From contig NZ_CP127247.1 of NCBI RefSeq assembly GCF_030285785.1, forward strand, positions 4,115,501 through 4,179,500: 64,000 nt of DNA. Direction: 5' to 3'. Source of the stretch: Parasedimentitalea psychrophila (GTDB lineage: Bacteria > Pseudomonadota > Alphaproteobacteria > Rhodobacterales > Rhodobacteraceae). The translations under genes and the position numbers were made by a program. Below are positions 1-64,000 of the stretch, piece after piece (the stretch's first letter is position 1; every line of letters begins with the position of its first letter). The notes under the pieces were generated by a model. That model had not been told where the DNA came from and made no database searches. It worked only from the letters and a program-made list of their open reading frames with translations.

Positions 1-7
1 GAAGACG

Positions 8-1108
8 TTGTCAGAACGGGCGATCGAGTTAACCGGGATATCCAAGTCCTACGGGGCACAAATGGTGCTGGAAGATATCAACCTGACCATCGACCCTGGA
101 GAGTTCGTGGTCTTTGTCGGCCCTTCGGGATGCGGCAAGTCAACATTGCTGCGGATGATTGCCGGTTTGGAGGAAATCACTGGGGGTAATCTTCAGATCA
201 ACGGCCGCAACATGAACACGGTGCACCCGTCCAAGCGCGAAGTGGCGATGGTGTTCCAGTCTTATGCGCTTTATCCGCATATGACGGTGGGGCAGAACAT
301 CGGTTTCAGTATGAGACTGGCGAAAGTCGGCAAGGCTGAAATCAATGAAAAAGTGATGCAGGTGGCAAAGGTTTTGCAGCTGGATCAACTGCTTGATCGC
401 AAGCCTTCGGAATTGTCCGGGGGCCAACGTCAGCGGGTCGCCATCGGCCGCGCCATCGTGCGTGACCCTCAGGTGTTCCTGTTTGACGAACCCCTGTCCA
501 ACCTTGATGCCGCCCTTAGGGTGCACATGCGTCTGGAGCTTGAGCGGCTTCATAAAAAGCTAAGCGCCACTATGGTTTATGTCACCCATGATCAGGTCGA
601 GGCCATGACCTTGGCCGACAAGATCGTGGTTCTGAACGGCGGCGGCATTCAGCAGGCCGGCTCGCCGATCGAGCTTTATACCCGGCCATGCAATCGGTTT
701 GTCGCCAATTTCATTGGTTCGCCGTCGATGAATTTTCTGGCAGCCGAACTGGGAGATGGCGGCCAGGTCGTGATCGCAGGTCAAACAGTAGCAACCCTGC
801 CGGTACTGGCCAATGCCGTGTTGGGCGACGTTATGCTTGGCGTGCGACCTGAACATCTGCGGCTGAATGGCGAAGGTGAGTTCACTATTGAAGGCACCCT
901 AAGCCAGAGCGAGCTGCTTGGAGCGGAAACGCTTCTTTATATAACGGCTGCGGACGGCACGCTGATGACAGTGCGCGAACCTGGAATTTCCCGCGTCCGG
1001 CCCGGCGACAAACTGAAACTCAGCGCCGATCTGCAAGATCTGTTCCTGTTTGAGAATGGCGACGGCGCTGATCAGGGCCGGGCGTTGATTGATTACGACG
1101 CGCGCTGA
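8..1108 (+). CDS. ABC importer ATP-binding protein (MalK/UgpC type)
   Basis: ATPase subunit that powers uptake of a carbohydrate-like solute at the inner membrane. Visible motifs are Walker A GPSGCGKST near residues 38-46, Q-loop Q84, signature LSGGQ at 136-140, Walker B VFLFDE at 156-161 and the H-loop histidine H194. A C-terminal TOBE-like regulatory extension follows, as in MalK/UgpC, and 366 residues is normal for the family. It starts with TTG at the edge of the window, so the true start could lie upstream. It is the first visible gene of an operon that also encodes the binding protein and two permeases. The family is certain; the substrate is not. Confidence 0.93.
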   Translation: MSERAIELTGISKSYGAQMVLEDINLTIDPGEFVVFVGPSGCGKSTLLRMIAGLEEITGGNLQINGRNMNTVHPSKREVAMVFQSYALYPHMTVGQNIGFSMRLAKVGKAEINEKVMQVAKVLQLDQLLDRKPSELSGGQRQRVAIGRAIVRDPQVFLFDEPLSNLDAALRVHMRLELERLHKKLSATMVYVTHDQVEAMTLADKIVVLNGGGIQQAGSPIELYTRPCNRFVANFIGSPSMNFLAAELGDGGQVVIAGQTVATLPVLANAVLGDVMLGVRPEHLRLNGEGEFTIEGTLSQSELLGAETLLYITAADGTLMTVREPGISRVRPGDKLKLSADLQDLFLFENGDGADQGRALIDYDAR

Positions 1109-1156
1109 AATCTTTCGGACTGACCTAACGACAAAAACCCCTGGGAGGGGTGAGAT

Positions 1157-1909
1157 ATGAGACTTGCAAACAAAACCGCCTTTATCACCGCAGCTGGCGC
1201 CGGAATCGGTCGCGCCACGGCACTGGCTTATGCCCGTGAAGGCGCCCGTGTCATTGCCACCGATATCAATGCTGATGCGCTGGATAGCCTGCGCGCTGAA
1301 TTGGCAGATATTTCAGCCGCCGGGCATGAGGTCGCGGTGCTGGACGTCACCAACCACGATGCGGTCAAAGGCTGCGTTGCGGCGCATCGCGACGTCAATG
1401 TGCTGTTTAACTGCGCCGGCTATGTGCATGAGGGCACGCTGGAATCTACCTCATCCCAAGACTGGGACCGCTCCTTTGACATCAACGTCAAATCGATGTT
1501 CTTGCTGACCCAGGCCTTTCTGCCGCATTTCATTGCCAATGGCGGTGCCAGCGTCATTTGTATGTCCTCTGCCGCGTCCAGCCTGAAGGGCGTGCCCAAC
1601 CGGTTTGCCTATACCGTGACCAAGGCAGCGGTGCTGGGGTTCATCAAATCGGTCGCCGCCGATTACATTGGTGACGGCATCCGGGTGAACGGCATTTGCC
1701 CGGGCACGGTGGATTCACCGTCGCTGGCCGGACGCATCAACCAGGCCGCAGATCCAGAAGCTGCCTGGAAGGCATTTGTTGCGCGCCAACCCATTGGCCG
1801 CGTCGGCACCGCCGAAGAGATCGCCGCCATTGCGCTGCATCTTGCAGGTGATGAATCCGCTTACACAACAGGAACATGGGTGGTCGCTGACGGCGGCATC
1901 ACGCTTTGA
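1157..1909 (+). CDS. SDR-family NAD(P)-dependent oxidoreductase
   Basis: Classical short-chain dehydrogenase of 250 residues, predicted to interconvert a hydroxyl and a keto group in the cytoplasm. The cofactor loop TAAGAGIG is at 11-18, the NCAG motif at 85-88, the catalytic serine lies in the MSSAAS stretch near 136-141 and YTVTK is at 152-156. An aspartate (D36) after the second strand suggests NAD rather than NADP. A strong purine-rich ribosome site (GGGAGGGG) precedes the ATG. The next reading frame follows directly, so the gene is probably translated with its neighbours. In an importer operon with a lactonase and a PLP enzyme it likely oxidises the imported compound; the substrate is inferred only. 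Confidence 0.92.
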   Translation: MRLANKTAFITAAGAGIGRATALAYAREGARVIATDINADALDSLRAELADISAAGHEVAVLDVTNHDAVKGCVAAHRDVNVLFNCAGYVHEGTLESTSSQDWDRSFDINVKSMFLLTQAFLPHFIANGGASVICMSSAASSLKGVPNRFAYTVTKAAVLGFIKSVAADYIGDGIRVNGICPGTVDSPSLAGRINQAADPEAAWKAFVARQPIGRVGTAEEIAAIALHLAGDESAYTTGTWVVADGGITL

Positions 1910-1926
1910 ACACTAAAGGCACAGCA

Positions 1927-2277
1927 ATGAGCATTGAAAGATTTCAGAAAAACCCGCGCATGAGCATGGCAGTAAAACACGCCGGAAGCCTGCATATCTC
2001 CGGTCAGGTACCGGATGATTTTGAGGCGTCAATCGAAGAACAGACCCGTCAGGTTCTGGCCAAGATTGACGCGCTTCTGACCGAGGCAGGCTCCGATCGC
2101 AGCCGTCTGGTTTCGATCAACGTCTACCTGCCGATGATTATGGATTTTGACGCCATGAACAGCATCTATGACGCCTGGATTGACCCAGAAAACCAACCGG
2201 CGCGGGCCTGTGTCGAGGCGCGCTTAGCGCATCCCTCCTTGCGGGTTGAAATGTCAGCGATTGCCGCTGTGGAGTGA
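1927..2277 (+). CDS. RidA-family (Rid/YER057c/UK114) protein
   Basis: About 116 residues with the Rid fold. The arginine of the PARACVEAR stretch corresponds to the conserved RidA arginine that binds the carboxylate of 2-aminoacrylate-type enamines and imines. The open frame extends back to a TTG at 1906 overlapping the SDR stop, but ATG 1927 (MSIERFQ) is the more usual start and has AAAGG just upstream. Known Rid proteins hydrolyse reactive imines released by PLP enzymes. The PLP enzyme at 5443 in the same operon is therefore its plausible partner, which is inference from context. Confidence 0.88.
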   Translation: MSIERFQKNPRMSMAVKHAGSLHISGQVPDDFEASIEEQTRQVLAKIDALLTEAGSDRSRLVSINVYLPMIMDFDAMNSIYDAWIDPENQPARACVEARLAHPSLRVEMSAIAAVE

Positions 2278-2314
2278 ACTGAGACCAAAGCAACTAACTA
2301 AAGGAACAGGGAAA

Positions 2315-3640
2315 ATGAAAAACATTCTAATGTCCGGCATGGCAGCGCTGCTTGCCTCAACAACATTGGTAAGCGCAGATATTACTATTTTGGCTTGGCC
2401 GGGCGGAGATCCGGAAAAAGCCATGCGCGCCGTGGTGGAAAGCTATAACGAAACCCAGGGTGTTGAGGACGGCAGCCAGGCGTCGCTGATCTATTTCTCG
2501 CGCCAGGGTTTCAAGGAAAAAATGCTGGCTGATGCCGCCGCTGGATCAACAGAATTCGATCTGATGGTGACCTCGACCTATGACATCGGCCGTTATGCGC
2601 CCTTCATGTCTCCGATTGATGAAATCATTGACGAAGAAATCTACAAGGTCTTCCCAGAGAATGCGATTGAGACCCAGAAATTTAACGGCAAGGTCTATGG
2701 CATTCCCAATGATCTAAGCCTGCACTTTCTCTATTACCGCGATGACTTTATCGATCAGCTGATGACCGACCCAGAGTGGATCGCCAAATACGAGCAGATC
2801 ACCGAAGAGCGCATGGGCAAGAAAATGTCTCCCAAGGCACCGGGAGAGTGGACCTGGGACGATTATATCGCCACCTCGCTGTACTTTACCAAATCCATCA
2901 ACTCGGACAGCCCAACCCGTTATGGCACCGTGCTTCAGATGAAGAACCTGCTGTTCAACATGATGATCTGGCAGTCGACAGTGGCCAGCAATGGCGGCGA
3001 CTGGCGTGATGGCGATGGCAAGGTGACAATCAGCACCGACGCTTTCCGTCGTGGGCTGGATATCTTCAAGATCATCACTGACAACAAGGCAACACCTGGC
3101 GCCTCCTCCAGCTATGAATATGGCGACGCCAACGCGGCCTTTGGCTCGGGGCAGGTTGCATTCATGGTGCAATGGAACGCTGCGGTGTCCGAGCTGAACG
3201 ACCCGGAACAGAACCCGGCGGTTGCGGGCAAATTCAGTCTCGCCAAACAGCCTGCTGGCGCACAGGGTTCCAAAACCCACTTCCACAGCCTTGGTCTGGG
3301 TGTCAGCGCTGCATCCGAGAACAAAGCGGATGCGTTGAAATTCCTGCGCTGGCTTGGCACCAACACCGAAGCCAACACCATGTACGCCAAGCTGGGTGGC
3401 TCGCCACCTGTGGTGGACAGCATCATGGCCGCCGTGGCAGAAGACCGCCCCGACATGCCCTTGATGGGCGAACATGCCGCCAAATACGGTTTTGTCATGA
3501 ATGGCGGCGCCAGCGATCAAGCGCTGCGTATCTATGAGGTGATGGCCGAAAACTTCACTGGCTATTGGGCCGGACAAATGAGCGAAGACGAAGCCATTGC
3601 CAATGTCGAAGCGGCGATCCAGTCGGCTTTTGACGGCTGA
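2315..3640 (+). CDS. ABC importer periplasmic solute-binding protein (family 1, sugar type)
   Basis: Extracellular solute-binding protein that delivers ligand to the permeases at 3725 and 4593. A start at 2315 gives a signal peptide (MKNILMSGMAALLASTTLVSA) with likely cleavage after SA, and it has AAGGAACAGGG at ribosome-site distance. The longer in-frame extension to 2246 overlaps the RidA gene and is rejected. The mature protein is about 420 residues, has the D-I-T-I-L first strand and W-T-W-D-D-Y motif typical of this family, and ends normally. A stable hairpin follows it before the permeases, consistent with the binding protein being made in excess. Ligand unknown. Confidence 0.93.
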   Translation: MKNILMSGMAALLASTTLVSADITILAWPGGDPEKAMRAVVESYNETQGVEDGSQASLIYFSRQGFKEKMLADAAAGSTEFDLMVTSTYDIGRYAPFMSPIDEIIDEEIYKVFPENAIETQKFNGKVYGIPNDLSLHFLYYRDDFIDQLMTDPEWIAKYEQITEERMGKKMSPKAPGEWTWDDYIATSLYFTKSINSDSPTRYGTVLQMKNLLFNMMIWQSTVASNGGDWRDGDGKVTISTDAFRRGLDIFKIITDNKATPGASSSYEYGDANAAFGSGQVAFMVQWNAAVSELNDPEQNPAVAGKFSLAKQPAGAQGSKTHFHSLGLGVSAASENKADALKFLRWLGTNTEANTMYAKLGGSPPVVDSIMAAVAEDRPDMPLMGEHAAKYGFVMNGGASDQALRIYEVMAENFTGYWAGQMSEDEAIANVEAAIQSAFDG

Positions 3641-3647
3641 TACCTTT

Positions 3648-3670
3648 GCCGGGCAGGCCCCCTGCCCGGC
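3648..3670 (+). promoter_or_regulatory. Intercistronic hairpin after the binding-protein gene
   Basis: A perfect 10-bp stem (GCCGGGCAGG with CCTGCCCGGC) closes a CCC loop, 8 nt after the binding-protein stop and 54 nt before the permease gene. There is no T-run, so it is better read as an mRNA-stabilising or attenuating hairpin than as a full terminator. Such structures are common between binding-protein and permease genes. It resembles the left motif of the IS-associated hairpins only by chance: the right motif is absent. Confidence 0.6.
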
Positions 3671-3724
3671 ACCCTCCCCTCGGCGCGCTGCGCTCTTGGG
3701 TCAAAACCCTGATGGAAAGCGGAA

Positions 3725-4591
3725 ATGGAAAATACCAACACGTTAAAAAGGGACGGCGGCTGGTTGCTGTCTGGTCTCTGCATTTTCCTTGCAGTCATGC
3801 TGGGTTTTCCGGCGCTGACCAATATCTGGTATTCGGTCTCTGACGTCTCGTTTGCCGATATCCGCAACCCGTCCTTCATCGGGTTGGAAAATTTCACCAA
3901 TCAGATTTTCTCGACGAAAATGTGGGACGCGATGGGGTTTTCGCTGAAATTCGGGTTGATCTGTACCGTGCTTGAAGTGTCGCTGGCGCTGATGCTGGTG
4001 TTTGTCTTGCACCCGATCCTGACCAAACGGCCCTGGCTGACCGCCCTGCTGATGTTGCCAATGATGATTTCGCCCGCACTGCTGGGGGTCATGTACCGGC
4101 TAGTGCTGAATGAATTTGTCGGCATTATCCCACAATATCTTGAAATTCTTGGATTCTATGTGAACTTCCTCGGTCCGGAAAATATCTACAGTACGGTCGT
4201 GGTGATCGAGGTGCTGCAATGGACCCCCTTTGCCTTTCTTATTCTGCTGGCCGCGCGTCAGGCGATTTCACCGGATCAGGAGGAGGCAGCCGGGATGGAT
4301 GGCGCCACTCCGTTTCAGCTGATCCGCCTTGTGTTGCTGCCTGCTATGCTGCCGTCGATTGTCATCGTATCCTTTATCCGGTTCATCGACAGCTTTCGGG
4401 TGTTTGACCATATTTTTGTGCTGACAGGCGGCGGCCCCGGCAACCTGACCACCTCAATCTCGATCTATATCTACAAGCTGTTTTTCAATCAGAATGTCAT
4501 CGGTGAGGCAGTGGCGGTGTCGCTGATCCTGCTGGTGATGTCACTGGCGCTGATGTTTGCGGCGATGAAACTTATCCTGAGGGGCAATTAA
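3725..4591 (+). CDS. ABC importer permease (MalF/UgpA type)
   Basis: Inner-membrane permease of 288 residues with about six hydrophobic segments. The EAA loop, which contacts the ATPase, is seen as QEEAAGMDGATPFQLIRLVLLP near residues 182-203. It pairs with the second permease, which starts 1 nt after its stop. The first helix is preceded by the short soluble stretch MENTNTLKRDGG. The start ATG is 84 nt after the binding-protein stop, beyond the intercistronic hairpin. Family assignment is firm; substrate is unknown. Confidence 0.92.
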   Translation: MENTNTLKRDGGWLLSGLCIFLAVMLGFPALTNIWYSVSDVSFADIRNPSFIGLENFTNQIFSTKMWDAMGFSLKFGLICTVLEVSLALMLVFVLHPILTKRPWLTALLMLPMMISPALLGVMYRLVLNEFVGIIPQYLEILGFYVNFLGPENIYSTVVVIEVLQWTPFAFLILLAARQAISPDQEEAAGMDGATPFQLIRLVLLPAMLPSIVIVSFIRFIDSFRVFDHIFVLTGGGPGNLTTSISIYIYKLFFNQNVIGEAVAVSLILLVMSLALMFAAMKLILRGN

Positions 4592-4592
4592 G

Positions 4593-5438
4593 ATGATTGT
4601 ACAACCGGTAACCCTAAACAGTCGCCTTCTGATGGGTGCACGATGGGCGGTTCTTTTCATCGCGGTTGTGGTGTTGAACTTTCCGATCCTGGCCACGGTG
4701 CTGACCTCGTTCAAATCCACCGCTGACATTAACGCTTATCCGCCAAAATGGCTGTTCACGCCGACGCTAGACCACTATTACGAGGTGCTGTTCACCGGAA
4801 ATACTAACTTTGTATCCTACATCTGGAACTCGGTGGTGATTGCCTCGGGCGGGACGCTACTGGCCATTGTGCTGACTTTTCCGGCGGCCTATGCGATCGC
4901 GCGTTACAAGACTGGCGCCGCCTGGCTTTTGCCAATCGTGTCCAACCTGCGGGCGCTGCCACTGATTATCTTCGCGATCCCATTCTATTTTATGTACCAG
5001 TCGGTGGGGCTTCTTGACACCAAACTGGGTCTGGCGCTGATTGCCTGTATCATCAATATTCCGCTGGCCTTGCTAATGCTGGTCGGGTTCATGCAGGACA
5101 TTCCGGCAGAACTGGACGAGGCCGGGCGTCTGGACGGGGCCTCAACCCTGCAGGTGCTGTACCATATCATCTGGCCAGCCTCACGGCCGATCCTGTTTGC
5201 GGTGGCTATTCTGTCGTTCATCTATTCCTGGAATGAATTCCTGTTTGGCCTGATCCTAGCCACCAAAAGTGCGGTGCCTGTGACCGTGGGGGCCACTTTC
5301 TTTGTCACCTCTTACGGGGTGAAATGGGGAGCGACTGCGGCGGCGATGATGCTGGGTGTATTCCCGCCAATGCTTTTGGGTTTCTTTGCTTATCCCTATA
5401 TCGGAAAATCCATGCTGCGCGGCGCAGTGAAGGGCTGA
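4593..5438 (+). CDS. ABC importer permease (MalG/UgpE type)
   Basis: Second inner-membrane permease, 281 residues and six predicted helices. The EAA motif is visible as ELDEAGRLDGASTLQVLYHI near residues 171-190. It starts ATG immediately after the stop of the first permease, so the two are translationally coupled, as usual for MalF/MalG heterodimers. Its stop is 4 nt before the PLP-enzyme gene, which links transport directly to the catabolic step. Confidence 0.92.
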   Translation: MIVQPVTLNSRLLMGARWAVLFIAVVVLNFPILATVLTSFKSTADINAYPPKWLFTPTLDHYYEVLFTGNTNFVSYIWNSVVIASGGTLLAIVLTFPAAYAIARYKTGAAWLLPIVSNLRALPLIIFAIPFYFMYQSVGLLDTKLGLALIACIINIPLALLMLVGFMQDIPAELDEAGRLDGASTLQVLYHIIWPASRPILFAVAILSFIYSWNEFLFGLILATKSAVPVTVGATFFVTSYGVKWGATAAAMMLGVFPPMLLGFFAYPYIGKSMLRGAVKG

Positions 5439-5442
5439 TGTT

Positions 5443-6783
5443 ATGACCAAATTTCTTATTGAGCGATCCAATGAAACACGGGTGGATGGAAAATCGCGGG
5501 GCATCCCGGCAGACTGTGATGCCTTTGCGCTAAAGGATGCAGGACGCTTTGGCTGGTCGGTACCGGATGAAGACCTGTGCCTGCCGGTTTTGACGGTCTG
5601 TGAACCGACCCTGCAGAAAAATCTGGCTGTGATGGATCAATATGCACGGGAACAGGATGTCTGGCTCTGCCCGCATGGCAAAACCATGATGTCGCCGCAG
5701 CTTTTGGCGCATGTCTTGGCCGGAGAGCGCACCCTTGGTCTGTCTGCCGCGACAGTCGCCCAAGCGCGGATGATGGCTGAATGCGGCGCACCGGTTGTGC
5801 TGCTGGCCAACCAGCTGGTCGGACGCAGCAATATCCGCAGCTTTGCCCATCTGATGGCACAGTTTCCGGCCACCCGTTTTCTGATGCTGGTCGATTCTGT
5901 GGCCGGGTTGGATCAACTGGTGGCGCATGGGGCGTCTCATATTGAAAAGGGACAGCACTTTACCATTCTGGTCGAGGTTGGATTTCAAGGCGCGCGCACC
6001 GGCATTCAATCGATGACGGGTGTCGACACAGTTCTACAGGCCGTGGCGGCACAGCAGTCGGCGCAGGCACCAGTGCAACTGTGTGGTTTGCAGGCCTATG
6101 AAGGCGCAATTGGCGGCAGCCATGACGAGCGCAAAGCGCGGGTGGCGGACTACCTCGACTTTGCGGTCAGTGCCTTTAACCGGATTTGCGACAGTGGATT
6201 GATGCCTGCGGATCAGGTGCCGGTATTCACTGCCGGCGGGTCTTCGAGTTTTGATTTTGTTGTCAGCGCCTGCAAGGCGACGTCGTTTCAGCGCCAACCG
6301 CAAATCTGGTTGCGGGGCGGTGTGGCCGCGACCTATGACCATCTCGCCTATAAAGAGCGGTTGGCGGAAATGGATGCACGGGGCGGGTTTGTTCTAAACG
6401 GGAAAGCCGTCTCGGCAGAGACCCGTTTTCAGCCCGCTATGGCGATCTGGGCTGCGGTGCAATCACTGCCAGAGCCGGGCATTGCCATTCTGGCCGCTGG
6501 CATGCGGGATTTCCCCTATGACGCAGGGTTGCCGGTGGTTCTTGCCCAGTATCGAGACGGCCAGCAGATCGCAGATCTTTCGGAGCAGGAAGACAGATTA
6601 AGGCTGACACGGGCCAATGACCAACACGCGTTTCTGAAACCGGCGGCTGGGATGGATCTTCGGATCGGGGATGTTCTGAAACTTGGGATTTCGCATCCCT
6701 GCACAGCCTTTGACAAATGGCGCTTTGTTTTCTGTGTCGATGCGCAGGACCGGGTAACAAATATGGCTGAAACCTTTTTCTAA
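5443..6783 (+). CDS. PLP enzyme of the D-threonine aldolase / D-serine dehydratase (DSD1-like) fold
   Basis: 446-residue fold-type III PLP enzyme with an alanine-racemase-like N-terminal barrel. The PLP lysine is K80 in the PHGKTMMSP motif. A His-x-Cys pair (H418, C420 in SHPCTAFDKW) matches the metal-binding motif of the eukaryotic-type D-serine dehydratase and D-threonine aldolase C-terminal domain. Family members cleave or deaminate D-hydroxy-amino acids. The start ATG 5443 is 4 nt after the permease stop. The RidA gene upstream would suit an enzyme that releases an enamine or imine. The exact reaction (aldolase versus dehydratase) cannot be read from the sequence. Confidence 0.85.
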   Translation: MTKFLIERSNETRVDGKSRGIPADCDAFALKDAGRFGWSVPDEDLCLPVLTVCEPTLQKNLAVMDQYAREQDVWLCPHGKTMMSPQLLAHVLAGERTLGLSAATVAQARMMAECGAPVVLLANQLVGRSNIRSFAHLMAQFPATRFLMLVDSVAGLDQLVAHGASHIEKGQHFTILVEVGFQGARTGIQSMTGVDTVLQAVAAQQSAQAPVQLCGLQAYEGAIGGSHDERKARVADYLDFAVSAFNRICDSGLMPADQVPVFTAGGSSSFDFVVSACKATSFQRQPQIWLRGGVAATYDHLAYKERLAEMDARGGFVLNGKAVSAETRFQPAMAIWAAVQSLPEPGIAILAAGMRDFPYDAGLPVVLAQYRDGQQIADLSEQEDRLRLTRANDQHAFLKPAAGMDLRIGDVLKLGISHPCTAFDKWRFVFCVDAQDRVTNMAETFF

Positions 6784-6796
6784 GCGGAGCCGACAG

Positions 6797-7705
6797 ATGT
6801 ATCAGGTAGAAATTCTGCAGGCCGCAAATGCCACTCTGGGAGAGGGACCACTTTGGGATGCCCGGCTGAACGTCCTGTACTGGGGGGATCTGAAGCAAAA
6901 TAGGATTTTCCGCTTTGATCCTGTGACAAAGACACAGACCGGGCAATGGCCCCTGCCCCATAAATTTGGCTGTCTGGCGCTGACCACGGATCCCCATCGT
7001 CTTGCGGTGGTGACCGACCGCGGATACGAACTGTTTGACCTGCGCAGTGGTGCCCTTCAGCTTCTGGCCGACCCCGAGGCCGGTCTGGATCTCAACTGCT
7101 ACAACGACGGGAAACTTGATCCTCAGGGGCGGTTCTGGGTCGGATCACTGCCGCTTTCGGGTAGCCGGGGCGAGGAGATCACCGATCCAACAGGTAATCT
7201 CTACTCTTATGAATATGGGCAAGAACCCGTCACTCGGACCACCGGGATTTTTAACACCAACGGTCTGTGCTGGTCGCCGCAGGGTGATAGATTTTATCAC
7301 ATTGATTCATGGCTTTATACAGTGTTCTCCTATGATTTCGATGCAACATCCGGCGCGATAACCAACAAACAAGAATTGATCCACTTTGCCCCGGAGGAAG
7401 GCGGCCCGGATGGTATGTGTATTGATCAGGACGGTTGCCTGTGGATTGCAATGTGGGACGGCTGGGGCATTCAGAAAGTCTCGCCCGGCGGCAAGCGGCT
7501 AGAGAAAATCACCCTTCCGGTACAAAAACCAACCAGCTGCATTTTTGCCGGCGCAGATCTGGACGAGCTGATCATCACCTCGGCCTCCTGCTATCTGGAT
7601 GCGCCTGCGCTGCAGAAAGGGCCAAACGCCGGAGCGCTGTTGCGGGTCAGGACGGGCACACGCGGTCTTGCGTCGCCTCATTTTCACTTGGCTGAGATGA
7701 ATTAG
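6797..7705 (+). CDS. SMP-30/gluconolactonase/LRE-family lactonase
   Basis: 302-residue six-bladed propeller with the family metal-site motifs in order: E16 in GEGPLWD, the NCYNDGKLDPQGRFW stretch, NTNGLCWSPQGDRFY and GGPDGMCIDQDG. Known members hydrolyse sugar lactones in the cytoplasm. The start lies 13 nt after the PLP-enzyme stop with GGAGCC upstream. It is the last gene of the operon. With the SDR enzyme it suggests an oxidation-then-lactone-opening route, but pairing this with an amino-acid-type PLP enzyme is unusual. Confidence 0.9.
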   Translation: MYQVEILQAANATLGEGPLWDARLNVLYWGDLKQNRIFRFDPVTKTQTGQWPLPHKFGCLALTTDPHRLAVVTDRGYELFDLRSGALQLLADPEAGLDLNCYNDGKLDPQGRFWVGSLPLSGSRGEEITDPTGNLYSYEYGQEPVTRTTGIFNTNGLCWSPQGDRFYHIDSWLYTVFSYDFDATSGAITNKQELIHFAPEEGGPDGMCIDQDGCLWIAMWDGWGIQKVSPGGKRLEKITLPVQKPTSCIFAGADLDELIITSASCYLDAPALQKGPNAGALLRVRTGTRGLASPHFHLAEMN

Positions 7706-7830
7706 AACCTGTATTTCGCAAATCCCAAAGAGCCCATATTGCAGATTTTCCGCGGCGCAACCAATGTCGCTATGGCAAAATGGTCAAAAACGACAGCTTT
7801 AGGACACCGCGAAAGTTTGGAGGTACTCTG

Positions 7831-9090
7831 TTGAACTTAAGATATCCTGCGCGCAATCGAATTAAGATGCGCGTCTTCACGTCAAAGCCCAAAACCGCTA
7901 TATTAACCACTTGCACAACTCACATCGTCCAGGACGGTATGTCGGCGACCATATATGCCTTGTTGCCAATTTTGGCTCAGGCATTCGGGCTCAGTTACGC
8001 GCAGGTCGGCGTGCTCAAGGGCCTTAAGGGCTTATCGCAGGCAGTGCTTGAGATAAGCTCGGGTTGGATGAGCGAACGGATCGGTGAGCGTCGGTTGATT
8101 GTCGTGGGATTGGCGCTGTCGGGAGCAGGTTATCTCCTCCTCTCAATCGCTCCGAGTGCATTATTGGTGGCAATTTGTTTGCTGATTATTGGGGCCGGTA
8201 CGGCGTTTCACCATGCGCCCTCTTCGGCTTTAATTGCCAACAATTGCCCATCCGCTACACGCAGCAGTGCGCTCGGACTCTTCAATGCTTCCGGGGATGT
8301 CGGGAAACTCGCCTTCACAGGCTGTTTCAGCTTTGCGATCGGTGCTGGGCTCGCTTGGCATCAGATCAGCATCTTGTACGGAATGGTCGCCGTATTTGCC
8401 GCTGTCGGAATTGCCATTTCCATAGGCGCGTCCTCTCTTATGCGGCATACAGAAACGCGTGAGGAACCCGACACTATCAACCAGCCTGATATAACCGGGT
8501 GGGGCATTCTCAACTGGCGCTCTTATGGCATTTTGCTGATTGTCAGCAGCATCGACGCCATGGTTCAAACATCCGGACTGGTTTTTGTAGCCTTTCTGAT
8601 GCTTGCTAAGGGGTTATCTTTGCCTGTCGCTACTGGAGCAACGGTGCTGCTTCTCGCGGGTGGAATTTTTGGCAAAGCTGGATGTGGATACCTTGCTGAC
8701 CGAATAGGCGTGAGCACCGCCTTCGCTATTATCCAGACCTTAACCGCGGTGGGATTGATTGCTGTTGTTGTTGCTCCAACCCCGCTCGCCTTTGCGTTGC
8801 TCGTGCCTCTCGGTGCAGTGATGCAGGGGACTTCATCCATAACATACGGCTTTGCTGCAGACCTGATTGATCATCGTCGGATGGCACGGGGCTACGCGCT
8901 TCTATATTCGTCTGGCACGTTTGCGTCCGCCGTTGGGCCGCTGGGAATAGGCATAGTTGCTGACAAGTTCGGAATTGAAACCGCGTTTTACATTGTCGCG
9001 GTCTTAGCAATGCTAGCCGTACCGCCCATATTTGCCCTACGTGCAGAATCGACCACCCCGAGAAAAGACCATCCCATACGCAACGGGTAA
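7831..9090 (+). CDS. MFS transporter
   Basis: About 420 residues with roughly twelve hydrophobic segments and an A-like motif between helices 2 and 3 (GWMSERIGERR), as in the major facilitator superfamily. The frame is open from 7780, but a near-perfect ribosome site GGAGGT at 7819-7824 sits 6 nt before TTG 7831, which I take as the start; ATG 7867 is a second possibility. Codon use is less GC-rich than the preceding operon and the 125-nt gap makes it a separate unit. Direction and substrate of transport are unknown. Confidence 0.85.
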   Translation: MNLRYPARNRIKMRVFTSKPKTAILTTCTTHIVQDGMSATIYALLPILAQAFGLSYAQVGVLKGLKGLSQAVLEISSGWMSERIGERRLIVVGLALSGAGYLLLSIAPSALLVAICLLIIGAGTAFHHAPSSALIANNCPSATRSSALGLFNASGDVGKLAFTGCFSFAIGAGLAWHQISILYGMVAVFAAVGIAISIGASSLMRHTETREEPDTINQPDITGWGILNWRSYGILLIVSSIDAMVQTSGLVFVAFLMLAKGLSLPVATGATVLLLAGGIFGKAGCGYLADRIGVSTAFAIIQTLTAVGLIAVVVAPTPLAFALLVPLGAVMQGTSSITYGFAADLIDHRRMARGYALLYSSGTFASAVGPLGIGIVADKFGIETAFYIVAVLAMLAVPPIFALRAESTTPRKDHPIRNG

Positions 9091-9170
9091 AGAGGGGACA
9101 GAAGTATGCCCTCTAGACGTTCTGCACGATCATGGGATCTAAGAGGCTGGCGAAACGGCCTTCTGTCGCG

Positions 9171-9692
9171 TCATAAGATGAGTTCGTTTTGGGTTAGGTT
9201 AGCCGTTCTCCTAATCTGGATTTCGAAATCATGCTGACTGTCACCATCGACATCACCCCGGACAAGCAGGTGCTTCCCGATGTCCTTGACCCAAACTGAG
9301 TTTGCTGCTGGGCCATCTTCGCTGAAGTCAAACTCTTGGTCACCCAACATAGTGCTATTGGCGTCGATCCAATAAAGATCGATGAGGTCTTCTCCGCTGT
9401 CAAACTGGTAGACCTCGTCGCGGTTTCCCTTACCAATCATGCTATCAGAAGTCTTACAGAAAATGAATATGTCGGTGTCGGAGTCCTTGCCTGCGTAGAG
9501 CTTATCCCTACCTGAGTCCCCCTTCAGGCAATCTGCACCCTTGCCGCCTTTGAGAACATCACTTCCCTCTCCCCCAATGAGCTTGTCGTCACCGCCCTTT
9601 CCTTTCAGAACGTCGTCGCCGCCTTCAGTGTCCGTGGGTGGGATCCCGACCACCGTGAAGAAGTCTTCGCCCAGATAGGTGGGCAGAGACAA
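9171..9692 (-). CDS. Small RTX-type (haemolysin-type calcium-binding) protein
   Basis: 173 residues with tandem G-G-x-G-x-D nonapeptide units between about residues 23 and 66 (GGDDVLKGKGGDDKLIGG and following), then a serralysin-like C-terminal part. Such repeats form a calcium-dependent beta-roll in proteins exported by type I secretion, and the C-terminal end is where the signal would lie. The only available start is a TTG at 9692. The frame remains open for 34 codons upstream without ATG, GTG or TTG, so this may be the 3' remnant of a longer gene. No protease or other catalytic domain is present. Confidence 0.6.
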   Translation of the reverse strand: MSLPTYLGEDFFTVVGIPPTDTEGGDDVLKGKGGDDKLIGGEGSDVLKGGKGADCLKGDSGRDKLYAGKDSDTDIFIFCKTSDSMIGKGNRDEVYQFDSGEDLIDLYWIDANSTMLGDQEFDFSEDGPAANSVWVKDIGKHLLVRGDVDGDSQHDFEIQIRRTANLTQNELIL

Positions 9693-9856
9693 GTGAGTGA
9701 AGGTGATCAGATAAGTTACCTGGCAATAGTCAGAGTGTGTGGTTACCGAAGAAGCTGCGCTTGAAGTTGCATAGTCGATATCGGAAATCCCCCATTATGA
9801 ATGTGTCTGCCGACACACAAAGCGTCCAAATCCACGCTAGAAACCGCCGATACAGT

Positions 9857-10285
9857 CTACAGCATTCGCCCCATGGAGTCGTTCAGCTGGCTCGCATGCT
9901 CAATGGTTCGGCGGCAAGTGGCCGACACCATTGGAGGCGCCCTCACGGGCACGTTGGCAAACATGACGATCCAACTGATGGCTTGTCCCGCAGCTTTGAC
10001 TGGATCTTCCAGTTCGAGCGCGAGCGCATATAAAATGGACTGAAGCCGCATTTTTGGGAACACGATAAGATCGGGATGTTGGACACATACTACTCGAAAC
10101 AGCCGCGTTTCCGGTCCCCCTTTGCTAAATCGGACTTCTATGGCCCAATTGAATTCAGCATCGACATTCCCGTTGAAGAGTTGGTTCATGCCGTCTCTGT
10201 TGGAGATGCTCCAAGCTGGCCCGCCTAGCCCGTAGTTCCTCAATTGCCCGCCAAGAGCCGCTTCACACTGAGGCCGGTCAGCCAA
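9857..10285 (-). CDS. Hypothetical protein, possibly a remnant
   Basis: 142-residue frame with a TTG start and no clear ribosome site. Composition looks protein-like (balanced charge, a hydrophobic ILYALALEL stretch), but I recognise no family. It lies between the RTX gene and the divergently transcribed membrane-protein gene at 10390. It may be a decayed gene or a chance frame, because GC-rich DNA here supports long spurious frames. Confidence 0.25.
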   Translation of the reverse strand: MADRPQCEAALGGQLRNYGLGGPAWSISNRDGMNQLFNGNVDAEFNWAIEVRFSKGGPETRLFRVVCVQHPDLIVFPKMRLQSILYALALELEDPVKAAGQAISWIVMFANVPVRAPPMVSATCRRTIEHASQLNDSMGRML

Positions 10286-10389
10286 ACGGAGTAATGCTGA
10301 TATTCGATCTGCTCGACAAGGCGGTTATAGAACTATAACCTACTTCGTGTTAACAGCGCGAAGACGCAGCCTCAATCTGGATAAATATC

Positions 10390-10794
10390 ATGAGCACTCA
10401 TAACAAACTCCTCCCCAGCTTCGCTAAATGGCTGCGCCCTATTGCCGTAGCTGCCACGGCATTTGGTGCGCTGACCCTGTTTTCGGGCGGCAGCGTTCTG
10501 TTTGGGCCCATGTCGGCGCAAACCGCAGCTGGATCCTATGTCCCCTTTGTTGTTTGGTTCAACTTCATAGCCGGCTTCGCCTACATCGCAGCCGGGCTTG
10601 GCATATGGACTGGCGCCGCCTGGGCCCGCGCTCTCGCGACGCTTATTGTAGGTGCAACTGTAGTCATCTTTTTGGGACTTGGGCTCCACATTGCAATGGG
10701 CGGAGCCTTTGAAATGCGCACGGTTGGCGCGCTGATCTTCCGCGCGGGAGTCTGGGCGGCTATTGTTGCCGCTCTTGGGCGCGCTCACCGCTGA
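10390..10794 (+). CDS. Small four-helix membrane protein
   Basis: 134 residues with four predicted membrane helices (near 17-37, 55-75, 80-102 and 108-128) and small-residue-rich loops. No enzymatic motif is visible. It ends 38 nt before the TetR gene on the same strand, so it may be part of the efflux operon or share its regulator. The family is unrecognised by eye beyond a generic integral membrane protein. Confidence 0.7.
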   Translation: MSTHNKLLPSFAKWLRPIAVAATAFGALTLFSGGSVLFGPMSAQTAAGSYVPFVVWFNFIAGFAYIAAGLGIWTGAAWARALATLIVGATVVIFLGLGLHIAMGGAFEMRTVGALIFRAGVWAAIVAALGRAHR

Positions 10795-10832
10795 CCACAT
10801 CCATTGCTGAAATCCTGGGAAAGATCAGAGAC

Positions 10833-11447
10833 ATGATGACCAACAAGCGCAGTCGTAAATCAACCGGAGACCGCAAGGTCGAGATCCTGCAGACGGCGTT
10901 GGATCTAGCTTTCGAAGCGGGACCTGGCATGGTCAGCACTGGAATGATCGCGCAGAAATTGGGCCTAACTCAGCCGTCTATCTACAAGCACTTTTCCAGC
11001 AAAGAAGACATCTGGATACAAGTTGCCAACCATCTGACGACGCAGATACGGGGTAACCTCGACCGTTGCCGCGCTGCCAATTGTTCCCCACAGGATCGCC
11101 TAAAGATGCAGGTTCTAGATCACCTCAGACTGGTTCAGAAGAACCCGGCGTTGCCAGAAATTATGGTGCTGCGCGAATTGCACAAGGACCAATCCGTGCT
11201 GCGCCAGCAGATCTTGCAAAGCATGAGTGCGTTTCACGCTGTCTTGGTCGAAAACGTGGCCGCAGCGCAAAAGTCGGGTGAATTTAGAGAGGACATCGAC
11301 ACCGACGACGCCGCAAGCCTGATATTGGGGATTATCCAGAGCTTGGTGCTCAGGATGCTGCTCAGCCGCAACCCGGCCATTCTACTACCCGAGGGCGAGC
11401 GCCTGCTGGCCCTACAATTAGCGGGTTTTGCCCACATCGGAGAGTGA
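10833..11447 (+). CDS. TetR/AcrR-family transcriptional regulator
   Basis: 204 residues. The N-terminal helix-turn-helix reads GMIAQKLGLTQPSIYKHFSSKEDIW near residues 44-68, the hallmark of TetR regulators; the C-terminal half is the variable ligand and dimer domain. The stop TGA overlaps the ribosome-site region of the membrane-fusion gene, whose ATG begins 2 nt later. It is therefore co-transcribed with the RND pump, and probably represses its own operon and responds to an exported compound, as usual for AcrR-like proteins. Confidence 0.92.
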   Translation: MMTNKRSRKSTGDRKVEILQTALDLAFEAGPGMVSTGMIAQKLGLTQPSIYKHFSSKEDIWIQVANHLTTQIRGNLDRCRAANCSPQDRLKMQVLDHLRLVQKNPALPEIMVLRELHKDQSVLRQQILQSMSAFHAVLVENVAAAQKSGEFREDIDTDDAASLILGIIQSLVLRMLLSRNPAILLPEGERLLALQLAGFAHIGE

Positions 11448-11448
11448 C

Positions 11449-12810
11449 ATGAAACCCGGTTTCAAACTGATATTCATCACCCTGCCGGTTCTGGCAATTG
11501 GGGTCGGCGTTTTGGCCCTTATCGTCTCGAACCGACCGCCACCCGCGCGCGTTATTCTGGCCGAGCGCGCAACTGCGGTGCGGGTAATAACCACCCAAGC
11601 GAGTCAGTTGCCGCCGCGCATCACTGGCTACGGGTTAGTGCGGCCCAGTCGTGTTTACGAAGCCATCGCACAGGTTGCCGGCACTGCTGATTATGTGAAC
11701 CCCAACCTTGAAAAAGGCGAAATTCTGCCCGCTGGCACAGTGCTGCTGCGTCTGTCGCAGACTGATTTCAATCTGGGCATTGCTCAGGCCAAAGCCAACA
11801 TTCGGGCTGGTGAAGCCAAATTGGCCGAACTCACGGTCACGCAATTGAACCAGATTGCGGCGCTGGACATTGAATCCCGGGCACTGGAAATCAGGGCGCG
11901 AGAGATTGAACGGATAGAGACGCTGACCGTCAGAGGCATTGCCAGCGCGGTGGCAATGGATGCTGCACAATCGTCTTGGCTGCTACAAAGTCAAAAGGTT
12001 CAGACCCTTATAAATACGCTCTCGCTGTTACCCACCCAGCAGCAGGTGCAAACCGAACAGATTGCCGTTTATGAGACCAGCCTGAAATCCGCCGAACTGG
12101 ATCTGGCCCGGACCACTCTGACCCTGCCCTTTGCGGCCCGGGTGGCACAGACTTCTGTCGAGATCGGGCAATTTGTCCGTGTTGGTCAGGTTGCCGCCGA
12201 GTTAGATGGGGTGGGTTCAGCCGAAATCGAGGCTCAGGTCTCGATCAGTGATATGCTGGCCCTGCTGCGATCCCGTCAGCCGCAGGCAGAAAGGCCAAAA
12301 GAATTAGTCCCCGGCGCTCTGTCCACCCTGTTGCACAGCCTTGGTCTGAATGCAGAAGTGCATTTACGGCTCGGTGAACAGGTTTTGACCTGGCCCGCCA
12401 AAGTGGACCGCATCAGTGACCAGATCGACCTGAAATCCGGCACCGTTGGGGTGATTGTACGTGTTGATAGCGCCTATACCGGTGTAAGGCCAGGCACCCG
12501 CCCGCCCCTGACCAAAGGCATGTTTGTCGATGTAGAGCTGAGCGCACCGCCGCTTGACGGCATTGTTATCCCCCGCAGCGCCCTGCGGAATGGCAGGGTA
12601 TTTCTGGCCGATGCCGACAACCGTCTAGCCTCGACCCCGGTAACCACACGGCTGATGCAGGACGAGGTTGCACTGATCACCCAGGACCTGCCTGTCGGCG
12701 CCCGCATCGTGGTGAGCTTTCCCTCGCCTGCAATGGAGGGCATGTTGCTTGATGTGACCAACGATCTGGCCCTGGAGGCACAGCTGGCCCGCGCGGGACA
12801 ACAGCCATGA
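11449..12810 (+). CDS. RND efflux periplasmic adaptor (HlyD/MFP family)
   Basis: Membrane-fusion subunit of about 453 residues that bridges the inner-membrane pump to an outer-membrane channel. ATG 11449 directly follows the TetR stop; a TTG 7 codons upstream is rejected. Residues about 5-25 form a single N-terminal membrane anchor. Then come the biotinyl-lipoyl half motif (YVNPNLEKGEILPAGTVLL), a coiled-coil hairpin rich in A, E, L, Q and R, and beta-barrel segments. It overlaps the pump gene by 4 nt (ATGA). No outer-membrane factor gene is present nearby, so a shared TolC-like channel is likely. Confidence 0.9.
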   Translation: MKPGFKLIFITLPVLAIGVGVLALIVSNRPPPARVILAERATAVRVITTQASQLPPRITGYGLVRPSRVYEAIAQVAGTADYVNPNLEKGEILPAGTVLLRLSQTDFNLGIAQAKANIRAGEAKLAELTVTQLNQIAALDIESRALEIRAREIERIETLTVRGIASAVAMDAAQSSWLLQSQKVQTLINTLSLLPTQQQVQTEQIAVYETSLKSAELDLARTTLTLPFAARVAQTSVEIGQFVRVGQVAAELDGVGSAEIEAQVSISDMLALLRSRQPQAERPKELVPGALSTLLHSLGLNAEVHLRLGEQVLTWPAKVDRISDQIDLKSGTVGVIVRVDSAYTGVRPGTRPPLTKGMFVDVELSAPPLDGIVIPRSALRNGRVFLADADNRLASTPVTTRLMQDEVALITQDLPVGARIVVSFPSPAMEGMLLDVTNDLALEAQLARAGQQP

Positions 12811-15800
12811 TCAGATTCCTTGCTGGCCACCAAACCATGGCCAATCTGCTGATGATCCTGCTTCTACTCTCAGGCATATCCATCGGCCCCTCCTTGCTGC
12901 GCGAGACCTTTCCGCGCCCCGAGTTGAGCGAAGTCGAGATTACCGTAGCCTATCCTGGCGCCCGGCCCGAGGATGTAGAGACCGCGATTTGCGAACGGAT
13001 TGAGACGGCATTGGATGCGGTCACCGGCATTGACACCCAATCCTGCGAGGCGCGCGAGAATCTGGCCCGTGCTACTGTCAAAATGCGCGAGGGCGAGGAT
13101 TTTCTGGCATTCACCGCGGATGTGAAATCTGAAATCGAGGCGGTGTCCAAATTTCCCGAACGCGCCGACCCACCCCGGATCAAAGTTCTGGGGCAGACCG
13201 TTTTTGTGGCATCAGTGGGTGTGACCGGGCCAAAATCACGCACCGATCTAAAGGATTACGCGGAACAGATACGTACCCGCATGCTGCGCTGGGGTGGCAT
13301 TCCCAAGGTGGACATCCGTGGTTTTTCCACCCGCGAGCTGCACATCGGCCTGCGCCCGGCAGCGCTGAGGCAGTTTGGCATTTCAGTGCCAGACGTGGCC
13401 CGCGCGGTGCAATCCACCAGTCTGGACCTGCCTGCGGGTAGCATCGAAACCACATCTGAAACACTGTTGATCCGGGTCGCCGAAGAACGCCAAACCGCCG
13501 CCGATCTGGCGTCGCTGATCGTGCAATCTTCGGCCAGCGGTGGCCAGGTGCGGCTGGGCAGCATCGCCACTATCTCCGAACAATTTGAACTGGACGACGA
13601 CCGAATCCTGTTTGACGGTGAACTTGCAGCCGTTCTGGACATCTCCAAGACGCGCGCGGATGACAGCCTGCGGATCATGGATGCTCTGGCTGCCTTTCTC
13701 GAGGCGGAACGTCAACAAGCGCCTCCGAGTGTGGTGCTGGAAATCAGCTCGGACGCGGCCAGCGTGGTGCGCGAACGGTTGCAGCTGGTGGCTGTGAACG
13801 GCTTGCAGGGACTGGCGCTGGTGTTTCTCGTATTGTGGCTGTTCTTTGGCTTTCGCTTCTCGTTCTGGGTGGCGATGGGCCTGCCGGTCTCCCTGATGGG
13901 GGGGGTCGCACTGATGGGGCTGGTCGGCTATTCGCTGAACCTGATGACCACATTGGGACTGCTGATCGTCATTGGCCTGTTGATGGATGACGCCATCGTC
14001 ATTGCCGAAAACATCGCCCGGCAGCGGGAAAAGGGTCTTAGCCCTATCGAGGCGGCAATTCAGGGCGCTTCACAGGTATTTCCCAACGTGCTTGCCTCTT
14101 TTGCCACCACCGCCATGATCTTTGGCTCGCTGGCCTTCCTGTCCGGCGATCTGGGCGCGGTGCTCAAGGTGGTGCCGGTGGTGATGTTGTTTGTGCTGAT
14201 GGTGTCGCTGATCGAGGCCTTCCTGATTCTGCCGCACCACCTGCTGCACAGTCTTGAGCATCCCCGCAAACCTGGCGGCATTCGCCATGGCGTTGAACGG
14301 GCAATGGACTTTACCCGCGAACGCTTGGTTGGGCCGCTGGCCGATCTGTGCATTCGCTGGCGTTACCTGGTCACCGGAATGGCCTTTGCCACCTTGCTGA
14401 TTGCGGCTGGAATGCTGGCAGGCGGGTATCTGAAATTTACCGCCTTCCCCGAACTGGATGGCGATACCATCGTTGCCCGGGTGCTGCTGCCGCAGGGCAC
14501 GCCGCTGGCGCGCACTGAAGAGGTCATCGCCCAGTTGCAGCACGGATTAGATCAGACCAACGCCGACCTGTCTCCGCAACAACCCGGTGGTGCCGCCTTG
14601 GTCCGGCACGTCACGGTGTCTTACGGGGTCAACAAAGATTCCTTTGAGACCGGCGCACATGTTGCCACACTCAGCGTAGATCTGCTGCCCTCGTCGCAGC
14701 GCAACAGCCGCCCCGACGCGATCATGGCCCATTGGCGCCAGTTGGTGGGAAACGTGCCGGATGTTATCAGCCTGAAGTACACAGAAACCTCCATTGGCCC
14801 GGCGGGTATCGCCATCGACATGCGGCTCAAGGGTGACGACCTGGCCGAACTCAAACGGGCCTCGGTCGAGCTGCAAAATTGGTTGTGGCAATACAGCGGC
14901 GTGACTTCGGTGCTGGACGATCTGCGCCCCGGAAAACGTGAACTGCGCATCACCCTAACCCAGGCCGCCGGGCCGAAGGGGATCACCGCCGGGCAAATCG
15001 CCGATCAGTTGCGCGCGGCCTATTTTGGCACCACCGTCAGCGAGATGCAGGTGAACGGCCAGCAGCTGGACGTCACCGCGCAGCTGCAAGGCTACGACCA
15101 AGGCCTGCTGCGCCAGTTCGACGATTTCACCATCACCCGTCCAGATGGGTCCTTTGTGCCGCTATCGGTGGTGGCCCAGGTCGAGATCGGTCAGGGCTAT
15201 GCCCGGATCAACCGTCAGGACGGCATCCGCACCATCACGGTGCAGGGCACCATCGACACTGCCATCGCCAATGCCAATGCCATTGTCAGTGACACGCTGT
15301 TTCATTTTCTGCCCGATCTGTTGCAACGCTACCCCGGAGTGCAGCTGGATATCGAAGGACAACGCGCTGAGGCCACCAAGACCCAGAAATCCATGCTCAA
15401 GGGTTTCGTGATTGGTCTGATCGGGGTGTTTCTACTTCTCAGTTTCCTGTTTCGCTCTTATGTCGAACCACTTGTTGTCATGCTGATCATCCCGCTATCT
15501 CTGACTGGGGCAATCTTTGGTCACATGGCCATGGGGCTGAATTTTTCGATGCCCTCGATGCTGGGTTTTGTGGCGCTGGCCGGTGTGGTGGTAAACAACT
15601 CGATCCTGCTGGTGGGTTTTGTGAAACACGAGCATGGCACGGCTCTGACAGTGGCCGAGGCCGCAGGCAAAGCCGCCCGGGCACGGTTTCGGGCGATTTT
15701 TCTGACCTCAGTCACAACCATTGCCGGGCTGCTCCCGATCCTCACCGAAACCAGCCTGCAGGCACAGATCCTGATTCCACTGGTTTCCAGCCTGACCTTT

Positions 15801-15956
15801 GGTCTGTTGGCTGCGGCGCTGATCGTCCTATTTGTGCTACCGGGAATCTACGCGATCTTGGATGACTTCGGGCTAAGCACTCTGGCCAAAATGCGGGAAC
15901 TGGATGCACGGCATGTCCGGCCAGGGCGGACAGCAGATCGGGAACATTGTGAGTAA
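12807..15956 (+). CDS. RND-family efflux transporter permease
   Basis: 1049-residue inner-membrane pump of the AcrB/MexF superfamily. It has one N-terminal helix, a large periplasmic porter loop, helices with the acidic pair in GLLMDDAIVIAENIARQ (needed for proton relay), a second periplasmic loop and a C-terminal helix bundle containing the FRAIFLTSVTTIAGLLP signature. Length is full. It overlaps the adaptor gene by ATGA and is the last gene of the TetR-controlled operon. Substrates cannot be inferred. Confidence 0.93.
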   Translation: MIRFLAGHQTMANLLMILLLLSGISIGPSLLRETFPRPELSEVEITVAYPGARPEDVETAICERIETALDAVTGIDTQSCEARENLARATVKMREGEDFLAFTADVKSEIEAVSKFPERADPPRIKVLGQTVFVASVGVTGPKSRTDLKDYAEQIRTRMLRWGGIPKVDIRGFSTRELHIGLRPAALRQFGISVPDVARAVQSTSLDLPAGSIETTSETLLIRVAEERQTAADLASLIVQSSASGGQVRLGSIATISEQFELDDDRILFDGELAAVLDISKTRADDSLRIMDALAAFLEAERQQAPPSVVLEISSDAASVVRERLQLVAVNGLQGLALVFLVLWLFFGFRFSFWVAMGLPVSLMGGVALMGLVGYSLNLMTTLGLLIVIGLLMDDAIVIAENIARQREKGLSPIEAAIQGASQVFPNVLASFATTAMIFGSLAFLSGDLGAVLKVVPVVMLFVLMVSLIEAFLILPHHLLHSLEHPRKPGGIRHGVERAMDFTRERLVGPLADLCIRWRYLVTGMAFATLLIAAGMLAGGYLKFTAFPELDGDTIVARVLLPQGTPLARTEEVIAQLQHGLDQTNADLSPQQPGGAALVRHVTVSYGVNKDSFETGAHVATLSVDLLPSSQRNSRPDAIMAHWRQLVGNVPDVISLKYTETSIGPAGIAIDMRLKGDDLAELKRASVELQNWLWQYSGVTSVLDDLRPGKRELRITLTQAAGPKGITAGQIADQLRAAYFGTTVSEMQVNGQQLDVTAQLQGYDQGLLRQFDDFTITRPDGSFVPLSVVAQVEIGQGYARINRQDGIRTITVQGTIDTAIANANAIVSDTLFHFLPDLLQRYPGVQLDIEGQRAEATKTQKSMLKGFVIGLIGVFLLLSFLFRSYVEPLVVMLIIPLSLTGAIFGHMAMGLNFSMPSMLGFVALAGVVVNNSILLVGFVKHEHGTALTVAEAAGKAARARFRAIFLTSVTTIAGLLPILTETSLQAQILIPLVSSLTFGLLAAALIVLFVLPGIYAILDDFGLSTLAKMRELDARHVRPGRTADREHCE

Positions 15957-16024
15957 AAGGTGTGTAACCGCCCAATGCCGCCTTTGGTGCCAAAAACATC
16001 TAACGGCAGCTTCCAGCGGCGGTT

Positions 16025-17221
16025 TCAACGGGTCGACGCAACACATGCATTGAAACGCTCGGCTGGTGTCTCATATCCTAGCGTTTTTCGAGGTCGTTCA
16101 TTGAGCTGTCTTGCGACCGCACTCAGCTTTGCTTGACTATGTATCGACAAATCTGTGCCCCTTGGGAAGTACTGTCGCAGAAAACGGTTGGTATTTTCGT
16201 TCGTGCCGCGTTGCCACGGTGATCGTGGATCACAGAAATAGACGTCGACATCAGTCGCCAAGGTAAACTTTTTGTGCCCCGCCATCTCGCTTCCACGATC
16301 CCATGTCAGTGAACGGTAGAGTTCTTTTGGTAGTTTGTGAGCTTGCTTGATCAGCGCCTGAACAACGCTGTGACTGTCTTTGTTGCCAACCTTGGCCAGC
16401 ATCACATAACGCGTGTGTCGCTCGACCAATGTGGCAATGAAGCTGTTGCCAGAACCGGCGATCAAATCGCCTTCCCAGTGTCCTGGAACGGCACGGTCTT
16501 CCACATGCGCCGGTCTTTGGCGGATCGATATAGTGTCCTTGATTTGGCCAAGGCCGCTGCGCTTCATGGTGGTGTGGCGAGAGCGACGAATGGATCGCGT
16601 CGCCCGCAAGTGCGACAGCAATTCTTTCTTAAGTACATTGCGTGTCTGGATAAATAGGCTTCGGTAGATCGTCTCGTGAGAGACCCGTTTGTCTTCCTCA
16701 TCGGGATGTGCGCGCATCAGCCAACCTGCGATTTGTTGCGGGGACCATTTGCGGGTCAGCTTGGCCGATATCGCCCCCTCTCATCGATACTTCGTATCGA
16801 CTGCCGGGCAGTGGACATAGATAGATATTGCCTGCCAGTTTGCAGGGCTTTGGCCGATGGGCACGAGCCCATGCCGCTGCATCTGATTGAGCCGCACGGT
16901 AAAGTTTGACGCCACCGTTGCGCCGGATTTCGCGGCTGATGGTCGACGCAGACCGTTTCAAGGATCTCGCAATTGATCGCACAGATAGTTGCGCAGTCAG
17001 GCCTCGTGATATCTCCTCGCGCTCAGCCAAACTCAGAGCCAAACGGGACCTCATGCGATCTGGCGGACGGATACCACCGGTGCGCGCCAGCAGAGGATAA
17101 ATCGATGATGATGCACGATCAAATCCACGTCCAATCGAACTCATCGACTCTCCGCGTTGCCAACGATCCCAGATCTCTGACTTCTGTTTATCTGTAAAAA
17201 ATGTCTGCGGCGATAGGCCAT
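16025..17221 (-). pseudogene. IS30 transposase, disrupted
   Basis: Translation gives the IS30 N-terminal helix-turn-helix region (TDKQKSEIWDRWQRGESMSS), a second HTH (SISTISREIRRNGG-like) and the catalytic core with EGDLIAGSGN, DRGSEM and NENTNR, where the DDE residues lie. Two lesions break it. One nucleotide is missing next to the ATG at 17221 compared with copy 2. A 38-nt hairpin at 16776-16813 also splits the frame before the WSPQQIAGW motif. It is therefore inactive without trans-complementation. Confidence 0.85.
16776..16813 (-). repeat. IS-associated hairpin insertion (copy in IS30-1)
   Basis: On the minus strand: left motif CACTGCCCGGCAG, stem TCGATAC / GTATCGA, loop GAA, right end TGAGAGGG. 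It is preceded by TGTC. 38 nt, so it shifts the reading frame of the transposase. Confidence 0.85.
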
Positions 17222-17291
17222 GATTTACTGAACCTCGTCCCTGTTCCCAGACACTGGGGTACTTTACCCCTGTCCATGAAAGGGGCACCAA

Positions 17292-17588
17292 ATGGGACGA
17301 CAGCGACGGAATTATACGGACGATTATAAGGCTGCGGCAGTTGAACGGCTTTACGAGCCAGGAGCGACGCAGGGTAGCGTGTCGAGCGAGCTTGGGATCA
17401 CCGGTACACAACTGAAGACGTGGAGGCTTGAGATTGAGGCGTTTGGTTCATCAGAAGCCAAGCGCCGTCAGAAGGCGGATGCCGCTGAACTGGTCCGCCT
17501 TCGCAAAGAGAACAGGCGTCTTGCTGAGGAAGTGGAGATTTTGCACAAGGCATCCGCTTTTTTCGCAACGAGGGCGGTGAAACCATGA
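17292..17588 (+). CDS. IS3 transposase OrfA
   Basis: 98 residues. An N-terminal helix-turn-helix (TQGSVSSELGITGTQLKTW) is followed by a leucine-zipper-like helix (VRLRKENRRLAEEVEILHKA), as in IS3 OrfA. It overlaps orfB by 4 nt (ATGA), and the OrfAB fusion transposase is normally made by a -1 frameshift in this zone. OrfA binds the terminal repeats. Confidence 0.9.
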   Translation: MGRQRRNYTDDYKAAAVERLYEPGATQGSVSSELGITGTQLKTWRLEIEAFGSSEAKRRQKADAAELVRLRKENRRLAEEVEILHKASAFFATRAVKP

Positions 17589-18484
17589 CGAACAAGCACA
17601 GCTTCGTCACTGCCCATAAAGCGCAATATGCGGTCTCCACATTATGCCGACACCTCAAGATATCTCGGGGTTGGTTCTATGGCTTTCTGACCAGTCAGGA
17701 CGCCCGAGATCAGCGGCGTACCATCCGTGAAGCGCGAGATCTGGAGTTGCTGCCAAAGATAAAGGCGTTTTTCAAAGCCAGCGGGAAATGCTATGGGTCC
17801 AAGCGTATTCATCAGGATCTAATGGCTGATGGTGAGATCGCTTCTGAGCGGCGTGTGGCGATAATAATGAAAGAAAACAAGGTGTCTCCGCTTCTGCGTA
17901 AGCGCCGAAAGCCCAAAACTACTGACAGCAATCACGACATGAAGCCTTCACCAAATCTATTGGAGCAGAAGTTCAACTGCCAGACGCCCAACGCCGTTTG
18001 GCTGGCGGATATTACCTATATCGACACGGATGAAGGGTGGCTTTACTTGGCTGGCATCAAAGACATGTCCACGCGGGAGATTGTTGGCTGGGCGATGGAG
18101 GACCATATGCGGGCAGAGCTCTGCTGTGAGGCCCTGAAGATGGCTCTGGCGCGACGAGGGCCCGTTTCCGGATTGATCCACCATTCCGACAGGGGGAGCC
18201 AGTATGCAGGTGGGAAATACCGCAAGCTAATTGGCAAGGCCTCCATCACCCAATCCATGAGCCGCAAAGGAGAATGCCTGGATAACGCGCCAATGGAGAG
18301 CTTTTTTGCTTCATTGAAAAAAGAACTCGTGCATCGCCATCGGTTCAGAACGCGCGCTCAAGCCAAAGCTGCAATCTTCGAATACATTGAGGTCTTCTAC
18401 AATCGCCAGCGCCGCCACTCCAGTATCGGCTACAAAACGCCCCTGCAGGCATTTGAAGATACAGCTTTGAAAATGGCCGCATAG
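17585..18484 (+). CDS. IS3 transposase OrfB (DDE integrase domain)
   Basis: 299 residues with the rve-type catalytic core. Catalytic acids lie in WLADITYIDT, in HHSDRGSQYA and in the glutamate of CLDNAPMESFFASLK; the terminal YNRQRRHSSIGYKTP motif is also present. All are intact and the length is normal, so this copy could be active and might act in trans on decayed copies. Confidence 0.9.
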   Translation: MTNKHSFVTAHKAQYAVSTLCRHLKISRGWFYGFLTSQDARDQRRTIREARDLELLPKIKAFFKASGKCYGSKRIHQDLMADGEIASERRVAIIMKENKVSPLLRKRRKPKTTDSNHDMKPSPNLLEQKFNCQTPNAVWLADITYIDTDEGWLYLAGIKDMSTREIVGWAMEDHMRAELCCEALKMALARRGPVSGLIHHSDRGSQYAGGKYRKLIGKASITQSMSRKGECLDNAPMESFFASLKKELVHRHRFRTRAQAKAAIFEYIEVFYNRQRRHSSIGYKTPLQAFEDTALKMAA

Positions 18485-18524
18485 GGTCAATAGTGAAACT
18501 GTCCGGTTTTAGGGACGAGGATCA

Positions 18525-18852
18525 GATCTGAAGGTCAGCCTGCAGGAAACCCGGCTGGAAATCCTGAAACGGGCGGTGTTCGCCCATGGTGGTCGCTGGG
18601 ACCTGCCGTCTAACATTCGTGGATTTACCACACCTTCGTGAAATTCCGCTGCGGCCCACATTTGGAAAAAGCGGCGGTGCGTTTATTGGGCGAAAGGAAT
18701 TACCGCCAGCCGGATGATCCCGGGCGAGGCTTTGAAGTAACGAAATGGGTTTTTTATCATCCGGAAACGCTAACTGACTGCCCCGCCCGCCTAAAGCCAA
18801 TTTAATCTGACAGGACCGGCCAAAGCGTTCTTGGCGCGGGAGTAAGAGCCTA
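18525..18852. other. Gene-free stretch, unrecognised
   Basis: Flank of IS3 copy 1. A short plus-strand frame reads like former coding sequence (LQETRLEILKRAVFAHGG near 18535-18590) but stops quickly and matches no family I know. Probably a decayed gene truncated by the IS elements. Confidence 0.4.
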
Positions 18853-19704
18853 TCACCGAAGATCAAAAGTCGATGCAATGACCGAATCCCGTTTCTTGCC
18901 TGCAAGCTGTTCGCACGGTGAAAGCATCAAGTTTTTTTGCACAGGTGTACTGATGAGCAGCTTCAAAAAACGTGCCACCGGCTTTGGGCAATTGGCGTTC
19001 AGCTTACGCATGAATGGGCTCTGCAGCTCCATTTCCCAAAAATGGGAGTACCCATAGCTTTCCAGAAGCTCTTGGACCCGTTTGCCTTCTGAAGGGTTAG
19101 TGGCAAAATGCGCTTCAAACGCAAGGACCGGTTGCTGTTCTTGGAAAAACGCCGCGCCGCCTTTTAAGACCTGCAGTTCATGGCCTTCGACGTCTATCTT
19201 CACAAACGAGACATCCGTCAAAGCGTTTTCTCGCGCAAATGTGTCTAAGGGGACCACCTTCATTTGCTGAGCAGCATCACTTGATCCCACTTCAATTCGC
19301 GAGGCGCCCATATTCTCGAAATTTTCGGCAAATGAAACTTCACCTGCTTGATCCGACAACCCGACATGGACCGGAATGATGTTTGTCCCTACGGTGTTGG
19401 ATTGAAGGATGTGAAAGACAACTTCGTTGATTTCAAAGGCAAAGATTTTCCCGAAATATTTGGAAAAGGACGCCGCGTGGTTCCCGATATTGGCCCCGAT
19501 GTCCAACGCCATCGCATGCCCTTTAAGGTGAGGGAAAACAAACTGCTCAAGAGCCTTGATTTCAGGCCCTGAAAAAACGCCGTCAATGATGACACGCAGG
19601 CTGACAGCGTCGCCCAATAACACCGCGCGCACAGAGGGGGTGGCTTGCTTTTTATTGTACCGTCTCAGCCAGTGCTTGGTCGCAAGTTTTAATATGGTCT
19701 GCAT
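18853..19704 (-). CDS. FkbM-family methyltransferase
   Basis: 283 residues. The SAM-binding region begins ALDIGANIGNHAASFSKYFG, followed by an E-I-N acidic strand end and the FkbM-type FVKIDVEGHELQVLKGG motif. Such enzymes O-methylate sugars or small molecules, often in polysaccharide loci. ATG 19704 is chosen because GGGAAG lies upstream and because the longer frame would run through unrelated upstream DNA. It is isolated between IS3 and IS30 and may have been part of the glycan cluster at 24.5-27 kb before IS-driven rearrangement. Confidence 0.85.
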   Translation of the reverse strand: MQTILKLATKHWLRRYNKKQATPSVRAVLLGDAVSLRVIIDGVFSGPEIKALEQFVFPHLKGHAMALDIGANIGNHAASFSKYFGKIFAFEINEVVFHILQSNTVGTNIIPVHVGLSDQAGEVSFAENFENMGASRIEVGSSDAAQQMKVVPLDTFARENALTDVSFVKIDVEGHELQVLKGGAAFFQEQQPVLAFEAHFATNPSEGKRVQELLESYGYSHFWEMELQSPFMRKLNANCPKPVARFLKLLISTPVQKNLMLSPCEQLAGKKRDSVIASTFDLR

Positions 19705-20458
19705 GGTCTTCCCTTTGGAATTGAAGTGCGACTGTATATCTGGCCAAATTAGGGGGCAACGCAGAAGCTGTGTTCGAGGGGAGACGGCTCGCGTCAGTCT
19801 GGCCACAAATACCGACATCCGCAGCGTTTCTAGATACACCCAAGACAATTGTGGCAGCGATTAACGTCGAGTGATGTCCGCGTTCTACTGTGGTTTCAAT
19901 GGGTCGTCGCAACACTTTAATCTTTATGGAAAGATGGAGTGTTTTGAATGAAGTATCGCACACGGACGTTTTATACGGACAAACAGAAGTCCGAGATGTG
20001 GGATCGCTGGCAACGCGGTGAGTCAATGAGTTCGATTGGACGTCACTTCAATCGTGCGTCGTCTTCGATTTTCCCTCATTTGGCGCGGACTGGTGGGATC
20101 CGGCCCGCTGATCGCACACGGTCGCGATGGACCCTGAGCCTCATTGAACGGGAGGAGATTTCCCGTGGGCTTGTCGCAAAGCAGTCGTTTCGTTCAATCG
20201 CGCAAAGCCTGAACCGGTCGCCTTCGACAATCAGCCGAGAAGTTCGCAGGAATGGCGGACGCCAAGCCTATCGCGCCACCCAACCAGACCAGCGCGCCTG
20301 GGACTGCGCAATTCGGCCCAAGTTGTGTAAGCTCTCGTTCAACGATCCATTGTGCCAGTTGATAGCGCGCAAGCTGCGTCGGAAATGGTCACCGCAGCAA
20401 ATTGCAGGGTGGCTCAAACGCAAATATCCTGATGAAGAGAAAAACCGCGTGTCACATG

Positions 20459-20500
20459 CACTGCCCGGCAGGGTATTGCGCAGCAATGTCCCGAGAGGAG
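20459..20500 (+). repeat. IS-associated hairpin insertion (IS30-2, first)
   Basis: Preceded by CATG. Left motif CACTGCCCGGCAG, stem GGTATTGC / GCAATGTCC with G-T wobble, loop GCA, right end CGAGAGG. The same IS30 position is occupied in the fragment at 27861. Confidence 0.85.
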
Positions 20501-20697
20501 AACGATATATCGCAGCCTCTATGTCCAAACCCGAGGGGTTTTAAAGAAGGAATTACAGGAATGTCTGCGCAGCCCACGTGCGATCCGACGCTCCAGACAC
20601 GCCACTCAAAAGGGCCTTGAGTTGCGCAAAATCAAAAATGCTGTTTCGATTAGCGAACGCCCAGCCGAGGTCGAAGATCGTGCCGTTCCCGGCCACA

Positions 20698-20740
20698 GGC
20701 CTCTCGGTGATGCAAGCATCACCTGTCAGCTAATAGGATG
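20698..20740 (-). repeat. IS-associated hairpin insertion (IS30-2, second; variant left half)
   Basis: On the minus strand: preceded by CATC, left motif CTATTAGCTGACAG, stem GTGATGC / GCATCAC, loop TT, right end CGAGAGG. The left half differs from the common CACTGCCCGGCAG and resembles the copy at 63425. Confidence 0.75.
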
Positions 20741-21350
20741 CCGATTTGATCGCGGGATCGAACAACAGCTACATCGCGACGCTGGTTGCACGCCATTCCC
20801 GTTTCGTGATGCTGGCCAAAGTCGCGAACAAGGACACCCAGAGCGTGACGACAGCCCTGATCAAACAAGCACGAAAGCTTCCCAAGGAGCTCTACAAATC
20901 CCTGACTTGGGATCGCGGATCAGAGATGGCGGGGCATCGAAAGTTCACCATCGCCACAAAGATCGACGTCTATTTTTGTGATCCTCAGTCTCCGTGGCAA
21001 CGCGGGAGCAACGAAAATACCAACCGCCTTCTCAGACAGTACTTCCCCAAAGGTACTGATATATCTGGCTTCAGCCAAGCCAAACTCAGCGCTGTCGCAC
21101 GCCAACTCAACGAGCGGCCGAGAAAGACCTTGCAATATCAGACATCAGCAGAGAAATTTGAGGCCTGTGTTGCGTCCACCAGTTGAAACCGCAGCCCAGT
21201 TAAGACATTCAACCAGGAAATCCAAAAACTGTACGGCGCGTTTAGATTTGGCTACGTCTCTTCACTCGTGAAACATCTCATTTCGAAAGTTGGTTGTACA
21301 GTCGGGGGGCGACACACTAAACCGTTTTTAACGGCAAATGCCAAAAATGG

Positions 21351-22292
21351 GTGAAAGCAGTGAAAGTGATTGAGACCATAAAAAAGCGAGCAAAATCTTA
21401 TCTGCACGCTTACCATGAGTTCCGTCAGGAAAGTAGTTTCGTGAGGCGAAGGCGTCCCGTCTTATTTGATGAAACAGAAAACAAATTTGAAAAATTCCTG
21501 GACCTATTCACTTTTTATTTATGCCTTGAGTGTGGGAAATCTGCTGGAGACTGGCATCCAACGCATGCCGACTGGAACAGAGGACACCATAACGGAGCGT
21601 TGCTGCAACAAATGAGCAGGGCTAAGAAAGTCGATATTTTCGAAGGCATCATGAATGCATATAGGGTTTTCCTCAATCACGCCGATAACCCCATTAACTT
21701 AGAGGAGGAACTGGGTAAGGCATTTATAGATACTGGAGGGTCGGCTCCCCAAAAAGACGTTTTACACCGAACACTGGAGTACTTTTATATTAACCAAGAC
21801 GAAACATTCATCAGGCACGGAATCGAACTCTTACACCGGCGTGACTATCGAACTGAAAGCGACTTTCCCCCGAAATCCAGTATGGCTTCAATGTCTTTGT
21901 CAGAAGACGGTGTTACCTTTGCTATCGATTCCGATATTATTCCATTCAACACTTGTTTTAACCACGGAAATAGGTGGCCTTGGTATTATTGTGGGGGATG
22001 CATTACGGTTTCTGATTTTCGAAGATTAGGAGGGGAAATTGTCCGGCCCGGTGACAGAGACCATTTCTACGCGCGATCAAACCTGAAGGTGGATGACTGG
22101 TGTTTTGTATATCAGCGGCAAATAGAAAGAACAAAATCGATGGCCTCCTCGATTGATGGTTTGAGAGAAAGCATCATCGAAATCAAACAGTCTGGGGCAA
22201 GACATATCGAGAAAACGGTCTTAAGTAAGTTCTTTATCCTCGTGAGCATGCTCAGGCAAAAGCTTGCCTTACAAGGAATAGAGGTAATCTGA
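21351..22292 (+). CDS. Hypothetical protein of unknown family
   Basis: 313 residues starting at GTG 21351 (another GTG at 21360). Base composition is clearly more AT-rich than surrounding genes. The protein is soluble, rich in aromatic and histidine residues, with Cys-containing stretches (LCLECGKSAGDWHPTHADW and WPWYYCGGCITVSDF) that could bind metal, and a C-terminal helical region. I recognise no family. It sits alone between IS30 copy 2 and an IS1111 element, which with its composition suggests recent acquisition. A role in defence or mobile-element cargo is possible but unsupported. Confidence 0.65.
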   Translation: MKAVKVIETIKKRAKSYLHAYHEFRQESSFVRRRRPVLFDETENKFEKFLDLFTFYLCLECGKSAGDWHPTHADWNRGHHNGALLQQMSRAKKVDIFEGIMNAYRVFLNHADNPINLEEELGKAFIDTGGSAPQKDVLHRTLEYFYINQDETFIRHGIELLHRRDYRTESDFPPKSSMASMSLSEDGVTFAIDSDIIPFNTCFNHGNRWPWYYCGGCITVSDFRRLGGEIVRPGDRDHFYARSNLKVDDWCFVYQRQIERTKSMASSIDGLRESIIEIKQSGARHIEKTVLSKFFILVSMLRQKLALQGIEVI

Positions 22293-22524
22293 ACCTGCGA
22301 TTGAACTGAGACATCACCGATCAAACGAGTTTGTGTAGTACTGAAGTCGGTGTTACCTCAGTTTCGTAGACGCAATAGGCTTGGAACGTCCAGCCCATCA
22401 GCGGCGGATCTTTCGCAACTATTGATGACTTTTTAATGGAAATGGCTGCGAACGCTGATTGTGCCAAATCACATTAAGGTCAGAAAAGTCCGCATAGTTG
22501 CTGTTTGATCGGATTGCAACGAAA

Positions 22525-22813
22525 GTCTTGTGTGGATGGCTCCTGCATAGCAAGACATTTTTGCGGTGATCCGCGCATTTGTCAGAAGCAGTCTTGTGTC
22601 CGGCCTGTTTGCGCGGTTTTGACCGCTGGCCCTCCCTTTCGGGACATTGCTGCGCAATGCCCTGCCGGGCAGTGGATGGGTTCCGCGAACCAAGTCCCTT
22701 TCTGCTTTGCGGGCAATAACGCCCGGGACATTCGACGGGGTGTCTTGGTTGTTGCGGCTGACTTTTGCACCATCACTTCGCAGGTCTTGCTATCTCGTGT
22801 TGTTTAGGTCTTT
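22525..22813 (-). ncRNA. Candidate guide (bridge/seek) RNA region of IS1111 copy 1
   Basis: The 289 nt between the transposase stop and the element edge are non-coding. In IS1111-subgroup elements the guide RNA that directs recombination is encoded downstream of the transposase, so this is the expected place. A 41-nt hairpin element sits inside it. The diverged copy at 24072-24480 retains the same layout. Assignment is by position only; no RNA structure was computed. Confidence 0.4.
22634..22674 (-). repeat. IS-associated hairpin insertion (IS1111-1, non-coding end)
   Basis: Minus strand: preceded by CATC, CACTGCCCGGCAG, stem GGCATTGC / GCAATGTCC, loop GCA, right end CGAAAGGG (A for G in the usual GAGAGGG). 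41 nt. Confidence 0.85.
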
Positions 22814-23874
22814 TCAGATTGTTCTCGGCGTGTACGGCTCATTCTTTGTCAAAACTGCCCAGACGATCCGTGCCGTTTTATTCGCCATTGCCACAGTTGC
22901 TAAGCGTGCTGGTTTGCGTTCCAAAAGGGCTGTTAGCCATTTACTCGCCCTTTCCGGGTGGGATCGAGTCTGTCGCACAAGCGATGTCATTCCTACGACA
23001 AGGAGCTGGCGCAGATATTGATCACCCATCCGCTGCCCGGCAGGGCATCGCCATGCGATGTCCCGAGAGGGATGGTGATCCGGCCTAATCGCTCTTTCCC
23101 ACCACTCGATTTGTTGGCAGGCGTCAATCCTATCCACGCAGCAAACTCTCGACCATTCCTGAACTGATGGCCATCGCCAATGCTAGCAGCGATCGCAGAT
23201 GCCGTGACAGTGCCGACGCCAGGTATTGTTTGCAAGAGCCTCACGCGCGCGTCTCGCTTCGCCTCCAATCTCAGACGTGTCTCATACCATCTCACCTGCT
23301 CATGAAGGGCTCCAAGCCGCTGGCACAGATTGCGGAACACGTCCTGCGCAATAGTGGGAAGTTCCAGTTCAACGCCTTCGACCACACTTTGCGCAAAGCT
23401 GATCACCCGTGCGAGGCCACGGGCAATGTAGATACCAAACTCGGCCAACAGACTGCGAAGCGCATTGATCAATTGGGTGCGTTGTCGAACAATCAGACTT
23501 CGTGCCCGGTGCAAGGACAGAAGCGCTTGTTGGTCAACCGATTTGATTTCAACAAACCGCATCGTGGGCCGCGTGACTGCTTCGCAAATAGCCTCCGCAT
23601 CAATCGCGTCAGACTTGCCGCGCTTCACATAAGGTTTGACATACATCGGCGGGATAAGCCGTACTTCATGTCCCACCTGGCTCAGCTCGCGCGCCCAGTG
23701 ATGGCTGGTACCGCAGGCTTCAATCCCGACCAAACAAGGATCAAGGCGCTTAAAAAATGCCAGCACCTGCGCACGGCGCAACGGGCGATTGAATGCGACT
23801 TCACCTGCATCAGTGATACCGTGCACATGAAAGATGTTCTTGGCCAGGTCGAGGCCAACTGTTGTAACTTGCAT
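22814..23874 (-). pseudogene. IS1111-type transposase, split by a hairpin
   Basis: Starts ATG 23874 (MQVTTVGLDLAKNIFHVHG), with the DEDD-type first aspartate in GLDLAK, an E in GIEACGTSHHW and the KSDAIDAEAI motif. The C-terminal TIPGVGTVTASAIAASIG helix-hairpin region and GGKERLGRIT follow. At 23071-23031 a 41-nt hairpin breaks the frame; the downstream part resumes as MGDQYLRQLLVVGMTSLVRQ and runs to the stop at 22814. Removing the hairpin restores RIT-MMGDQYLR in one frame. It lacks any other obvious lesion. Confidence 0.88.
23031..23071 (+). repeat. IS-associated hairpin insertion (IS1111-1, in transposase)
   Basis: Preceded by CATC and followed by ATGG. Left CGCTGCCCGGCAG, stem GGCATCGC / GCGATGTCC, loop CAT, right end CGAGAGGG. 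41 nt. Its sequence differs at seven positions from the hairpin at the same place in IS1111 copy 2. Confidence 0.9.
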
Positions 23875-24071
23875 TGGGTGGCTCCCCTCATTCGCAGATT
23901 TCGACACCTGATTTATGGCGCAAAGCGACGCCGGTTGGAGCAGGAGCCATCCACCCCATCTGCTTTCCGCCCTTAGTGACATCCGTAAGCTGACCTAGTT
24001 CCGGGTTTTCGAAGATGTAGTGAGTGGTGGATCTGGCCGCAGTCTGGCCCGTGCTGCACTTCGTCTTGAAG

Positions 24072-24480
24072 GTCCTCTGTGGATGGCTCCTGCATTGCAA
24101 GCGTTTTTCGGCGATTTCGCAGCGTTTTGTCAGTACAGTCGTCTGTCCGGCCTGTTTGTGCGCCACTTTCAAAATACTGCTGGCCTTCCCTTTCGGGACA
24201 TTGCTGCGCAATGCTCCGCCGGGCAGTGGATGGTTTCCGCAAGCGAGGATCCAAACGGCTTAACGACCTCAAAGGGCCGGTGACCTTCCCGGAGTGTCCT
24301 GGCTCTTGGTTGACTTGTGCCGCGTCATCACCTCATTCGTCTTGCATCTCGTGGCCGCCATGTCGCCTATGCGACTGGCTGCCTGTATTGCTGTCCTTTC
24401 GATAAAACTGCCCAGATCACTCGCGCTGACTTGTTGGCCATAGCAATCGTCGCAAGCCGGAACGGCTTTTGAGCGAGGAT
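24072..24480 (-). mobile_element. Diverged partial IS1111 element (3' end only)
   Basis: Aligns by eye with the left 400 bp of IS1111 copy 1: the CTGTGGATGGCTCCTGCAT edge, a GTCCGGCCTGTTTG block, the hairpin, and the AAAACTGCCCAGATC block encoding the transposase C-terminus. It is clearly diverged. The rest is missing; an IS3 end abuts it at 24483. Confidence 0.7.
24188..24228 (-). repeat. IS-associated hairpin insertion (partial IS1111)
   Basis: Minus strand: preceded by CATC, CACTGCCCGGCGG, stem AGCATTGC / GCAATGTCC, loop GCA, right end CGAAAGGG. It is at the position homologous to 22634 despite divergence of the host element and shares the GAAAGGG variant. Confidence 0.82.
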
Positions 24481-24482
24481 CA

Positions 24483-24506
24483 GTCCGGTTTTAGGGACGA
24501 GGATCA
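24483..24506 (+). repeat. Solo right end of the IS3 element
   Basis: 24 nt (GTCCGGTTTTAGGGACGAGG and four more) identical to the right end of IS3 copy 1 at 18501-18524. The rest of the element is absent, marking a deletion endpoint. Confidence 0.7.
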
Positions 24507-24561
24507 ATCTTTCCATATCTGCGCAAGACCAAAGCGCCGGGTTAAACTTTTTGTAAAAGTT

Positions 24562-25371
24562 TCACTCTTCGTACCTAATGAACATCCACTTTCCTCCCGC
24601 TTGCCGAGCGTGCAAGCGGGCGGAAAATTCACGGCTTAGATTTGTAACAGGGCGCGAAAGCTCCCGTTGCACCTTTGCCCACCCTCTAAGTTTGAGAACT
24701 TTACGGGCGCTGTCCAAGCTGGATTTCTCAGCACCTTCGGGCAAAAATGACTGGTGTGTGCGCACTTGCTGAACGCAGATCGCAGGAAACAACTGCCATG
24801 GTGTGATCTCGGGGAATATCGCATATTTCGCATCAAACATGAGGTAGTCTACCGGAACTTTGAACCTCTGGGTGCGTTCAACGAGCCGGTTGGCGATGCT
24901 TTGCGATAGGATATAGCCCCCAGCCCCTAGATGCCGCGACTTAAGGCGGCCGAGTTGTCTGGTCTTACCAACGTCAACAAAAGGGGGGGAAACAACCGCT
25001 TTGCGCTGGTAGGTCTCTATCTTAATTATATCAGCGTCACTCGGCAGCCAGGAATCATCGTTTAGCAAGGTTTTCGAATCATCGGAGAATTTTAAGTCAT
25101 CCTCAAAAACAGCGCCAAATTTGTGCTGGCCTGCCGCGATTTTTTCCCACGCCGCGCGATGGCTCAGGAAGCAGCCAACCTCTGGCCCGGATAAACGGTG
25201 CATGCCTTTCTCTGGCTGATGCAAAGCGTCAATCTGTTCTCGACTTAAGTTTGTGCCGTCAACAGCAGGCAAACGGGTCAGCGGTAGGTTTAACCTACTT
25301 ACCTCCGACAACATATGCTCTGAACGTTTCTTGGCACGATCTAGATTGATGTAGTAACCTGGAACTTTCAT
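24562..25371 (-). CDS. Glycosyltransferase family 25 (LPS-type)
   Basis: 269 residues. The N-terminus GYYINLDRAKKRSEHM and the GCFLSHRAAWEKI and FGAVFEDDLKF motifs (the EDD metal/sugar-nucleotide site) are typical of GT25 enzymes that add hexoses to lipooligosaccharide or capsule. It overlaps the upstream FkbM gene by 4 nt (ATG at 25371, stop of the neighbour at 25368), so the three genes from 26971 to 24562 form one operon. It is the last gene before IS remnants. Confidence 0.88.
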   Translation of the reverse strand: MKVPGYYINLDRAKKRSEHMLSEVSRLNLPLTRLPAVDGTNLSREQIDALHQPEKGMHRLSGPEVGCFLSHRAAWEKIAAGQHKFGAVFEDDLKFSDDSKTLLNDDSWLPSDADIIKIETYQRKAVVSPPFVDVGKTRQLGRLKSRHLGAGGYILSQSIANRLVERTQRFKVPVDYLMFDAKYAIFPEITPWQLFPAICVQQVRTHQSFLPEGAEKSSLDSARKVLKLRGWAKVQRELSRPVTNLSREFSARLHARQAGGKWMFIRYEE

Positions 25372-26090
25372 CGATTAACACCTGTAAACACAACGACATC
25401 ATCCGCGTCTTCGGTTTGGACAAACCCATAACTGACTAAGAGGCCTAGCATTTTTTCCAAGCTCTCCAGGCCGTCTGTGTAGGCATGCGGATGGGTTTCA
25501 AGAATTATCAATTCAAACCGTTTCAGGGCCTCGGTTTCAGCAATGATAAGATCGAATTCTGCGCCTTCGATATCACAAATAAGTGCGACTGGGCCATCTG
25601 GGAGGCGGTTGGACACCTGGGCCAGCGTGGTGGTCGGAACTGGGTGCCCCTGTAACGATACCCGTCCGGTGTGTGCATTGTGGCCAAAGTCGAACATCAC
25701 CTGCGCTTCGCCGGAATAATCCACCGCCGCTTTAATCACATCGACGCAGTTTGGTTTCGCTTCGGCGCGTGCATTATGTTTACAGACTGCGGCCAGTTCA
25801 GGGTTGGCTTCTACAATTATATGCAGTGCTTCCGGCCCAATTTGGTGCCTGACGAGGGTTGAGATGACGCCAATCGACCCGCCTAGTTCAACAACATGAT
25901 TTCCAGCGGACAAATATGTCTGAACAAATTTGGCTTCAGGAACCTCGTATGGGCGTTTACGTGCCAGCATGTAGCGGATTTCGGGGTCAACATTATGTGG
26001 AACGGTTACCTTGACACCATGTACCGAAAATTGATCTCCATGAACGAGGTGATGCGCGGCGAGCCAAACCTTCCTGGTCAGCTTGGTCAT
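25368..26090 (-). CDS. FkbM-family methyltransferase (second)
   Basis: 240 residues. The SAM motif is degenerate but recognisable (NHVVELGGSIGVISTLVRH), followed by HIIVEANPEL and the CDIEGAEFDLIIAETEAL region matching the FkbM motif D-x-E-G-x-E. Start and stop overlap its neighbours by 4 nt on each side. It probably methylates a sugar in the glycan built by the adjacent GT2 and GT25 enzymes. Confidence 0.85.
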   Translation of the reverse strand: MTKLTRKVWLAAHHLVHGDQFSVHGVKVTVPHNVDPEIRYMLARKRPYEVPEAKFVQTYLSAGNHVVELGGSIGVISTLVRHQIGPEALHIIVEANPELAAVCKHNARAEAKPNCVDVIKAAVDYSGEAQVMFDFGHNAHTGRVSLQGHPVPTTTLAQVSNRLPDGPVALICDIEGAEFDLIIAETEALKRFELIILETHPHAYTDGLESLEKMLGLLVSYGFVQTEDADDVVVFTGVNR

Positions 26091-26971
26091 TTATTGGCCT
26101 CACGCGTTGCGCCGCCATCCCGGAACGTGCTTAGAACGCCGCATAGATATGCGACCTGTTTAGAACGCTTGCGTTCCGAAAACAAAACAGTGACTGAAAG
26201 TAGCTGTCCTAAAGCGGAGTTCAATGCTCTGGCAAGCGGAACAGGGCGGCCGTGTTTGCGGGTTGCATAAACACGCGATCGCGCCATATGCCACGCTTTT
26301 AGAGCGGCGATTTCCGGTGAACGGACAGAAGACCGCCCTTCCAAGTGAGTCACAATCGCATCACGCACAAACATCAACTTGCCAGCGTTTTTTCTAAGGC
26401 GTAGCGCAATATCATCATCTTCGTGATACAGAAATATATTCTCGTCAAAGCCTGAAATATGCTCAAAAGCAGCTCGCCGAATAAGTAGTGCAGCACCAGA
26501 CAAAACGGTGACTTCTCTGTCTTGCTCGGGCCAGCCGCGTGGCATCTTGTCAGAGCGTGGAAACAGATGACTGTTCCGCTTAAAAAGCTGCCCGCCATTC
26601 GGAGAAGTAATCTGTGGATTGAATGCTGAAGCGTCTTTGTAGGTGTCCGCCGCGGCCAAAAGGCGGGTCAAAGTGTCGGCGGCTAAGGCTGCATCCGGAT
26701 TGATAAAAAGTAGAAATTCGGTATCGAGTTCTGCGGCACCTTGGTTGCAGGCAACACCAAAGCCTTTGTTTTGGTCATTAGAGATCAATTTGGCGCTGTA
26801 CTTCGCCGCAAGAGTAGCCAGCTCTCCGCCATCGTCTTCGCCGGCATTGTTGACCAAAACCACCTGTACCCCATTCGGAACCGATGCGAGCATCTGCGGG
26901 AGAACTGCCATGCTGCGATAGCAGACTGTGACAACTCCAATTCGATTTAAATCCATAACTTTAGCCGACAT
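26087..26971 (-). CDS. Glycosyltransferase family 2 (rhamnosyltransferase-like)
   Basis: 294 residues with a GT-A fold: VVTVCYRSMAVLPQMLASVP, VQVVLVNNAGEDDGG, the ISNDQNKGFGVACNQGA motif and FLLFINPDAAL (the DxD-like site), plus HEDDDIALRLRKNAG. It resembles WbbL-type rhamnosyltransferases. It is the first gene of the three-gene operon; ATG 26971 is used although an internal ATG at 26956 is possible. The upstream region is replaced by IS remnants, so the cluster may be incomplete. Confidence 0.88.
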   Translation of the reverse strand: MSAKVMDLNRIGVVTVCYRSMAVLPQMLASVPNGVQVVLVNNAGEDDGGELATLAAKYSAKLISNDQNKGFGVACNQGAAELDTEFLLFINPDAALAADTLTRLLAAADTYKDASAFNPQITSPNGGQLFKRNSHLFPRSDKMPRGWPEQDREVTVLSGAALLIRRAAFEHISGFDENIFLYHEDDDIALRLRKNAGKLMFVRDAIVTHLEGRSSVRSPEIAALKAWHMARSRVYATRKHGRPVPLARALNSALGQLLSVTVLFSERKRSKQVAYLCGVLSTFRDGGATREANK

Positions 26972-27160
26972 TTCTCAAGTAAATACCTTCCTTGCGTTTT
27001 GTCAATATATTGTGCCCAAATCAAGCCTGCAGGGCCTGCTGTGCCGTGATAAGGGCGCTTGCCACGTGACTTGAGGATGACTTCTGGTCCCGGAGGCGGG
27101 ATTGATCCGGTTTTGGTCTGTTCGACACCCGTTTGGTCAGACCTGTGGAGCCGCTTTCGC

Positions 27161-27370
27161 TCAGGTTTTATCGGTGGCGCAGTCATGCGGGAACCGGCGG
27201 TGCACGCAGCGCTGGATCGCCGCCAAGATGCGATTGAACAAATCTCCACTGATCGCAACTTCAGCAAGCTGGAAGGTAATGGCACGGGCATGTCGAACGA
27301 CCCTTGCACCTATCTTGATCGGCCGGGTTTGTAGGCTGGTCAGCGACCAGTCGGCTATCTCCTCGGGCAA
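27161..27370 (-). pseudogene. IS1380-family transposase, C-terminal fragment
   Basis: The minus-strand translation ADWSLTSLQTRPIKIGARVV followed by RHARAITFQLAEVAI matches the C-terminal end of IS1380 transposases. The stop is natural; the N-terminal two-thirds is gone. About 200 bp of AT- and GC-mixed sequence to 26980 is probably its former downstream end. Confidence 0.65.
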
Positions 27371-27399
27371 CTCGGCCCCTCGACACCTTCGCGTTCCGC

Positions 27400-27663
27400 T
27401 GACACGCGCAGTCCCAAAAAATCAGACTGATATCGACGGGCGAGCACTTTCGGATCAAGCGCTGTATCGATGTAATCAGCCGATTGGGCCGCTTGAAACA
27501 GCTCTGCAAACCGCCGGGCTTGGCGCAGATTGACCTGCGCAAGGGGAGCGCCCTGCGTTGCGAGTCCCGTTACAAGTAGCCGGTGATAGAAACCCATCGC
27601 CTCGAACACGACCAAAGACACTTCTGTCTGTCGTACCAATGCTACGCATTCCCTGCCGGCAAT
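27400..27663 (-). pseudogene. IS110-family transposase, internal fragment
   Basis: Reads LVVFEAMGFYHRLLVTGLATQ and PLAQVNLRQARRFAEL, corresponding to the VVFEATGGYER...VVNPRQVRDFA region of IS110 transposases. Both ends are cut: it joins an IS30 fragment on one side and the IS1380 fragment on the other. Confidence 0.6.
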
Positions 27664-27860
27664 GATGGCCTGGAACAGCGCGATCCTCGACCTCAGGTGG
27701 GCGTTCACTGATCGGAATTGCATCTTTGATTTTGTGCAATTTAGGGCCCTTTTTCTCGGTGTGCCTGGACCGTCGGATGGCGCACAGGCCAAGCAGGAAG
27801 TCCTGCAATTCCTTCTTCAAAACCCCACGAGTTTGAACATGGAGGCTGCGATAAATCGTT
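27664..27860 (-). pseudogene. IS30 transposase, internal fragment
   Basis: Minus-strand reading LKKELQDFLLGLCAIRRSRH...IPISERPPEVEDRAVPGH equals the region just after SHETIYRS in IS30 copies 1 and 2. It stops at GHWEG and begins at the hairpin at 27861, which occupies the same site as in IS30 copy 2. Confidence 0.75.
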
Positions 27861-27900
27861 CTCCTCTCGGGACATTGCTGCGCAAAACCCTACCGTGTAG
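27861..27900 (-). repeat. IS-associated hairpin at an IS30 / FG-GAP breakpoint
   Basis: Minus strand: left CTACACGGTAG (diverged), stem GGTTTTGC / GCAATGTCC with a mismatch, loop GCA, right end CGAGAGG. To its left the DNA is no longer IS30 but an FG-GAP gene fragment, so the element sits exactly at a truncation point. Confidence 0.7.
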
Positions 27901-28024
27901 CCAATGCTGGCGACATCAACGGGGATGGATACGACGACTTGTTGATCGGAGCGCGGGAGGCTGACCCGAACGGAAATGAACAAGCTGGAGAGGTCTATGT
28001 TATCTATGGGCAAGACACATTCTC
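27900..28024 (+). pseudogene. FG-GAP (integrin-alpha-like) repeat fragment
   Basis: About 41 codons reading ANAGDINGDGYDDLLIGARE followed by ADPNGNEQAGEVYVIYGQD, a clear FG-GAP repeat with the calcium-binding DINGDGYDD loop. It is trapped between the hairpin/IS30 breakpoint and the end of IS3 copy 2 at 28025, and is a remnant of an exported adhesin-like protein. Confidence 0.8.
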
Positions 28025-28293
28025 TGATCCTCGTCCCTAAAACCGGACAGTTTCACTATTGACCCTATGCGGCCATTTTCAAAGTTGTATCTTCAAATGC
28101 CTGCAGGGGCGTTTTGTAGCCGATACTGGAGTGGCGGCGTTGGCGATTGTAGAAGACCTCAATGTATTCGAAGATTGCAGCTTTGGCTTGAGCGCGCGTT
28201 CTGAATCGCTGGCGATGCACCAGTTCCTTTTTTCAATGAAGCAAAAAACTCTCCATTGGCGCGTTATCCAGGCATTCTCCTTTGCGGCTCATG

Positions 28294-28330
28294 CAGTGCC
28301 TGGCAGTGCATGTTCACATGCACGAGAGGG
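28294..28330 (+). repeat. IS-associated hairpin insertion (IS3-2, third)
   Basis: Preceded by CATG, followed by GATT. CAGTGCCTGGCAG, stem TGCATG / CATGCA (extended by G-C), loop TTCA, right end CGAGAGGG. Exactly 37 nt relative to the empty site in copy 1 (complement near 18258). Confidence 0.9.
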
Positions 28331-28398
28331 GATTGGGTGATGGAGGCCTTGCCAATCAGCTTGCGGTATTTCCCACCTGCATACTGGCTCCCCCTGTC

Positions 28399-28438
28399 CA
28401 CTGCCCGGCAGTGTATTGCGCAGCAATGCACGAGAGGG
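28399..28438 (+). repeat. IS-associated hairpin at a deletion junction (IS3-2, second)
   Basis: Preceded by TGTC. CACTGCCCGGCAG, stem TGTATTGC / GCAATGCA, loop GCA, right end CGAGAGGG. 40 nt. The flanks correspond to positions about 18189 and 18030 of copy 1, so about 155 bp are missing here. Confidence 0.88.
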
Positions 28439-28880
28439 AGTGTCGATATAGGTAATATCCGCCAGCCAAACGGTGTTGGGCGTCTGGCAGTTGAACTTCT
28501 GCTCCAGTAGATTTGGTGAAGGCTTCATGTCGTGTTTGCTGTCAGTAGTTTTGGGCTTTCGGCGCTTACGCAGAAGCGGAGACTCCTTGTTTTCTTTCAT
28601 TATTATCGCCACACGCCGCTCAGAAGCGATCTCACCATCAGCCATTAGATCCTGATGAATGCGCTTGGACCCATAGCATTTCCCGCTGGCTTTGAAAAAC
28701 GCCTTTATCTTTGGCAGCAACTCCAGATCCCGCGCTTCACGGATGACAAGCCGCTGATCGCGGGTGTCCTGACTGGTCAGAAAGCCATAGAACCAACCCC
28801 GAGATATCTTGAGGTGTCGGCATAATGTGGAAACCGCATATTGCGCTTTGTGGGCCGTGACGGAACTGTGCTTGTTCGTC

Positions 28881-28921
28881 CGCTGCCCGGCAGGGCATTG
28901 CAAGGCGATGTCCCGAGAGGG
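28881..28921 (+). repeat. IS-associated hairpin insertion (IS3-2, orfA/orfB junction)
   Basis: Preceded by CGTC, followed by ATGG. CGCTGCCCGGCAG, stem GGCATTGC / GCGATGTCC, loop AAG, right end CGAGAGGG. Exactly 41 nt inserted into the sequence TTCGTC|ATGG, which is uninterrupted in copy 1 (complement of 17580-17590); no target duplication. Confidence 0.92.
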
Positions 28922-28958
28922 ATGGTTTCACCGCCCTCGTTGCGAAAAAAGCGGATGC

Positions 28959-29008
28959 TTTCACCGGGATAACGATCCCCCGGATCGGTCTCCGTTCCGG
29001 CTCAATCC
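28959..29008. repeat. Different palindromic insertion in IS3-2 orfA
   Basis: About 50 nt replace 7 nt of orfA (CTTGTGC in copy 1 orientation). Nested pairing is CCGGGA / TTCCGG outside and CGATCC / GGATCG inside around CCC. It shares neither left nor right motif with the other hairpins and appears once. Confidence 0.65.
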
Positions 29009-29322
29009 AAAATCTCCACTTCCTCAGCAAGACGCTTGTTCTCATTGCGAAGGCGGGCCAGTTCAGCGGCATCCGCCTTCTGACGGCGCTTGGCTTCTGA
29101 TGAACCAAACGCCTCAATCTCAAGCCTCCACGTCTTCAGCTGTGTGCCGGTGATCCCAAGCTCGCTCGACACGCTACCCTGCGTCGCACTAGGCTCATAA
29201 AGTCATTCAACTACCGCAGCCTAATAATCGTCCGTATATTTCCGTCGCTGTTGTCCCATTTAGTGCCCCTTTCATGGACAGGGGGAAAATACCGCAATGT
29301 CCGGGAACAAGGACGAGGTTCA

Positions 29323-29487
29323 AACTTCGTTAGCTGGCCCCATGAACAAGGCAAGGACGGACCCATCGGACTCGTTACGGGCCCAGCCCGACAGGCCGCG
29401 TCGTTGCGCTTCTGAGCGTGTCCATGCACGAAAAGCAACACCTTGAACACGCCCTGCAATTCTAGCCTTGATAGCAATGTCAGACAT
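29323..29487 (-). pseudogene. acyP: Acylphosphatase, 5' fragment cut by IS3
   Basis: ATG 29487 gives [44 protein letters not shown], the acylphosphatase N-terminus with the phosphate-binding GRVQGVAFR (catalytic arginine R21) and the GWARNESDG stretch with the catalytic asparagine. The reading is lost where IS3 copy 2 ends; about 35 residues are missing. Acylphosphatases hydrolyse carboxyl-phosphate bonds; this copy is surely non-functional. Confidence 0.85.
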
Positions 29488-29840
29488 GAGAAATTGCCCC
29501 TTTGCCTTATAGAAGAACAATCTACCACGCTTTTTGCTCCACGCAGCAATAGATTGAACACTCAGAGGACATGACAAAGGCCAAGACAAAACAGCGCCCA
29601 ATTTTAGGCAGGCTGTTTGGCGGGTAGAAAATAGACCCTCCAAATAAATGTGTTTTTTCAACTATTTGAAAGGGGTGATGGCGGCAGACATCCGCCACAT
29701 TTACCTAGCAAGGCATTGACTTAAATCAACTCTTCAATGTGATTTCAGAAAAATACCACAATACATACCACACCAAGTTTTGAATTCCGCGAATTTCTGT
29801 CTCTCAGCTGTCTAGATTTTAGAGCGATCCCAACCCCTCG

Positions 29841-30140
29841 TCAAAGGTCTTCGCCGGTCAGCACGTCTTTGCGGTCTGAACCATCTTCATTCTTGGCCGA
29901 GGTCCAGGTCTTCCACCGCATTGCGGTTGGCAAGGTCGGGGCATAGTCCCTACCCTCCAGTTCGGCCTCGTCCTGGCGTTCCTGTTCGATGTCATCGAGG
30001 TATTTCAGGAACAAAATCCAAGATGTCTAATCGGCATAGTCCAGCTCAGATGCCAACCCCTCTTCGTTACGCAATTTCGTTACGCAATTCACGGTCGATG
30101 CTGTTAAAGGCGTTTTCAAACACGGGCGGTCCTTTGATTT
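29841..30140 (-). pseudogene. Type I restriction-modification HsdM, N-terminal remnant
   Basis: Minus-strand reading FENAFNSIDRELRN, then EEGLASELDYAD*TSWILFLKYLDDIEQERQDEAELEGRDY and RWKTWTSAKNEDGSDRK, ending GEDL*. This is the N-terminal helical domain of HsdM DNA methyltransferases. A 13-bp tandem duplication (CGTTACGCAATTT) shifts the frame and an internal stop follows. No catalytic methyltransferase domain, HsdS or HsdR remains. Confidence 0.7.
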
Positions 30141-30182
30141 TTCGGCAAGGTAGGTTTTGGTGACGTCAGGAACAACGGCTAA

Positions 30183-30599
30183 TCAGCCAATGCCCGGCGT
30201 CTCTATCAACTCTGCCTGGCGTTCAATCGAAACTGGACAGGATGCGCTTACGTTTGTGACGACATTTGAATGGCCGATGTTCTGCGAAAAGGCTTTGAAG
30301 GCTTCGCGAGTTGGATAGCGAATGTCGGCCCATTTCACCAGTGTTTTGCGGAACGCGTGGGGCGTGAAGGGCGGCAGATAGGCACGGGTGAAGGCCTCTT
30401 TGATCGCCGTGCGAATGGCGTTGGCGTTCTTGTAGGTTTCCCGCTCAAGGCCCACCACTTTGAACTCGCCGTCAATCGGCTTGATCTTTGCAGGCGGAAA
30501 CAGCGGGTCGTCGGAGCCGAACAGCTTTTCGCGTTTCAGGTACGTGACCCATTGATCAAAACAGGCCCGATACTCGGGTTGAGGTGTCCGAAGCGCCAA
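30183..30599 (-). pseudogene. Tyrosine recombinase/integrase, C-terminal part
   Basis: 139 residues containing PPFTPHAFRKTLVKWADIRY and AFSQNIGHSNVVTNVSASCPVS, the H-x-x-R and following histidine of the tyrosine-recombinase catalytic domain. The nucleophile tyrosine expected in the VSAY-like motif is replaced (SASC) and the N-terminal domain is missing, so it is taken as inactive. It marks a former integrative element. Confidence 0.65.
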
Positions 30600-30834
30600 G
30601 ACCTAACGACATTGCCCCCCTACTGCCCGAAGCACGTATTGAGATCACGCTTGAGAATGGGCGCAAGCTATCCATCAGTGATGGCGTAGATGCGGGCTTT
30701 GTTCTGGAACTGGCGCGGGGACTGGCCATACGATCCCCTTTTGGCAGATGCAAAGATCTGGCTCACAGCCCGCGTGACGAATATGCGGCGTGGGTTTCAT
30801 GGCTTGGCTGCACAGACCGAGCAGGTTTTGGCGG
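30584..30834 (+). mobile_element. IS66-family fragment (TnpA C-terminus and TnpB N-terminus)
   Basis: GTG 30584 opens a frame with ARIEITLENGRKLSISDGVD, like the end of IS66 Orf1. A second overlapping frame reads ADAKIWLTARVTNMRRGFHG followed by LAAQTEQVLAGDP, the TnpB N-terminus. It is cut at about 30834 where RTX coding sequence begins. Confidence 0.65.
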
Positions 30835-30844
30835 GTGATCCATA

Positions 30845-30978
30845 GGAAATGATCCATTGTCAGGTCATGGCGGGAACGACATATTAAGTGGTGCAACGGC
30901 GCAGATGTTCTGAATGGGGGAGATAGCGGCTACCGGTCTGACGCGTGGCCGGAATCGCTGGAACTTGTTGGGGTTTGA
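30845..30978 (+). pseudogene. RTX repeat protein fragment
   Basis: Reads GNDPLSGHGGNDILSG, then after a one-base loss NGADVLNGGDSGYRSDAWPE and a stop at 30976. These are calcium-binding nonapeptide repeats of a type I-exported protein, truncated on the 5' side by the IS66 fragment. Its 3' end overlaps the convergent sulfotransferase gene. Confidence 0.7.
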
Positions 30979-31817
30979 GCGTGCTGGGTAGAATGCTGTG
31001 GTTCATGGAGCATGCGCCAGGCCGAGGTGCCCTTGGGATCGTTCCAGAATGTGAGTTTGTCAAATCGCTCGTACAGGTCTGGCGGCAGAACCGTGGTCCG
31101 CGGTGTGTGCCGCACTGGCCCAGTCACTTTGTGCAATCCGGCAGCGCCGAGCTGTCTGTCGAATTCAGGTGCGTCATACTCGACCTTCTGGAAATCATGC
31201 GCGAACCATTCTTCGCCAAGGAACTTGTAGACCAACCGCAAGCAGGCCTCGGGCTGGCTGGCTAGGATGTCGTAGTCGATCAGCAGAAGGTGTCTGGAGT
31301 GCTCGCCGTAATATGCCTCCTTCAGGGCCGAGTATGCGAAGCCAACGACGCGACCCCGGTGGGCTAGCGCTTCCGTCCGGCTATAGACGGTGGCGCGTTC
31401 TTCAGCGGACGCAAAAAGTCTGGAGGGTTCAAAGGCGCTTCGCCGCACTAGGCATTCGAAACTGTCCATGATCCACGCGACATTGCGCACGCAGCACAGC
31501 ATCTTTGCCTGAGGAAACAATGCCCGGACAAGCGGCAACTGGGCTGCCCATAATCGGTTGGTGTCGAAGATCGCCTGCTTGCCAGACTGGTCCGAGTAAT
31601 AGGCCTGAACAACGGCGCGCAGAATCCGTTTTCTTTTCTCCTCGTCAAGAAACACAGCCGTTTCATTTTGCGGACTCATCGCGTTCAGCAGGGTCGTCAC
31701 CAGCCCGCCGACCGGCCCGGTCATCGCCGCGGCAAACCGCGGGTTCTGGCGCAGGATGCCCGCCAGCAGCGTTGAGCCGGAACGCGGCAAACCGGAAATG
31801 AAATGGATGGTCTGCAT
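30930..31817 (-). CDS. Sulfotransferase-family protein
   Basis: 295 residues. The N-terminus HFISGLPRSGSTLLAGILRQNP is the PAPS 5'-phosphosulfate loop. A 3'-phosphate-binding region (CCVRNVAWIMDSFECLVR) and LLLIDYDILASQPEACLRLVYKFLG follow. It would transfer sulfate from PAPS to a glycan, lipid or small molecule. The C-terminal tail is low-complexity and overlaps the RTX fragment, so the stop may be displaced. It stands alone between RTX fragments and the large RTX gene. Confidence 0.85.
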   Translation of the reverse strand: MQTIHFISGLPRSGSTLLAGILRQNPRFAAAMTGPVGGLVTTLLNAMSPQNETAVFLDEEKRKRILRAVVQAYYSDQSGKQAIFDTNRLWAAQLPLVRALFPQAKMLCCVRNVAWIMDSFECLVRRSAFEPSRLFASAEERATVYSRTEALAHRGRVVGFAYSALKEAYYGEHSRHLLLIDYDILASQPEACLRLVYKFLGEEWFAHDFQKVEYDAPEFDRQLGAAGLHKVTGPVRHTPRTTVLPPDLYERFDKLTFWNDPKGTSAWRMLHEPQHSTQHAQTPTSSSDSGHASDR

Positions 31818-32069
31818 GGCGTGTCCTCCCCGAACACAGCTTCGTCAAAGCATAGGCGACAGCCGCACAAAATGCAGCCCCCGCAGGGCCATTGGCCCGC
31901 ATGCCATATCGTTCCACGCTGGAAAGGCCTGTGCATCGGCCTATATCAACCGATATCCAACGCGCGTGAGGTAAACTCCTGGCCCTGAAAGGCCGGTCGC
32001 GCGAAGGACCGAGGGGTGCGGGTGCGCCCGCTTGCCCTGGGGCGGTTTCGTCAGCTGGGGAGGAAAGCT

Positions 32070-35000
32070 ATGGCGATGTTTCGCGTGGAGGCGGAAAGCC
32101 TCAACATCATTGACGGCTTCAAAGTGGAGACCCTGGCCGCGGCTTCAGGCGGTCAAACCTTGAAAGCCGAGAGCAAGGCGCCGGAGTCGCGGGCGCAGTT
32201 CACCTTTACCGGCGAAGACGGGATCTATGACCTCGACATCGGCCATTTCGACGAGAACGACGGCTCGGCCACGCTAACAGTTCTGGTGAACGGAATAGAG
32301 GTTGGCAGCTTTGTGCTGGATCAGGAACTTGGCAGCCACCTCGCCAACCAGCAGACGCATACCGTCCGCCGCATCGAAAACGTGGCGTTGCAAGACGGCG
32401 ATACCTTCGAGATATTGGGAATGCGCGACGGCGGAGAGCCGGTGCGCATGGATTACATCGACTTCACGCTGACCGGACCGGGAACGGATGTCATCGAGGT
32501 GGATACGCCGCTCGACGTGACCGATGCCTCAGACGGCCTGACCTCGCTGCGTGAAGCCATCGCTATGGCAAACGCGGATCCCGACGCCAATACGATTACC
32601 TTCAACACCGACGTTTTCAACGATGAGCCGCAGGATGTCATCAGGCTGACTCAAGGTGCGCTCCTTATCACCTCCGACCTTACAATCGATGGCGATCTGA
32701 ACGATGACGGGCAGCCCGATATTATCGTCTCGGGCGACGTCCTTGGCGACGATGTGACCACCACTGACCCGTTCGGAAAGACGATTACGAACGCGCCCGC
32801 AAACCCATTTGATTCCGACAACAGCTATAGCGTCTTCTCCTTCCGCGACTCATCCGAGGCCACTTTGGACGGTCTGGTTGTCACCGGTGCGGGCAGTCCC
32901 GGCGATGAAGGCTCAGCGATTGTCGTCGGCTATGGGGCCAATCTCACCGTTCGCAATTCGAGCCTGTCCGGAAACACGAGCAATACTTGGGGCGCCGCCC
33001 TCTACAATAGCGGGACAACGATACTCGAAGACACGGCCGTCGCCTTCAACGTAGCCGGCGCGATGTTCAACGAGGGTCTGCTCACCCTCTCGACTGTCAC
33101 TGCGACCGACAACTCATCTCAGGCACTGTTTAATTATGGCTCCCTCGAGATTTTCGACTCGCGGTTCGCGGGAAACACAAGTGGCCTGACTAACTTTAAC
33201 GGCGGCACCGCCACGATCCAGTCGTCCGATTTCACGAACCATATCCGGGGCGCGATCTATAACGACGGGACGCTGAACATGACCGGCGGCAGCATCTTGA
33301 ACAATACCAATACTGCTTCGGGCGCGGGCCTCAGAAACAACGGAGGCACAGCAACCTTGGACGGCGTCGTGATCTCGGGCAACGTTGCGCCTGGCGGCGG
33401 CGGGATCTGGAATGAAGGCACACTGACGCTCACCAACGCGTTGATGTCGGAAAACCGGGCGTCGGGCGAGGACGGCGGCGCGGTCCTGAATGACGGCACC
33501 CTCATTCTGTCCAATTCCATGCTGACCGAGAATTCGGCGTCCGAATCCGGTGGTGGCATCGCCAATCGCGGGATGCTCACGCTCAGCGACAGCACGATCA
33601 CCGGGAGTTTGGCGGAGGGCGGCGCAGCCATTACCAACGACCCGGGCGCAACGGCGGACATCACCAATGTCACCATCGCCGGCAACTATGTCGCCGTGAA
33701 TAGCGGCGCAGTCTCAAATAGCGGCGACATGACGATCCTGAACAGCACGGTGACCGGCAACACCAGCGTCGCGGATTACAATGCAGGCGTCTTTAACATC
33801 GGAACGCTTCAAATCGGCAATTCGATTGTGCTCGGCAACACCCCGGGCGAAACCTACGGCGTGATGACCGAGACCGGCCCGAATATCATCGGCGGCCTTG
33901 ATCCGGCAGATGTCTTTGTGGCCATTGATCCGGTGACGGGCGGCGGCCTTCTTGCGGACAATGGTGGCCCGACCGAAACCGTTGCCATCTTGGCCGGTGG
34001 GCCGGCCGCAGGCGCAGCCAATCCCGCCACCGCCACGCCCGCGGACCAGCGCGGCGTTCCGCGCGACGTCGCGCCAGACCTCGGCGCCTTTGAGGCGCAG
34101 CAGGGTCCTCCGCCGGAACCCTTCCGGATCGAGGCGGAGGACCTCACCCGCGACGTTGCGTTCAAGGTCAAGAACCTCGCCTCGGCCTCGGCCAACCAAG
34201 TCTTGCAGGCTGACGGGAGCGCAGAGCAACGTGCGTCCTACGTCTTTGACCGCCCGGCCGGCACCTACAGCCTCACCATCGGCTATTTCGACGAGAACGA
34301 TGGTGTCTCCAGCTTTGCCGTCTTCGTCGATGGCGTCGAAATCGGCAACTGGTTGTGGGATGAGGAGCTTGGCAGCGCATTCGCCGACAATATGACCGCC
34401 ACAACCCACACGATCCAAGGTGTAAACATCAGTCAAGGCGAGGTGATCGAATTCGTTGGGATGAAGGATGCTGGCGAACCGCTGCGCTTTGACTATGTCG
34501 ATTTTGCCCCCACCGGTCAGGTCACGGATACGACGCCGCCGCAGGTCGACACCGCTTCCGCACCCGGCATTGGCAATGCGCAGCAAGGGGATGCCACCAC
34601 ACAGGTGACGGTAACCTATTCGGATAACGTCGCGCTGGATGTCTCGTCATTCGACACGGAAGATATCAGAGTGACGGGACCTGGCGGCATTGACGTGGAC
34701 GTCACAGGCTTCTCCGTCGATACACCGTCGGACGGAACTCCGCGCACCGTCACCTACACGATCGCGGCCCCGGGCGGCACCTGGGATCCCGCTGACAATG
34801 GCATCTATTCGGTTTCGCTCGACGTCCTAGAGGTTTTCGATACCGCATTCAACGAAGCGGAGGGTATCGTCGACTTGGCCGCGTTCACCGTCGCCATCGA
34901 TGACCAGCCGCCGCCCGCGTCCTTCCGGAAGGAGGCAGAGGATTTCGATATCCTGACCAGCTACACAGCCAAGTCGCTCTCGGCGGCGTCGGGAGACGCA

Positions 35001-37118
35001 GTGCTCCAGGCCGTTGGTAGCGGCGAAAAGCGGGCGAGCTTCGCCTTCGACCAACCGACCGGCAACTACGATCTCAAGATCGGCTATTTCGACGAAAACG
35101 ACGGTGAGGCGAGCTTCCGACTGCTGGTTGATGGCGTCGAGATCGACAGCTTTGTGTGGAACCAAGATCTCGGCAGTCCGCTTGCCAATGCGACAACGGC
35201 CACCACCCGTGACCTCCTCGGCATCTCGCTTCAGAACGGCTCCGTTATCGAAGTGATCGGTCAAAAGGACGGGAGCGAGCCAGCCCGATTCGACTATGTC
35301 GACTTCATCGGCCTGCCGGTGGGAACGCCGGACAACAACGTCGTCGTGGGCACGCCCGAGGTCGAAAACATCAATGCAGGCATCGGCAACGACACTCTTT
35401 CAGGCGGTTCAGGGAACGACATTCTTGCAGGCGGCCCCGGCAACGACATTCTGGTTGGAGGTCCCTCAAACCCAACACTCGGGCTGAACTTTACAGGCAC
35501 GCTAACGTCACAGCTTCCATTTCGTCCTCCAGACACCATGGGTGCGGTCGGGAATGACCATATCGTCGAAATGCTCAACGGACGTTTCGCGGTCTATGAT
35601 CAAACTTCTGGAAATATTATTCAGGCTCAGTCGACAGATCAATTTTGGCGAGACGCCGGAGTAACCCTTTTAGATTCTGCCGTGGATCCGCGCATCTTGT
35701 ATGATCCCATTGCGGAACGATGGATTGCTACTGCTTTCCAAAGAACGACAAATTTATATCTGCTCGCAGCGTCGCTTTCCGCAGATCCCACTGACGGCTG
35801 GGCAGGATTCTCGCTAGCTTCCGCAGAATACGCTGGTATAGATTTACCGACCTTAGGGTTCAATGCGGACATTGTCGTCGTCAATACTTCAAATGAGATG
35901 CTGACCATTCCAAAAGAAGATCTCTATAATGGAAATTTTGAAAGTGCGCAATTTTTGCTCGCAGAACCCGATCCAGGTCGCGGTAAATACCAGCCGATCG
36001 TCGACCTGGACAATAGTGGAATGCCTTTTCCGATATTCTCATTCAACTGGATTGCGGGAAATTCGGTACAGGTAGCCACGGTGAATGGAACTGCAACTTC
36101 CCCTTCAATAAATGTCCAAGTACCTGATAGCGTCATTTTTGATCAAATCTATGGTCCTCCGCCAAATGCGCAACAGCCTGGAACGAATGTACACCTGGAG
36201 ACAATTGACAATCGTTTTTTGACGAACCTGATTTTACAGGAAGGGTCCGTCTGGGGAGTGCATCACGTTGAGGAAAACGGTCGCGCAGCGTTGCATTGGT
36301 TTCAGATCGACGCAGAAACAAATACATTGCTTAATGATGGTTTAATCCCTGACGCCGAGTTGGATCTTTATTTCGGCTCAATTGCTGTCAACGACTATGG
36401 GAATGTCGTAATTGGTTATAATGGCTCCAGCGGAAGTCAATTCGTAAGCAGTTATGCTGTTACGGCGAAGTTGGCGCAAGATGGGTCCATAACTTTCGAT
36501 GAACCCGTGCTTCTGAAGGCTGGTGTTGCTCCCTACGTAGGCGCTGGTGGCTTCGATCCGGATACGACGCGGTGGGGTGACTACAGTGCCACGGTGTTGG
36601 ATCCAGACGATCCATACACGTTCTGGACGTTCCAGGAGGTCGTTGTGTCCGAGAATGTGGGCGCCACCCAAATCACCGAGATTGACCTCCTAGGCCGTGG
36701 AGTTCCCGACAACGACCAGCTGTCGGGCGGTCCGGGCAACGATACCCTGAGCGGCGGCAACGGCCTCGACGTCTTTTTATTCAACACCACCGACATCAGT
36801 TCTGCCAATGCAGAGCCTGACTTGGATCAGATCCTCGACTTCCAGATCTCCGCTGATCGGATCGAATTTATCGACGACGCGAACGTCGGTTTGAGTGGCG
36901 CCGTCGCTGCGGGCAACCAGACCGAATTCCTCGACCTCGGGGACAGCTTCGGGCCCCTTGGAAACCCAGGGGACATCTTTCTGACGATGGACGGGGCCGA
37001 CACTCAGATCGTTGCCGATTATGATAACTCGGGCAGCCTATCGAGCCTGGACCAAGTTGTCATTGTTGACGACGTTGACCCGCTCAAGCTTTTGGCTGAC
37101 ATTTTCGTTTTCGTGTGA
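32070..37118 (+). CDS. Large mosaic RTX exported protein (CBM-like modules, beta-helix, split RTX block)
   Basis: 1682 residues from ATG 32070, chosen for GGGGAGG 6 nt upstream. Order: CBM-like module 1 (about 1-145); SLREAI motif and a pectate-lyase/polymorphic-outer-membrane-type beta-helix (about 170-670); CBM-like module 2 (683-815); Ig-like domain (815-945); CBM-like module 3 (949-1080); RTX repeats (GGSGNDILAGGPGNDILVGG, about 1110-1133); a lower-GC domain (about 1134-1543); more RTX repeats (SGGPGNDTLSGGNG); and a C-terminal region ending in hydrophobic residues. There is no N-terminal signal peptide, so type I secretion is likely. It probably acts as a surface or polysaccharide-binding adhesin; no catalytic residue set was identified. 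Confidence 0.85.
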   Translation: MAMFRVEAESLNIIDGFKVETLAAASGGQTLKAESKAPESRAQFTFTGEDGIYDLDIGHFDENDGSATLTVLVNGIEVGSFVLDQELGSHLANQQTHTVRRIENVALQDGDTFEILGMRDGGEPVRMDYIDFTLTGPGTDVIEVDTPLDVTDASDGLTSLREAIAMANADPDANTITFNTDVFNDEPQDVIRLTQGALLITSDLTIDGDLNDDGQPDIIVSGDVLGDDVTTTDPFGKTITNAPANPFDSDNSYSVFSFRDSSEATLDGLVVTGAGSPGDEGSAIVVGYGANLTVRNSSLSGNTSNTWGAALYNSGTTILEDTAVAFNVAGAMFNEGLLTLSTVTATDNSSQALFNYGSLEIFDSRFAGNTSGLTNFNGGTATIQSSDFTNHIRGAIYNDGTLNMTGGSILNNTNTASGAGLRNNGGTATLDGVVISGNVAPGGGGIWNEGTLTLTNALMSENRASGEDGGAVLNDGTLILSNSMLTENSASESGGGIANRGMLTLSDSTITGSLAEGGAAITNDPGATADITNVTIAGNYVAVNSGAVSNSGDMTILNSTVTGNTSVADYNAGVFNIGTLQIGNSIVLGNTPGETYGVMTETGPNIIGGLDPADVFVAIDPVTGGGLLADNGGPTETVAILAGGPAAGAANPATATPADQRGVPRDVAPDLGAFEAQQGPPPEPFRIEAEDLTRDVAFKVKNLASASANQVLQADGSAEQRASYVFDRPAGTYSLTIGYFDENDGVSSFAVFVDGVEIGNWLWDEELGSAFADNMTATTHTIQGVNISQGEVIEFVGMKDAGEPLRFDYVDFAPTGQVTDTTPPQVDTASAPGIGNAQQGDATTQVTVTYSDNVALDVSSFDTEDIRVTGPGGIDVDVTGFSVDTPSDGTPRTVTYTIAAPGGTWDPADNGIYSVSLDVLEVFDTAFNEAEGIVDLAAFTVAIDDQPPPASFRKEAEDFDILTSYTAKSLSAASGDAVLQAVGSGEKRASFAFDQPTGNYDLKIGYFDENDGEASFRLLVDGVEIDSFVWNQDLGSPLANATTATTRDLLGISLQNGSVIEVIGQKDGSEPARFDYVDFIGLPVGTPDNNVVVGTPEVENINAGIGNDTLSGGSGNDILAGGPGNDILVGGPSNPTLGLNFTGTLTSQLPFRPPDTMGAVGNDHIVEMLNGRFAVYDQTSGNIIQAQSTDQFWRDAGVTLLDSAVDPRILYDPIAERWIATAFQRTTNLYLLAASLSADPTDGWAGFSLASAEYAGIDLPTLGFNADIVVVNTSNEMLTIPKEDLYNGNFESAQFLLAEPDPGRGKYQPIVDLDNSGMPFPIFSFNWIAGNSVQVATVNGTATSPSINVQVPDSVIFDQIYGPPPNAQQPGTNVHLETIDNRFLTNLILQEGSVWGVHHVEENGRAALHWFQIDAETNTLLNDGLIPDAELDLYFGSIAVNDYGNVVIGYNGSSGSQFVSSYAVTAKLAQDGSITFDEPVLLKAGVAPYVGAGGFDPDTTRWGDYSATVLDPDDPYTFWTFQEVVVSENVGATQITEIDLLGRGVPDNDQLSGGPGNDTLSGGNGLDVFLFNTTDISSANAEPDLDQILDFQISADRIEFIDDANVGLSGAVAAGNQTEFLDLGDSFGPLGNPGDIFLTMDGADTQIVADYDNSGSLSSLDQVVIVDDVDPLKLLADIFVFV

Positions 37119-37134
37119 GGGTGGTCTTCTATTT

Positions 37135-37280
37135 ACCTGGCAAACAGCAGAGTCTGCGTATCCCCTGACGAACACCCAGCCTTTTGCTTCGCCGGCGACC
37201 TTGATATCGTACAGTTGATCTTCTGCAGAAGTCGGGTTCTGCTTGTCAGTCGAATGACGACTATATCCAACAAAACGCAT
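37135..37280 (-). pseudogene. Serine recombinase (resolvase/invertase), N-terminal fragment
   Basis: ATG 37280 with a perfect AAGGAGGT upstream gives MRFVGYSRHSTDKQNPTSAE and DQLYDIKVAGEAKGWVF, the resolvase N-terminal domain with the nucleophile serine in YSRHST. Homology ends near 37140, from where the frame merely runs antisense into the RTX gene. The recombinase is therefore truncated at its junction with the RTX locus. Confidence 0.7.
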
Positions 37281-37289
37281 TCAAACCTC

Positions 37290-37815
37290 CTTGGATGAAG
37301 TAGCACTTGCTCGGTTGTCTTCGGCGAATTGAGCAGAGGCGAATGCCTTCCCAATTTCACACGAGATGAGCTTGAGCTTAGAGTGCGCATCCTCTGGTAT
37401 CCTAGAACTCGGGCGCACAAAATATTCGTATCGGGTGCGAGGATCTCGTTTCCTGCATATGATTACTGTACTGGCATTCTACTTTTCGCCCGAGTTAAAC
37501 CCACAAACACTGTACACGAAAAGGCCGATGAAATATTGCCAATGGTGGTTGATTGCCAATTAAATTCAACACCTTAAAGGCTAAATCTACCACCACCGAT
37601 CACACAGGGTTCTTTTTAGCAGCATTGTGATTTGAGGTGTCAATTTGGGGCAAATACTGGCGGCGTGCCTGCCTCACTTTGGCTACGCGAATCAGTCTAT
37701 CGAGTGCAAATACCTGCTTTGAGTTGGCCAAGAACAGGCAGAAAAGGACAAGTGCCGAGGTGGTCCCAGTAACTCGACCAGTTTGCAGCCAACTTAAGGT
37801 GGATCAGGGTTTCAT
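37290..37815. other. Gene-free stretch
   Basis: No convincing coding frame, RNA gene or repeat seen. Composition is AT-richer than the flanking RTX gene. It separates the recombinase fragment from an IS3-type transposase remnant. Confidence 0.4.
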
Positions 37816-38022
37816 TTAGGCTGCTGATCTCATTGGTTCCATTTTTCTGTCATAGGCTTCATCTGGGGTCAAGATTCCGTGCGTGGAATGTGGCCGTTCG
37901 GCGTTGTAGTACGCGATCCATTTTTTAATCCCGGTGCGTGTTTCCGAACCGGTTTCAAATGCATTGAGATAGATGCACTCGTATTTCAGGGAACGCCAAA
38001 GCCTTTCTATCAGTCGGTTGTC

Positions 38023-38062
38023 CGTTGCCCGGCAGTCGAATTCGCAGAATTCGATGAGAGGG
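38023..38062 (+). repeat. IS-associated hairpin insertion (IS3b, first)
   Basis: Preceded by TGTC. CGTTGCCCGGCAG, stem TCGAATTC / GAATTCGA, loop GCA, right end TGAGAGGG. 40 nt. Confidence 0.85.
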
Positions 38063-38086
38063 GGCCACCGACCTTTCCCGTCCATG

Positions 38087-38125
38087 CACTGCCCGGCAGC
38101 GCATGTTTACATGCGCGAGAGAGGG
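38087..38125 (+). repeat. IS-associated hairpin insertion (IS3b, second)
   Basis: Preceded by CATG, followed by GATA. CACTGCCCGGCAG, stem CGCATG / CATGCG (extended by G-C), loop TTTA, right end CGAGAGAGGG with one extra GA. 39 nt, the only length divisible by three, but it carries a TAA stop in the transposase frame. Confidence 0.85.
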
Positions 38126-38745
38126 GATATCTCTACGTCCGCATCTTTCAGCGCATTCGTCCATTCAAACCCAGTGAACTGACTGCCCTGATCGCTGTTC
38201 ATTATCGCTGGTTTCCCATATTTTGCGATGGCCTCTTTCAGGGCTTCAACACAAAAGTCAGCCTCCATGCTGTTGGACAATCGCCAACTGAGAACTTTAC
38301 GGCTGAACCAGTCCATGATCGCGACCAGATACAGAAATCCGCGCCGCATAGGAATGTAGGTGATATCAACGCACCAGACCTGATTTGGCCGATCAATCGT
38401 CAGCCCCCGGAGCAGGTAAGGGTAAATCTTATGCTGAGGGTGTTTCTTGCTCGTGTTTGGCGTCTGATAGATTGGAACCAAGCGCATAAGCCGCATCAGG
38501 CGGCGCACACGATGGCGACCGCATTTGTGACCCTGCCGCTGCATATACCGTTGTTGTTGGACACTTATTATTGCAGTAACCGGAAGAGCCCGGAGGATGG
38601 CGGAAGAAGCCGGATGGAACCTTATAAACAAGAGTCTTTGTGTCGGCAGGCCACATCCTGGACAGGTATGATGGATGTCCTTCAAAACAGATTTAAACGG
38701 GCCTTTCGCGCCGTTTGCCCAATATTGGGGCACCTTTCTTTGCAA

Positions 38746-39209
38746 ATTATTCTGACGTCTCTGAGAGGCCTATAAATAAGGTTGATCGGCCATTGCAATC
38801 GCCTCGGCACCCCAGCAAGCACGCTTATTTTGAGGGTCATAACTGGGAAATCCCGCGCCAAGTTTGTTCACGGCTTCCCAGAAAGAGACTAACTGTTATA
38901 AATCATGCAGTTAAATAATTTTTGTCTCCTGTTTTTTCTGATGGAAGTGGGAAACGATTTCTCAATTTTCACGACACGCTCAAAAGGCTTACGCTACCTC
39001 TTCTGCTGGGCTGAAGAGCTAATAACATCGCGAAGGTACAGTTTCGAACGACACGCAGAAAACTCCAAACCTGCGCAATCAGCGAACAATGCTGCTGGCG
39101 CAGTAAGTCGTAACTAAGGGCGGACTCCGGTCAAACACTGCTCAGAAAATATTGGCGAATTTTTTAGAAACGGTTGTTTAGGGCGTCGCCGTGCGAATTC
39201 ATTCTTGTC
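38746..39209. other. Gene-free stretch
   Basis: AT-rich sequence without a recognisable gene. Short frames only. It lies between the IS3 remnant and a pseudo-tRNA and may be the edge of a former genomic island. Confidence 0.4.
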
Positions 39210-39279
39210 TGGGGGTATCTGGAGTTCATATCAGGCTCAGAACTGAAGGTCGTAGGTTAAAATCCTACTCCCGCAACCA
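39210..39279 (+). pseudogene. Degenerate initiator tRNA (tRNA-fMet-like), CCA-ended
   Basis: The 3' half is almost perfect for an alphaproteobacterial tRNA-fMet: variable loop AAGGTC, T-arm GTAGG-TTAAAAT-CCTAC, acceptor strand TCCCGCA, discriminator A and encoded CCA. The 5' half aligns loosely (CTGGAG...GGCTCAGAACTGAAGG), with CAG where the CAT anticodon should be and a weakened acceptor stem. It looks like a tRNA-derived integration scar rather than a working tRNA. Confidence 0.55.
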
Positions 39280-39324
39280 CGTTCACCGAACTCGCAAGTG
39301 TGTTCGCGTCTGGCCCTTCGCCCC

Positions 39325-42300
39325 CTATTTCGTTCCCGAAATCGTGCAAGCGTCTATCGCATCTGTCGCACCGAGATATTGCGCCCTCTGTTGGAGCCCC
39401 AGCACTCCTTTGCTCAGTTCGCAGGCGGCTTGAGTGCTAAGAACATCCCAAACGCGCACCACACCGTCGTCACCGGAACTCGCAAATTTCTGACCATCCG
39501 GATGGGCGGCGAGGCGCCAGATTGAAGCGGTATGTGCATTCGGTATGTGGCCCACCAACTTTCCGTATGTCATATCCCAGATGTGCAGCCCTCCGCGCCG
39601 GTCACTTGCAACAAGGGTCGCGCCGTCACCGAGAATGAGGACATCCGTCGCGCCTCTTACATGCCCGGTAAAATCTTTCAGTCGCTCACCATTGGGCAGC
39701 TTCCAAATCGACACGATTTCGTCGCTGTCCGCCGCAGCCAGTAACGAACCGTCTTTGCTGAAAGACACCGACCAAACGAGATTATTTGAAACATCCAGAA
39801 TCGTCGGCTCCGCCTCCTCCGCCAGAGACCAGATATGGACCTGACCCCGGCTTGTCGAAAGCGCAACTTTGGAAGCACCAAAATCCATCGCCGCTCGCGT
39901 GACACTGCCTCTCTCGGGTTTGAAAAGTCGTATTGTGTTTTTCGTTTCCAAGTCGATCAGGTGCGCGGCACTTTCCGCCGCCACCAGAAGTTTGGAGCCG
40001 TCCGAAGAAAAGTTCAGAGACCAGATCGCCTCACCAATGGGTGAAAGATTGACCTGCGCTCCCGCGAAATCAGTACTTGAAATGATAATCTGGCCATTTC
40101 GGTCCGCAGTTGCGAGACGTTTGCCATCGGGCGACAGCGCCACGGCCCAGACCTGATGCCGATGCAAAGGCATCGTCGATACGGTTGAATTCTCCGCAAA
40201 CTCGGACACCGCAATTGAACCGTTGGTGTCCCCAACGGCCAAATGGCTGTTGCCAAGCGCCAAGCCCTTGACTTGCGCTCCGTTGGTAAGCCTGTAATCC
40301 TTCGAGAGGGGCACCTTTGGCCCCAGGCGCCAGAACCTGACTTGCTGATCAGCGCCCAGTGTCGCAGCTATTCGCTGATTATCCGACAACGCAATATCTA
40401 GGATTCTCCCTGTATGGCCGGATGGCGAGCGGGCTTCCAATTCCTGGTTTTTCACATCCCATATCGAGAGCTTTCCTTCAGCGTTACCTCCGACCAGCCT
40501 CCAACCATCAGACATGAATTCTACGGCACCTATAGTCTCTGTCGCAGGAAACGCTCTACCGACGGCCTTGCCGGATCCGATTTCGACAATTGCAGAGCTG
40601 CCGTCGCTGCTCACGGTGGCCAGAAATGCTCCGTCATCGCTGAAGGAAAGACCCCATACATCACTGGAATGCAGGGTGGTCAGCGATGGGAATAATGCCT
40701 CGCCCGCAGGATACTGCCAGGCCCAGACCTCGCCCGCTCCATTGCCTGCAACCAGAGCGCGACCGTCTGGACTGAAAGCGACACTGGTGAAGTCCCCGTT
40801 TCTGGTTGCAATAATTCTACCGTCTGCACCGCCCCTGTCAGAAATCGACCATATCCGAACACGGCCATCCTCTCCTACTGTAGCAATGGTCGGATCGTTC
40901 GGGTGGAACGCCAGTCGCCAAAGGATGTCGCTTGTTTCGCCCAGTAGCCACGGCTCTTCGGCAAAACCGCCGCTGTACGGCCAGAAAACTATGCGCCCGC
41001 TATCGCCCACCGCGGCAAACCCGTCACCATGTGGCGAGAATGCGATGTCCTGAACACCCCCGATATCACTTACAAGCTCTTCGGCCACCTGGTGTCGAGT
41101 TGCGGTATCCAGAATACGAACCATTCCGTCACGTCCTCCTGTCACAACAGAGCCTCCGTCTGGAGAAATCGCAATTGAAAGAGCGTCCCTCGCAGGAACA
41201 AGCGCACCCATCGGCGCTGGAGTTCCCTTGGAAAGGTTAAGACGCGCTCGAAGCAATGCTACCCGGGCATCAAATGTGGTCTGCGGGCTACGCGAACGTG
41301 AAATCGACTGGACCGCTAGGTTCAGTGCCAGTAACGGATCATCTGTAGCGTATCCTGCCGCTGCAGCGCTAAGAGCGCTCGCAAAACTGTCGTTGGCCCT
41401 AATTGTTGCGGCGTCTGCTATTGCCGCGTTCGCCTGAGCGTGTCGTGACTGTTTTAAGGCGATAACGGAGGCCGCAGTTGCTCCAATCGCCAGAGCTGCA
41501 AGCGTTCCCACTGCCGCAAATTGTAGACGGTGCCGTTGCGCACGCCTGTTGTTGGCCTCCTTCTGCGCAGCTTCCTGGGCCATAGAACCGGCCTCCAGAA
41601 ACTCCCTTTCTTTAGCTCCTGCCTTGTCTTGGTTGTTCTCAAACCATTCCAGCACATATCCCAATCGCGCGCCTCTAAGCAGCATCTCGGAGTCGCGACC
41701 TGCCTCGATCCACTCTTCAGCCATCTGAACAATTCGAAGGCGTAGCCGCAAATCTCCTCTGGACCGCTCAATCCACCGACTCAGACGCGGCCAAGATCGC
41801 AGCAATGCTTCGTGGGTAATCTGCACGGTCTCGTCGTCAATGGTAAGAAGCCGCGCTTCCGTCAACCGTTTAACAACCCTCTCCATGACAGGCGCATCTC
41901 TGTCGCCCTTCAATTCCGAACGCGCAAGAACGCGGCGTGCATCGGCGCCACCTTCACCCGGTGTTACCAGATTGAGCAGTAAGCGTTCCGCGACGCGGCG
42001 TTCATCATCCGAAAAGTCATTGTCAAAAACGACATCAGCAGTCTGACGAATGGCACCGGCCATGCCGCCACTACCGCGATATCCTTCATAAGTGAGCGTG
42101 GCGCCCAGGCGACGCACCCAGGTTTCCACCAACGCATGCGAGATCAACGGCAGAACACCTGCATCGTTGCCGGCTTCGGACACAATCGCGTCGACCAGAT
42201 ATTGTTCCACGTAGATGCCCGCGCGCCTTGCCGGTTCCACAATTGCGCGGCGCAAATCTCTGGCGGTCATCGGGCCGACAAGAACTTGATTGCGACTGAC

Positions 42301-43794
42301 TGCTTCGGCAAGCCACGGAACAGCAGCACAGTTCTGATAGAAATCCGCGCGGATCGTTATGACGACCCGCACCTTGCTGTCGGCAGGGTCTGTGAGCGCC
42401 GCAAGAGCATCGACGAAATCCTGCGTCACCTCTGGCGCGTTGAGCGTGAAGAGTTCCTCGAATTGATCGATGGCCAGCAACAGCGGTTCTGAGCCAGCGT
42501 CCAACAGCACCTGCCGGGCGACTGAGGGTCGCGCAACAAATTCGTCCAGCCGGACTCTGGCATTTTCATGATTGCCGCGCAGGCGGAAAAACAACTCGGA
42601 GAGTGCGTCGGTTCCAGGCGTAAACAGTTCGATCCGCCAACCTTCGCTACCAGTTATACTGCCTTGCCGCAGAGAGGATATGAGACCTGCGCGGATGAGC
42701 GAACTTTTTCCGCTTCCTGAAGAGCCGCCAACAACCAGAACTTTCAGAGATTTTAACCGCTGGAGCAAATCTGCAACAAGTTCCTCACGGCCGAAGAAAC
42801 GGTCAGCGTCTTCCGGCTGAAACGCACTCAGACCGCGATAAGGGCAATCCGCACCCGGCGTTGGCAACGCGTTGCCATCGTGTCGTGCGATAGTAGGATC
42901 CGGCATTTTAGCAGCGATCCGGGCCATCACATCGTGGGCCGCGCTGCTCCAGGCCTGGATATCATCGAAACGCCTAACAGGGTCCAATGCCATTCCCAGC
43001 AGGAAGAAATCCCTCCACGGTTTTTCCTGGAACTTGATTTCAGCTTCGACGAATGCTGAATCAGGAGGGCGCGCTCCGGTGGTCGCATACCAGAGCACCG
43101 CGGATGCTGAGTAAATGTCGGCGGCACGGCTGACTCCACCGTCCGCTCCAAATTGCTCTGGCGCCATATAGGCCGGTGTTCCACCGAGGAGGAGAGAGGA
43201 TTGATTGTCACTCGACAGATCCCTTGCGATTCCCAGATCTCCAATCATCACCCTTTCCAAAAGAAATTGCTGATCTCCCGGCAACGGCATCGCCACGGTC
43301 AGGTTTTGACAACCGCTCGCAATGGTCTCCTGCGGCAACCGTGTGCCAATTGTTTGGTAGAGAATATTTTCTGGTTTCACGTCTCTGTGGACTATGCCGG
43401 CGCGGTGGATCGCGGACAGACCGGATGACAGCGCATCCACCAATTGCAGGATGTCTTGCTGCGGCAATCCGGCGCCTTCCTTGCGACGGGCCTGAAGTTG
43501 GTTTGCCAACGTTCCCAGGTCAGCATAATCCATGACAAAATACGGGCTGCCGTCCGAAAGCCGCCCGACATCGTGAATCCCAACGATATTATAGGACTTC
43601 ATCCGCCGCAGCAGTCGCGCTTCTTCAATAAAGCGTTGCTTGAGATTCATGTCCTTTTCGTCATGAAACAAGAGGATCTTGATGGCGACTTCCGCAGTGA
43701 GTTCTTCGTCCCAAGCCAGCGCCACAACCGCAAATCCACCGCGCGCGATTTCACGGCGAACCACGTAGCGCCCGACATATTCCGGGAGTTCCAT
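39325..43794 (-). CDS. Ser/Thr protein kinase - STAND NTPase - WD40 protein
   Basis: 1489 residues from ATG 43794 (MELPEYVGRY); longer in-frame extension crosses the neighbouring gene and is rejected. Kinase domain about 9-290: glycine loop IARGGFAVV, K39, HRDVKPEN with D138, DLG at 186-188, APE at 211-213. Then a novel-STAND NTPase: Walker A GGSSGSGKSS (356-365) and acidic LLLAIDQFEEL. A probable membrane helix (AAVGTLAALAIGATAAS) near 830-850 precedes about a dozen WD40 repeats to the C-terminus. It likely senses a ligand through WD40 and signals by oligomerisation and phosphorylation. All kinase key residues are present. Confidence 0.9.
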   Translation of the reverse strand: MELPEYVGRYVVRREIARGGFAVVALAWDEELTAEVAIKILLFHDEKDMNLKQRFIEEARLLRRMKSYNIVGIHDVGRLSDGSPYFVMDYADLGTLANQLQARRKEGAGLPQQDILQLVDALSSGLSAIHRAGIVHRDVKPENILYQTIGTRLPQETIASGCQNLTVAMPLPGDQQFLLERVMIGDLGIARDLSSDNQSSLLLGGTPAYMAPEQFGADGGVSRAADIYSASAVLWYATTGARPPDSAFVEAEIKFQEKPWRDFFLLGMALDPVRRFDDIQAWSSAAHDVMARIAAKMPDPTIARHDGNALPTPGADCPYRGLSAFQPEDADRFFGREELVADLLQRLKSLKVLVVGGSSGSGKSSLIRAGLISSLRQGSITGSEGWRIELFTPGTDALSELFFRLRGNHENARVRLDEFVARPSVARQVLLDAGSEPLLLAIDQFEELFTLNAPEVTQDFVDALAALTDPADSKVRVVITIRADFYQNCAAVPWLAEAVSRNQVLVGPMTARDLRRAIVEPARRAGIYVEQYLVDAIVSEAGNDAGVLPLISHALVETWVRRLGATLTYEGYRGSGGMAGAIRQTADVVFDNDFSDDERRVAERLLLNLVTPGEGGADARRVLARSELKGDRDAPVMERVVKRLTEARLLTIDDETVQITHEALLRSWPRLSRWIERSRGDLRLRLRIVQMAEEWIEAGRDSEMLLRGARLGYVLEWFENNQDKAGAKEREFLEAGSMAQEAAQKEANNRRAQRHRLQFAAVGTLAALAIGATAASVIALKQSRHAQANAAIADAATIRANDSFASALSAAAAGYATDDPLLALNLAVQSISRSRSPQTTFDARVALLRARLNLSKGTPAPMGALVPARDALSIAISPDGGSVVTGGRDGMVRILDTATRHQVAEELVSDIGGVQDIAFSPHGDGFAAVGDSGRIVFWPYSGGFAEEPWLLGETSDILWRLAFHPNDPTIATVGEDGRVRIWSISDRGGADGRIIATRNGDFTSVAFSPDGRALVAGNGAGEVWAWQYPAGEALFPSLTTLHSSDVWGLSFSDDGAFLATVSSDGSSAIVEIGSGKAVGRAFPATETIGAVEFMSDGWRLVGGNAEGKLSIWDVKNQELEARSPSGHTGRILDIALSDNQRIAATLGADQQVRFWRLGPKVPLSKDYRLTNGAQVKGLALGNSHLAVGDTNGSIAVSEFAENSTVSTMPLHRHQVWAVALSPDGKRLATADRNGQIIISSTDFAGAQVNLSPIGEAIWSLNFSSDGSKLLVAAESAAHLIDLETKNTIRLFKPERGSVTRAAMDFGASKVALSTSRGQVHIWSLAEEAEPTILDVSNNLVWSVSFSKDGSLLAAADSDEIVSIWKLPNGERLKDFTGHVRGATDVLILGDGATLVASDRRGGLHIWDMTYGKLVGHIPNAHTASIWRLAAHPDGQKFASSGDDGVVRVWDVLSTQAACELSKGVLGLQQRAQYLGATDAIDACTISGTK

Positions 43795-43807
43795 CGACGT
43801 TCTTAGG

Positions 43808-44263
43808 TCAGAAATGATCGGAAACGTCGAGGCAAACGAACTCCTTGGGGTCGATAATATCGTGGTTACGATCAGCTGCAGAAACGCAGAGCGAAACCGC
43901 CTCGCGACGTTGCGCGACGGATGCCGCACCCGTGGTCGTGTACATTGGGTAGGCATCCATCGGGTGCCAATTCCCTTGCGAAACATTGTGTTCTGTTTCT
44001 GCGTTGTTGCTGACCTGTTTCACATCAAACAGTTCACCCCACCAGATGTGAAAATGGTTCTTCGAGATATCAGGGTTGAAATTCGATTTCAGTCCAATGG
44101 CCAACTCGTCGCCGTCGTTGGCAACGGACATGATTTCGATCAAACATCCGTCAACAGGGCATGCATTGGACTCTTGCCCATCGACCGAATTAACAAAACT
44201 GCCGTCCGTAAACAAAAACAACGCTACAAAAAGCGCGCACCCTATAGCTTTGCTGTGTCCCAT
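43808..44263 (-). CDS. Small exported protein of unknown function
   Basis: 151 residues. A signal peptide (KAIGCALFVALFLFTDGSFV) is followed by a cysteine-containing domain with ACPVDGCLIEI and a WWGELFDVKQVSNN segment. The family is not recognised. ATG 44263 has GGGAG upstream. It ends 13 nt before the kinase-STAND-WD40 start on the same strand, so the two are probably co-transcribed. It might be the periplasmic sensor partner of the kinase, which is inference. Confidence 0.75.
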   Translation of the reverse strand: MGHSKAIGCALFVALFLFTDGSFVNSVDGQESNACPVDGCLIEIMSVANDGDELAIGLKSNFNPDISKNHFHIWWGELFDVKQVSNNAETEHNVSQGNWHPMDAYPMYTTTGAASVAQRREAVSLCVSAADRNHDIIDPKEFVCLDVSDHF

Positions 44264-44394
44264 GATTCATCGGTCTCCCTGTTCATCTTGGTAATTGCGC
44301 TGAACACTATTGTGTGTAAATGTAATACAATTCCGCGAAAATTCCAGCGTGCTTCCAAAGGCACGGTAGGGCACCCATCGTTGGGGAGTAGCGT

Positions 44395-45264
44395 ATGCGA
44401 GTCGTTGGCGCCGCGTTGATCGCGGACGTTTCCAATAGCACCCCGCTTTACGAAAGAGTGGGAGCGCAGGTCGCCTTTTCAAGAATCCGCCTGCGGGTGG
44501 AAGAATTGCGTGTGCAGGTGTGCAAGGCGCAGGGTGTTTTCGTTCACTCCAAAGGGGACGACATACTGGCGTTCTTTCAGAATGCTGACGCTGCTGTCAA
44601 AGTGGCCGAGATCGCGATCGCGAGACAGTCAGAAGGCGCTCTCAAGGTCCATGCAGGAGTGAGTTGGGGCAACATGCTGCTTTTGCCAAGTGACCTTTAC
44701 GGGGTCCCGGTCAATATCGCTTCGCGTCTAGCATCTCTGGCCAAGCCCCATGAGGTGTTGGTTTACGGGACTTGTTTCAAACAGCTCAGCAGGCCAGTCC
44801 GCGAGACCCTCCGAGAAGTGGATGTATTGCGTCTCAAAGGGTCCACTGACGGCAAGGTCGTGTATTCCCATGTTGCCGAGGATCCCTCCGGTAGGACAGC
44901 TAATTTTATTTCAAGGCCCGGGAAAACCATCAAATCGACAGATATCTCCTTGAAACACAAAACCCACGTCAAATGGCTGACCGAAGGCGGCGAATTGACT
45001 TTTGGTCGAGCTTCCGACTGTGACTTGGTGGTATCAGCGCCTTGGGTTTCTCGAAGACATGCTACGATTTCGGTCGTCAACGGCATCGTGGAATTTAGAG
45101 ATCACAGTACGCTCGGAAGCTATCTGAGAATGGCCCAGAGCACTGAAACGGTGCTACGTCGCACGAGCGTTACGCTAACCGGAACGGGACTTATTTCTCT
45201 GGGCGCGCCCATTCTTCAATCAACTGAAGCTATCATTGAATTTTCTCTGGCAGGTTCCGAGTAG
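44395..45264 (+). CDS. Class III adenylate/guanylate cyclase with FHA domain
   Basis: 289 residues. Cyclase domain about 1-165: metal aspartate D11 (ADVSNSTPLYE), KGDDILAFF with the second metal site D55/D56 and a lysine K53 suited to adenine, and NIASR with transition-state N107 and R111. FHA domain about 190-285: GR at 204-205 and VSRRH at 218-222, the phosphothreonine-binding residues. Transcribed divergently from the kinase operon, 131 nt away. A pThr-reading cyclase beside a Ser/Thr kinase suggests that phosphorylation recruits or controls nucleotide signalling. Confidence 0.88.
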   Translation: MRVVGAALIADVSNSTPLYERVGAQVAFSRIRLRVEELRVQVCKAQGVFVHSKGDDILAFFQNADAAVKVAEIAIARQSEGALKVHAGVSWGNMLLLPSDLYGVPVNIASRLASLAKPHEVLVYGTCFKQLSRPVRETLREVDVLRLKGSTDGKVVYSHVAEDPSGRTANFISRPGKTIKSTDISLKHKTHVKWLTEGGELTFGRASDCDLVVSAPWVSRRHATISVVNGIVEFRDHSTLGSYLRMAQSTETVLRRTSVTLTGTGLISLGAPILQSTEAIIEFSLAGSE

Positions 45265-45386
45265 CCCGCTTCTGGTGCGGTCATGTGTGGACGTATATGG
45301 AGGCCGCGTTATTGCAACAGTCTGTTTGGAGATGGATTTCCGTTAATCTTCGCCTCTGAGCAGCCCCACTTGAGTATCCGTGATGG

Positions 45387-45932
45387 TCAAGGGCATTCTT
45401 GAGACCATTTTCCACCTTTGGTGATCAAAGCATTGGCGAGGACGAGCAGTTTGCGCGTGATCGCTGTGATGACGAGTTTTGCAGGTTTTGATTGTGCAGT
45501 TATAGCGCAGGCCTTGTTGTGAAGGTCTTGGTGACCTGTCCTATGACTTCCTTGGCGAGCTTGCGCGCTTCGTCCACGGTTGTCTTGCCATGCCGCCCGA
45601 TGGACACCCCGCGGGTTCTTCCGCCTTTGCGATATTGCGCCTGATAGGTCTTGGTTCTCGTTGGCATCACACGCAGCCAAAAAGCTACCGGGTAATTTTT
45701 GATTGAGGATTGGTCGCGGGTCTCTCGATTGGCCGCGTAGGAGGCCAGAAATGCCCGCTCGGGCGATCTGAAGGCTGGCGTGGTCCACCCACATTGCGAA
45801 ATCAGCCATTCTAGGGGTGTCTGAGAGGATCGCCTTGTCAATTCTGGAAAGAGCGATCAATACCGCATCCAGAAGTGCCAAAGGGCGGCTGCAATTCAAG
45901 TTGTTCTGTATTTCTTGACTTGTTCGAGACAA
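45387..45932 (-). pseudogene. Mosaic of three gene remnants (helicase-like, integrase, IS110)
   Basis: Three pieces in different frames. 45700-45905 reads RPLALLDAVLIALSRIDKAI and RMADFAMWV, then after a frameshift FLASYAANRE, like the C-terminal part of plasmid/phage DNA helicase-primase proteins. 45530-45680 reads TYQAQYRKGGRTRGVSIGRHG and RKLAKEVIGQV, an arm-type integrase N-terminus. 45387-45500 reads KLVITAITRKLLVLANALIT, the C-terminus of an IS110 transposase. It represents repeated insertion and deletion at one spot. Confidence 0.6.
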
Positions 45933-46021
45933 TCAAAAAGCATGCTATTTCTGCAGGGGTTTCTCCGGAAGGGCTATGCCGCGGTAATCCCCCCATTTTT
46001 AATGGGGCTCAGCCGTAGAAT

Positions 46022-46849
46022 TCATGCGGCCATTTTCAGTTTCATGGCAGGTGCGATCCCGCCGATGCCCATGTTGGGTCGGTCGTTGTTGTAAGTCCAG
46101 AGCCATTCTGTGGCCTGCTCCTGTGCCTCCTCAATGGTTTCAAATATGTATTGCCCCAGCCATTCTCCGCGAACCGTGCGATTGTAGCGCTCGATATAGG
46201 CATTCTGTTGCGGCTTTCCGGGCTGGATATATTCAAGCCGGATGCCCTGTTTCTCAGCCCACGCCATCAGCTTTCCACTGACATATTCGGGGCCATTATC
46301 GACTCGAATGATCTTGGGTTTGCCACGCCATTCAATGATATGGTCCAAACTTCGGACAACCCGATCTGCGGGTAGCGAGAAGTCAACTTCGATGCCCAAG
46401 CCCTCGCGATTGAAATCATCCAGCACGTTCAACGTCCTAATCGACCGCCCGTCAGCCAACTGGTCCGCCATAAAATCCATCGACCAGGTGTCATTTGGCA
46501 TGTCTGGCACTGCCAGTGGTTCCGGTTTGTCCCTCTTCAGGCGCTTCTTGGGCTTGATCCGCAGGTTCAACTCCAACTCGCAGTAGATCCGGTAAACCCG
46601 TTTGTGGTTCCAGCCATAGCCTTTGACGTTACGCAGATAGAGAAAACATAATCCGAAACCCCAGGTTCGACGGTTGCTCGTCAACCTCACCAACCAGTCA
46701 GCAATTTCCGCATTTTCATCGCTCAGCTTGCGCTCGTAACGATAATAGGTCTCGCTGATGAAAAATGTCCGGCAGGCCAGCGCGATGCTGACCCTGTGGT
46801 GTGCGACCGCATGAACAGCCATCCACTGACCGGCAGGTGAATGGCACAT
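46022..46849 (-). pseudogene. IS3 OrfB, N-terminus altered by a hairpin
   Basis: The DDE core is complete ([34 protein letters not shown] and the glutamate in [16 protein letters not shown]), ending [12 protein letters not shown]. The beginning reads through the hairpin at 46824-46860, so the normal frameshift fusion with OrfA is broken. OrfB alone may still be translated from an internal start. Confidence 0.8.
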
Positions 46850-46860
46850 TCACCGAGAGG
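46824..46860 (+). repeat. IS-associated hairpin insertion (IS3c)
   Basis: Preceded by CATC. CACTGACCGGCAG, stem GTGAATG / CATTCAC (extended by G-C), loop GCA, right end CGAGAGG. 37 nt, at the orfA/orfB junction like the hairpin at 28881 in an unrelated IS3 element. Confidence 0.85.
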
Positions 46861-46880
46861 CTCCTTGCGCAGGGATGGCC

Positions 46881-47147
46881 TTAGTGCTTTTTTCCGAGCG
46901 CCTCCTTCAGAAGCTCATTCTGCATGCTCATCTCGGCATACATCTTCTTCAGTCGCCGGTTTTGCTCTGCCAAATCTTTCATCTCGCCAATCAGCGATGC
47001 ATCCATGCCACCAAATTTGGCCCGCCACTTGTAAAAGGAGGCGCTGCTCATCCCATGCTCCCGGCACAGTTCAGAGACAGGCACACCGCCCTCTGCCTGC
47101 TTCAGTATGCCCATGATCTGCGCATCGCTATATCGTGCTGTCTTCAT
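46881..47147 (-). CDS. IS3 transposase OrfA
   Basis: 88 residues from ATG 47147 (MKTARYSDAQIMGILKQAEG). Helix-turn-helix VSELCREHGMSSASFYKWRAK and leucine-rich helix LAEQNRRLKKMYAEM. Complete. It supplies DNA binding for the OrfAB transposase, but fusion to OrfB is blocked by the hairpin immediately downstream. Confidence 0.88.
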   Translation of the reverse strand: MKTARYSDAQIMGILKQAEGGVPVSELCREHGMSSASFYKWRAKFGGMDASLIGEMKDLAEQNRRLKKMYAEMSMQNELLKEALGKKH

Positions 47148-47219
47148 CAAAAATCTCCTCAAATATCTTGCCGAGAAAATTCTACTTTTGAACACCACTA
47201 ATTTTAGGGGGATTACCAG

Positions 47220-47915
47220 ATGTTTCGAAGGGTTGCAGCGGCCGTTCTCGCATTGTCGGAAGGCAGCCAACAACCGGAGTATCTAGTGCGCTTAACTAAT
47301 GAAGTTTATTTTAAAATTCCGGAGCCAACACGTTGCGACTTCTTGGCATCGGCCCCCTACAATTCCGTCGGAGTGACCGGGGTGGGCTTCGAAAGAATTG
47401 ACTTCCGCGCTGCAATTCCTGACTGCAAAAAAGCGCTCCAGGCAGACCCCCTGCATCCGCGACTCCTTTACAATCTTGGGAGATCCCATGATGCGGCAGG
47501 GAATTTTGACACAGCAGTGGAGCTCTATCACCAATCGTCCGAGTTGGGGTACGCGGCGGCCACAAGCAGCCTTGGTGTGATGTACATAAATGGCCAAGGC
47601 ACGAAACAGGATTTTGACGAAGGGACCAGATTACTGAGAAATGCTAGGTCTCTTGGATCACGATCCGCAAAGATTTCACTAACATACTCGGATTTCTCAG
47701 TCCTGTTTGACACAATTGAATTTCAGGAGGTTCAACGCCGTCTTAAAGATCTCGGACACTATTCCGGAAGTATTGACGGAGATTTTGGGCCTGCCTCGAA
47801 GAAAGCGCTGGAAAATTTCCACATAGCTTCTGACTTTCGTGCGTCCGGGCTTACACTTGAGACATTGGACGGACTTGGTCTACTCAGTATCATCCCGCCT
47901 TACGAGTTAAACTAA
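47220..47915 (+). CDS. TPR/Sel1-like protein with C-terminal peptidoglycan-binding domain
   Basis: 231 residues, beginning 3 nt after the IS3 end, so the true 5' part is probably lost. It contains TPR/Sel1-like repeats (ADPLHPRLLYNLGRSHDAAG; ATSSLGVMYINGQGTKQDF) and a PG_binding_1 domain (EVQRRLKDLGHYSGSIDGDFG, about residues 162-200). The family of such proteins often includes N-terminal caspase-like or other domains, now missing here. Its partner genes may be those at 39-45 kb. Confidence 0.7.
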   Translation: MFRRVAAAVLALSEGSQQPEYLVRLTNEVYFKIPEPTRCDFLASAPYNSVGVTGVGFERIDFRAAIPDCKKALQADPLHPRLLYNLGRSHDAAGNFDTAVELYHQSSELGYAAATSSLGVMYINGQGTKQDFDEGTRLLRNARSLGSRSAKISLTYSDFSVLFDTIEFQEVQRRLKDLGHYSGSIDGDFGPASKKALENFHIASDFRASGLTLETLDGLGLLSIIPPYELN

Positions 47916-48264
47916 AAAACAATCTAAACATTTACTACAGTGAACTTGGGACACATAAAATCAGCTGATGTGATCTTCGGTTCAGCTGAAGCGAATGGCG
48001 GAGTCGCGCGAATAATGGCTATTCCAAATGTCATAGTGACAGTCTGCTATCAATGAATTGGGTTCCAGTGCTAGGTCTGTTTCAGACTGACAGCGGTCGT
48101 TGGACGGAAGTTGCACCAACGGCTGGTTGAGGCCGTTCTTGACCGTGATGGAAGATGCGATTGCTCCGATTGCACCACCACGCACATTTCAGCATTAAGG
48201 GCGGAGAGCCGACTGCGATGTGCACCAACGGCAAAGTTGCGGACTTAGCGGTTATTCACCAAAT
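47916..48264. other. Gene-free stretch with a dispersed intergenic repeat
   Basis: No gene. Near 48180-48240 the sequence CATTTCAGCATTAAGGGCGG and GTGCACCAACGGCAAAG resembles the repeat units at 58921 and 60459. The IS1111 element then begins. Confidence 0.45.
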
Positions 48265-48553
48265 GTCTTGTGTGGATGGCTCCTGCATAGCAAGACATTT
48301 TTGCGGTGATCCGCGCATTTGTCAGAAGCAGTCTTGTGTCCGGCCTGTTTGCGCGGTTTTGACCGCTGGCCCTCCCTTTCGGGACATTGCTGCGCAATGC
48401 CCTGCCGGGCAGTGGATGGGTTCCGCGAACCAAGTCCCTTTCTGCTTTGCGGGCAATAATGCCCGGGACATTCGACGGGGTGTCTTGGTTGTTGCGGCTG
48501 ACTTTTGCACCATCACTTCGCAGGTCTTGCTATCTCGTGTTGTTTAGGTGTTT
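48265..48553 (-). ncRNA. Candidate guide (bridge/seek) RNA region of IS1111 copy 2
   Basis: Position-based call as for copy 1, between the transposase stop and the element edge. It has two substitutions relative to copy 1 and the identical inserted hairpin. Confidence 0.4.
48374..48414 (-). repeat. IS-associated hairpin insertion (IS1111-2, non-coding end)
   Basis: Identical to the hairpin at 22634: preceded by CATC, loop GCA, right end CGAAAGGG. Confidence 0.85.
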
Positions 48554-49614
48554 TCAGATTGTTCTCGGCGTGTACGGCTCATTCTTTGTCAAAACTGCCC
48601 AGACGATCCGTGCCGTTTTATTCGCCATTGCCACAGTTGCTAAGCGTGCTGGTTTGCGTTCCAAAAGGGCTGTTAGCCATTTGCTCGCCCTTTCCGGGTG
48701 GGATCGAGTCTGTCGCACAAGCGATGTCATTCCTACGACAAGGAGCTGGCGCAAATATTGATCACCCATCCCTTGCCCGGCAGGGCATTGCGCAGCAATG
48801 TCCCGAGAGGGATGGTGATCCGGCCTAATCGCTCTTTCCCACCACTCGATTTGTTGGCAGGCGTCAATCCTATCCACGCAGCAAACTCTCGACCATTCCT
48901 GAACTGATGGCCATCGCCAATGCTAGCAGCGATCGCAGATGCCGTGACAGTGCCGACGCCAGGTATTGTTTGCAAGAGCCTCACGCGCGCGTCTCGCTTC
49001 GCCTCCAATCTCAGACGTGTCTCATACCATCTCACCTGCTCATGAAGGGCTCCAAGCCGCTGGCACAGATTGCGGAACACGTCCTGCGCAATAGTGGGAA
49101 GTTCCAGTTCAACGCCTTCGACCACACTTTGCGCAAAGCTGATCACCCGTGCGAGGCCACGGGCAATGTAGATACCAAACTCGGCCAACAGACTGCGAAG
49201 CGCATTGATCAATTGGGTGCGTTGTCGAACAATCAGACTTCGTGCCCGGTGCAAGGACAGAAGCGCTTGTTGGTCAACCGATTTGATTTCAACAAACCGC
49301 ATCGTAGGCCGCGTGACTGCTTCGCAAATAGCCTCCGCATCAATCGCGTCAGACTTGCCGCGCTTCACATAAGGTTTGACATACATCGGCGGGATAAGCC
49401 GTACTTCATGTCCCACCTGGCTCAGCTCGCGCGCCCAGTGATGGCTGGTACCGCAGGCTTCAATCCCGACCAAACAAGGATCAAGGCGCTTAAAAAATGC
49501 CAGCACCTGCGCACGGCGCAACGGGCGATTGAATGCGACTTCACCTGCAACAGTGATACCGTGCACATGAAAGATGTTCTTGGCCAGGTCGAGGCCAACT
49601 GTTGTAACTTGCAT
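48554..49614 (-). pseudogene. IS1111-type transposase, split by a hairpin
   Basis: Same protein as 22814-23874, from ATG 49614, interrupted at the same nucleotide by a hairpin of different sequence (48771-48811). One coding difference is HGITVAGEV versus HGITDAGEV. No other inactivating change was seen. Confidence 0.88.
48771..48811 (+). repeat. IS-associated hairpin insertion (IS1111-2, in transposase)
   Basis: Preceded by CATC, followed by ATGG. CCTTGCCCGGCAG, stem GGCATTGC / GCAATGTCC, loop GCA, right end CGAGAGGG. 41 nt. Seven of 41 positions differ from its counterpart at 23031. Confidence 0.9.
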
Positions 49615-49711
49615 TGGGTGGCTCCCCTCATTCGCAGATTTCGACACCTGCATTATGGCGCAAAGCGACGCCGGTTGGAGCAGGAGCCATCCACCCCATC
49701 TGCTTTCAAGG

Positions 49712-50314
49712 TCAATCCGTGTGGCGGACCCCCACCCCCATCAGAACGGGCATTGCCTGCGCGTCGGCTTCAATTTCGAAGACCTGTTCTACACGGATTG
49801 AGCTAAGGTGCGCCGCCTTGAGCGATTCCCTCATTTGAGGTTCCGTCAATCCAAAGCCGTCGTTGCCAGACGACTGCCAATCCCATTGCACAAACTGTCC
49901 GCCCCTTCTGAGGAGACCAGCTAACGCTGTCACCGCACCACTGTAGTCCGGCAGAAAGCCGCAAACGGAGGACGCGCAGATCAAATCAAAGTCCGAAAAC
50001 CAATCTCCTACGTCCCGAATGTCGCCTGTCAGAACGTCCCCGTGAACGGCCCTGACGTTGCACAGATTCTTTTCCTTTAGGATCGCAATCATCTTGTCCG
50101 AGGTATCAACTGCAATCACTTCCATTACATGCGGTGCAATTTTTTCCGTCAGCAATCCCGTGCCGCATCCAAAGTCGAGAATCCGACTTGATTGCCAATT
50201 TTTCCCACGCATATCCACATGCGCGTCCAGCGCGGCAAAAGCCTGGGTTGCATAGAGTTTGACGTCGCTGTTGTCGTCCCATCCATCTGCATAGTCGTTC
50301 CAGTCGTCAGTCAT
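49712..50314 (-). CDS. Class I SAM-dependent methyltransferase
   Basis: 200 residues. Motif I ILDFGCGTGLLTEKIAPH near 47-64, acidic VIAVDTSDKMIAI, VRAVHGDVL and FDLICASSVCGFL follow the class I fold. It starts MTDDWNDYADGWDD at ATG 50314. The stop lies 4 nt from the IS1111 edge, so the last residues could be altered by the insertion. The acceptor substrate is unknown. Confidence 0.85.
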   Translation of the reverse strand: MTDDWNDYADGWDDNSDVKLYATQAFAALDAHVDMRGKNWQSSRILDFGCGTGLLTEKIAPHVMEVIAVDTSDKMIAILKEKNLCNVRAVHGDVLTGDIRDVGDWFSDFDLICASSVCGFLPDYSGAVTALAGLLRRGGQFVQWDWQSSGNDGFGLTEPQMRESLKAAHLSSIRVEQVFEIEADAQAMPVLMGVGVRHTD

Positions 50315-50737
50315 TTTGCAGGCGTTTCCTCATGGATTTGCCACGATTCCAATACACGCGCCCTGAGGCAGGAACGATCGTGGCGATACCGGACATTGGC
50401 TGCGTTGCGGAAAACAGTCAATATGGGCTCTGACCAGCCATTCGCTGCGGTGTCCATGAACGGTAGCAGTGGGCCGTTCGCTCCAATTGGGCCTACAGCA
50501 GCAGCCTATAATACCTGGCGACCTAGTAGCTCGCGCTTTTCGCAGCGAATGGCTGGCAGTAGGTCGCAGAGAGATGGAACTGATTGTCAAGATGGGCGCC
50601 AACAACCCCTCTCGTGGTTACAATCGTTCTCCGAAGTTCCCCCCAGCCTGAAAACTCCACAATCGCTCGATACATGACGTCTCGCTCATGTGAATTTTGG
50701 GCCCATCTGGCCCCGTCGGAAGGTTTTCCGTTTAGTT
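50315..50737. other. Gene-free stretch with dispersed repeat pieces
   Basis: No credible gene. Contains CAGCCATTCGCTGCGG (near 50440) and the inverse CGCAGCGAATGGCTGG (near 50537), about 90 bp apart, matching the TTCGCTGCG / CGCAGCGAA repeat pieces at 58-61 kb. Confidence 0.45.
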
Positions 50738-51073
50738 CTATTTTCCCTCGCCTGGCAGGTCTGGCGCATGCGCTCCGCCCCAAGACCTAAGCGCCTCCAT
50801 CATGGGACCAAGAGCTTGCCCCCTGTTGGTCAAGTAATACTCCCAACGAGGCGGGTTCTGGGAATACTTTCGCCGCTCCAGAACGCCGCCCTCCTCCAGC
50901 TTGCGCAGGCGTCCTGACAGCGTATTAGGCGACACTTTGAGCACATCCTGCAAATCCTGGAACCGGCGCGCGCCCTCCAGAAAAAACTCGCGCAGGATCA
51001 ACAGCGACCACTGGTCCCCTATCACATTCGAGGCCCGCTGGATCGGGCAATTTCGGCGTTCACCATGTGTCAT
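50738..51073 (-). CDS. HxlR-family transcriptional regulator
   Basis: 111 residues. CPIQRASNVIGDQWSLLIL is the HxlR signature, with the conserved N-terminal cysteine C9; RFQDLQDVLKVSPNTLSGRLRKLEEGGVLER is the winged helix. Transcribed divergently from the membrane-protein gene at 51177 with 103 nt between starts, so it probably regulates both. Cys9 suggests redox or electrophile sensing, as in some HxlR/HypR proteins. Confidence 0.9.
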   Translation of the reverse strand: MTHGERRNCPIQRASNVIGDQWSLLILREFFLEGARRFQDLQDVLKVSPNTLSGRLRKLEEGGVLERRKYSQNPPRWEYYLTNRGQALGPMMEALRSWGGAHAPDLPGEGK

Positions 51074-51107
51074 GGTTTTAATTTAGGTACATCCCTTGCA
51101 AATGTGA

Positions 51108-51134
51108 AGTCGCTACACAATTTATAGTCACTAC
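51108..51134. promoter_or_regulatory. Candidate HxlR operator: direct repeat in divergent promoter
   Basis: AGTCGCTAC at 51108-51116 and AGTCACTAC at 51126-51134, 18 bp start to start, in the AT-rich gap between the HxlR gene and 51177. Position and spacing suit a dimeric regulator. No consensus was tested. Confidence 0.35.
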
Positions 51135-51176
51135 TTCTTATGAACTCACACGCCAACAAATGCACCGGAGACCACA

Positions 51177-51911
51177 ATGTTTGAAACAATCGCAATCGCC
51201 TATGAGCAGATATTTGCAGTGATATTACCTGCATTGGCTCTCGGGCTTATCAGTATAGGCGCCACCCGGGCCGACCTGTCAATAGGCCGAACTGCTATGG
51301 CCGTGGGTGTGGTCGCAACAATATTGGGGCTCTGGTATACGCTGGTCGTGCATCTGGCCAAAGCGGGCCTTCTGATGCCTCCAGCGGAATTCACCGACCC
51401 GCCCTACGCTCTCATGCCCCTGCTTGGCGGCGCGTTCCTTTTGTGGGCACTGGGGCGCTTGACCAAAACAGGTCGCACTATTTTGGCCAATCTTGACCCC
51501 GTTCATCTGATCAGTATCCAAAGCCTGCGACTGATGGGCGGTTTGTTTCTGATCGGTTGGGCAATGGGAGCCATCCCCTGGCAATTCGCACTGCCCGCCG
51601 GCGTCGGTGATATTACAGCAGGCATTGCAGCGATCCAAGCCACGCGCGCCGCAAACCGAGGCGACGTCAATGCCGAACACCTGATCCGACGCGCCAGCAT
51701 TATCGGTCTGTTGGATTTTGTCATCGCTGTCAGCCTGGGGATCGCGACCTCGCCCGGCGCCCTTCAACTGATGGCATTTGATCACCCCAATATCATCAAC
51801 GCCTACCCTCTGGCGCTGTTTCCCATGTTCATCGTGCCAATCTTTATCGCCTTTCAAATGTTCTCTCTGGATGCCCTGCGTCGCCGCAGCACGCAGACCG
51901 CTCCTGCATAA
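51177..51911 (+). CDS. Integral membrane protein, HxlR-linked
   Basis: 244 residues with about seven hydrophobic helices and few charged residues, and no known catalytic motif. The divergent HxlR gene is its likely regulator. The family is not recognised; it may be a transport or stress-related membrane protein. Confidence 0.75.
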   Translation: MFETIAIAYEQIFAVILPALALGLISIGATRADLSIGRTAMAVGVVATILGLWYTLVVHLAKAGLLMPPAEFTDPPYALMPLLGGAFLLWALGRLTKTGRTILANLDPVHLISIQSLRLMGGLFLIGWAMGAIPWQFALPAGVGDITAGIAAIQATRAANRGDVNAEHLIRRASIIGLLDFVIAVSLGIATSPGALQLMAFDHPNIINAYPLALFPMFIVPIFIAFQMFSLDALRRRSTQTAPA

Positions 51912-52376
51912 CCACCTCCATGTGGCCGGACAATCGTTCGGCCACTTGTCCCCAATTCCTACCTACGCACAGTGACCGGAGATCGAAGATCCATTGAAAC
52001 TAAACCGTAAATCGGATTAGGCAGTAGGTATTGGGACTACGCGTAGTTTTTGTCGGCAGTTCAGCTACTGAGAAAATGACCCCAAGAATCTTTCCAAATT
52101 TCCAACATTGGCCAACTTGCGACAAGCTGAAGCCTTAAGCATGACTGCTTTGCAAGTGTGCATACGATTCATATCCTCCGCAGAAACCTGCGTTTACCAG
52201 TTGGTCGCACGGCATTGAAAAGGCACGGTAAGGAAGACCGTCTTCTTCGCCGATGTACTCCCGGCCAATTGGGTTGTAAGCGGCGGATCAATACTCGGCC
52301 ACGGTAGCGGCGTCATTGTGGTGTCGCGGGCGGCGTAAAAGCCGGCCACTTTTGCCCTTTCGATAGTCGGGAGGGT
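51912..52376. other. Gene-free stretch, left flank of IS21
   Basis: No convincing gene. The last 50-60 bp (TGTCGCGGGCGGCGTAAAAG near 52320) are probably the left end of the IS21 element. Confidence 0.4.
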
Positions 52377-52758
52377 GTGAGGATTTTGACCGTGGATTTG
52401 TATTTGAAGGTGCGGCTCGCTCATTTTCAGGATGGTTTGAGCGGGCCGCAGATTGCCCGCGATTTCGGGATCAGCCAAGATAGTGTATCGAAGATGTTGG
52501 TGTATTCGGAACCGCCTGGTTATCGGCGAACAGCGGTGGTCAAGCGTCCGAAGTTGGATGCGTATGCGGATCAAATTGACCAGTGGCTGGCTGAAGACAA
52601 AGGACGCCCTCGCAAGCAACGCCACCCTGCAAAACGCATTTTTGAGCGGCTCGGTGCTGAATGTGGGTTCGGCGGCTGTTACACCATCGTCAAAGATTAT
52701 GTGCGGACCAAGAAGCGCGGTTCTCTTGAGATGTTTGTGCCGCTGAGCCATCCGACCC

Positions 52759-52796
52759 GCTGCCCTCTCACACATGCATAGCATGTGTGAGAGGGA
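52759..52796. repeat. IS-associated hairpin, symmetric variant (IS21 istA)
   Basis: Preceded by GACC. After CGCTG the element is a 15-bp perfect inverted repeat, CCCTCTCACACATGC and its complement, around ATA, ending GAGAGGG. The left half is thus a mirror of the right end rather than the usual CCGGCAG. Confidence 0.75.
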
Positions 52797-53019
52797 GGCA
52801 TGCGCAAGCTGACTTTGGCGAAGCTCTGGTTGTCATCGGCGGTGTTGAACAAAAGGCATATTTCTTTGCACTGGATTTGCCGCACAGCGATGCGTGTTAT
52901 GTCCGGGCGTATCCTGCGGCGAACACCGAGGCTTGGCTGGATGGTCATGTGCATGCGTTTGCGTTTTTTGGCGCGGTGCCGCGGCAATGATTATTCCGTT
53001 CCTGTTGCCTACGGCCACC

Positions 53020-53056
53020 CATTGCCAGGCAGGGCATGTTTACATGCCCGAGAGGG
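53020..53056 (+). repeat. IS-associated hairpin insertion (IS21 istA)
   Basis: Preceded by CACC, followed by GCGA. CATTGCCAGGCAG, stem GGCATG / CATGCC, loop TTTA, right end CGAGAGGG. 37 nt; removal restores AYGH-RDVW in frame. Confidence 0.88.
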
Positions 53057-53543
53057 GCGACGTGTGGATCAAAGGCTTCGTTGATCGTGTCGTTATCGGC
53101 TGCGCCGCTGAGGTGATCGCAGATCGCCCCAGATCCTATGCCACAGGTGATATGGTGTTTAACCCGATACACTATCTGCGGCTGATTGAGCGCAAGATCA
53201 TGTCCTTTGATCAGGCCGCCCCGCTGCAAAACTGGGATTTGCCAGAGGCCTTCGCAACACTTCAGCGGCTGCTTGAAGCCCGACAAGGCAAAGCTGGAAA
53301 GCGTGAGTACGTACAGGTTCTGCGCCTGCTGGAGCGCTTTGAGTTGGAGGTGCTGCACTGTGCCATCAGGGACGCCTTGCAGAAGGGAGCGATCAGTTTC
53401 GATGCAGTCAAACATCTGGTGCTGTGTCGGGTGGAACGGCGCGCGCCCCGGCTGGATCTGGACCTCTACCCGTTCCTGCCCAGAACCAACATCGCCACAA
53501 CCTCTGCCACAACTTACATGAGCTTGCTGGCAAGCGATGCGCC

Positions 53544-54308
53544 ATGACAAATGCACCCGAATTGCTGCTCGCCCATCACCTCAAAACACTCAGATTGCCA
53601 ACTTTCCTACGCGAACATGACAAGCAAGCTCGCATCTGTGCCGCTGAAGGCGTGGATCATGTCCGCTACCTGGCGCGCCTGACAGAGTTGGAGCTGATCG
53701 ACCGTGAACGGCGCATGGTTGAACGCAGGATCAAGTTGGCAAAATTCCCGGCGGTCAAAAGCCTGGACAGCTTTGACTTCAAGGCGATCCCGAGCCTGAA
53801 CAAGATGATGGTGCTGGAATTGGCGCGCTGTGAGTGGATCGAACGCCAAGAGAATGTCATTGCCCTCGGCCCATCAGGCACCGGCAAAACCCATGTCGCC
53901 CTCGGTCTGGGGTTGGCGGCCTGCCAAAAGGGGATGCCGGTCAGCATCGTTACCGCGGCATCTTTGGTTCACGAGTTGATGGAAGCCCGCGATGAGAAGC
54001 GGCTGCTGCGATTGCAACGGCAACTGGCCAAGGTCAAACTGCTGATCATTGATGAGTTGGGCTTCGTGCCGCTAAGCAAGACCGGGGCTGAACTGCTATT
54101 CGAGCTGATCTCGCAGCGCTACGAGTGCGGCTCAACCCTCATCACCGGCAATCTGCCGTTCGAGGAATAGAGGGAAACATTCGGCTCTGAGCGCCTGACT
54201 GGAGCGCTGCTGGACCGGCTGACCCACCACGTCAACATCCTTGAGATGAACGGTAAAAGCTACCGACTGAACCAAAGCCGATCACGGCTCGCCAGAGCCA
54301 ACAAGTAA
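53544..54308 (+). pseudogene. istB: IS21 helper ATPase IstB with nonsense mutation
   Basis: ATG 53544 overlaps the istA stop (ATGA). AAA+ motifs are intact: Walker A ALGPSGTGKTH and Walker B LLIIDELGFVPL. At 54168 a TAG replaces the usual tryptophan codon of LPFEEW; the remaining frame (FGSERLTGALLDRLTHHVNI, ending ARANK) continues to 54308. The truncated product lacks the C-terminal helix region. Confidence 0.88.
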
Positions 54309-54401
54309 CCTCGGCATAATTGGCCTTACGCCCAATGCGCCTTGGTACACGATTGCTATATGAGAGCAGTGCGTTCCAAGGCGAGCGCCCAAACAAGTCC
54401 C

Positions 54402-55319
54402 TCAATCCATCACAAAAATGCCTAAGCCGCCATTACGCAAAGTGGCCTGCTTTTGCTCCGCCGCACTGGCCGGTATTCCTCCGCCGTTGACATCCCCGCA
54501 CTTCGAGATGCGCCCGGACCAATCCATGTCGCCAGACTGATACCTTCGCAGTGTGAGACCGAGAAATGCGCCGACATCCTTCGACTTTTTGAACCGTGCG
54601 GCGTCGTCAAGCGTGGCAGTATTCGCCAGAGCGACGATGGGGCCTACGCCCGGCACAGTCATGAGGCGACCGGCGAGATTGCTCTGACGCGCAATCGTTC
54701 TCAGTTCATCATCCATTGCTTCGGTCGCAGCGCAGAGTGCCTTGTGGATCGGATTGAACATCTCCACCATGACAGGGATCACGGGATCGACAGCCCTTGC
54801 CTGGGCAAGCTGATCGCGAAAGTCTTGCCGCATCTTTGATCTCCCTACGGCGCCCATGCAGACCCCAAAGACTTTCAAAACGCCACGGACATGCCCTTCC
54901 AGATCTTTGCGCATCCGGATCAGGCGTTCACGCGTGCCTATTAGCACGCGGATGCGCTCAGACGCCTCGCTGCGGATATGAACCTCGGTGAACCAGCCCG
55001 TTCGGGCCAGATGGGCCAATCCCTCAGCATCCCCTCGATCAGACTTGTTGATGCGACCCGAAAGCGCTTTGTGAGCAAGTCGCGCATCAATACAGATAAT
55101 CGGAACGCAGCGGCTTGAAAGCTCCTGGGTCAACCAGATCCCCAGAATCCCGCTCTCGTGGACCACTCGTTCTGCATTTGGTGCGTGCAAGGACAGAAAG
55201 GTAGCTATTTGATCCGGATCAGACGAGACCTCGCCACGCACTATGACAGCACCATCGCCTTCAACAACACAGATCGCGACTGATTTGACGGATACATCGA
55301 GCCCCACAAAATATGACAT
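54402..55319 (-). pseudogene. IS110-family transposase, C-terminally truncated
   Basis: ATG 55319 (MSYFVGLDVSVKSVAICVVE). DEDD-type RuvC domain with GLDVS, E in HESG and KSDRGDAEGLAHLAR; C-terminal MTVPGVGPIVALANTATLDD and FLGLTLRRYQSG are present. After GRISKCGD the reading diverges, losing about 60 residues including the region of the catalytic serine. No hairpin is present in this copy. Confidence 0.8.
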
Positions 55320-55623
55320 GATCGTCGTCGTCCTGTACGGTTTGTGATTTATGAGGCCAGTATATTGAACCTCGTTCGCCCGAAGAGAACGATGGCCGCA
55401 AACCAAGATGATCTATGCTTCGCCCCGAAAAGGGGACGTCTATGAAGTTGTTGATTGGGCGAGGATTTAAGAAGACGAATCCGTGCTGATCAAAGTGTAG
55501 TTTCTCTCCTACAATTTAATTCTTGATCTGGCTGCATACCTTTGACAAACAATCTTTTACATCCTTCAAAAGGCGGCCAAGCTGGTCGCCTTTCCCATTT
55601 GATCAACCCTTTGGAACGCGCCC
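55320..55623. other. Gene-free stretch upstream of the MYG1 gene
   Basis: Contains the 5' end of the IS110 element, a terminator-like hairpin (55569-55593) and presumably the promoter of the following gene. No coding frame is convincing. Confidence 0.4.
55569..55593 (+). terminator. Possible rho-independent terminator or 5' leader hairpin
   Basis: Stem AAAGGCG-GCC with GGT-CGCCTTT (one G-T pair), loop AAGCT, followed by CCCATTT. The T-run is short and it lies 31 nt before the MYG1 start, so a leader hairpin is equally possible. Confidence 0.4.
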
Positions 55624-56541
55624 ATGACCATCACCCATCTTGTCACCCATTCTGGCGGCTTCCATGCGGACGAGTTGTTGTCTTCTGCAGTGCTCACACG
55701 CCTGTTTCCTCAGGCGGAGTTGCTACGCAATAGGGATCGGCAATGGGTCACGCCAGCGGCTCATAAAATCATTTTCGATGTAGGAGGCGCTTACGACGGC
55801 GAGGCGCAGATCTTTGACCACCACCAACGTCCTGGCCCGCTGCGCGGCGATGGTCAACCGTTCAGCTCCTTTGGTCTGATATGGGCGCATTATGGGCGGG
55901 CGTATCTGGCGGCGATGGACGTTCCAAGGGATGACGTCGAGGCCATCCATTCCAAGTTTGATACCAAATTTGTGCTGCCAATTGACCTGTTGGACAACGG
56001 CGCAATGGAACCGTCTGTCGCGGGGCCATTGTCGATCCTGACTTTGCCCGCGCTTTTGGGAAGCTTGAAGCCGGTATTTGACGATCCGTCGCCAACGGCT
56101 GACGACGATGCTTTCTTTGCCGCCTTGCCCATTGCGCGGCGTTTTGTTGAAGCCCAAATCCGCAATCTCGCGGCGAAAGCCCGCGCGCAGGGCATCGTGA
56201 TCGAGGCCATCGCCAAAGCGGGTACATCACCCATTCTGGAGCTTCCCATGGGCATGCCCTACCGCTCTGCACTCGACCAGGCCGAGGCTGACCACATGCT
56301 GTTCGTGATCCATCCGCGCGGCGATGACTGGACACTCAACGGGATCAAGCTGTCAAATGATACCTTCAACCAACGCGCCGATCTGCCAGCTGCTTGGGCT
56401 GGCCTGACGGATACCGGACTCGAAGATGTGAGCGGTGTCAAAGGCGCTAAATTTTGCCATACCGCTCGCTTTATTGCTGTTGCCAGCACACGCGAGGCGA
56501 TCCTGGAAATGGCCGAAATTGCGGTGCAAGACGTTCAATAA
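55624..56541 (+). CDS. MYG1-family (DHH-like) exonuclease/hydrolase
   Basis: 305 residues. N-terminal THSGGFHADELLSSAVL is the family signature with metal-binding H and D; IFDVGGAYD and the IFDHHQ triad follow, then the C-terminal WTLNGIKLSNDTFNQRADLP region. Eukaryotic MYG1 is a 3'-5' RNA exonuclease of organelles and nucleus; bacterial function is little known. Start ATG 55624; it appears monocistronic. Confidence 0.9.
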   Translation: MTITHLVTHSGGFHADELLSSAVLTRLFPQAELLRNRDRQWVTPAAHKIIFDVGGAYDGEAQIFDHHQRPGPLRGDGQPFSSFGLIWAHYGRAYLAAMDVPRDDVEAIHSKFDTKFVLPIDLLDNGAMEPSVAGPLSILTLPALLGSLKPVFDDPSPTADDDAFFAALPIARRFVEAQIRNLAAKARAQGIVIEAIAKAGTSPILELPMGMPYRSALDQAEADHMLFVIHPRGDDWTLNGIKLSNDTFNQRADLPAAWAGLTDTGLEDVSGVKGAKFCHTARFIAVASTREAILEMAEIAVQDVQ

Positions 56542-56675
56542 CGGCAGGGAACGGTCGTTCGCTGCGTCGACCACCAACGACTGCTGAGCGGACAAACCTG
56601 CCATTCGTCTCTGGTTTTCAAACGTCCGCTTGCTTCAAGAGCATCCCCGCCTTGTTGAAATAGGGAAGACGACCG

Positions 56676-57170
56676 CTAGCCCCCAAAGGCGGAAGCGTAT
56701 TGCACTTCGCCTTTGGCCAGTTTGGCCTCGAATGCGAGCGCCTGCACAAATTTCGTCGGGACCTCGCCGAATGTAAGATCGCCGGGAGATGAAAAGCCGA
56801 AGCGCGTATAGTAGGCTGGGTCGCCCACAAGGACACAACCGTCAGCGTCAAGTGACCGAAGCCTCTCCAGACCTTTTTCAATCAGCTGCCGCCCTATACC
56901 TGCGCGTTGACGCTCCGGGTGAACCGAGATGGGGCCAAGGCCAAACCATTGCCCTCCGGAACCCGATATAGTCACCGGAGAAAAGGCGGCGTGACCAACG
57001 ATCTGATCGTCGTCCATAGCGACAAGTGAGAGGGTGAGGTTACCGCTCTCACGAAGGCCATCGACGATCTGCGGCTCGCTGCCATCGCTCATTTCGACTG
57101 GTGCGAAGGCAATTTTCGTCAGCTCGTGTATCGCTGCTTCGTCGCCGGAAATTTCATCACGTATTCTCAT
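56676..57170 (-). CDS. GNAT-family N-acetyltransferase
   Basis: 164 residues. The acetyl-CoA-binding loop is ISVHPERQRAGIGRQLIEKG (Q-R-x-G-I-G) near 86-105, followed by the β5 region GCVLVGDPAYYTRFGF, typical of YhbS-like acetyltransferases. ATG 57170. Its acceptor is unknown. Monocistronic, convergent with the MYG1 gene. Confidence 0.88.
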   Translation of the reverse strand: MRIRDEISGDEAAIHELTKIAFAPVEMSDGSEPQIVDGLRESGNLTLSLVAMDDDQIVGHAAFSPVTISGSGGQWFGLGPISVHPERQRAGIGRQLIEKGLERLRSLDADGCVLVGDPAYYTRFGFSSPGDLTFGEVPTKFVQALAFEAKLAKGEVQYASAFGG

Positions 57171-57493
57171 GACTAAACTAATAGCATTTCAGTTCTTCGG
57201 TGAAAACTTTCTTCCGAAACAATTGACCAGTTACGGTGCGTCCAGCGAAAGCCGCCATTCATGTGCATCGCAGCATTGGTTCAAATGGGCTCGAACCTGC
57301 CCTTCGCCGCAGTAGTCACGAATGGCCGAAAAGGGCCGAAAGCACCAGTTGTACAGACTGGAGTGAAGGCCACCAGAGTCTGCGAATAGGCAAATGACAC
57401 TCATCGTAGAGATGGTCCGTTTTCCTTCGTTCAATCCCAGTCCCGGCGTTGTAGATCCCAAGTTAAAAGGTGGAGAATTGGTATTGCCTATGC
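57171..57493. other. Gene-free stretch with a repeat piece
   Basis: No gene. Around 57290-57345, CCTGCCCTTCGCCGCAGTAG and CGAATGGCCGAAAAGGGCCG are related to the dispersed intergenic repeats at 58-61 kb. Confidence 0.45.
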
Positions 57494-58291
57494 CTATCCG
57501 ATAAACCGAAATGCTCGCATAACTTCAAAAAAATCTTTGTGACGGAAACGCAGTCGGCAGTCAGACAATAGCTCGGCCCCTGGATACCAACTGCAGCGGT
57601 AGGCCTCAGTTGGGTTTGAATATTCGATCTGCATGTCCACCTCATCCGGCATGGTCAACATGCAGGCGGAGAGATCGCCTTTCAACGCTGCTTCAACACC
57701 AGCGCGAATTTCTGTGCAGGCTCGCCGCGGTGTCATCGAGGCAGAGGCAGGGCCAATACCTGTGGAGACAGGTACAGTTCGGATTTTTGGGACCAATGCA
57801 GCAGCGTCACCGCAAATGCCATGATCTCCAGATATGAAGACTGATGGCACTTGGTGATATGCCGCAATGTGGGCGTTATGTGTGAATTCAGAGGACAACT
57901 CTCCATTGAAGTAAAACCGAGAGATCCGACCGTTGAAACTGTGTGCGAGAGGGTTGGCTGAACTGCCGGCTTTGGCGTGGTAGCCAGTGAAAAGTGCAGC
58001 GTCAAAACTTTCGTCAAGACCGCACATCATCGAATGTGGGTTTCCAGGCCAACCGTGGATAATCGTAACATAATCAGGTAGTCGTGCAGAAATGATGTTG
58101 CGCGCAGTTTCATGGCCATCTTTCACCACTACTTCACGGGCACCCGCTGCATAAGCGCCTTCGCAAGCAGCAACAACTTCGGCGCTCATATACTCGCGAA
58201 ACTCACCATAGTCTGGCCCGCTTTTACGCGCCTCGTCCCAGCTGGCTATTCCCGCGGTGCCTTCAATATCGGCGCTTATGAAAATTTTCAC
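57494..58291 (-). CDS. M55-family metallopeptidase (DppA-type D-aminopeptidase)
   Basis: 265 residues. The zinc ligands of DppA are all found: D8 and E10 in SADIEG, H60 in DGHE, H105 in GYHAKAG and E131 in NGEL. The family removes D-amino acids from short peptides and forms a decameric ring. It probably acts on cell-wall-derived D-peptides in the cytoplasm. Start ATG 58291. The DUF4389 gene lies 70 nt upstream on the same strand. Confidence 0.9.
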   Translation of the reverse strand: MKIFISADIEGTAGIASWDEARKSGPDYGEFREYMSAEVVAACEGAYAAGAREVVVKDGHETARNIISARLPDYVTIIHGWPGNPHSMMCGLDESFDAALFTGYHAKAGSSANPLAHSFNGRISRFYFNGELSSEFTHNAHIAAYHQVPSVFISGDHGICGDAAALVPKIRTVPVSTGIGPASASMTPRRACTEIRAGVEAALKGDLSACMLTMPDEVDMQIEYSNPTEAYRCSWYPGAELLSDCRLRFRHKDFFEVMRAFRFIG

Positions 58292-58361
58292 TCTCTTTAC
58301 CCTTCAATTCTGCCCATTGTTTTCTGGCAGGTACAAAGCAAATAGCTCTGGGACCCCAATT

Positions 58362-58670
58362 TCAGTCCAGTTCCGTCCAGGGCCAGGGCTTGACGTTGCT
58401 CGCAGCTGTTTGGAAACGCGCCGCTTTTGCCATCCATATACCCAGATCGGTGCCAAAATCGGCAAGCCGTTCATTCGACTGTTTGTTGTTGATCAACATG
58501 ACAACAAACTGCAACACGGTTACCGCGCCCAGAATTGTTTGGGCGAGAGATATCATGACAGCGATCAGCAACATGTAGACCAGCCGGACCAGTATATTTT
58601 CCTCGCTCTCGGGTTCGATCTGCTCGCCGTGAAGGCGCCCGGCTATTTTTTCTTCGTCAGATTCAGCCAT
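58362..58670 (-). CDS. DUF4389-family membrane protein
   Basis: 102 residues: an acidic N-terminus, one or two membrane helices (LVRLVYMLLIAVMISLAQTI; GAVTVLQFVVMLI), then SNERLADFGTDLGIWMAKAARF and the terminal PWPWTE, matching DUF4389. Function is unknown. It may be transcribed with the aminopeptidase downstream. Confidence 0.8.
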   Translation of the reverse strand: MAESDEEKIAGRLHGEQIEPESEENILVRLVYMLLIAVMISLAQTILGAVTVLQFVVMLINNKQSNERLADFGTDLGIWMAKAARFQTAASNVKPWPWTELD

Positions 58671-59331
58671 TTGTATCCCTGTTCTTTTGGTTGCGGCAAT
58701 CCTAGCACAAATCGTTACTGGGCTGTACGGGAAGACTAGCCTTGGTCACGGTAGACGCTAGCTGAATTTTGAGTCGTGTGTAATGGTGATCAACATCTAG
58801 TCGTTACGTTTCAGAATGGCCGCGAATTTGAAATGTTTCGGGGTGAGCATTGTTGCGGAGAGTTCTATTGTTGGCTGTGAAATCGTTCGACCTATGCTGC
58901 GCTGCACACACAGGGACACGAAGGGCGGGTTCCGGACCTTCGCTGCGGTCAACTCCAACGGCGGCTAAGCGCAGTTATTGACCTTTGCAAAGTCCAGGGT
59001 GCGAAGCCGACTATGGGCTGCGGCCGGCCCTAATCGGCCGTTCATGACCACCGCAGCGAATGGCCGAAAGGAGCTCAGCTGCAAAGTGCACCAGCGTCAG
59101 CTTGTGGCGAGCGGCCAGCCAAGTCGTGTAGAGCAAGCTTTGGATTAAAATCCTCAAGCTGTATGGTTGCAAAAAGCCCTCTGACGAATTTGGCACCCCG
59201 TCTGGTAGGATCGGATCTGAGGCAATGTCTCAGTTGAAGGTTGACTGTTGCCAAATTTCAGGTGCTTTGAAAAGAGTATATTGTTTTCCTAAGCTTTTGA
59301 TTGAAGCGATTACTTCTGGAGCAGACAAACT
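58671..59331. other. Gene-free stretch with dispersed intergenic repeats
   Basis: No gene. Holds the repeat unit at 58921-58992 and the inverse piece CGGCCGTTCATGACCACC-GCAGCGAATGGCCG near 59035-59068. Upstream of 59332 an AT-rich segment presumably carries that gene's promoter. Confidence 0.5.
58921..58992 (+). repeat. Dispersed intergenic repeat, copy A
   Basis: AAGGGCGGGTTCCGGACCTT then CGCTGCGGTC...AACGGCGGCTAAGCGCAG and TTATTGACCTTTGCAA. It aligns through most of its length with the copy at 60459. Confidence 0.7.
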
Positions 59332-60081
59332 GTGCTGAAAATTTTGAAATCAATATTGGGTGTACGATCATCAAAAACTCTTGTGCCTCGCGAACCAAGC
59401 AAACCTTCTCAGGAGCGTCTCAATCACTACCAGGCAGAAATTGAATTGTTGAAGTCGGGACCGCAGGATAATCCCGCTGATCCGAATGATATGGTTCCGG
59501 TGCCTAACCGAGCCTTATACCGGGATGGTGAGTATTTCGGCCAACCCCTGAATTCGTTCACCGTATCGCCGGAAGACATCATTCCATTTCTTGAGGTCCA
59601 TCGCGATCAATCGCTATGGTTTTCGGTGATTTCTCAGTTGAACTACGACTTTTCAATAACATACGAAATTGTAAAATGGATCCTGCTCCAGTCAGACTGC
59701 GATGGTCTGAATGCGGTCAAGGCTTTCGGTTACCTCTCCGGGCCTCACTTCTGCGGAAAACATGTGGGGGATCGCTATGCCAAAAATTCGCAAGCACTGC
59801 CTCTCCTCAAGCTCATTACTGATCATGAACAAGCCGGAAAGCACTATGTCGTCGAACTGGCATATGATGCCCGCTCCATGAACAATGTGACGTCGGAGGG
59901 CCTGCTCGGAGAAGCCCGCCGCAGCAGGGATGAACTGAATGCTGAAGAGCGACCCGTTGTTGATATTCCGGAGGCCACGCTTCTTGCGGGAGGCAAGGGA
60001 ACCAAACCAGTCGAGGAATATTGCGTTGATGAGAGTGGTTTGCTGGCTATGGCAAAGCGCCAAGCGGCAATTCTTTGGTGA
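59332..60081 (+). CDS. DUF4274-like protein
   Basis: 249 residues from GTG 59332 with GGAG about 11 nt upstream. The centre (SQLNYDFSITYEIVKWILLQ, SDCDGLNAVKAF) resembles DUF4274 proteins, which are of unknown function and often neighbours of toxin-immunity genes. The C-terminal part is charged. Base composition is more AT-rich than its neighbours and it is flanked by repeat-rich intergenic DNA. Confidence 0.6.
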   Translation: MLKILKSILGVRSSKTLVPREPSKPSQERLNHYQAEIELLKSGPQDNPADPNDMVPVPNRALYRDGEYFGQPLNSFTVSPEDIIPFLEVHRDQSLWFSVISQLNYDFSITYEIVKWILLQSDCDGLNAVKAFGYLSGPHFCGKHVGDRYAKNSQALPLLKLITDHEQAGKHYVVELAYDARSMNNVTSEGLLGEARRSRDELNAEERPVVDIPEATLLAGGKGTKPVEEYCVDESGLLAMAKRQAAILW

Positions 60082-60791
60082 GACTGTCCCGTCAATTATT
60101 TGAGGAGGCCGTGAGATTCCACGTGAGTTTTTGCTTGTCGCAGCACCTCGCAAATTGAAACGTTTACAGCATTTGATTAACCAACCGTTTTTTGCACTCA
60201 CTCCAATTTCGACATTGGTATTGTCGAAACGGATCGAAACTTCGTCCGCATAGCTGACCTTAGTGCGAGGCGCAGCGAATGACTGGAGCCCGCCCTTCGT
60301 GCCCCAAATGCTGCGCCATGCTGCACTAAGCGCGAATGTCGCAGAAGGGCTGGGAGCCGCCGTTAGACGCATTGTGCGCCAAGGTCCGGTTAGGGCCGTT
60401 AGTGACCTTGAGGGGAGAGGAAGTGGCCTGATTTCTGCGCCCTGCACATTTCGTCATTAAGGGCGGGTTACGGACCTTCGCTGAGATCTGCATCAACGGC
60501 AGCTATGCGCAGTTATTGACCTTTGCAACGTCGCCCCCCCAGGACGCGCCGACATGTCGCGAATGGCCCATTGCCGCCATTTGTGACGACCGCAGCGAAT
60601 AACTGGTCAGGAGCCCATTGTCACCAATGCTGCTCCTGCAGAATTTTGTCAGAGAGAACGGTTTCCCAATACGTCAAAAGCAGATGTTCGCTGGCCTATT
60701 CCACTAATTCTCGAACACACTTTTTCTCACCAGAGAATTATTCTTTTACTCAAGGGTGTGAGCAACGGAGGAAGTGACCTGAGGAGCCGCC
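60082..60791. other. Gene-free stretch with dispersed intergenic repeats
   Basis: No credible gene in 710 bp. Repeat pieces: GCGCAGCGAATGACTGGAGC (near 60272), the full unit at 60459-60530, and GACCGCAGCGAATAACTGG (near 60588). Probably an accretion of repeats between two accessory genes. Confidence 0.5.
60459..60530 (+). repeat. Dispersed intergenic repeat, copy B
   Basis: AAGGGCGGGTTACGGACCTT CGCTGAGATC... then AACGGCAGCTATGCGCAG and TTATTGACCTTTGCAA, closely matching 58921-58992 in the same orientation. Confidence 0.7.
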
Positions 60792-61964
60792 TTAAATATA
60801 GACCAGTTCATTTTCTCTCATAGTAACCCGGCCAAGGGGAAGTCCCATGGCTTGCAAATCCGAATGCGTCCAGCATTGATTTGTTTTGGTGATTAGCAAT
60901 TGGGCTTGCTTGACAGTCAGGAACGGTCGCGCGGGTTTGAAATTCCCCACGCCCAGTTTGGAACTCGGTTCCGTGATGACCTGCCGAACTTGCTTTACAT
61001 TTTCAGCAGACAAATTGCGCATCGCCATGGGGCCGGGGAAAAAACTTTCACTGGGAGCACATTCAGCGAAAATAATCTCGTGTTGTTCAAACAACAGGTG
61101 AATGTACTCCGCAAAACGTCTTCCATGCAATTGCCGGACGCCTGGCAGGCCTGTCATTCCTTTTGCGGGAGCCAACCCTCCGCCCTTTTGACTTTCAACA
61201 GGCAGCAACATGCGGTGCTGGGGCGAAACAACTAAGTCGCGTTTTGGGAGCCCAGCTCCTAAAACGCCGGCCGGGAAAATAAACGGTTTCTGCTTGTTTG
61301 CCGCGCTTGACCAGCGATGAGAGGTACTTCCGGCCCAGACTATTGGTTGCGGCCCACGGTCCGCTGTTATTACCAAATCGCCCGGCTTGAGTGTTTCCAC
61401 AAAAACGTCGCCGTCAGGGGTCGTAATCAGTGTTCCCGCGTGAAAACAGACTGCCATTGCAGACTGTACGTTAAAGTTGGCGTTTCCAGCCTCACCAGGA
61501 TCAATGGTATCTGTGTCTTCGTTGAAGTCATAATCCTGAATGCGCCCTAGCATGTAGGTGTTAGGCCCGCCGTCGAAGTGAACATCAGACGAAAACAGAT
61601 AGGTCTGCTCGTCTAACCCAGCGAATGGTCCAGACGAAGGGGGGGCAACGCTATCATTTAGAACGAAATAGGAATCGCCCTGTTCAGCATTTGAGCCATC
61701 ACCGCTTTCCTTGATTTTGGAGCCGCTATCGACTTCGAATTGATGGATTTCGCCGTCGCGTTCAACAGTGAAGGATTGGAACCAGACCTCGTCTCCATCA
61801 AACTCGCCATTGGCGTCGACGTGGGCGTCCTTGATCTCGATCCGCACAATGTCAGTCGCCAAGAATGGTGTTTCACCTATACTCCAATCAACATCGACAT
61901 TATTGTCCTCTTCCATAGAGAACTGCGCGCCAATTTGGTCTCCGGAGAAAACTAAAACTACCAA
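60792..61964 (-). CDS. Hint-domain (hedgehog/intein-like) exported protein
   Basis: 390 residues. An acidic, calcium-binding-like N-terminal part (DANGEFDGDEVWF, DYDFNEDTDTIDPGE) is followed by a Hint domain beginning CFHAGTLITTPDGDVFVETL with the nucleophile cysteine C173, then VVSPQHRMLL and ARFPGVRQLHG-like motifs. Roseobacter Hint proteins of this type are thought to self-process and to be exported by type I secretion. The start is TTG 61964 with GAGAGGG upstream; ATG 61916 is an alternative. Confidence 0.85.
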   Translation of the reverse strand: MVVLVFSGDQIGAQFSMEEDNNVDVDWSIGETPFLATDIVRIEIKDAHVDANGEFDGDEVWFQSFTVERDGEIHQFEVDSGSKIKESGDGSNAEQGDSYFVLNDSVAPPSSGPFAGLDEQTYLFSSDVHFDGGPNTYMLGRIQDYDFNEDTDTIDPGEAGNANFNVQSAMAVCFHAGTLITTPDGDVFVETLKPGDLVITADRGPQPIVWAGSTSHRWSSAANKQKPFIFPAGVLGAGLPKRDLVVSPQHRMLLPVESQKGGGLAPAKGMTGLPGVRQLHGRRFAEYIHLLFEQHEIIFAECAPSESFFPGPMAMRNLSAENVKQVRQVITEPSSKLGVGNFKPARPFLTVKQAQLLITKTNQCWTHSDLQAMGLPLGRVTMRENELVYI

Positions 61965-62599
61965 TCCCAGACCCTCTCAATGGCACTCATCAACCGAATT
62001 TTGTTCTCGAAGGTCTGTCTTTGCCTCCTAAAACCCATTGGGAAACACCGGAGTTTTTTCTGTGTGCTTGAAGCGGCTATCCCAAACCAAGAATGGTGCG
62101 CTGCCTGATGTCCAAAGATGTGCCACTGTTAATAGATCCTCATGGTTTTACGGAAAATTTCTCCTTGAGACGCTTGGGTGCGGGTCGCAATCCAAGCGGT
62201 GTCAAATCGCCTCCTAGAAAATTATCTAGCGAAAAATATCTAACTGTAGGTTACGAGGTGTGACTTATTTGGCTTTGTAGAACCAAAAACGGCGCAACGT
62301 TTCTCATCGCTTGCAATGAAAATGACGTCGTCTATCGGCTTTTGAGCCGCCGTTAGCTGGATACTCGCCATGGTCAGCTGTGGGTCGGACTTGTCACTTC
62401 TGACTGAATGGCGACCGGCGGGGATGTCCGCACAGCAGCCGTTTGTTCAGCGCGCAGTGGATGACTGGAAACCGCCCTTCTAGTCGATATGTGCATGGTG
62501 CAGCAATTGGACCACATCATGCGCCCATTAATGAGCGAACGACCCTCAGCGGACCTTCGAACGAATCGCAGCTAACGGCAGATCGGAGCCCAATACGGA
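61965..62599. other. Gene-free stretch with repeat pieces
   Basis: No gene. Pieces such as GAGCCGCCGTTAGC (62345), GCAGTGGATGACTGGAAACC (62453) and CGCAGCTAACGGCAGATCGG (62566) belong to the same repeat style as copies A and B. Confidence 0.45.
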
Positions 62600-63103
62600 C
62601 TAACCTTTTGGGTGTCGGTAGACTAAATCTGTGGGGTCTTGGCGCGGTGCTTCTGTATCCAACTCAGCGCCTAGCCTTTCGGCAAGCGAGCGGGATCGAG
62701 TATTGGGTGGATCGACATAACTGACCAATGTATCGAGTTTCCTTTCACGAAATGCCCAGTGCCTTAATGCAAGTGCAGCCTCATAGGCATATCCCTTGCC
62801 TTCTGCATGAGGATAGACAAACCAGCCCAATTCATGTTCTGGAAAAAGCGGACCGTAGTTGATGCCTACCTGCCCCAAACACAAGCCAGACTGACATTCT
62901 TCGATCATCAGCGCGCCATGTCCCATCAGAGTCCATTGTGCGACGTCGTGACAAAACAGACCCCATGCAGCATCAAGCGAAAAAGGGCCACCCATATATA
63001 CAGAGCGCTCCGACATCATCAGCACAGAGTATTCAGACCAGTCCTCTGTCCTCGGTACGCGCAAAATCAGGCGCTCTGTTTCCAAGATAGGAATGGCAGA
63101 CAT
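62600..63103 (-). CDS. GNAT-family N-acetyltransferase (RimJ/RimL type)
   Basis: 167 residues. Starts SAIPILETERLILRVPRTED, the usual opening of RimJ/RimL-like enzymes; VGINYGPLFPEHELGWFVYP and AEGKGYAYEAALALRHWAF carry the acetyl-CoA loop, and VSYVDPPNTRSRSLAERLGA the terminal helix. Start ATG 63103. It may acetylate a protein N-terminus or small amine. Confidence 0.9.
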   Translation of the reverse strand: MSAIPILETERLILRVPRTEDWSEYSVLMMSERSVYMGGPFSLDAAWGLFCHDVAQWTLMGHGALMIEECQSGLCLGQVGINYGPLFPEHELGWFVYPHAEGKGYAYEAALALRHWAFRERKLDTLVSYVDPPNTRSRSLAERLGAELDTEAPRQDPTDLVYRHPKG

Positions 63104-63424
63104 AGGTAATGGACCCTCAGACGAAATCTCACGAACTCTGCGGAAAACCTAAACATTTTTTGCAATTGAGCAACCGCAGCAAGGTCCAGCTTAGCAGGCA
63201 TTGGCGCGGCGCGCGACGAATGTCGCGCTTCTCTAATTGGGTGTTTGGGTCAAGCTCATTTTCCTTCTTTCTTCTGAGTCCTTGTCTCTCATCCGGGTCA
63301 CGCTTCTCTTCGCAGTCTGTTTTGGCGCTCTGATGGCACCGCTGCACGCATATGTAGGATCGGCAGTGAAGAGCCCCGCTCTCCGGCGCGCTTCAAGTTG
63401 CGCAGCAGACATTTTCGGCTTCAT
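63104..63424. other. Gene-free stretch
   Basis: No convincing gene between the GNAT gene and the IS110 remnant. A short plus-strand frame with hydrophobic residues (RVTLLFAVCFGALMAPLHAY, near 63300-63355) is possible but runs into the IS end. Confidence 0.35.
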
Positions 63425-63462
63425 CTATTACCAGACAGGGCATGTTTCCATGCCCGAGAGGG
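63425..63462 (+). repeat. IS-associated hairpin insertion (IS110 3' end; variant left half)
   Basis: Preceded by TCAT. CTATTACCAGACAG, stem GGCATG / CATGCC, loop TTTC, right end CGAGAGGG. It lies about 60 nt beyond the transposase stop and shares the CTATTA...GACAG left half with 20698-20740. Confidence 0.8.
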
Positions 63463-63520
63463 CACGAACCTCGTCCAGTGAGGGACGACCCCGTTAGGGT
63501 TGGGTGGTCGGCGTTTTAAC

Positions 63521-64000
63521 TCATGCCGTGCCTCCCACCTGATCCTGACGGAATTCTGTGCCACCGATCCACATTGATGCAACAGGACGGCCAGTTTGCG
63601 TGCGACGGCGACTACAGCGCGACGTCGACCTTTGGTGCGCAGCAATCGCATTCCCCAGGACTTTATCTGCGACCCTGCCATCGCCCTCATGAGCAGTGCG
63701 TTAGCAGCGGCATATAACGCTGCGCGTGCATCTCGATCCCCAGCCTTCGATATGCGACCTGGATTATCGTGCTCCCCTGATTGGTATCGTCGGGGTGTTA
63801 GCCCAAAATGTGCGCCAACAGTGCGAGACCGTTTGAACCGTGTGGGGTCGTCGATAGCGCCTTTGAACGTAAGTGCCGCGATAGGGCCAACTCCGGGGAC
63901 CGTCATCAATCTCATGCAAACTTTGTCATGGCTTGCCGCACGGTTTACCCGTCGATCCAGTTCCAAATAATGTTGATACAATACGACCCGCGCGTCGAGC
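63521..64000 (-). pseudogene. IS110-family transposase, frameshifted, runs off the window
   Basis: Only the C-terminal part is in the window: RLMTVPGVGPIAALTFKGAI, HFGLTPRRYQSGEHDNPGRI and SKAGDRDARAALYAAANALL. After AVLLHQ one frameshift changes the expected MWIGGTEFR end, whose stop is at 63521. It is related to, but not the same as, the transposase at 54402. The 5' part lies beyond position 64000. Confidence 0.8.

Follow-up and report, generated by a model that had tools for sequence, protein, structure and literature searches.

A small hairpin element that breaks transposase genes in Parasedimentitalea psychrophila and other Rhodobacteraceae

Hairpin elements in the window

The region analysed here (the window) is a 64,000-nt stretch of the Parasedimentitalea psychrophila genome (contig NZ_CP127247.1, positions 4,115,501 to 4,179,500). 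An earlier note, made from the sequence alone, had described 18 short hairpins in it as one family found only inside insertion sequences (IS). Their positions in the window, with covariance-model E values, are as follows.

16775..16813, minus strand: hairpin element in IS30 transposase gene (E 1.9e-8; IS30 flanks)
20459..20499, plus strand: hairpin element in IS30 transposase gene (E 6.9e-9)
20698..20735, minus strand: diverged hairpin element in the same IS30 as 20459 (E 7.3e-6)
22634..22674, minus strand: hairpin element adjoining IS1111/IS110 transposase (E 2.4e-10; same flanks in five genome copies)
23031..23071, plus strand: hairpin element close to the 3' end of IS1111/IS110 transposase (E 2e-8)
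24188..24228, minus strand: hairpin element in IS1111/IS110 remnant (E 1.3e-8)
27861..27902, minus strand: apparent decayed 20459-type insertion in IS30 remnant (E 0.62; right flank)
28294..28331, plus strand: hairpin element in IS3 transposase (E 5e-9; empty homologue at C1:4133756)
28399..28439, plus strand: hairpin element in the same IS3 transposase as 28294 (E 7e-10)
28881..28921, plus strand: hairpin element in the same IS3 transposase as 28294 (E 8.8e-8; empty homologue at C1:453115)
38023..38063, plus strand: hairpin element in IS3 remnant (E 7.3e-9)
38087..38124, plus strand: second hairpin element in the IS3 remnant of 38023 (E 2.6e-9)
46824..46861, plus strand: hairpin element in IS3 transposase (E 8.4e-8; empty homologue at C1:3832742)
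48374..48414, minus strand: hairpin element in a second copy of the IS1111/IS110 at 22634 (E 2.4e-10)
48771..48811, plus strand: hairpin element in a second copy of the IS1111/IS110 at 23031 (E 4.4e-9)
52757..52795, plus strand: apparent derivative copy with a perfect 15-bp hairpin, beside IS21 (sequence reading)
53020..53057, plus strand: hairpin element upstream of istB in apparent IS21 remnant (E 4.3e-10; IstB, PF01695, at 53424-54170)
63426..63463, plus strand: hairpin element in IS110/IS1111 remnant (E 1e-7; PF02371 in 63421-63981)

The family is real, as first observed, and the features described for it were borne out: a shared left motif, a stem of variable sequence, a short loop and the right end GAGAGGG. 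Lengths are 37-41 nt. A covariance model trained on 15 of the 18 window copies matched 16 of the 18 at E ≤ 7.3e-6; the best window match beyond those 16 had an E value of 0.015. The two others belong to the family only as altered copies. That at 27861, with an intact right half and a right flank near-identical to that of 20459, looks like the same IS30 insertion as 20459 in decayed form. The copy at 52759 aligns with model positions 14-38 only (E 2.2 and 2.7); it retains CGCTGCCC, has GGCAG swapped for the complement of TGAGA, and appears to be a rearranged derivative. Rfam gave no match anywhere in the window, and a literature search returned no recognised description of the hairpin family.

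The element folds into an imperfect hairpin with an outer CCC/GGG helix, a GGCA/GAGA internal loop and a covarying inner stem, and its ends are CACTGCCCGGCAG and GAGAGGG. Between the tetranucleotide CRTC on its left and the variable stem lie 13 mostly conserved nucleotides, GGCAG being those ahead of the stem. Base pairing of both helices is maintained by compensating changes, through which the stems of the 48771 and 23031 copies differ. Elements pooled for the pairing percentages and for the same-site comparison below had to contain at least five paired bases, a filter that biases the paired percentages upward; the exchange of pair types is independent of it.

Insertion at CRTC-type targets

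Empty homologous sites, with flanks up to 100% identical to those of filled sites, exist in the same genome, and the hairpin elements are therefore true insertions. Near-identical filled and empty sites within one genome fix the ends of the element and provide young events. They also show that the tetranucleotide directly 5' of the element (C-R-T-C, or near variants like CATG) is part of the target and not of the element, since it is already present at empty sites. Among 83 dereplicated sites its forms included CATC (17), CGTC (9), CATG (7) and TGTC (7). No target duplication was found at clean empty sites, and there was no excess of target hairpins at the junctions.

The insertions examined either break transposase frames or lie in remnants, and their positions are scattered along transposase genes. 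The elements lie in both orientations relative to the gene: of the 49 orientable among the 83 sites, 22 are sense and 27 antisense. In a set of 67 sites a weak bias towards antisense was seen (42 sites against 32.4 expected, P 0.013). Different stem types hit the same nucleotide in 25 coincident pairs, against 11.0 expected (P 0.015). These repeated hits are mostly as expected from a short target motif; one IS5-type site is reused in excess (13 pairs versus 1.4 expected). Two very young insertion polymorphisms, at sites 445750 and 2204366, indicate that the element may not be idle in this genome. The youngest insertion, at an IS5-type site, lies in copies broken earlier by another element.

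Association with insertion sequences

To compare the IS fraction with random expectation, we used transposase references obtained by chained BLAST growth from own-genome and fetched open reading frames (ORFs), a few of which are wrong-frame or derive from the window or from L307/L308. Transposase flanks were found at 101 of 108 distinct sites of this genome (self-ORF matches excluded for most references) and, with the same reference set, at 77 of 2000 random positions (3.85%). A transposase match lay within 250 nt of 154 of the 161 known copies under the same exclusion, or 153 of 161 without copy 4168520 (53020 in the window), which relies on a window-derived reference. Among the seven misses, copy 3480563 lies within a DDE_Tnp_1 match and copy 20455 (genome coordinate) has matches to three further ORFs of this genome. 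The other five have no transposase assignment: 2096215, 3035963, 1935653, which is close to a sulfotransferase gene, and the pair 1575030 and 1575154, both downstream of fliP. In four other high-copy genomes, 69 of the 70 copies read were located in IS, self-ORF matches being retained in this count.

Within the window, references external to its sequence gave transposase-homologous flanks at 16 of the 18 sites, and the placing of all 18 copies in IS stood to that extent. The remaining two, 52759 and 53020, adjoin the IstB gene (PF01695). We read the 53020 element as lying inside a putative istA of an IS21 remnant, although Pfam recognised no istA there (52894-53547).

Hosts recognised by Pfam or NCBIfam are IS3, IS21, IS30, IS66, IS91, IS110/IS1111, IS256 and DDE_Tnp_1 (IS5-like), and by our own reading probably also IS6, IS481 and IS630. 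The suggestion that a non-autonomous element builds up in transposase genes is supported, and it extends to IS families beyond the four first named. Each of the 12 plasmid copies opened lies in what reads as a transposase gene, on the strength of a database match for 10 (weak for one of these), record annotation for one and sequence reading for one. Single IS remnants hold several elements per kilobase, such as four at C1:359117-359985, and identical element-bearing IS are present in several copies.

The restriction to IS is very strong and not absolute. Among contigs of other organisms, 117 pattern matches passed a loose hairpin filter, and 100 of these had a transposase flank (self-ORF matches excluded for most references). 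Nine of the other 17 were taken as chance matches lacking a proper element, and eight had no assignment. Three of the eight led to a single intergenic copy and to two genomes whose copies sit in repeats; the others are L203, L208, L229, L256 and L279. Across the family, the claim that no copy occurs in intergenic DNA is thus nearly but not strictly true: one clearly unique copy (L374) is intergenic, flanked by ordinary genes, and in two genomes copies occur within larger non-IS multicopy repeats. The L181 gap is bounded by SDR and Peptidase_S58; the arginase match very probably pertains to L285.

Copy number and distribution

The P. psychrophila genome carries at least 161 copies, a lower bound since the whole-genome model search scored 150 candidates and 13 further copies came from the pattern matches listed. 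An exact-pattern search of this genome gave 49 matches, both strands summed, and none with the reversed pattern. A looser pattern gave 134 matches and 18 when reversed; its matches were kept only if a hairpin, judged by eye, was present.

The covariance-model search proposed in the earlier note recovered the family in the window, in the rest of this genome and in 125 of 395 Rhodobacteraceae genomes. The carriers include many marine relatives of Roseobacter, and 115 of the 125 had 1-9 matches, with at most 16 scored per genome. One and the same site can be filled in several genomes, in some cases by an identical or near-identical stem. Some loci contribute twice to the 322 events of this comparison, and its 42 multi-stem sites contain at least one, L196/L207, that is no true element. 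In IMG/VR the pattern occurred in eight stretches, five of them with strong model scores, and phage records gave no match with one element as query.

Search for a mobilising enzyme

A RAYT or IS200/IS605 Y1 transposase had been proposed as a possible partner, and our searches did not uphold it. The P. psychrophila genome (estimated 99.99% complete) contains no match to PF01797 (Y1/RAYT) at E ≤ 0.001. A Y1 transposase occurred in 11 of the 37 genomes searched, a set to which P. psychrophila belongs; its presence did not track element copy number, and in the loci inspected no Y1 gene was flanked by matching elements. The Y1 genes near elements at L388 and L389 were rejected as partners; judged from their frames, they appear to represent either fragments next to an IS630-like remnant or a Y1 gene invaded by the element.

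A Y2 (IS91) transposase was found in 7 of 37 genomes and in 5 of 23 within the same family, these five including the four with most elements, P. psychrophila among them. IS load is a sufficient reason for this co-occurrence. The Y2 enzyme was rejected as a partner, as the approximate ends of three intact copies here are unlike the element and their flanks lack CRTC. No larger element with the same ends was present in the loci scanned.

Two features of HUH Y1-type movement are present, namely the absence of target duplication and insertion 3' of a fixed short target. In such systems a guide tetranucleotide at the hairpin complements the target. GCAG of the element is complementary to CGTC at every base when the two are aligned in parallel order; guide-target covariation showed no guide-like pattern, the strongest pair being left -2 with column 8 (z 5.0, 78 pairs).

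Origin of the association with insertion sequences

The movement of small palindromic repeats is a long-standing question, most of all for the CGTC type of alphaproteobacteria. We give about even weight to the reading that the element is a REP-like non-autonomous hairpin with HUH-type single-strand movement that now multiplies mainly as a passenger of IS. It would move as folded single-stranded DNA by an HUH-type cut-and-join reaction, like that of the IS200/IS605 and TnpA-REP systems, with an enzyme that our searches of this genome did not reveal. Independent jumping would be rare in most genomes today, and the element would multiply through copying of the IS or other repeat in which it has landed. 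That copying would often be in trans, the host transposase gene being broken, and the IS or repeat would also be passed between relatives. Copies in non-mobile DNA would be neither amplified nor spread and would remain rare. Multicopy element-bearing IS, sites shared across genomes, the 1-9 matches in most positive genomes and non-IS copies inside multicopy repeats favour this passenger reading, and the restriction to IS need not mean targeting, since riding on IS explains much of it. Against it, large-scale random jumping, if it ever occurred, should leave many single-copy intergenic insertions in some high-copy genome, and these were not seen among all 161 known copies here and 70 in four other genomes. 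The two very young polymorphisms also weigh against an element that is idle here. The antisense bias and the excess reuse of one IS5-type site are not explained by the passenger reading, and the HUH component has against it that no mobilising enzyme was found among the Y1 and Y2 families searched.

The scarcity of elements outside IS, in this genome and the four others, would also follow from active preference, in which insertion of the element is directed at IS DNA, for instance at a single-stranded or circular intermediate of IS movement or through a transposase-recruited enzyme. We regard this as plausible but on balance doubtful. The plasmid copies and the dense clusters in single remnants speak for it, as does the small share of IS in the genome (2.9% as sampled, compared with 9.1% for non-IS noncoding DNA). 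However, the targets span about ten IS families of differing chemistry (DDE, DEDD, HUH), the junctions share only a short C-R-T-C-type motif and no hairpin, and non-IS repeats also carry copies. That an insertion machinery acts on IS as a class across these unrelated chemistries, probably via a DNA intermediate common to IS movement, and makes the element a dedicated transposon parasite or silencer, we consider rather unlikely. If elements instead landed everywhere, with harmful non-IS insertions purged and those in IS tolerated, their location in broken transposase frames and remnants, which are dispensable DNA, would be expected; yet the larger non-IS noncoding fraction offers plentiful neutral landing places and is almost empty, and known REPs reside in such DNA (PMC3733652). 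Such selection is an improbable explanation.

The disruption of transposase frames in both orientations could also reflect a host device for inactivating transposases through hairpin insertion, as the earlier note had suggested. We found no positive evidence for this, and it is very improbable: an IS5-type site was hit in copies already broken, element-bearing IS are multicopy and so multiplied after the hit, and no associated gene was found among the Y1 and Y2 families searched. It is hardly credible that the hairpin is a built-in part of transposase genes acting in splicing, ribosome bypass or regulation, even though compensating changes preserve it and it occupies the same site in related IS. 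Empty homologues with intact frames refute such a part, its scattered positions along the gene argue against it, and mixed orientation rules out ribosome bypass or splicing.

Life almost entirely within other transposons would add an unusual level of parasitism. The hairpin element, which breaks transposase genes across a bacterial family, looks like a parasite riding on parasites.

Comparison with known systems

Rickettsia palindromic elements are likewise small palindromes inside reading frames, and they keep the frame, whereas the hairpin element breaks frames and occurs in both orientations. Miniature elements of the DDE type (MITEs) have terminal inverted repeats and target duplication, and the hairpin element shows no duplication at clean empty sites. 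A close link between palindromes and IS is also known from REP sequences that reportedly serve as IS targets; there the IS jumps into the REP, whereas here the hairpin enters the IS.

IS200/IS605 elements have subterminal hairpins and insert without duplication 3' of a fixed tetranucleotide (in part after PMC8266576). The hairpin element resembles them and their short derivatives in the mode of insertion and differs in having one hairpin only, without tnpA or tnpB. GTAG REPs associated with TnpA-REP (RAYT) are described in the same source as 20-50 nt hairpins with some stem mismatches beside a conserved tetranucleotide, for whose spread HUH single-strand chemistry is proposed (PMC8266576). The likeness lies in the small imperfect hairpin beside a conserved tetranucleotide. 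The hairpin element, however, has no GTAG at its foot, ends in CACTGCCCGGCAG and GAGAGGG with GGCAG before the stem, lies in IS and not in intergenic DNA, and occurs here in a genome without PF01797.

CGTC REPs are described as mostly alphaproteobacterial and predominantly intergenic, with no dedicated transposase known (Di Nocera 2013; PMC3733652). One side of such a repeat carries CGTC, or often TGTC, next to a stem of 8-9 bp that nearly always starts with AT, and there is a CCA-like tail. The hairpin element shares with CGTC REPs so described the CGTC-like tetranucleotide on one side, which in its case belongs to the target, and differs from them in its 13 mostly conserved nucleotides before the stem, its GAGAGGG right end and its location in IS.

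Detection of the hairpin element

A covariance model, with 15 of the 18 listed window copies aligned and the stem entered as pairs, recovered 16 of the 18 copies reported in the earlier note at E ≤ 7.3e-6; the next match in the window had an E value of 0.015. Copy 27861 appears from its sequence to be the decayed half of an insertion also present at 20459, and 52759, the second copy missed, is a rearranged one. An Rfam search of the window returned no match to the element. The earlier note had proposed searching genome-wide with such a model, and in the window's genome (5.0 Mb, completeness estimate 99.99%) this gave at least 148 matches at E ≤ 1 among 150 candidates scored. A looser sequence pattern added 13 further copies, for a total of at least 161, and the family was found in other Rhodobacteraceae too. 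Stretches holding all 161 known copies were taken from the genome for reading.

Several elements are stacked in single insertion sequence (IS) copies (window 22634-28921 and 48374-48811), three of them in the IS3 at 28294-28921, and sister IS copies carry compensating stem changes (23031 versus 48771). The window also encodes a protein of 1700 aa that contains RTX calcium-binding repeats (32016-37118), and one of 1553 aa (39325-43986) whose matches, to Ser/Thr kinases near the N-terminus and weakly to a PQQ-type repeat, all fall under curated cut-offs.

Empty sites and target

Flank comparison among the fetched stretches of the window's genome yielded empty versions of many filled sites, showing that the hairpin elements are insertions.

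Filled sites and their empty versions in the window's genome (genome coordinates)
Filled 445750, empty 451038, flank identity 100% and 99%
Filled 2204366, empty 2865662, flank identity 100% and 99%
Filled 3793587, empty 453784, flank identity 98% and 97%
Filled 3024085, empty 453115, flank identity 94% and 97.5%
Filled 4162324, empty 3832742, flank identity 92.5% and 97%

For four of the five cleanest pairs, the filled site gains precisely C...GAGAGG and no more than one further base (37-41 nt in all), and target duplication is absent; at site 2204366 the element begins instead with T, and two bases of the target are missing or altered. The four bases 5' of the insertion are C-R-T-C or near (CATC 17, CGTC 9, CATG 7 and TGTC 7 among 83 dereplicated sites), and a tetranucleotide of this type is already there at clean empty sites. 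Directly 3' of GAGAGGG, 69% of 174 sites have a G, a base that may partly be the element's own. At many sites, the flanks joined without the element form an unbroken transposase frame. Relative to the transposase gene, 22 elements are sense and 27 antisense (49 of the 83 sites were orientable); a wider set is antisense at 42 of 67 sites versus 32.4 predicted from motif content (P 0.013).

Structure and stem variation

Six inner-stem pairs form in 92-99% of 84 different 41-nt elements, pre-filtered for at least five paired bases, and exchange among CG, GC and TA (columns 16-30: CG 35, GC 25, TA 16). An outer helix, absent from the earlier description, forms between columns 6-8 (CCC) and the three terminal bases (GGG); it covaries in rare forms including CCT with AGG and GCT with AGC. 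Column 8 is Watson-Crick in 102 of 118 elements (shuffles at most 98) and column 6 in 96 of 118 (P 0.001); these two were the only ones to stand out among 32 column pairs scanned. The layout is therefore CAYTG at the 5' end, followed by the outer helix, the GGCA/GAGA internal loop and the inner hairpin.

Stem sequences group into types, each recurring at many sites. The 322 events fell at 174 sites, 56 with more than one member, and at 42 of these 56 different stems occupy the same nucleotide, some differing slightly and some in length. The IS5-type site CTGATC^GG holds three stem types across four genomes and is empty in otherwise near-identical copies in the window's genome, indicating that sites are hit repeatedly. 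A short-target-motif simulation accounts for much of the reuse (25 pairs observed versus 11.0 expected, P 0.015); one IS5-type site is reused beyond it (13 pairs versus 1.4). Hairpin-templated repair may be a further source of still-paired stem changes, and copy 52759 hints at it: there (52757-52795) the bases of the GGCAG/TGAGA internal loop now pair perfectly and continue the stem, making a 15-bp hairpin of -18 kcal/mol as DNA, which looks like a product of such repair.

Association with insertion sequences

The claim that the element occurs only in IS was examined by scoring transposase homology within 250 nt, matches to self excluded. Of the 161 copies 154 scored positive, as did 101 of the 108 distinct sites; among 2000 random positions 77 did. 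In an even 400-kb sample, IS-like DNA made up 2.9% and non-IS noncoding DNA 9.1%, so neutral landing places are about three times commoner outside IS. Across four other high-copy genomes (40 stretches read), 69 of 70 copies passed the transposase test, here with self matches included, and the frame at the 70th was read as istA. On other organisms' contigs (at least 120 stretches), transposase flanks accompany 100 of 117 loose-hairpin-filter matches among those listed; nine of the other 17 were judged chance and eight had no assignment in that scan. Two element queries matched 91 and 9 plasmid records, and all 12 plasmid loci examined were read as transposase genes, ten by database match (weak for L297), L307 by record annotation and L306 by our own reading. 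Pfam or NCBIfam matches place the targets in IS3, IS21, IS30, IS66, IS91, IS110/IS1111, IS256 and DDE_Tnp_1 (IS5-like), and our reading of the sequences adds IS6, IS481 and IS630.

There are notable exceptions. The copy at locus L374 has an SDR gene on one side and a Peptidase_S58 gene on the other. Four copies read in each of two genomes (of 4 and 5 matches) lie near ordinary genes, though within larger dispersed repeats. The element forms the core of a ~100-bp repeat with ends GCAAAACC...GGCTTTGC (L364, L371, L378 and L384; four copies read, one genome), which looks like a MITE, and a 42-45 nt form is borne by another dispersed repeat, some 150 bp long or longer (L362, L368, L377 and L382, from the same genome as L200, Pseudaestuariivita atlantica). 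At L219:2733-2774 a TraG/VirD4-like conjugation gene flanks the element on one side. The 13-mer CACTGCCCGGCAG occurs without the element at 197132, 2741691 and 2688542 of the window genome's contig; the first two lie in nearly identical sequence, so the 13-mer is multicopy.

Spread and confinement

The element was present in 21 of 61 genomes in a first set and in at least 125 of 395 in a family survey, where 115 of the 125 had one to nine matches (scoring covered 16 candidates in each genome). Among contigs with a name, the pattern occurs mostly in Rhodobacteraceae or other Rhodobacterales; strong forms outside this order came from Vreelandella and Labrenzia contigs. The Vreelandella neptunia (Gammaproteobacteria) contig, where IS carry hairpin elements (L174, L216), suggests transfer from Rhodobacterales or contamination.

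Confinement to IS may plausibly, with the balance about even, reflect passenger spread, in which the element would now seldom jump and only copies on mobile DNA would be multiplied and imported. Such spread would explain the low copy numbers, the sites common to several genomes and the repeat-borne exceptions. Somewhat less probably, insertion itself requires IS DNA, which would account for the absence of scattered copies in every high-copy genome looked at. With neutral landing places so common outside IS, selection against non-IS sites is unlikely to have produced the pattern, and a defence role is unlikely as well. Given the empty sites, it is also improbable that the hairpin is a built-in part of the gene.

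Candidate mobilising enzyme

Insertion without duplication, beside a short 5' target and with a folded hairpin, would by analogy be the mode of HUH single-strand transposition, described for IS200/IS605 and TnpA-REP (PMC8266576). A RAYT or IS200/IS605 Y1 partner had been suggested, but a Y1 profile search of the window's genome gave no match and none of the Y1 loci looked at was flanked by matching elements. IS91-type Y2 transposases, also HUH enzymes, are present in all four top-copy genomes among the 23 family genomes searched, the window's included, which has three intact copies (G000:C1:2247332, 2827196 and 2835575). As a partner Y2 was rejected, since approximate IS91-type ends do not match the element.

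At the foot of the stem, a conserved GCAG is complementary to CGTC at every base when the two are read in parallel, a relation that a guide-target rule would accommodate. A covariation scan for guide-target pairing did not support a GCAG/CGTC guide.

Comparison with known systems

A literature search, with subscription papers mostly beyond its reach, returned no recognisable description of the family. In its behaviour the hairpin element resembles a REP or a minimal IS200/IS605 derivative. It lacks features that define GTAG REPs and features that define the four published CGTC families (PMC3733652); unlike both, it has its home inside IS.
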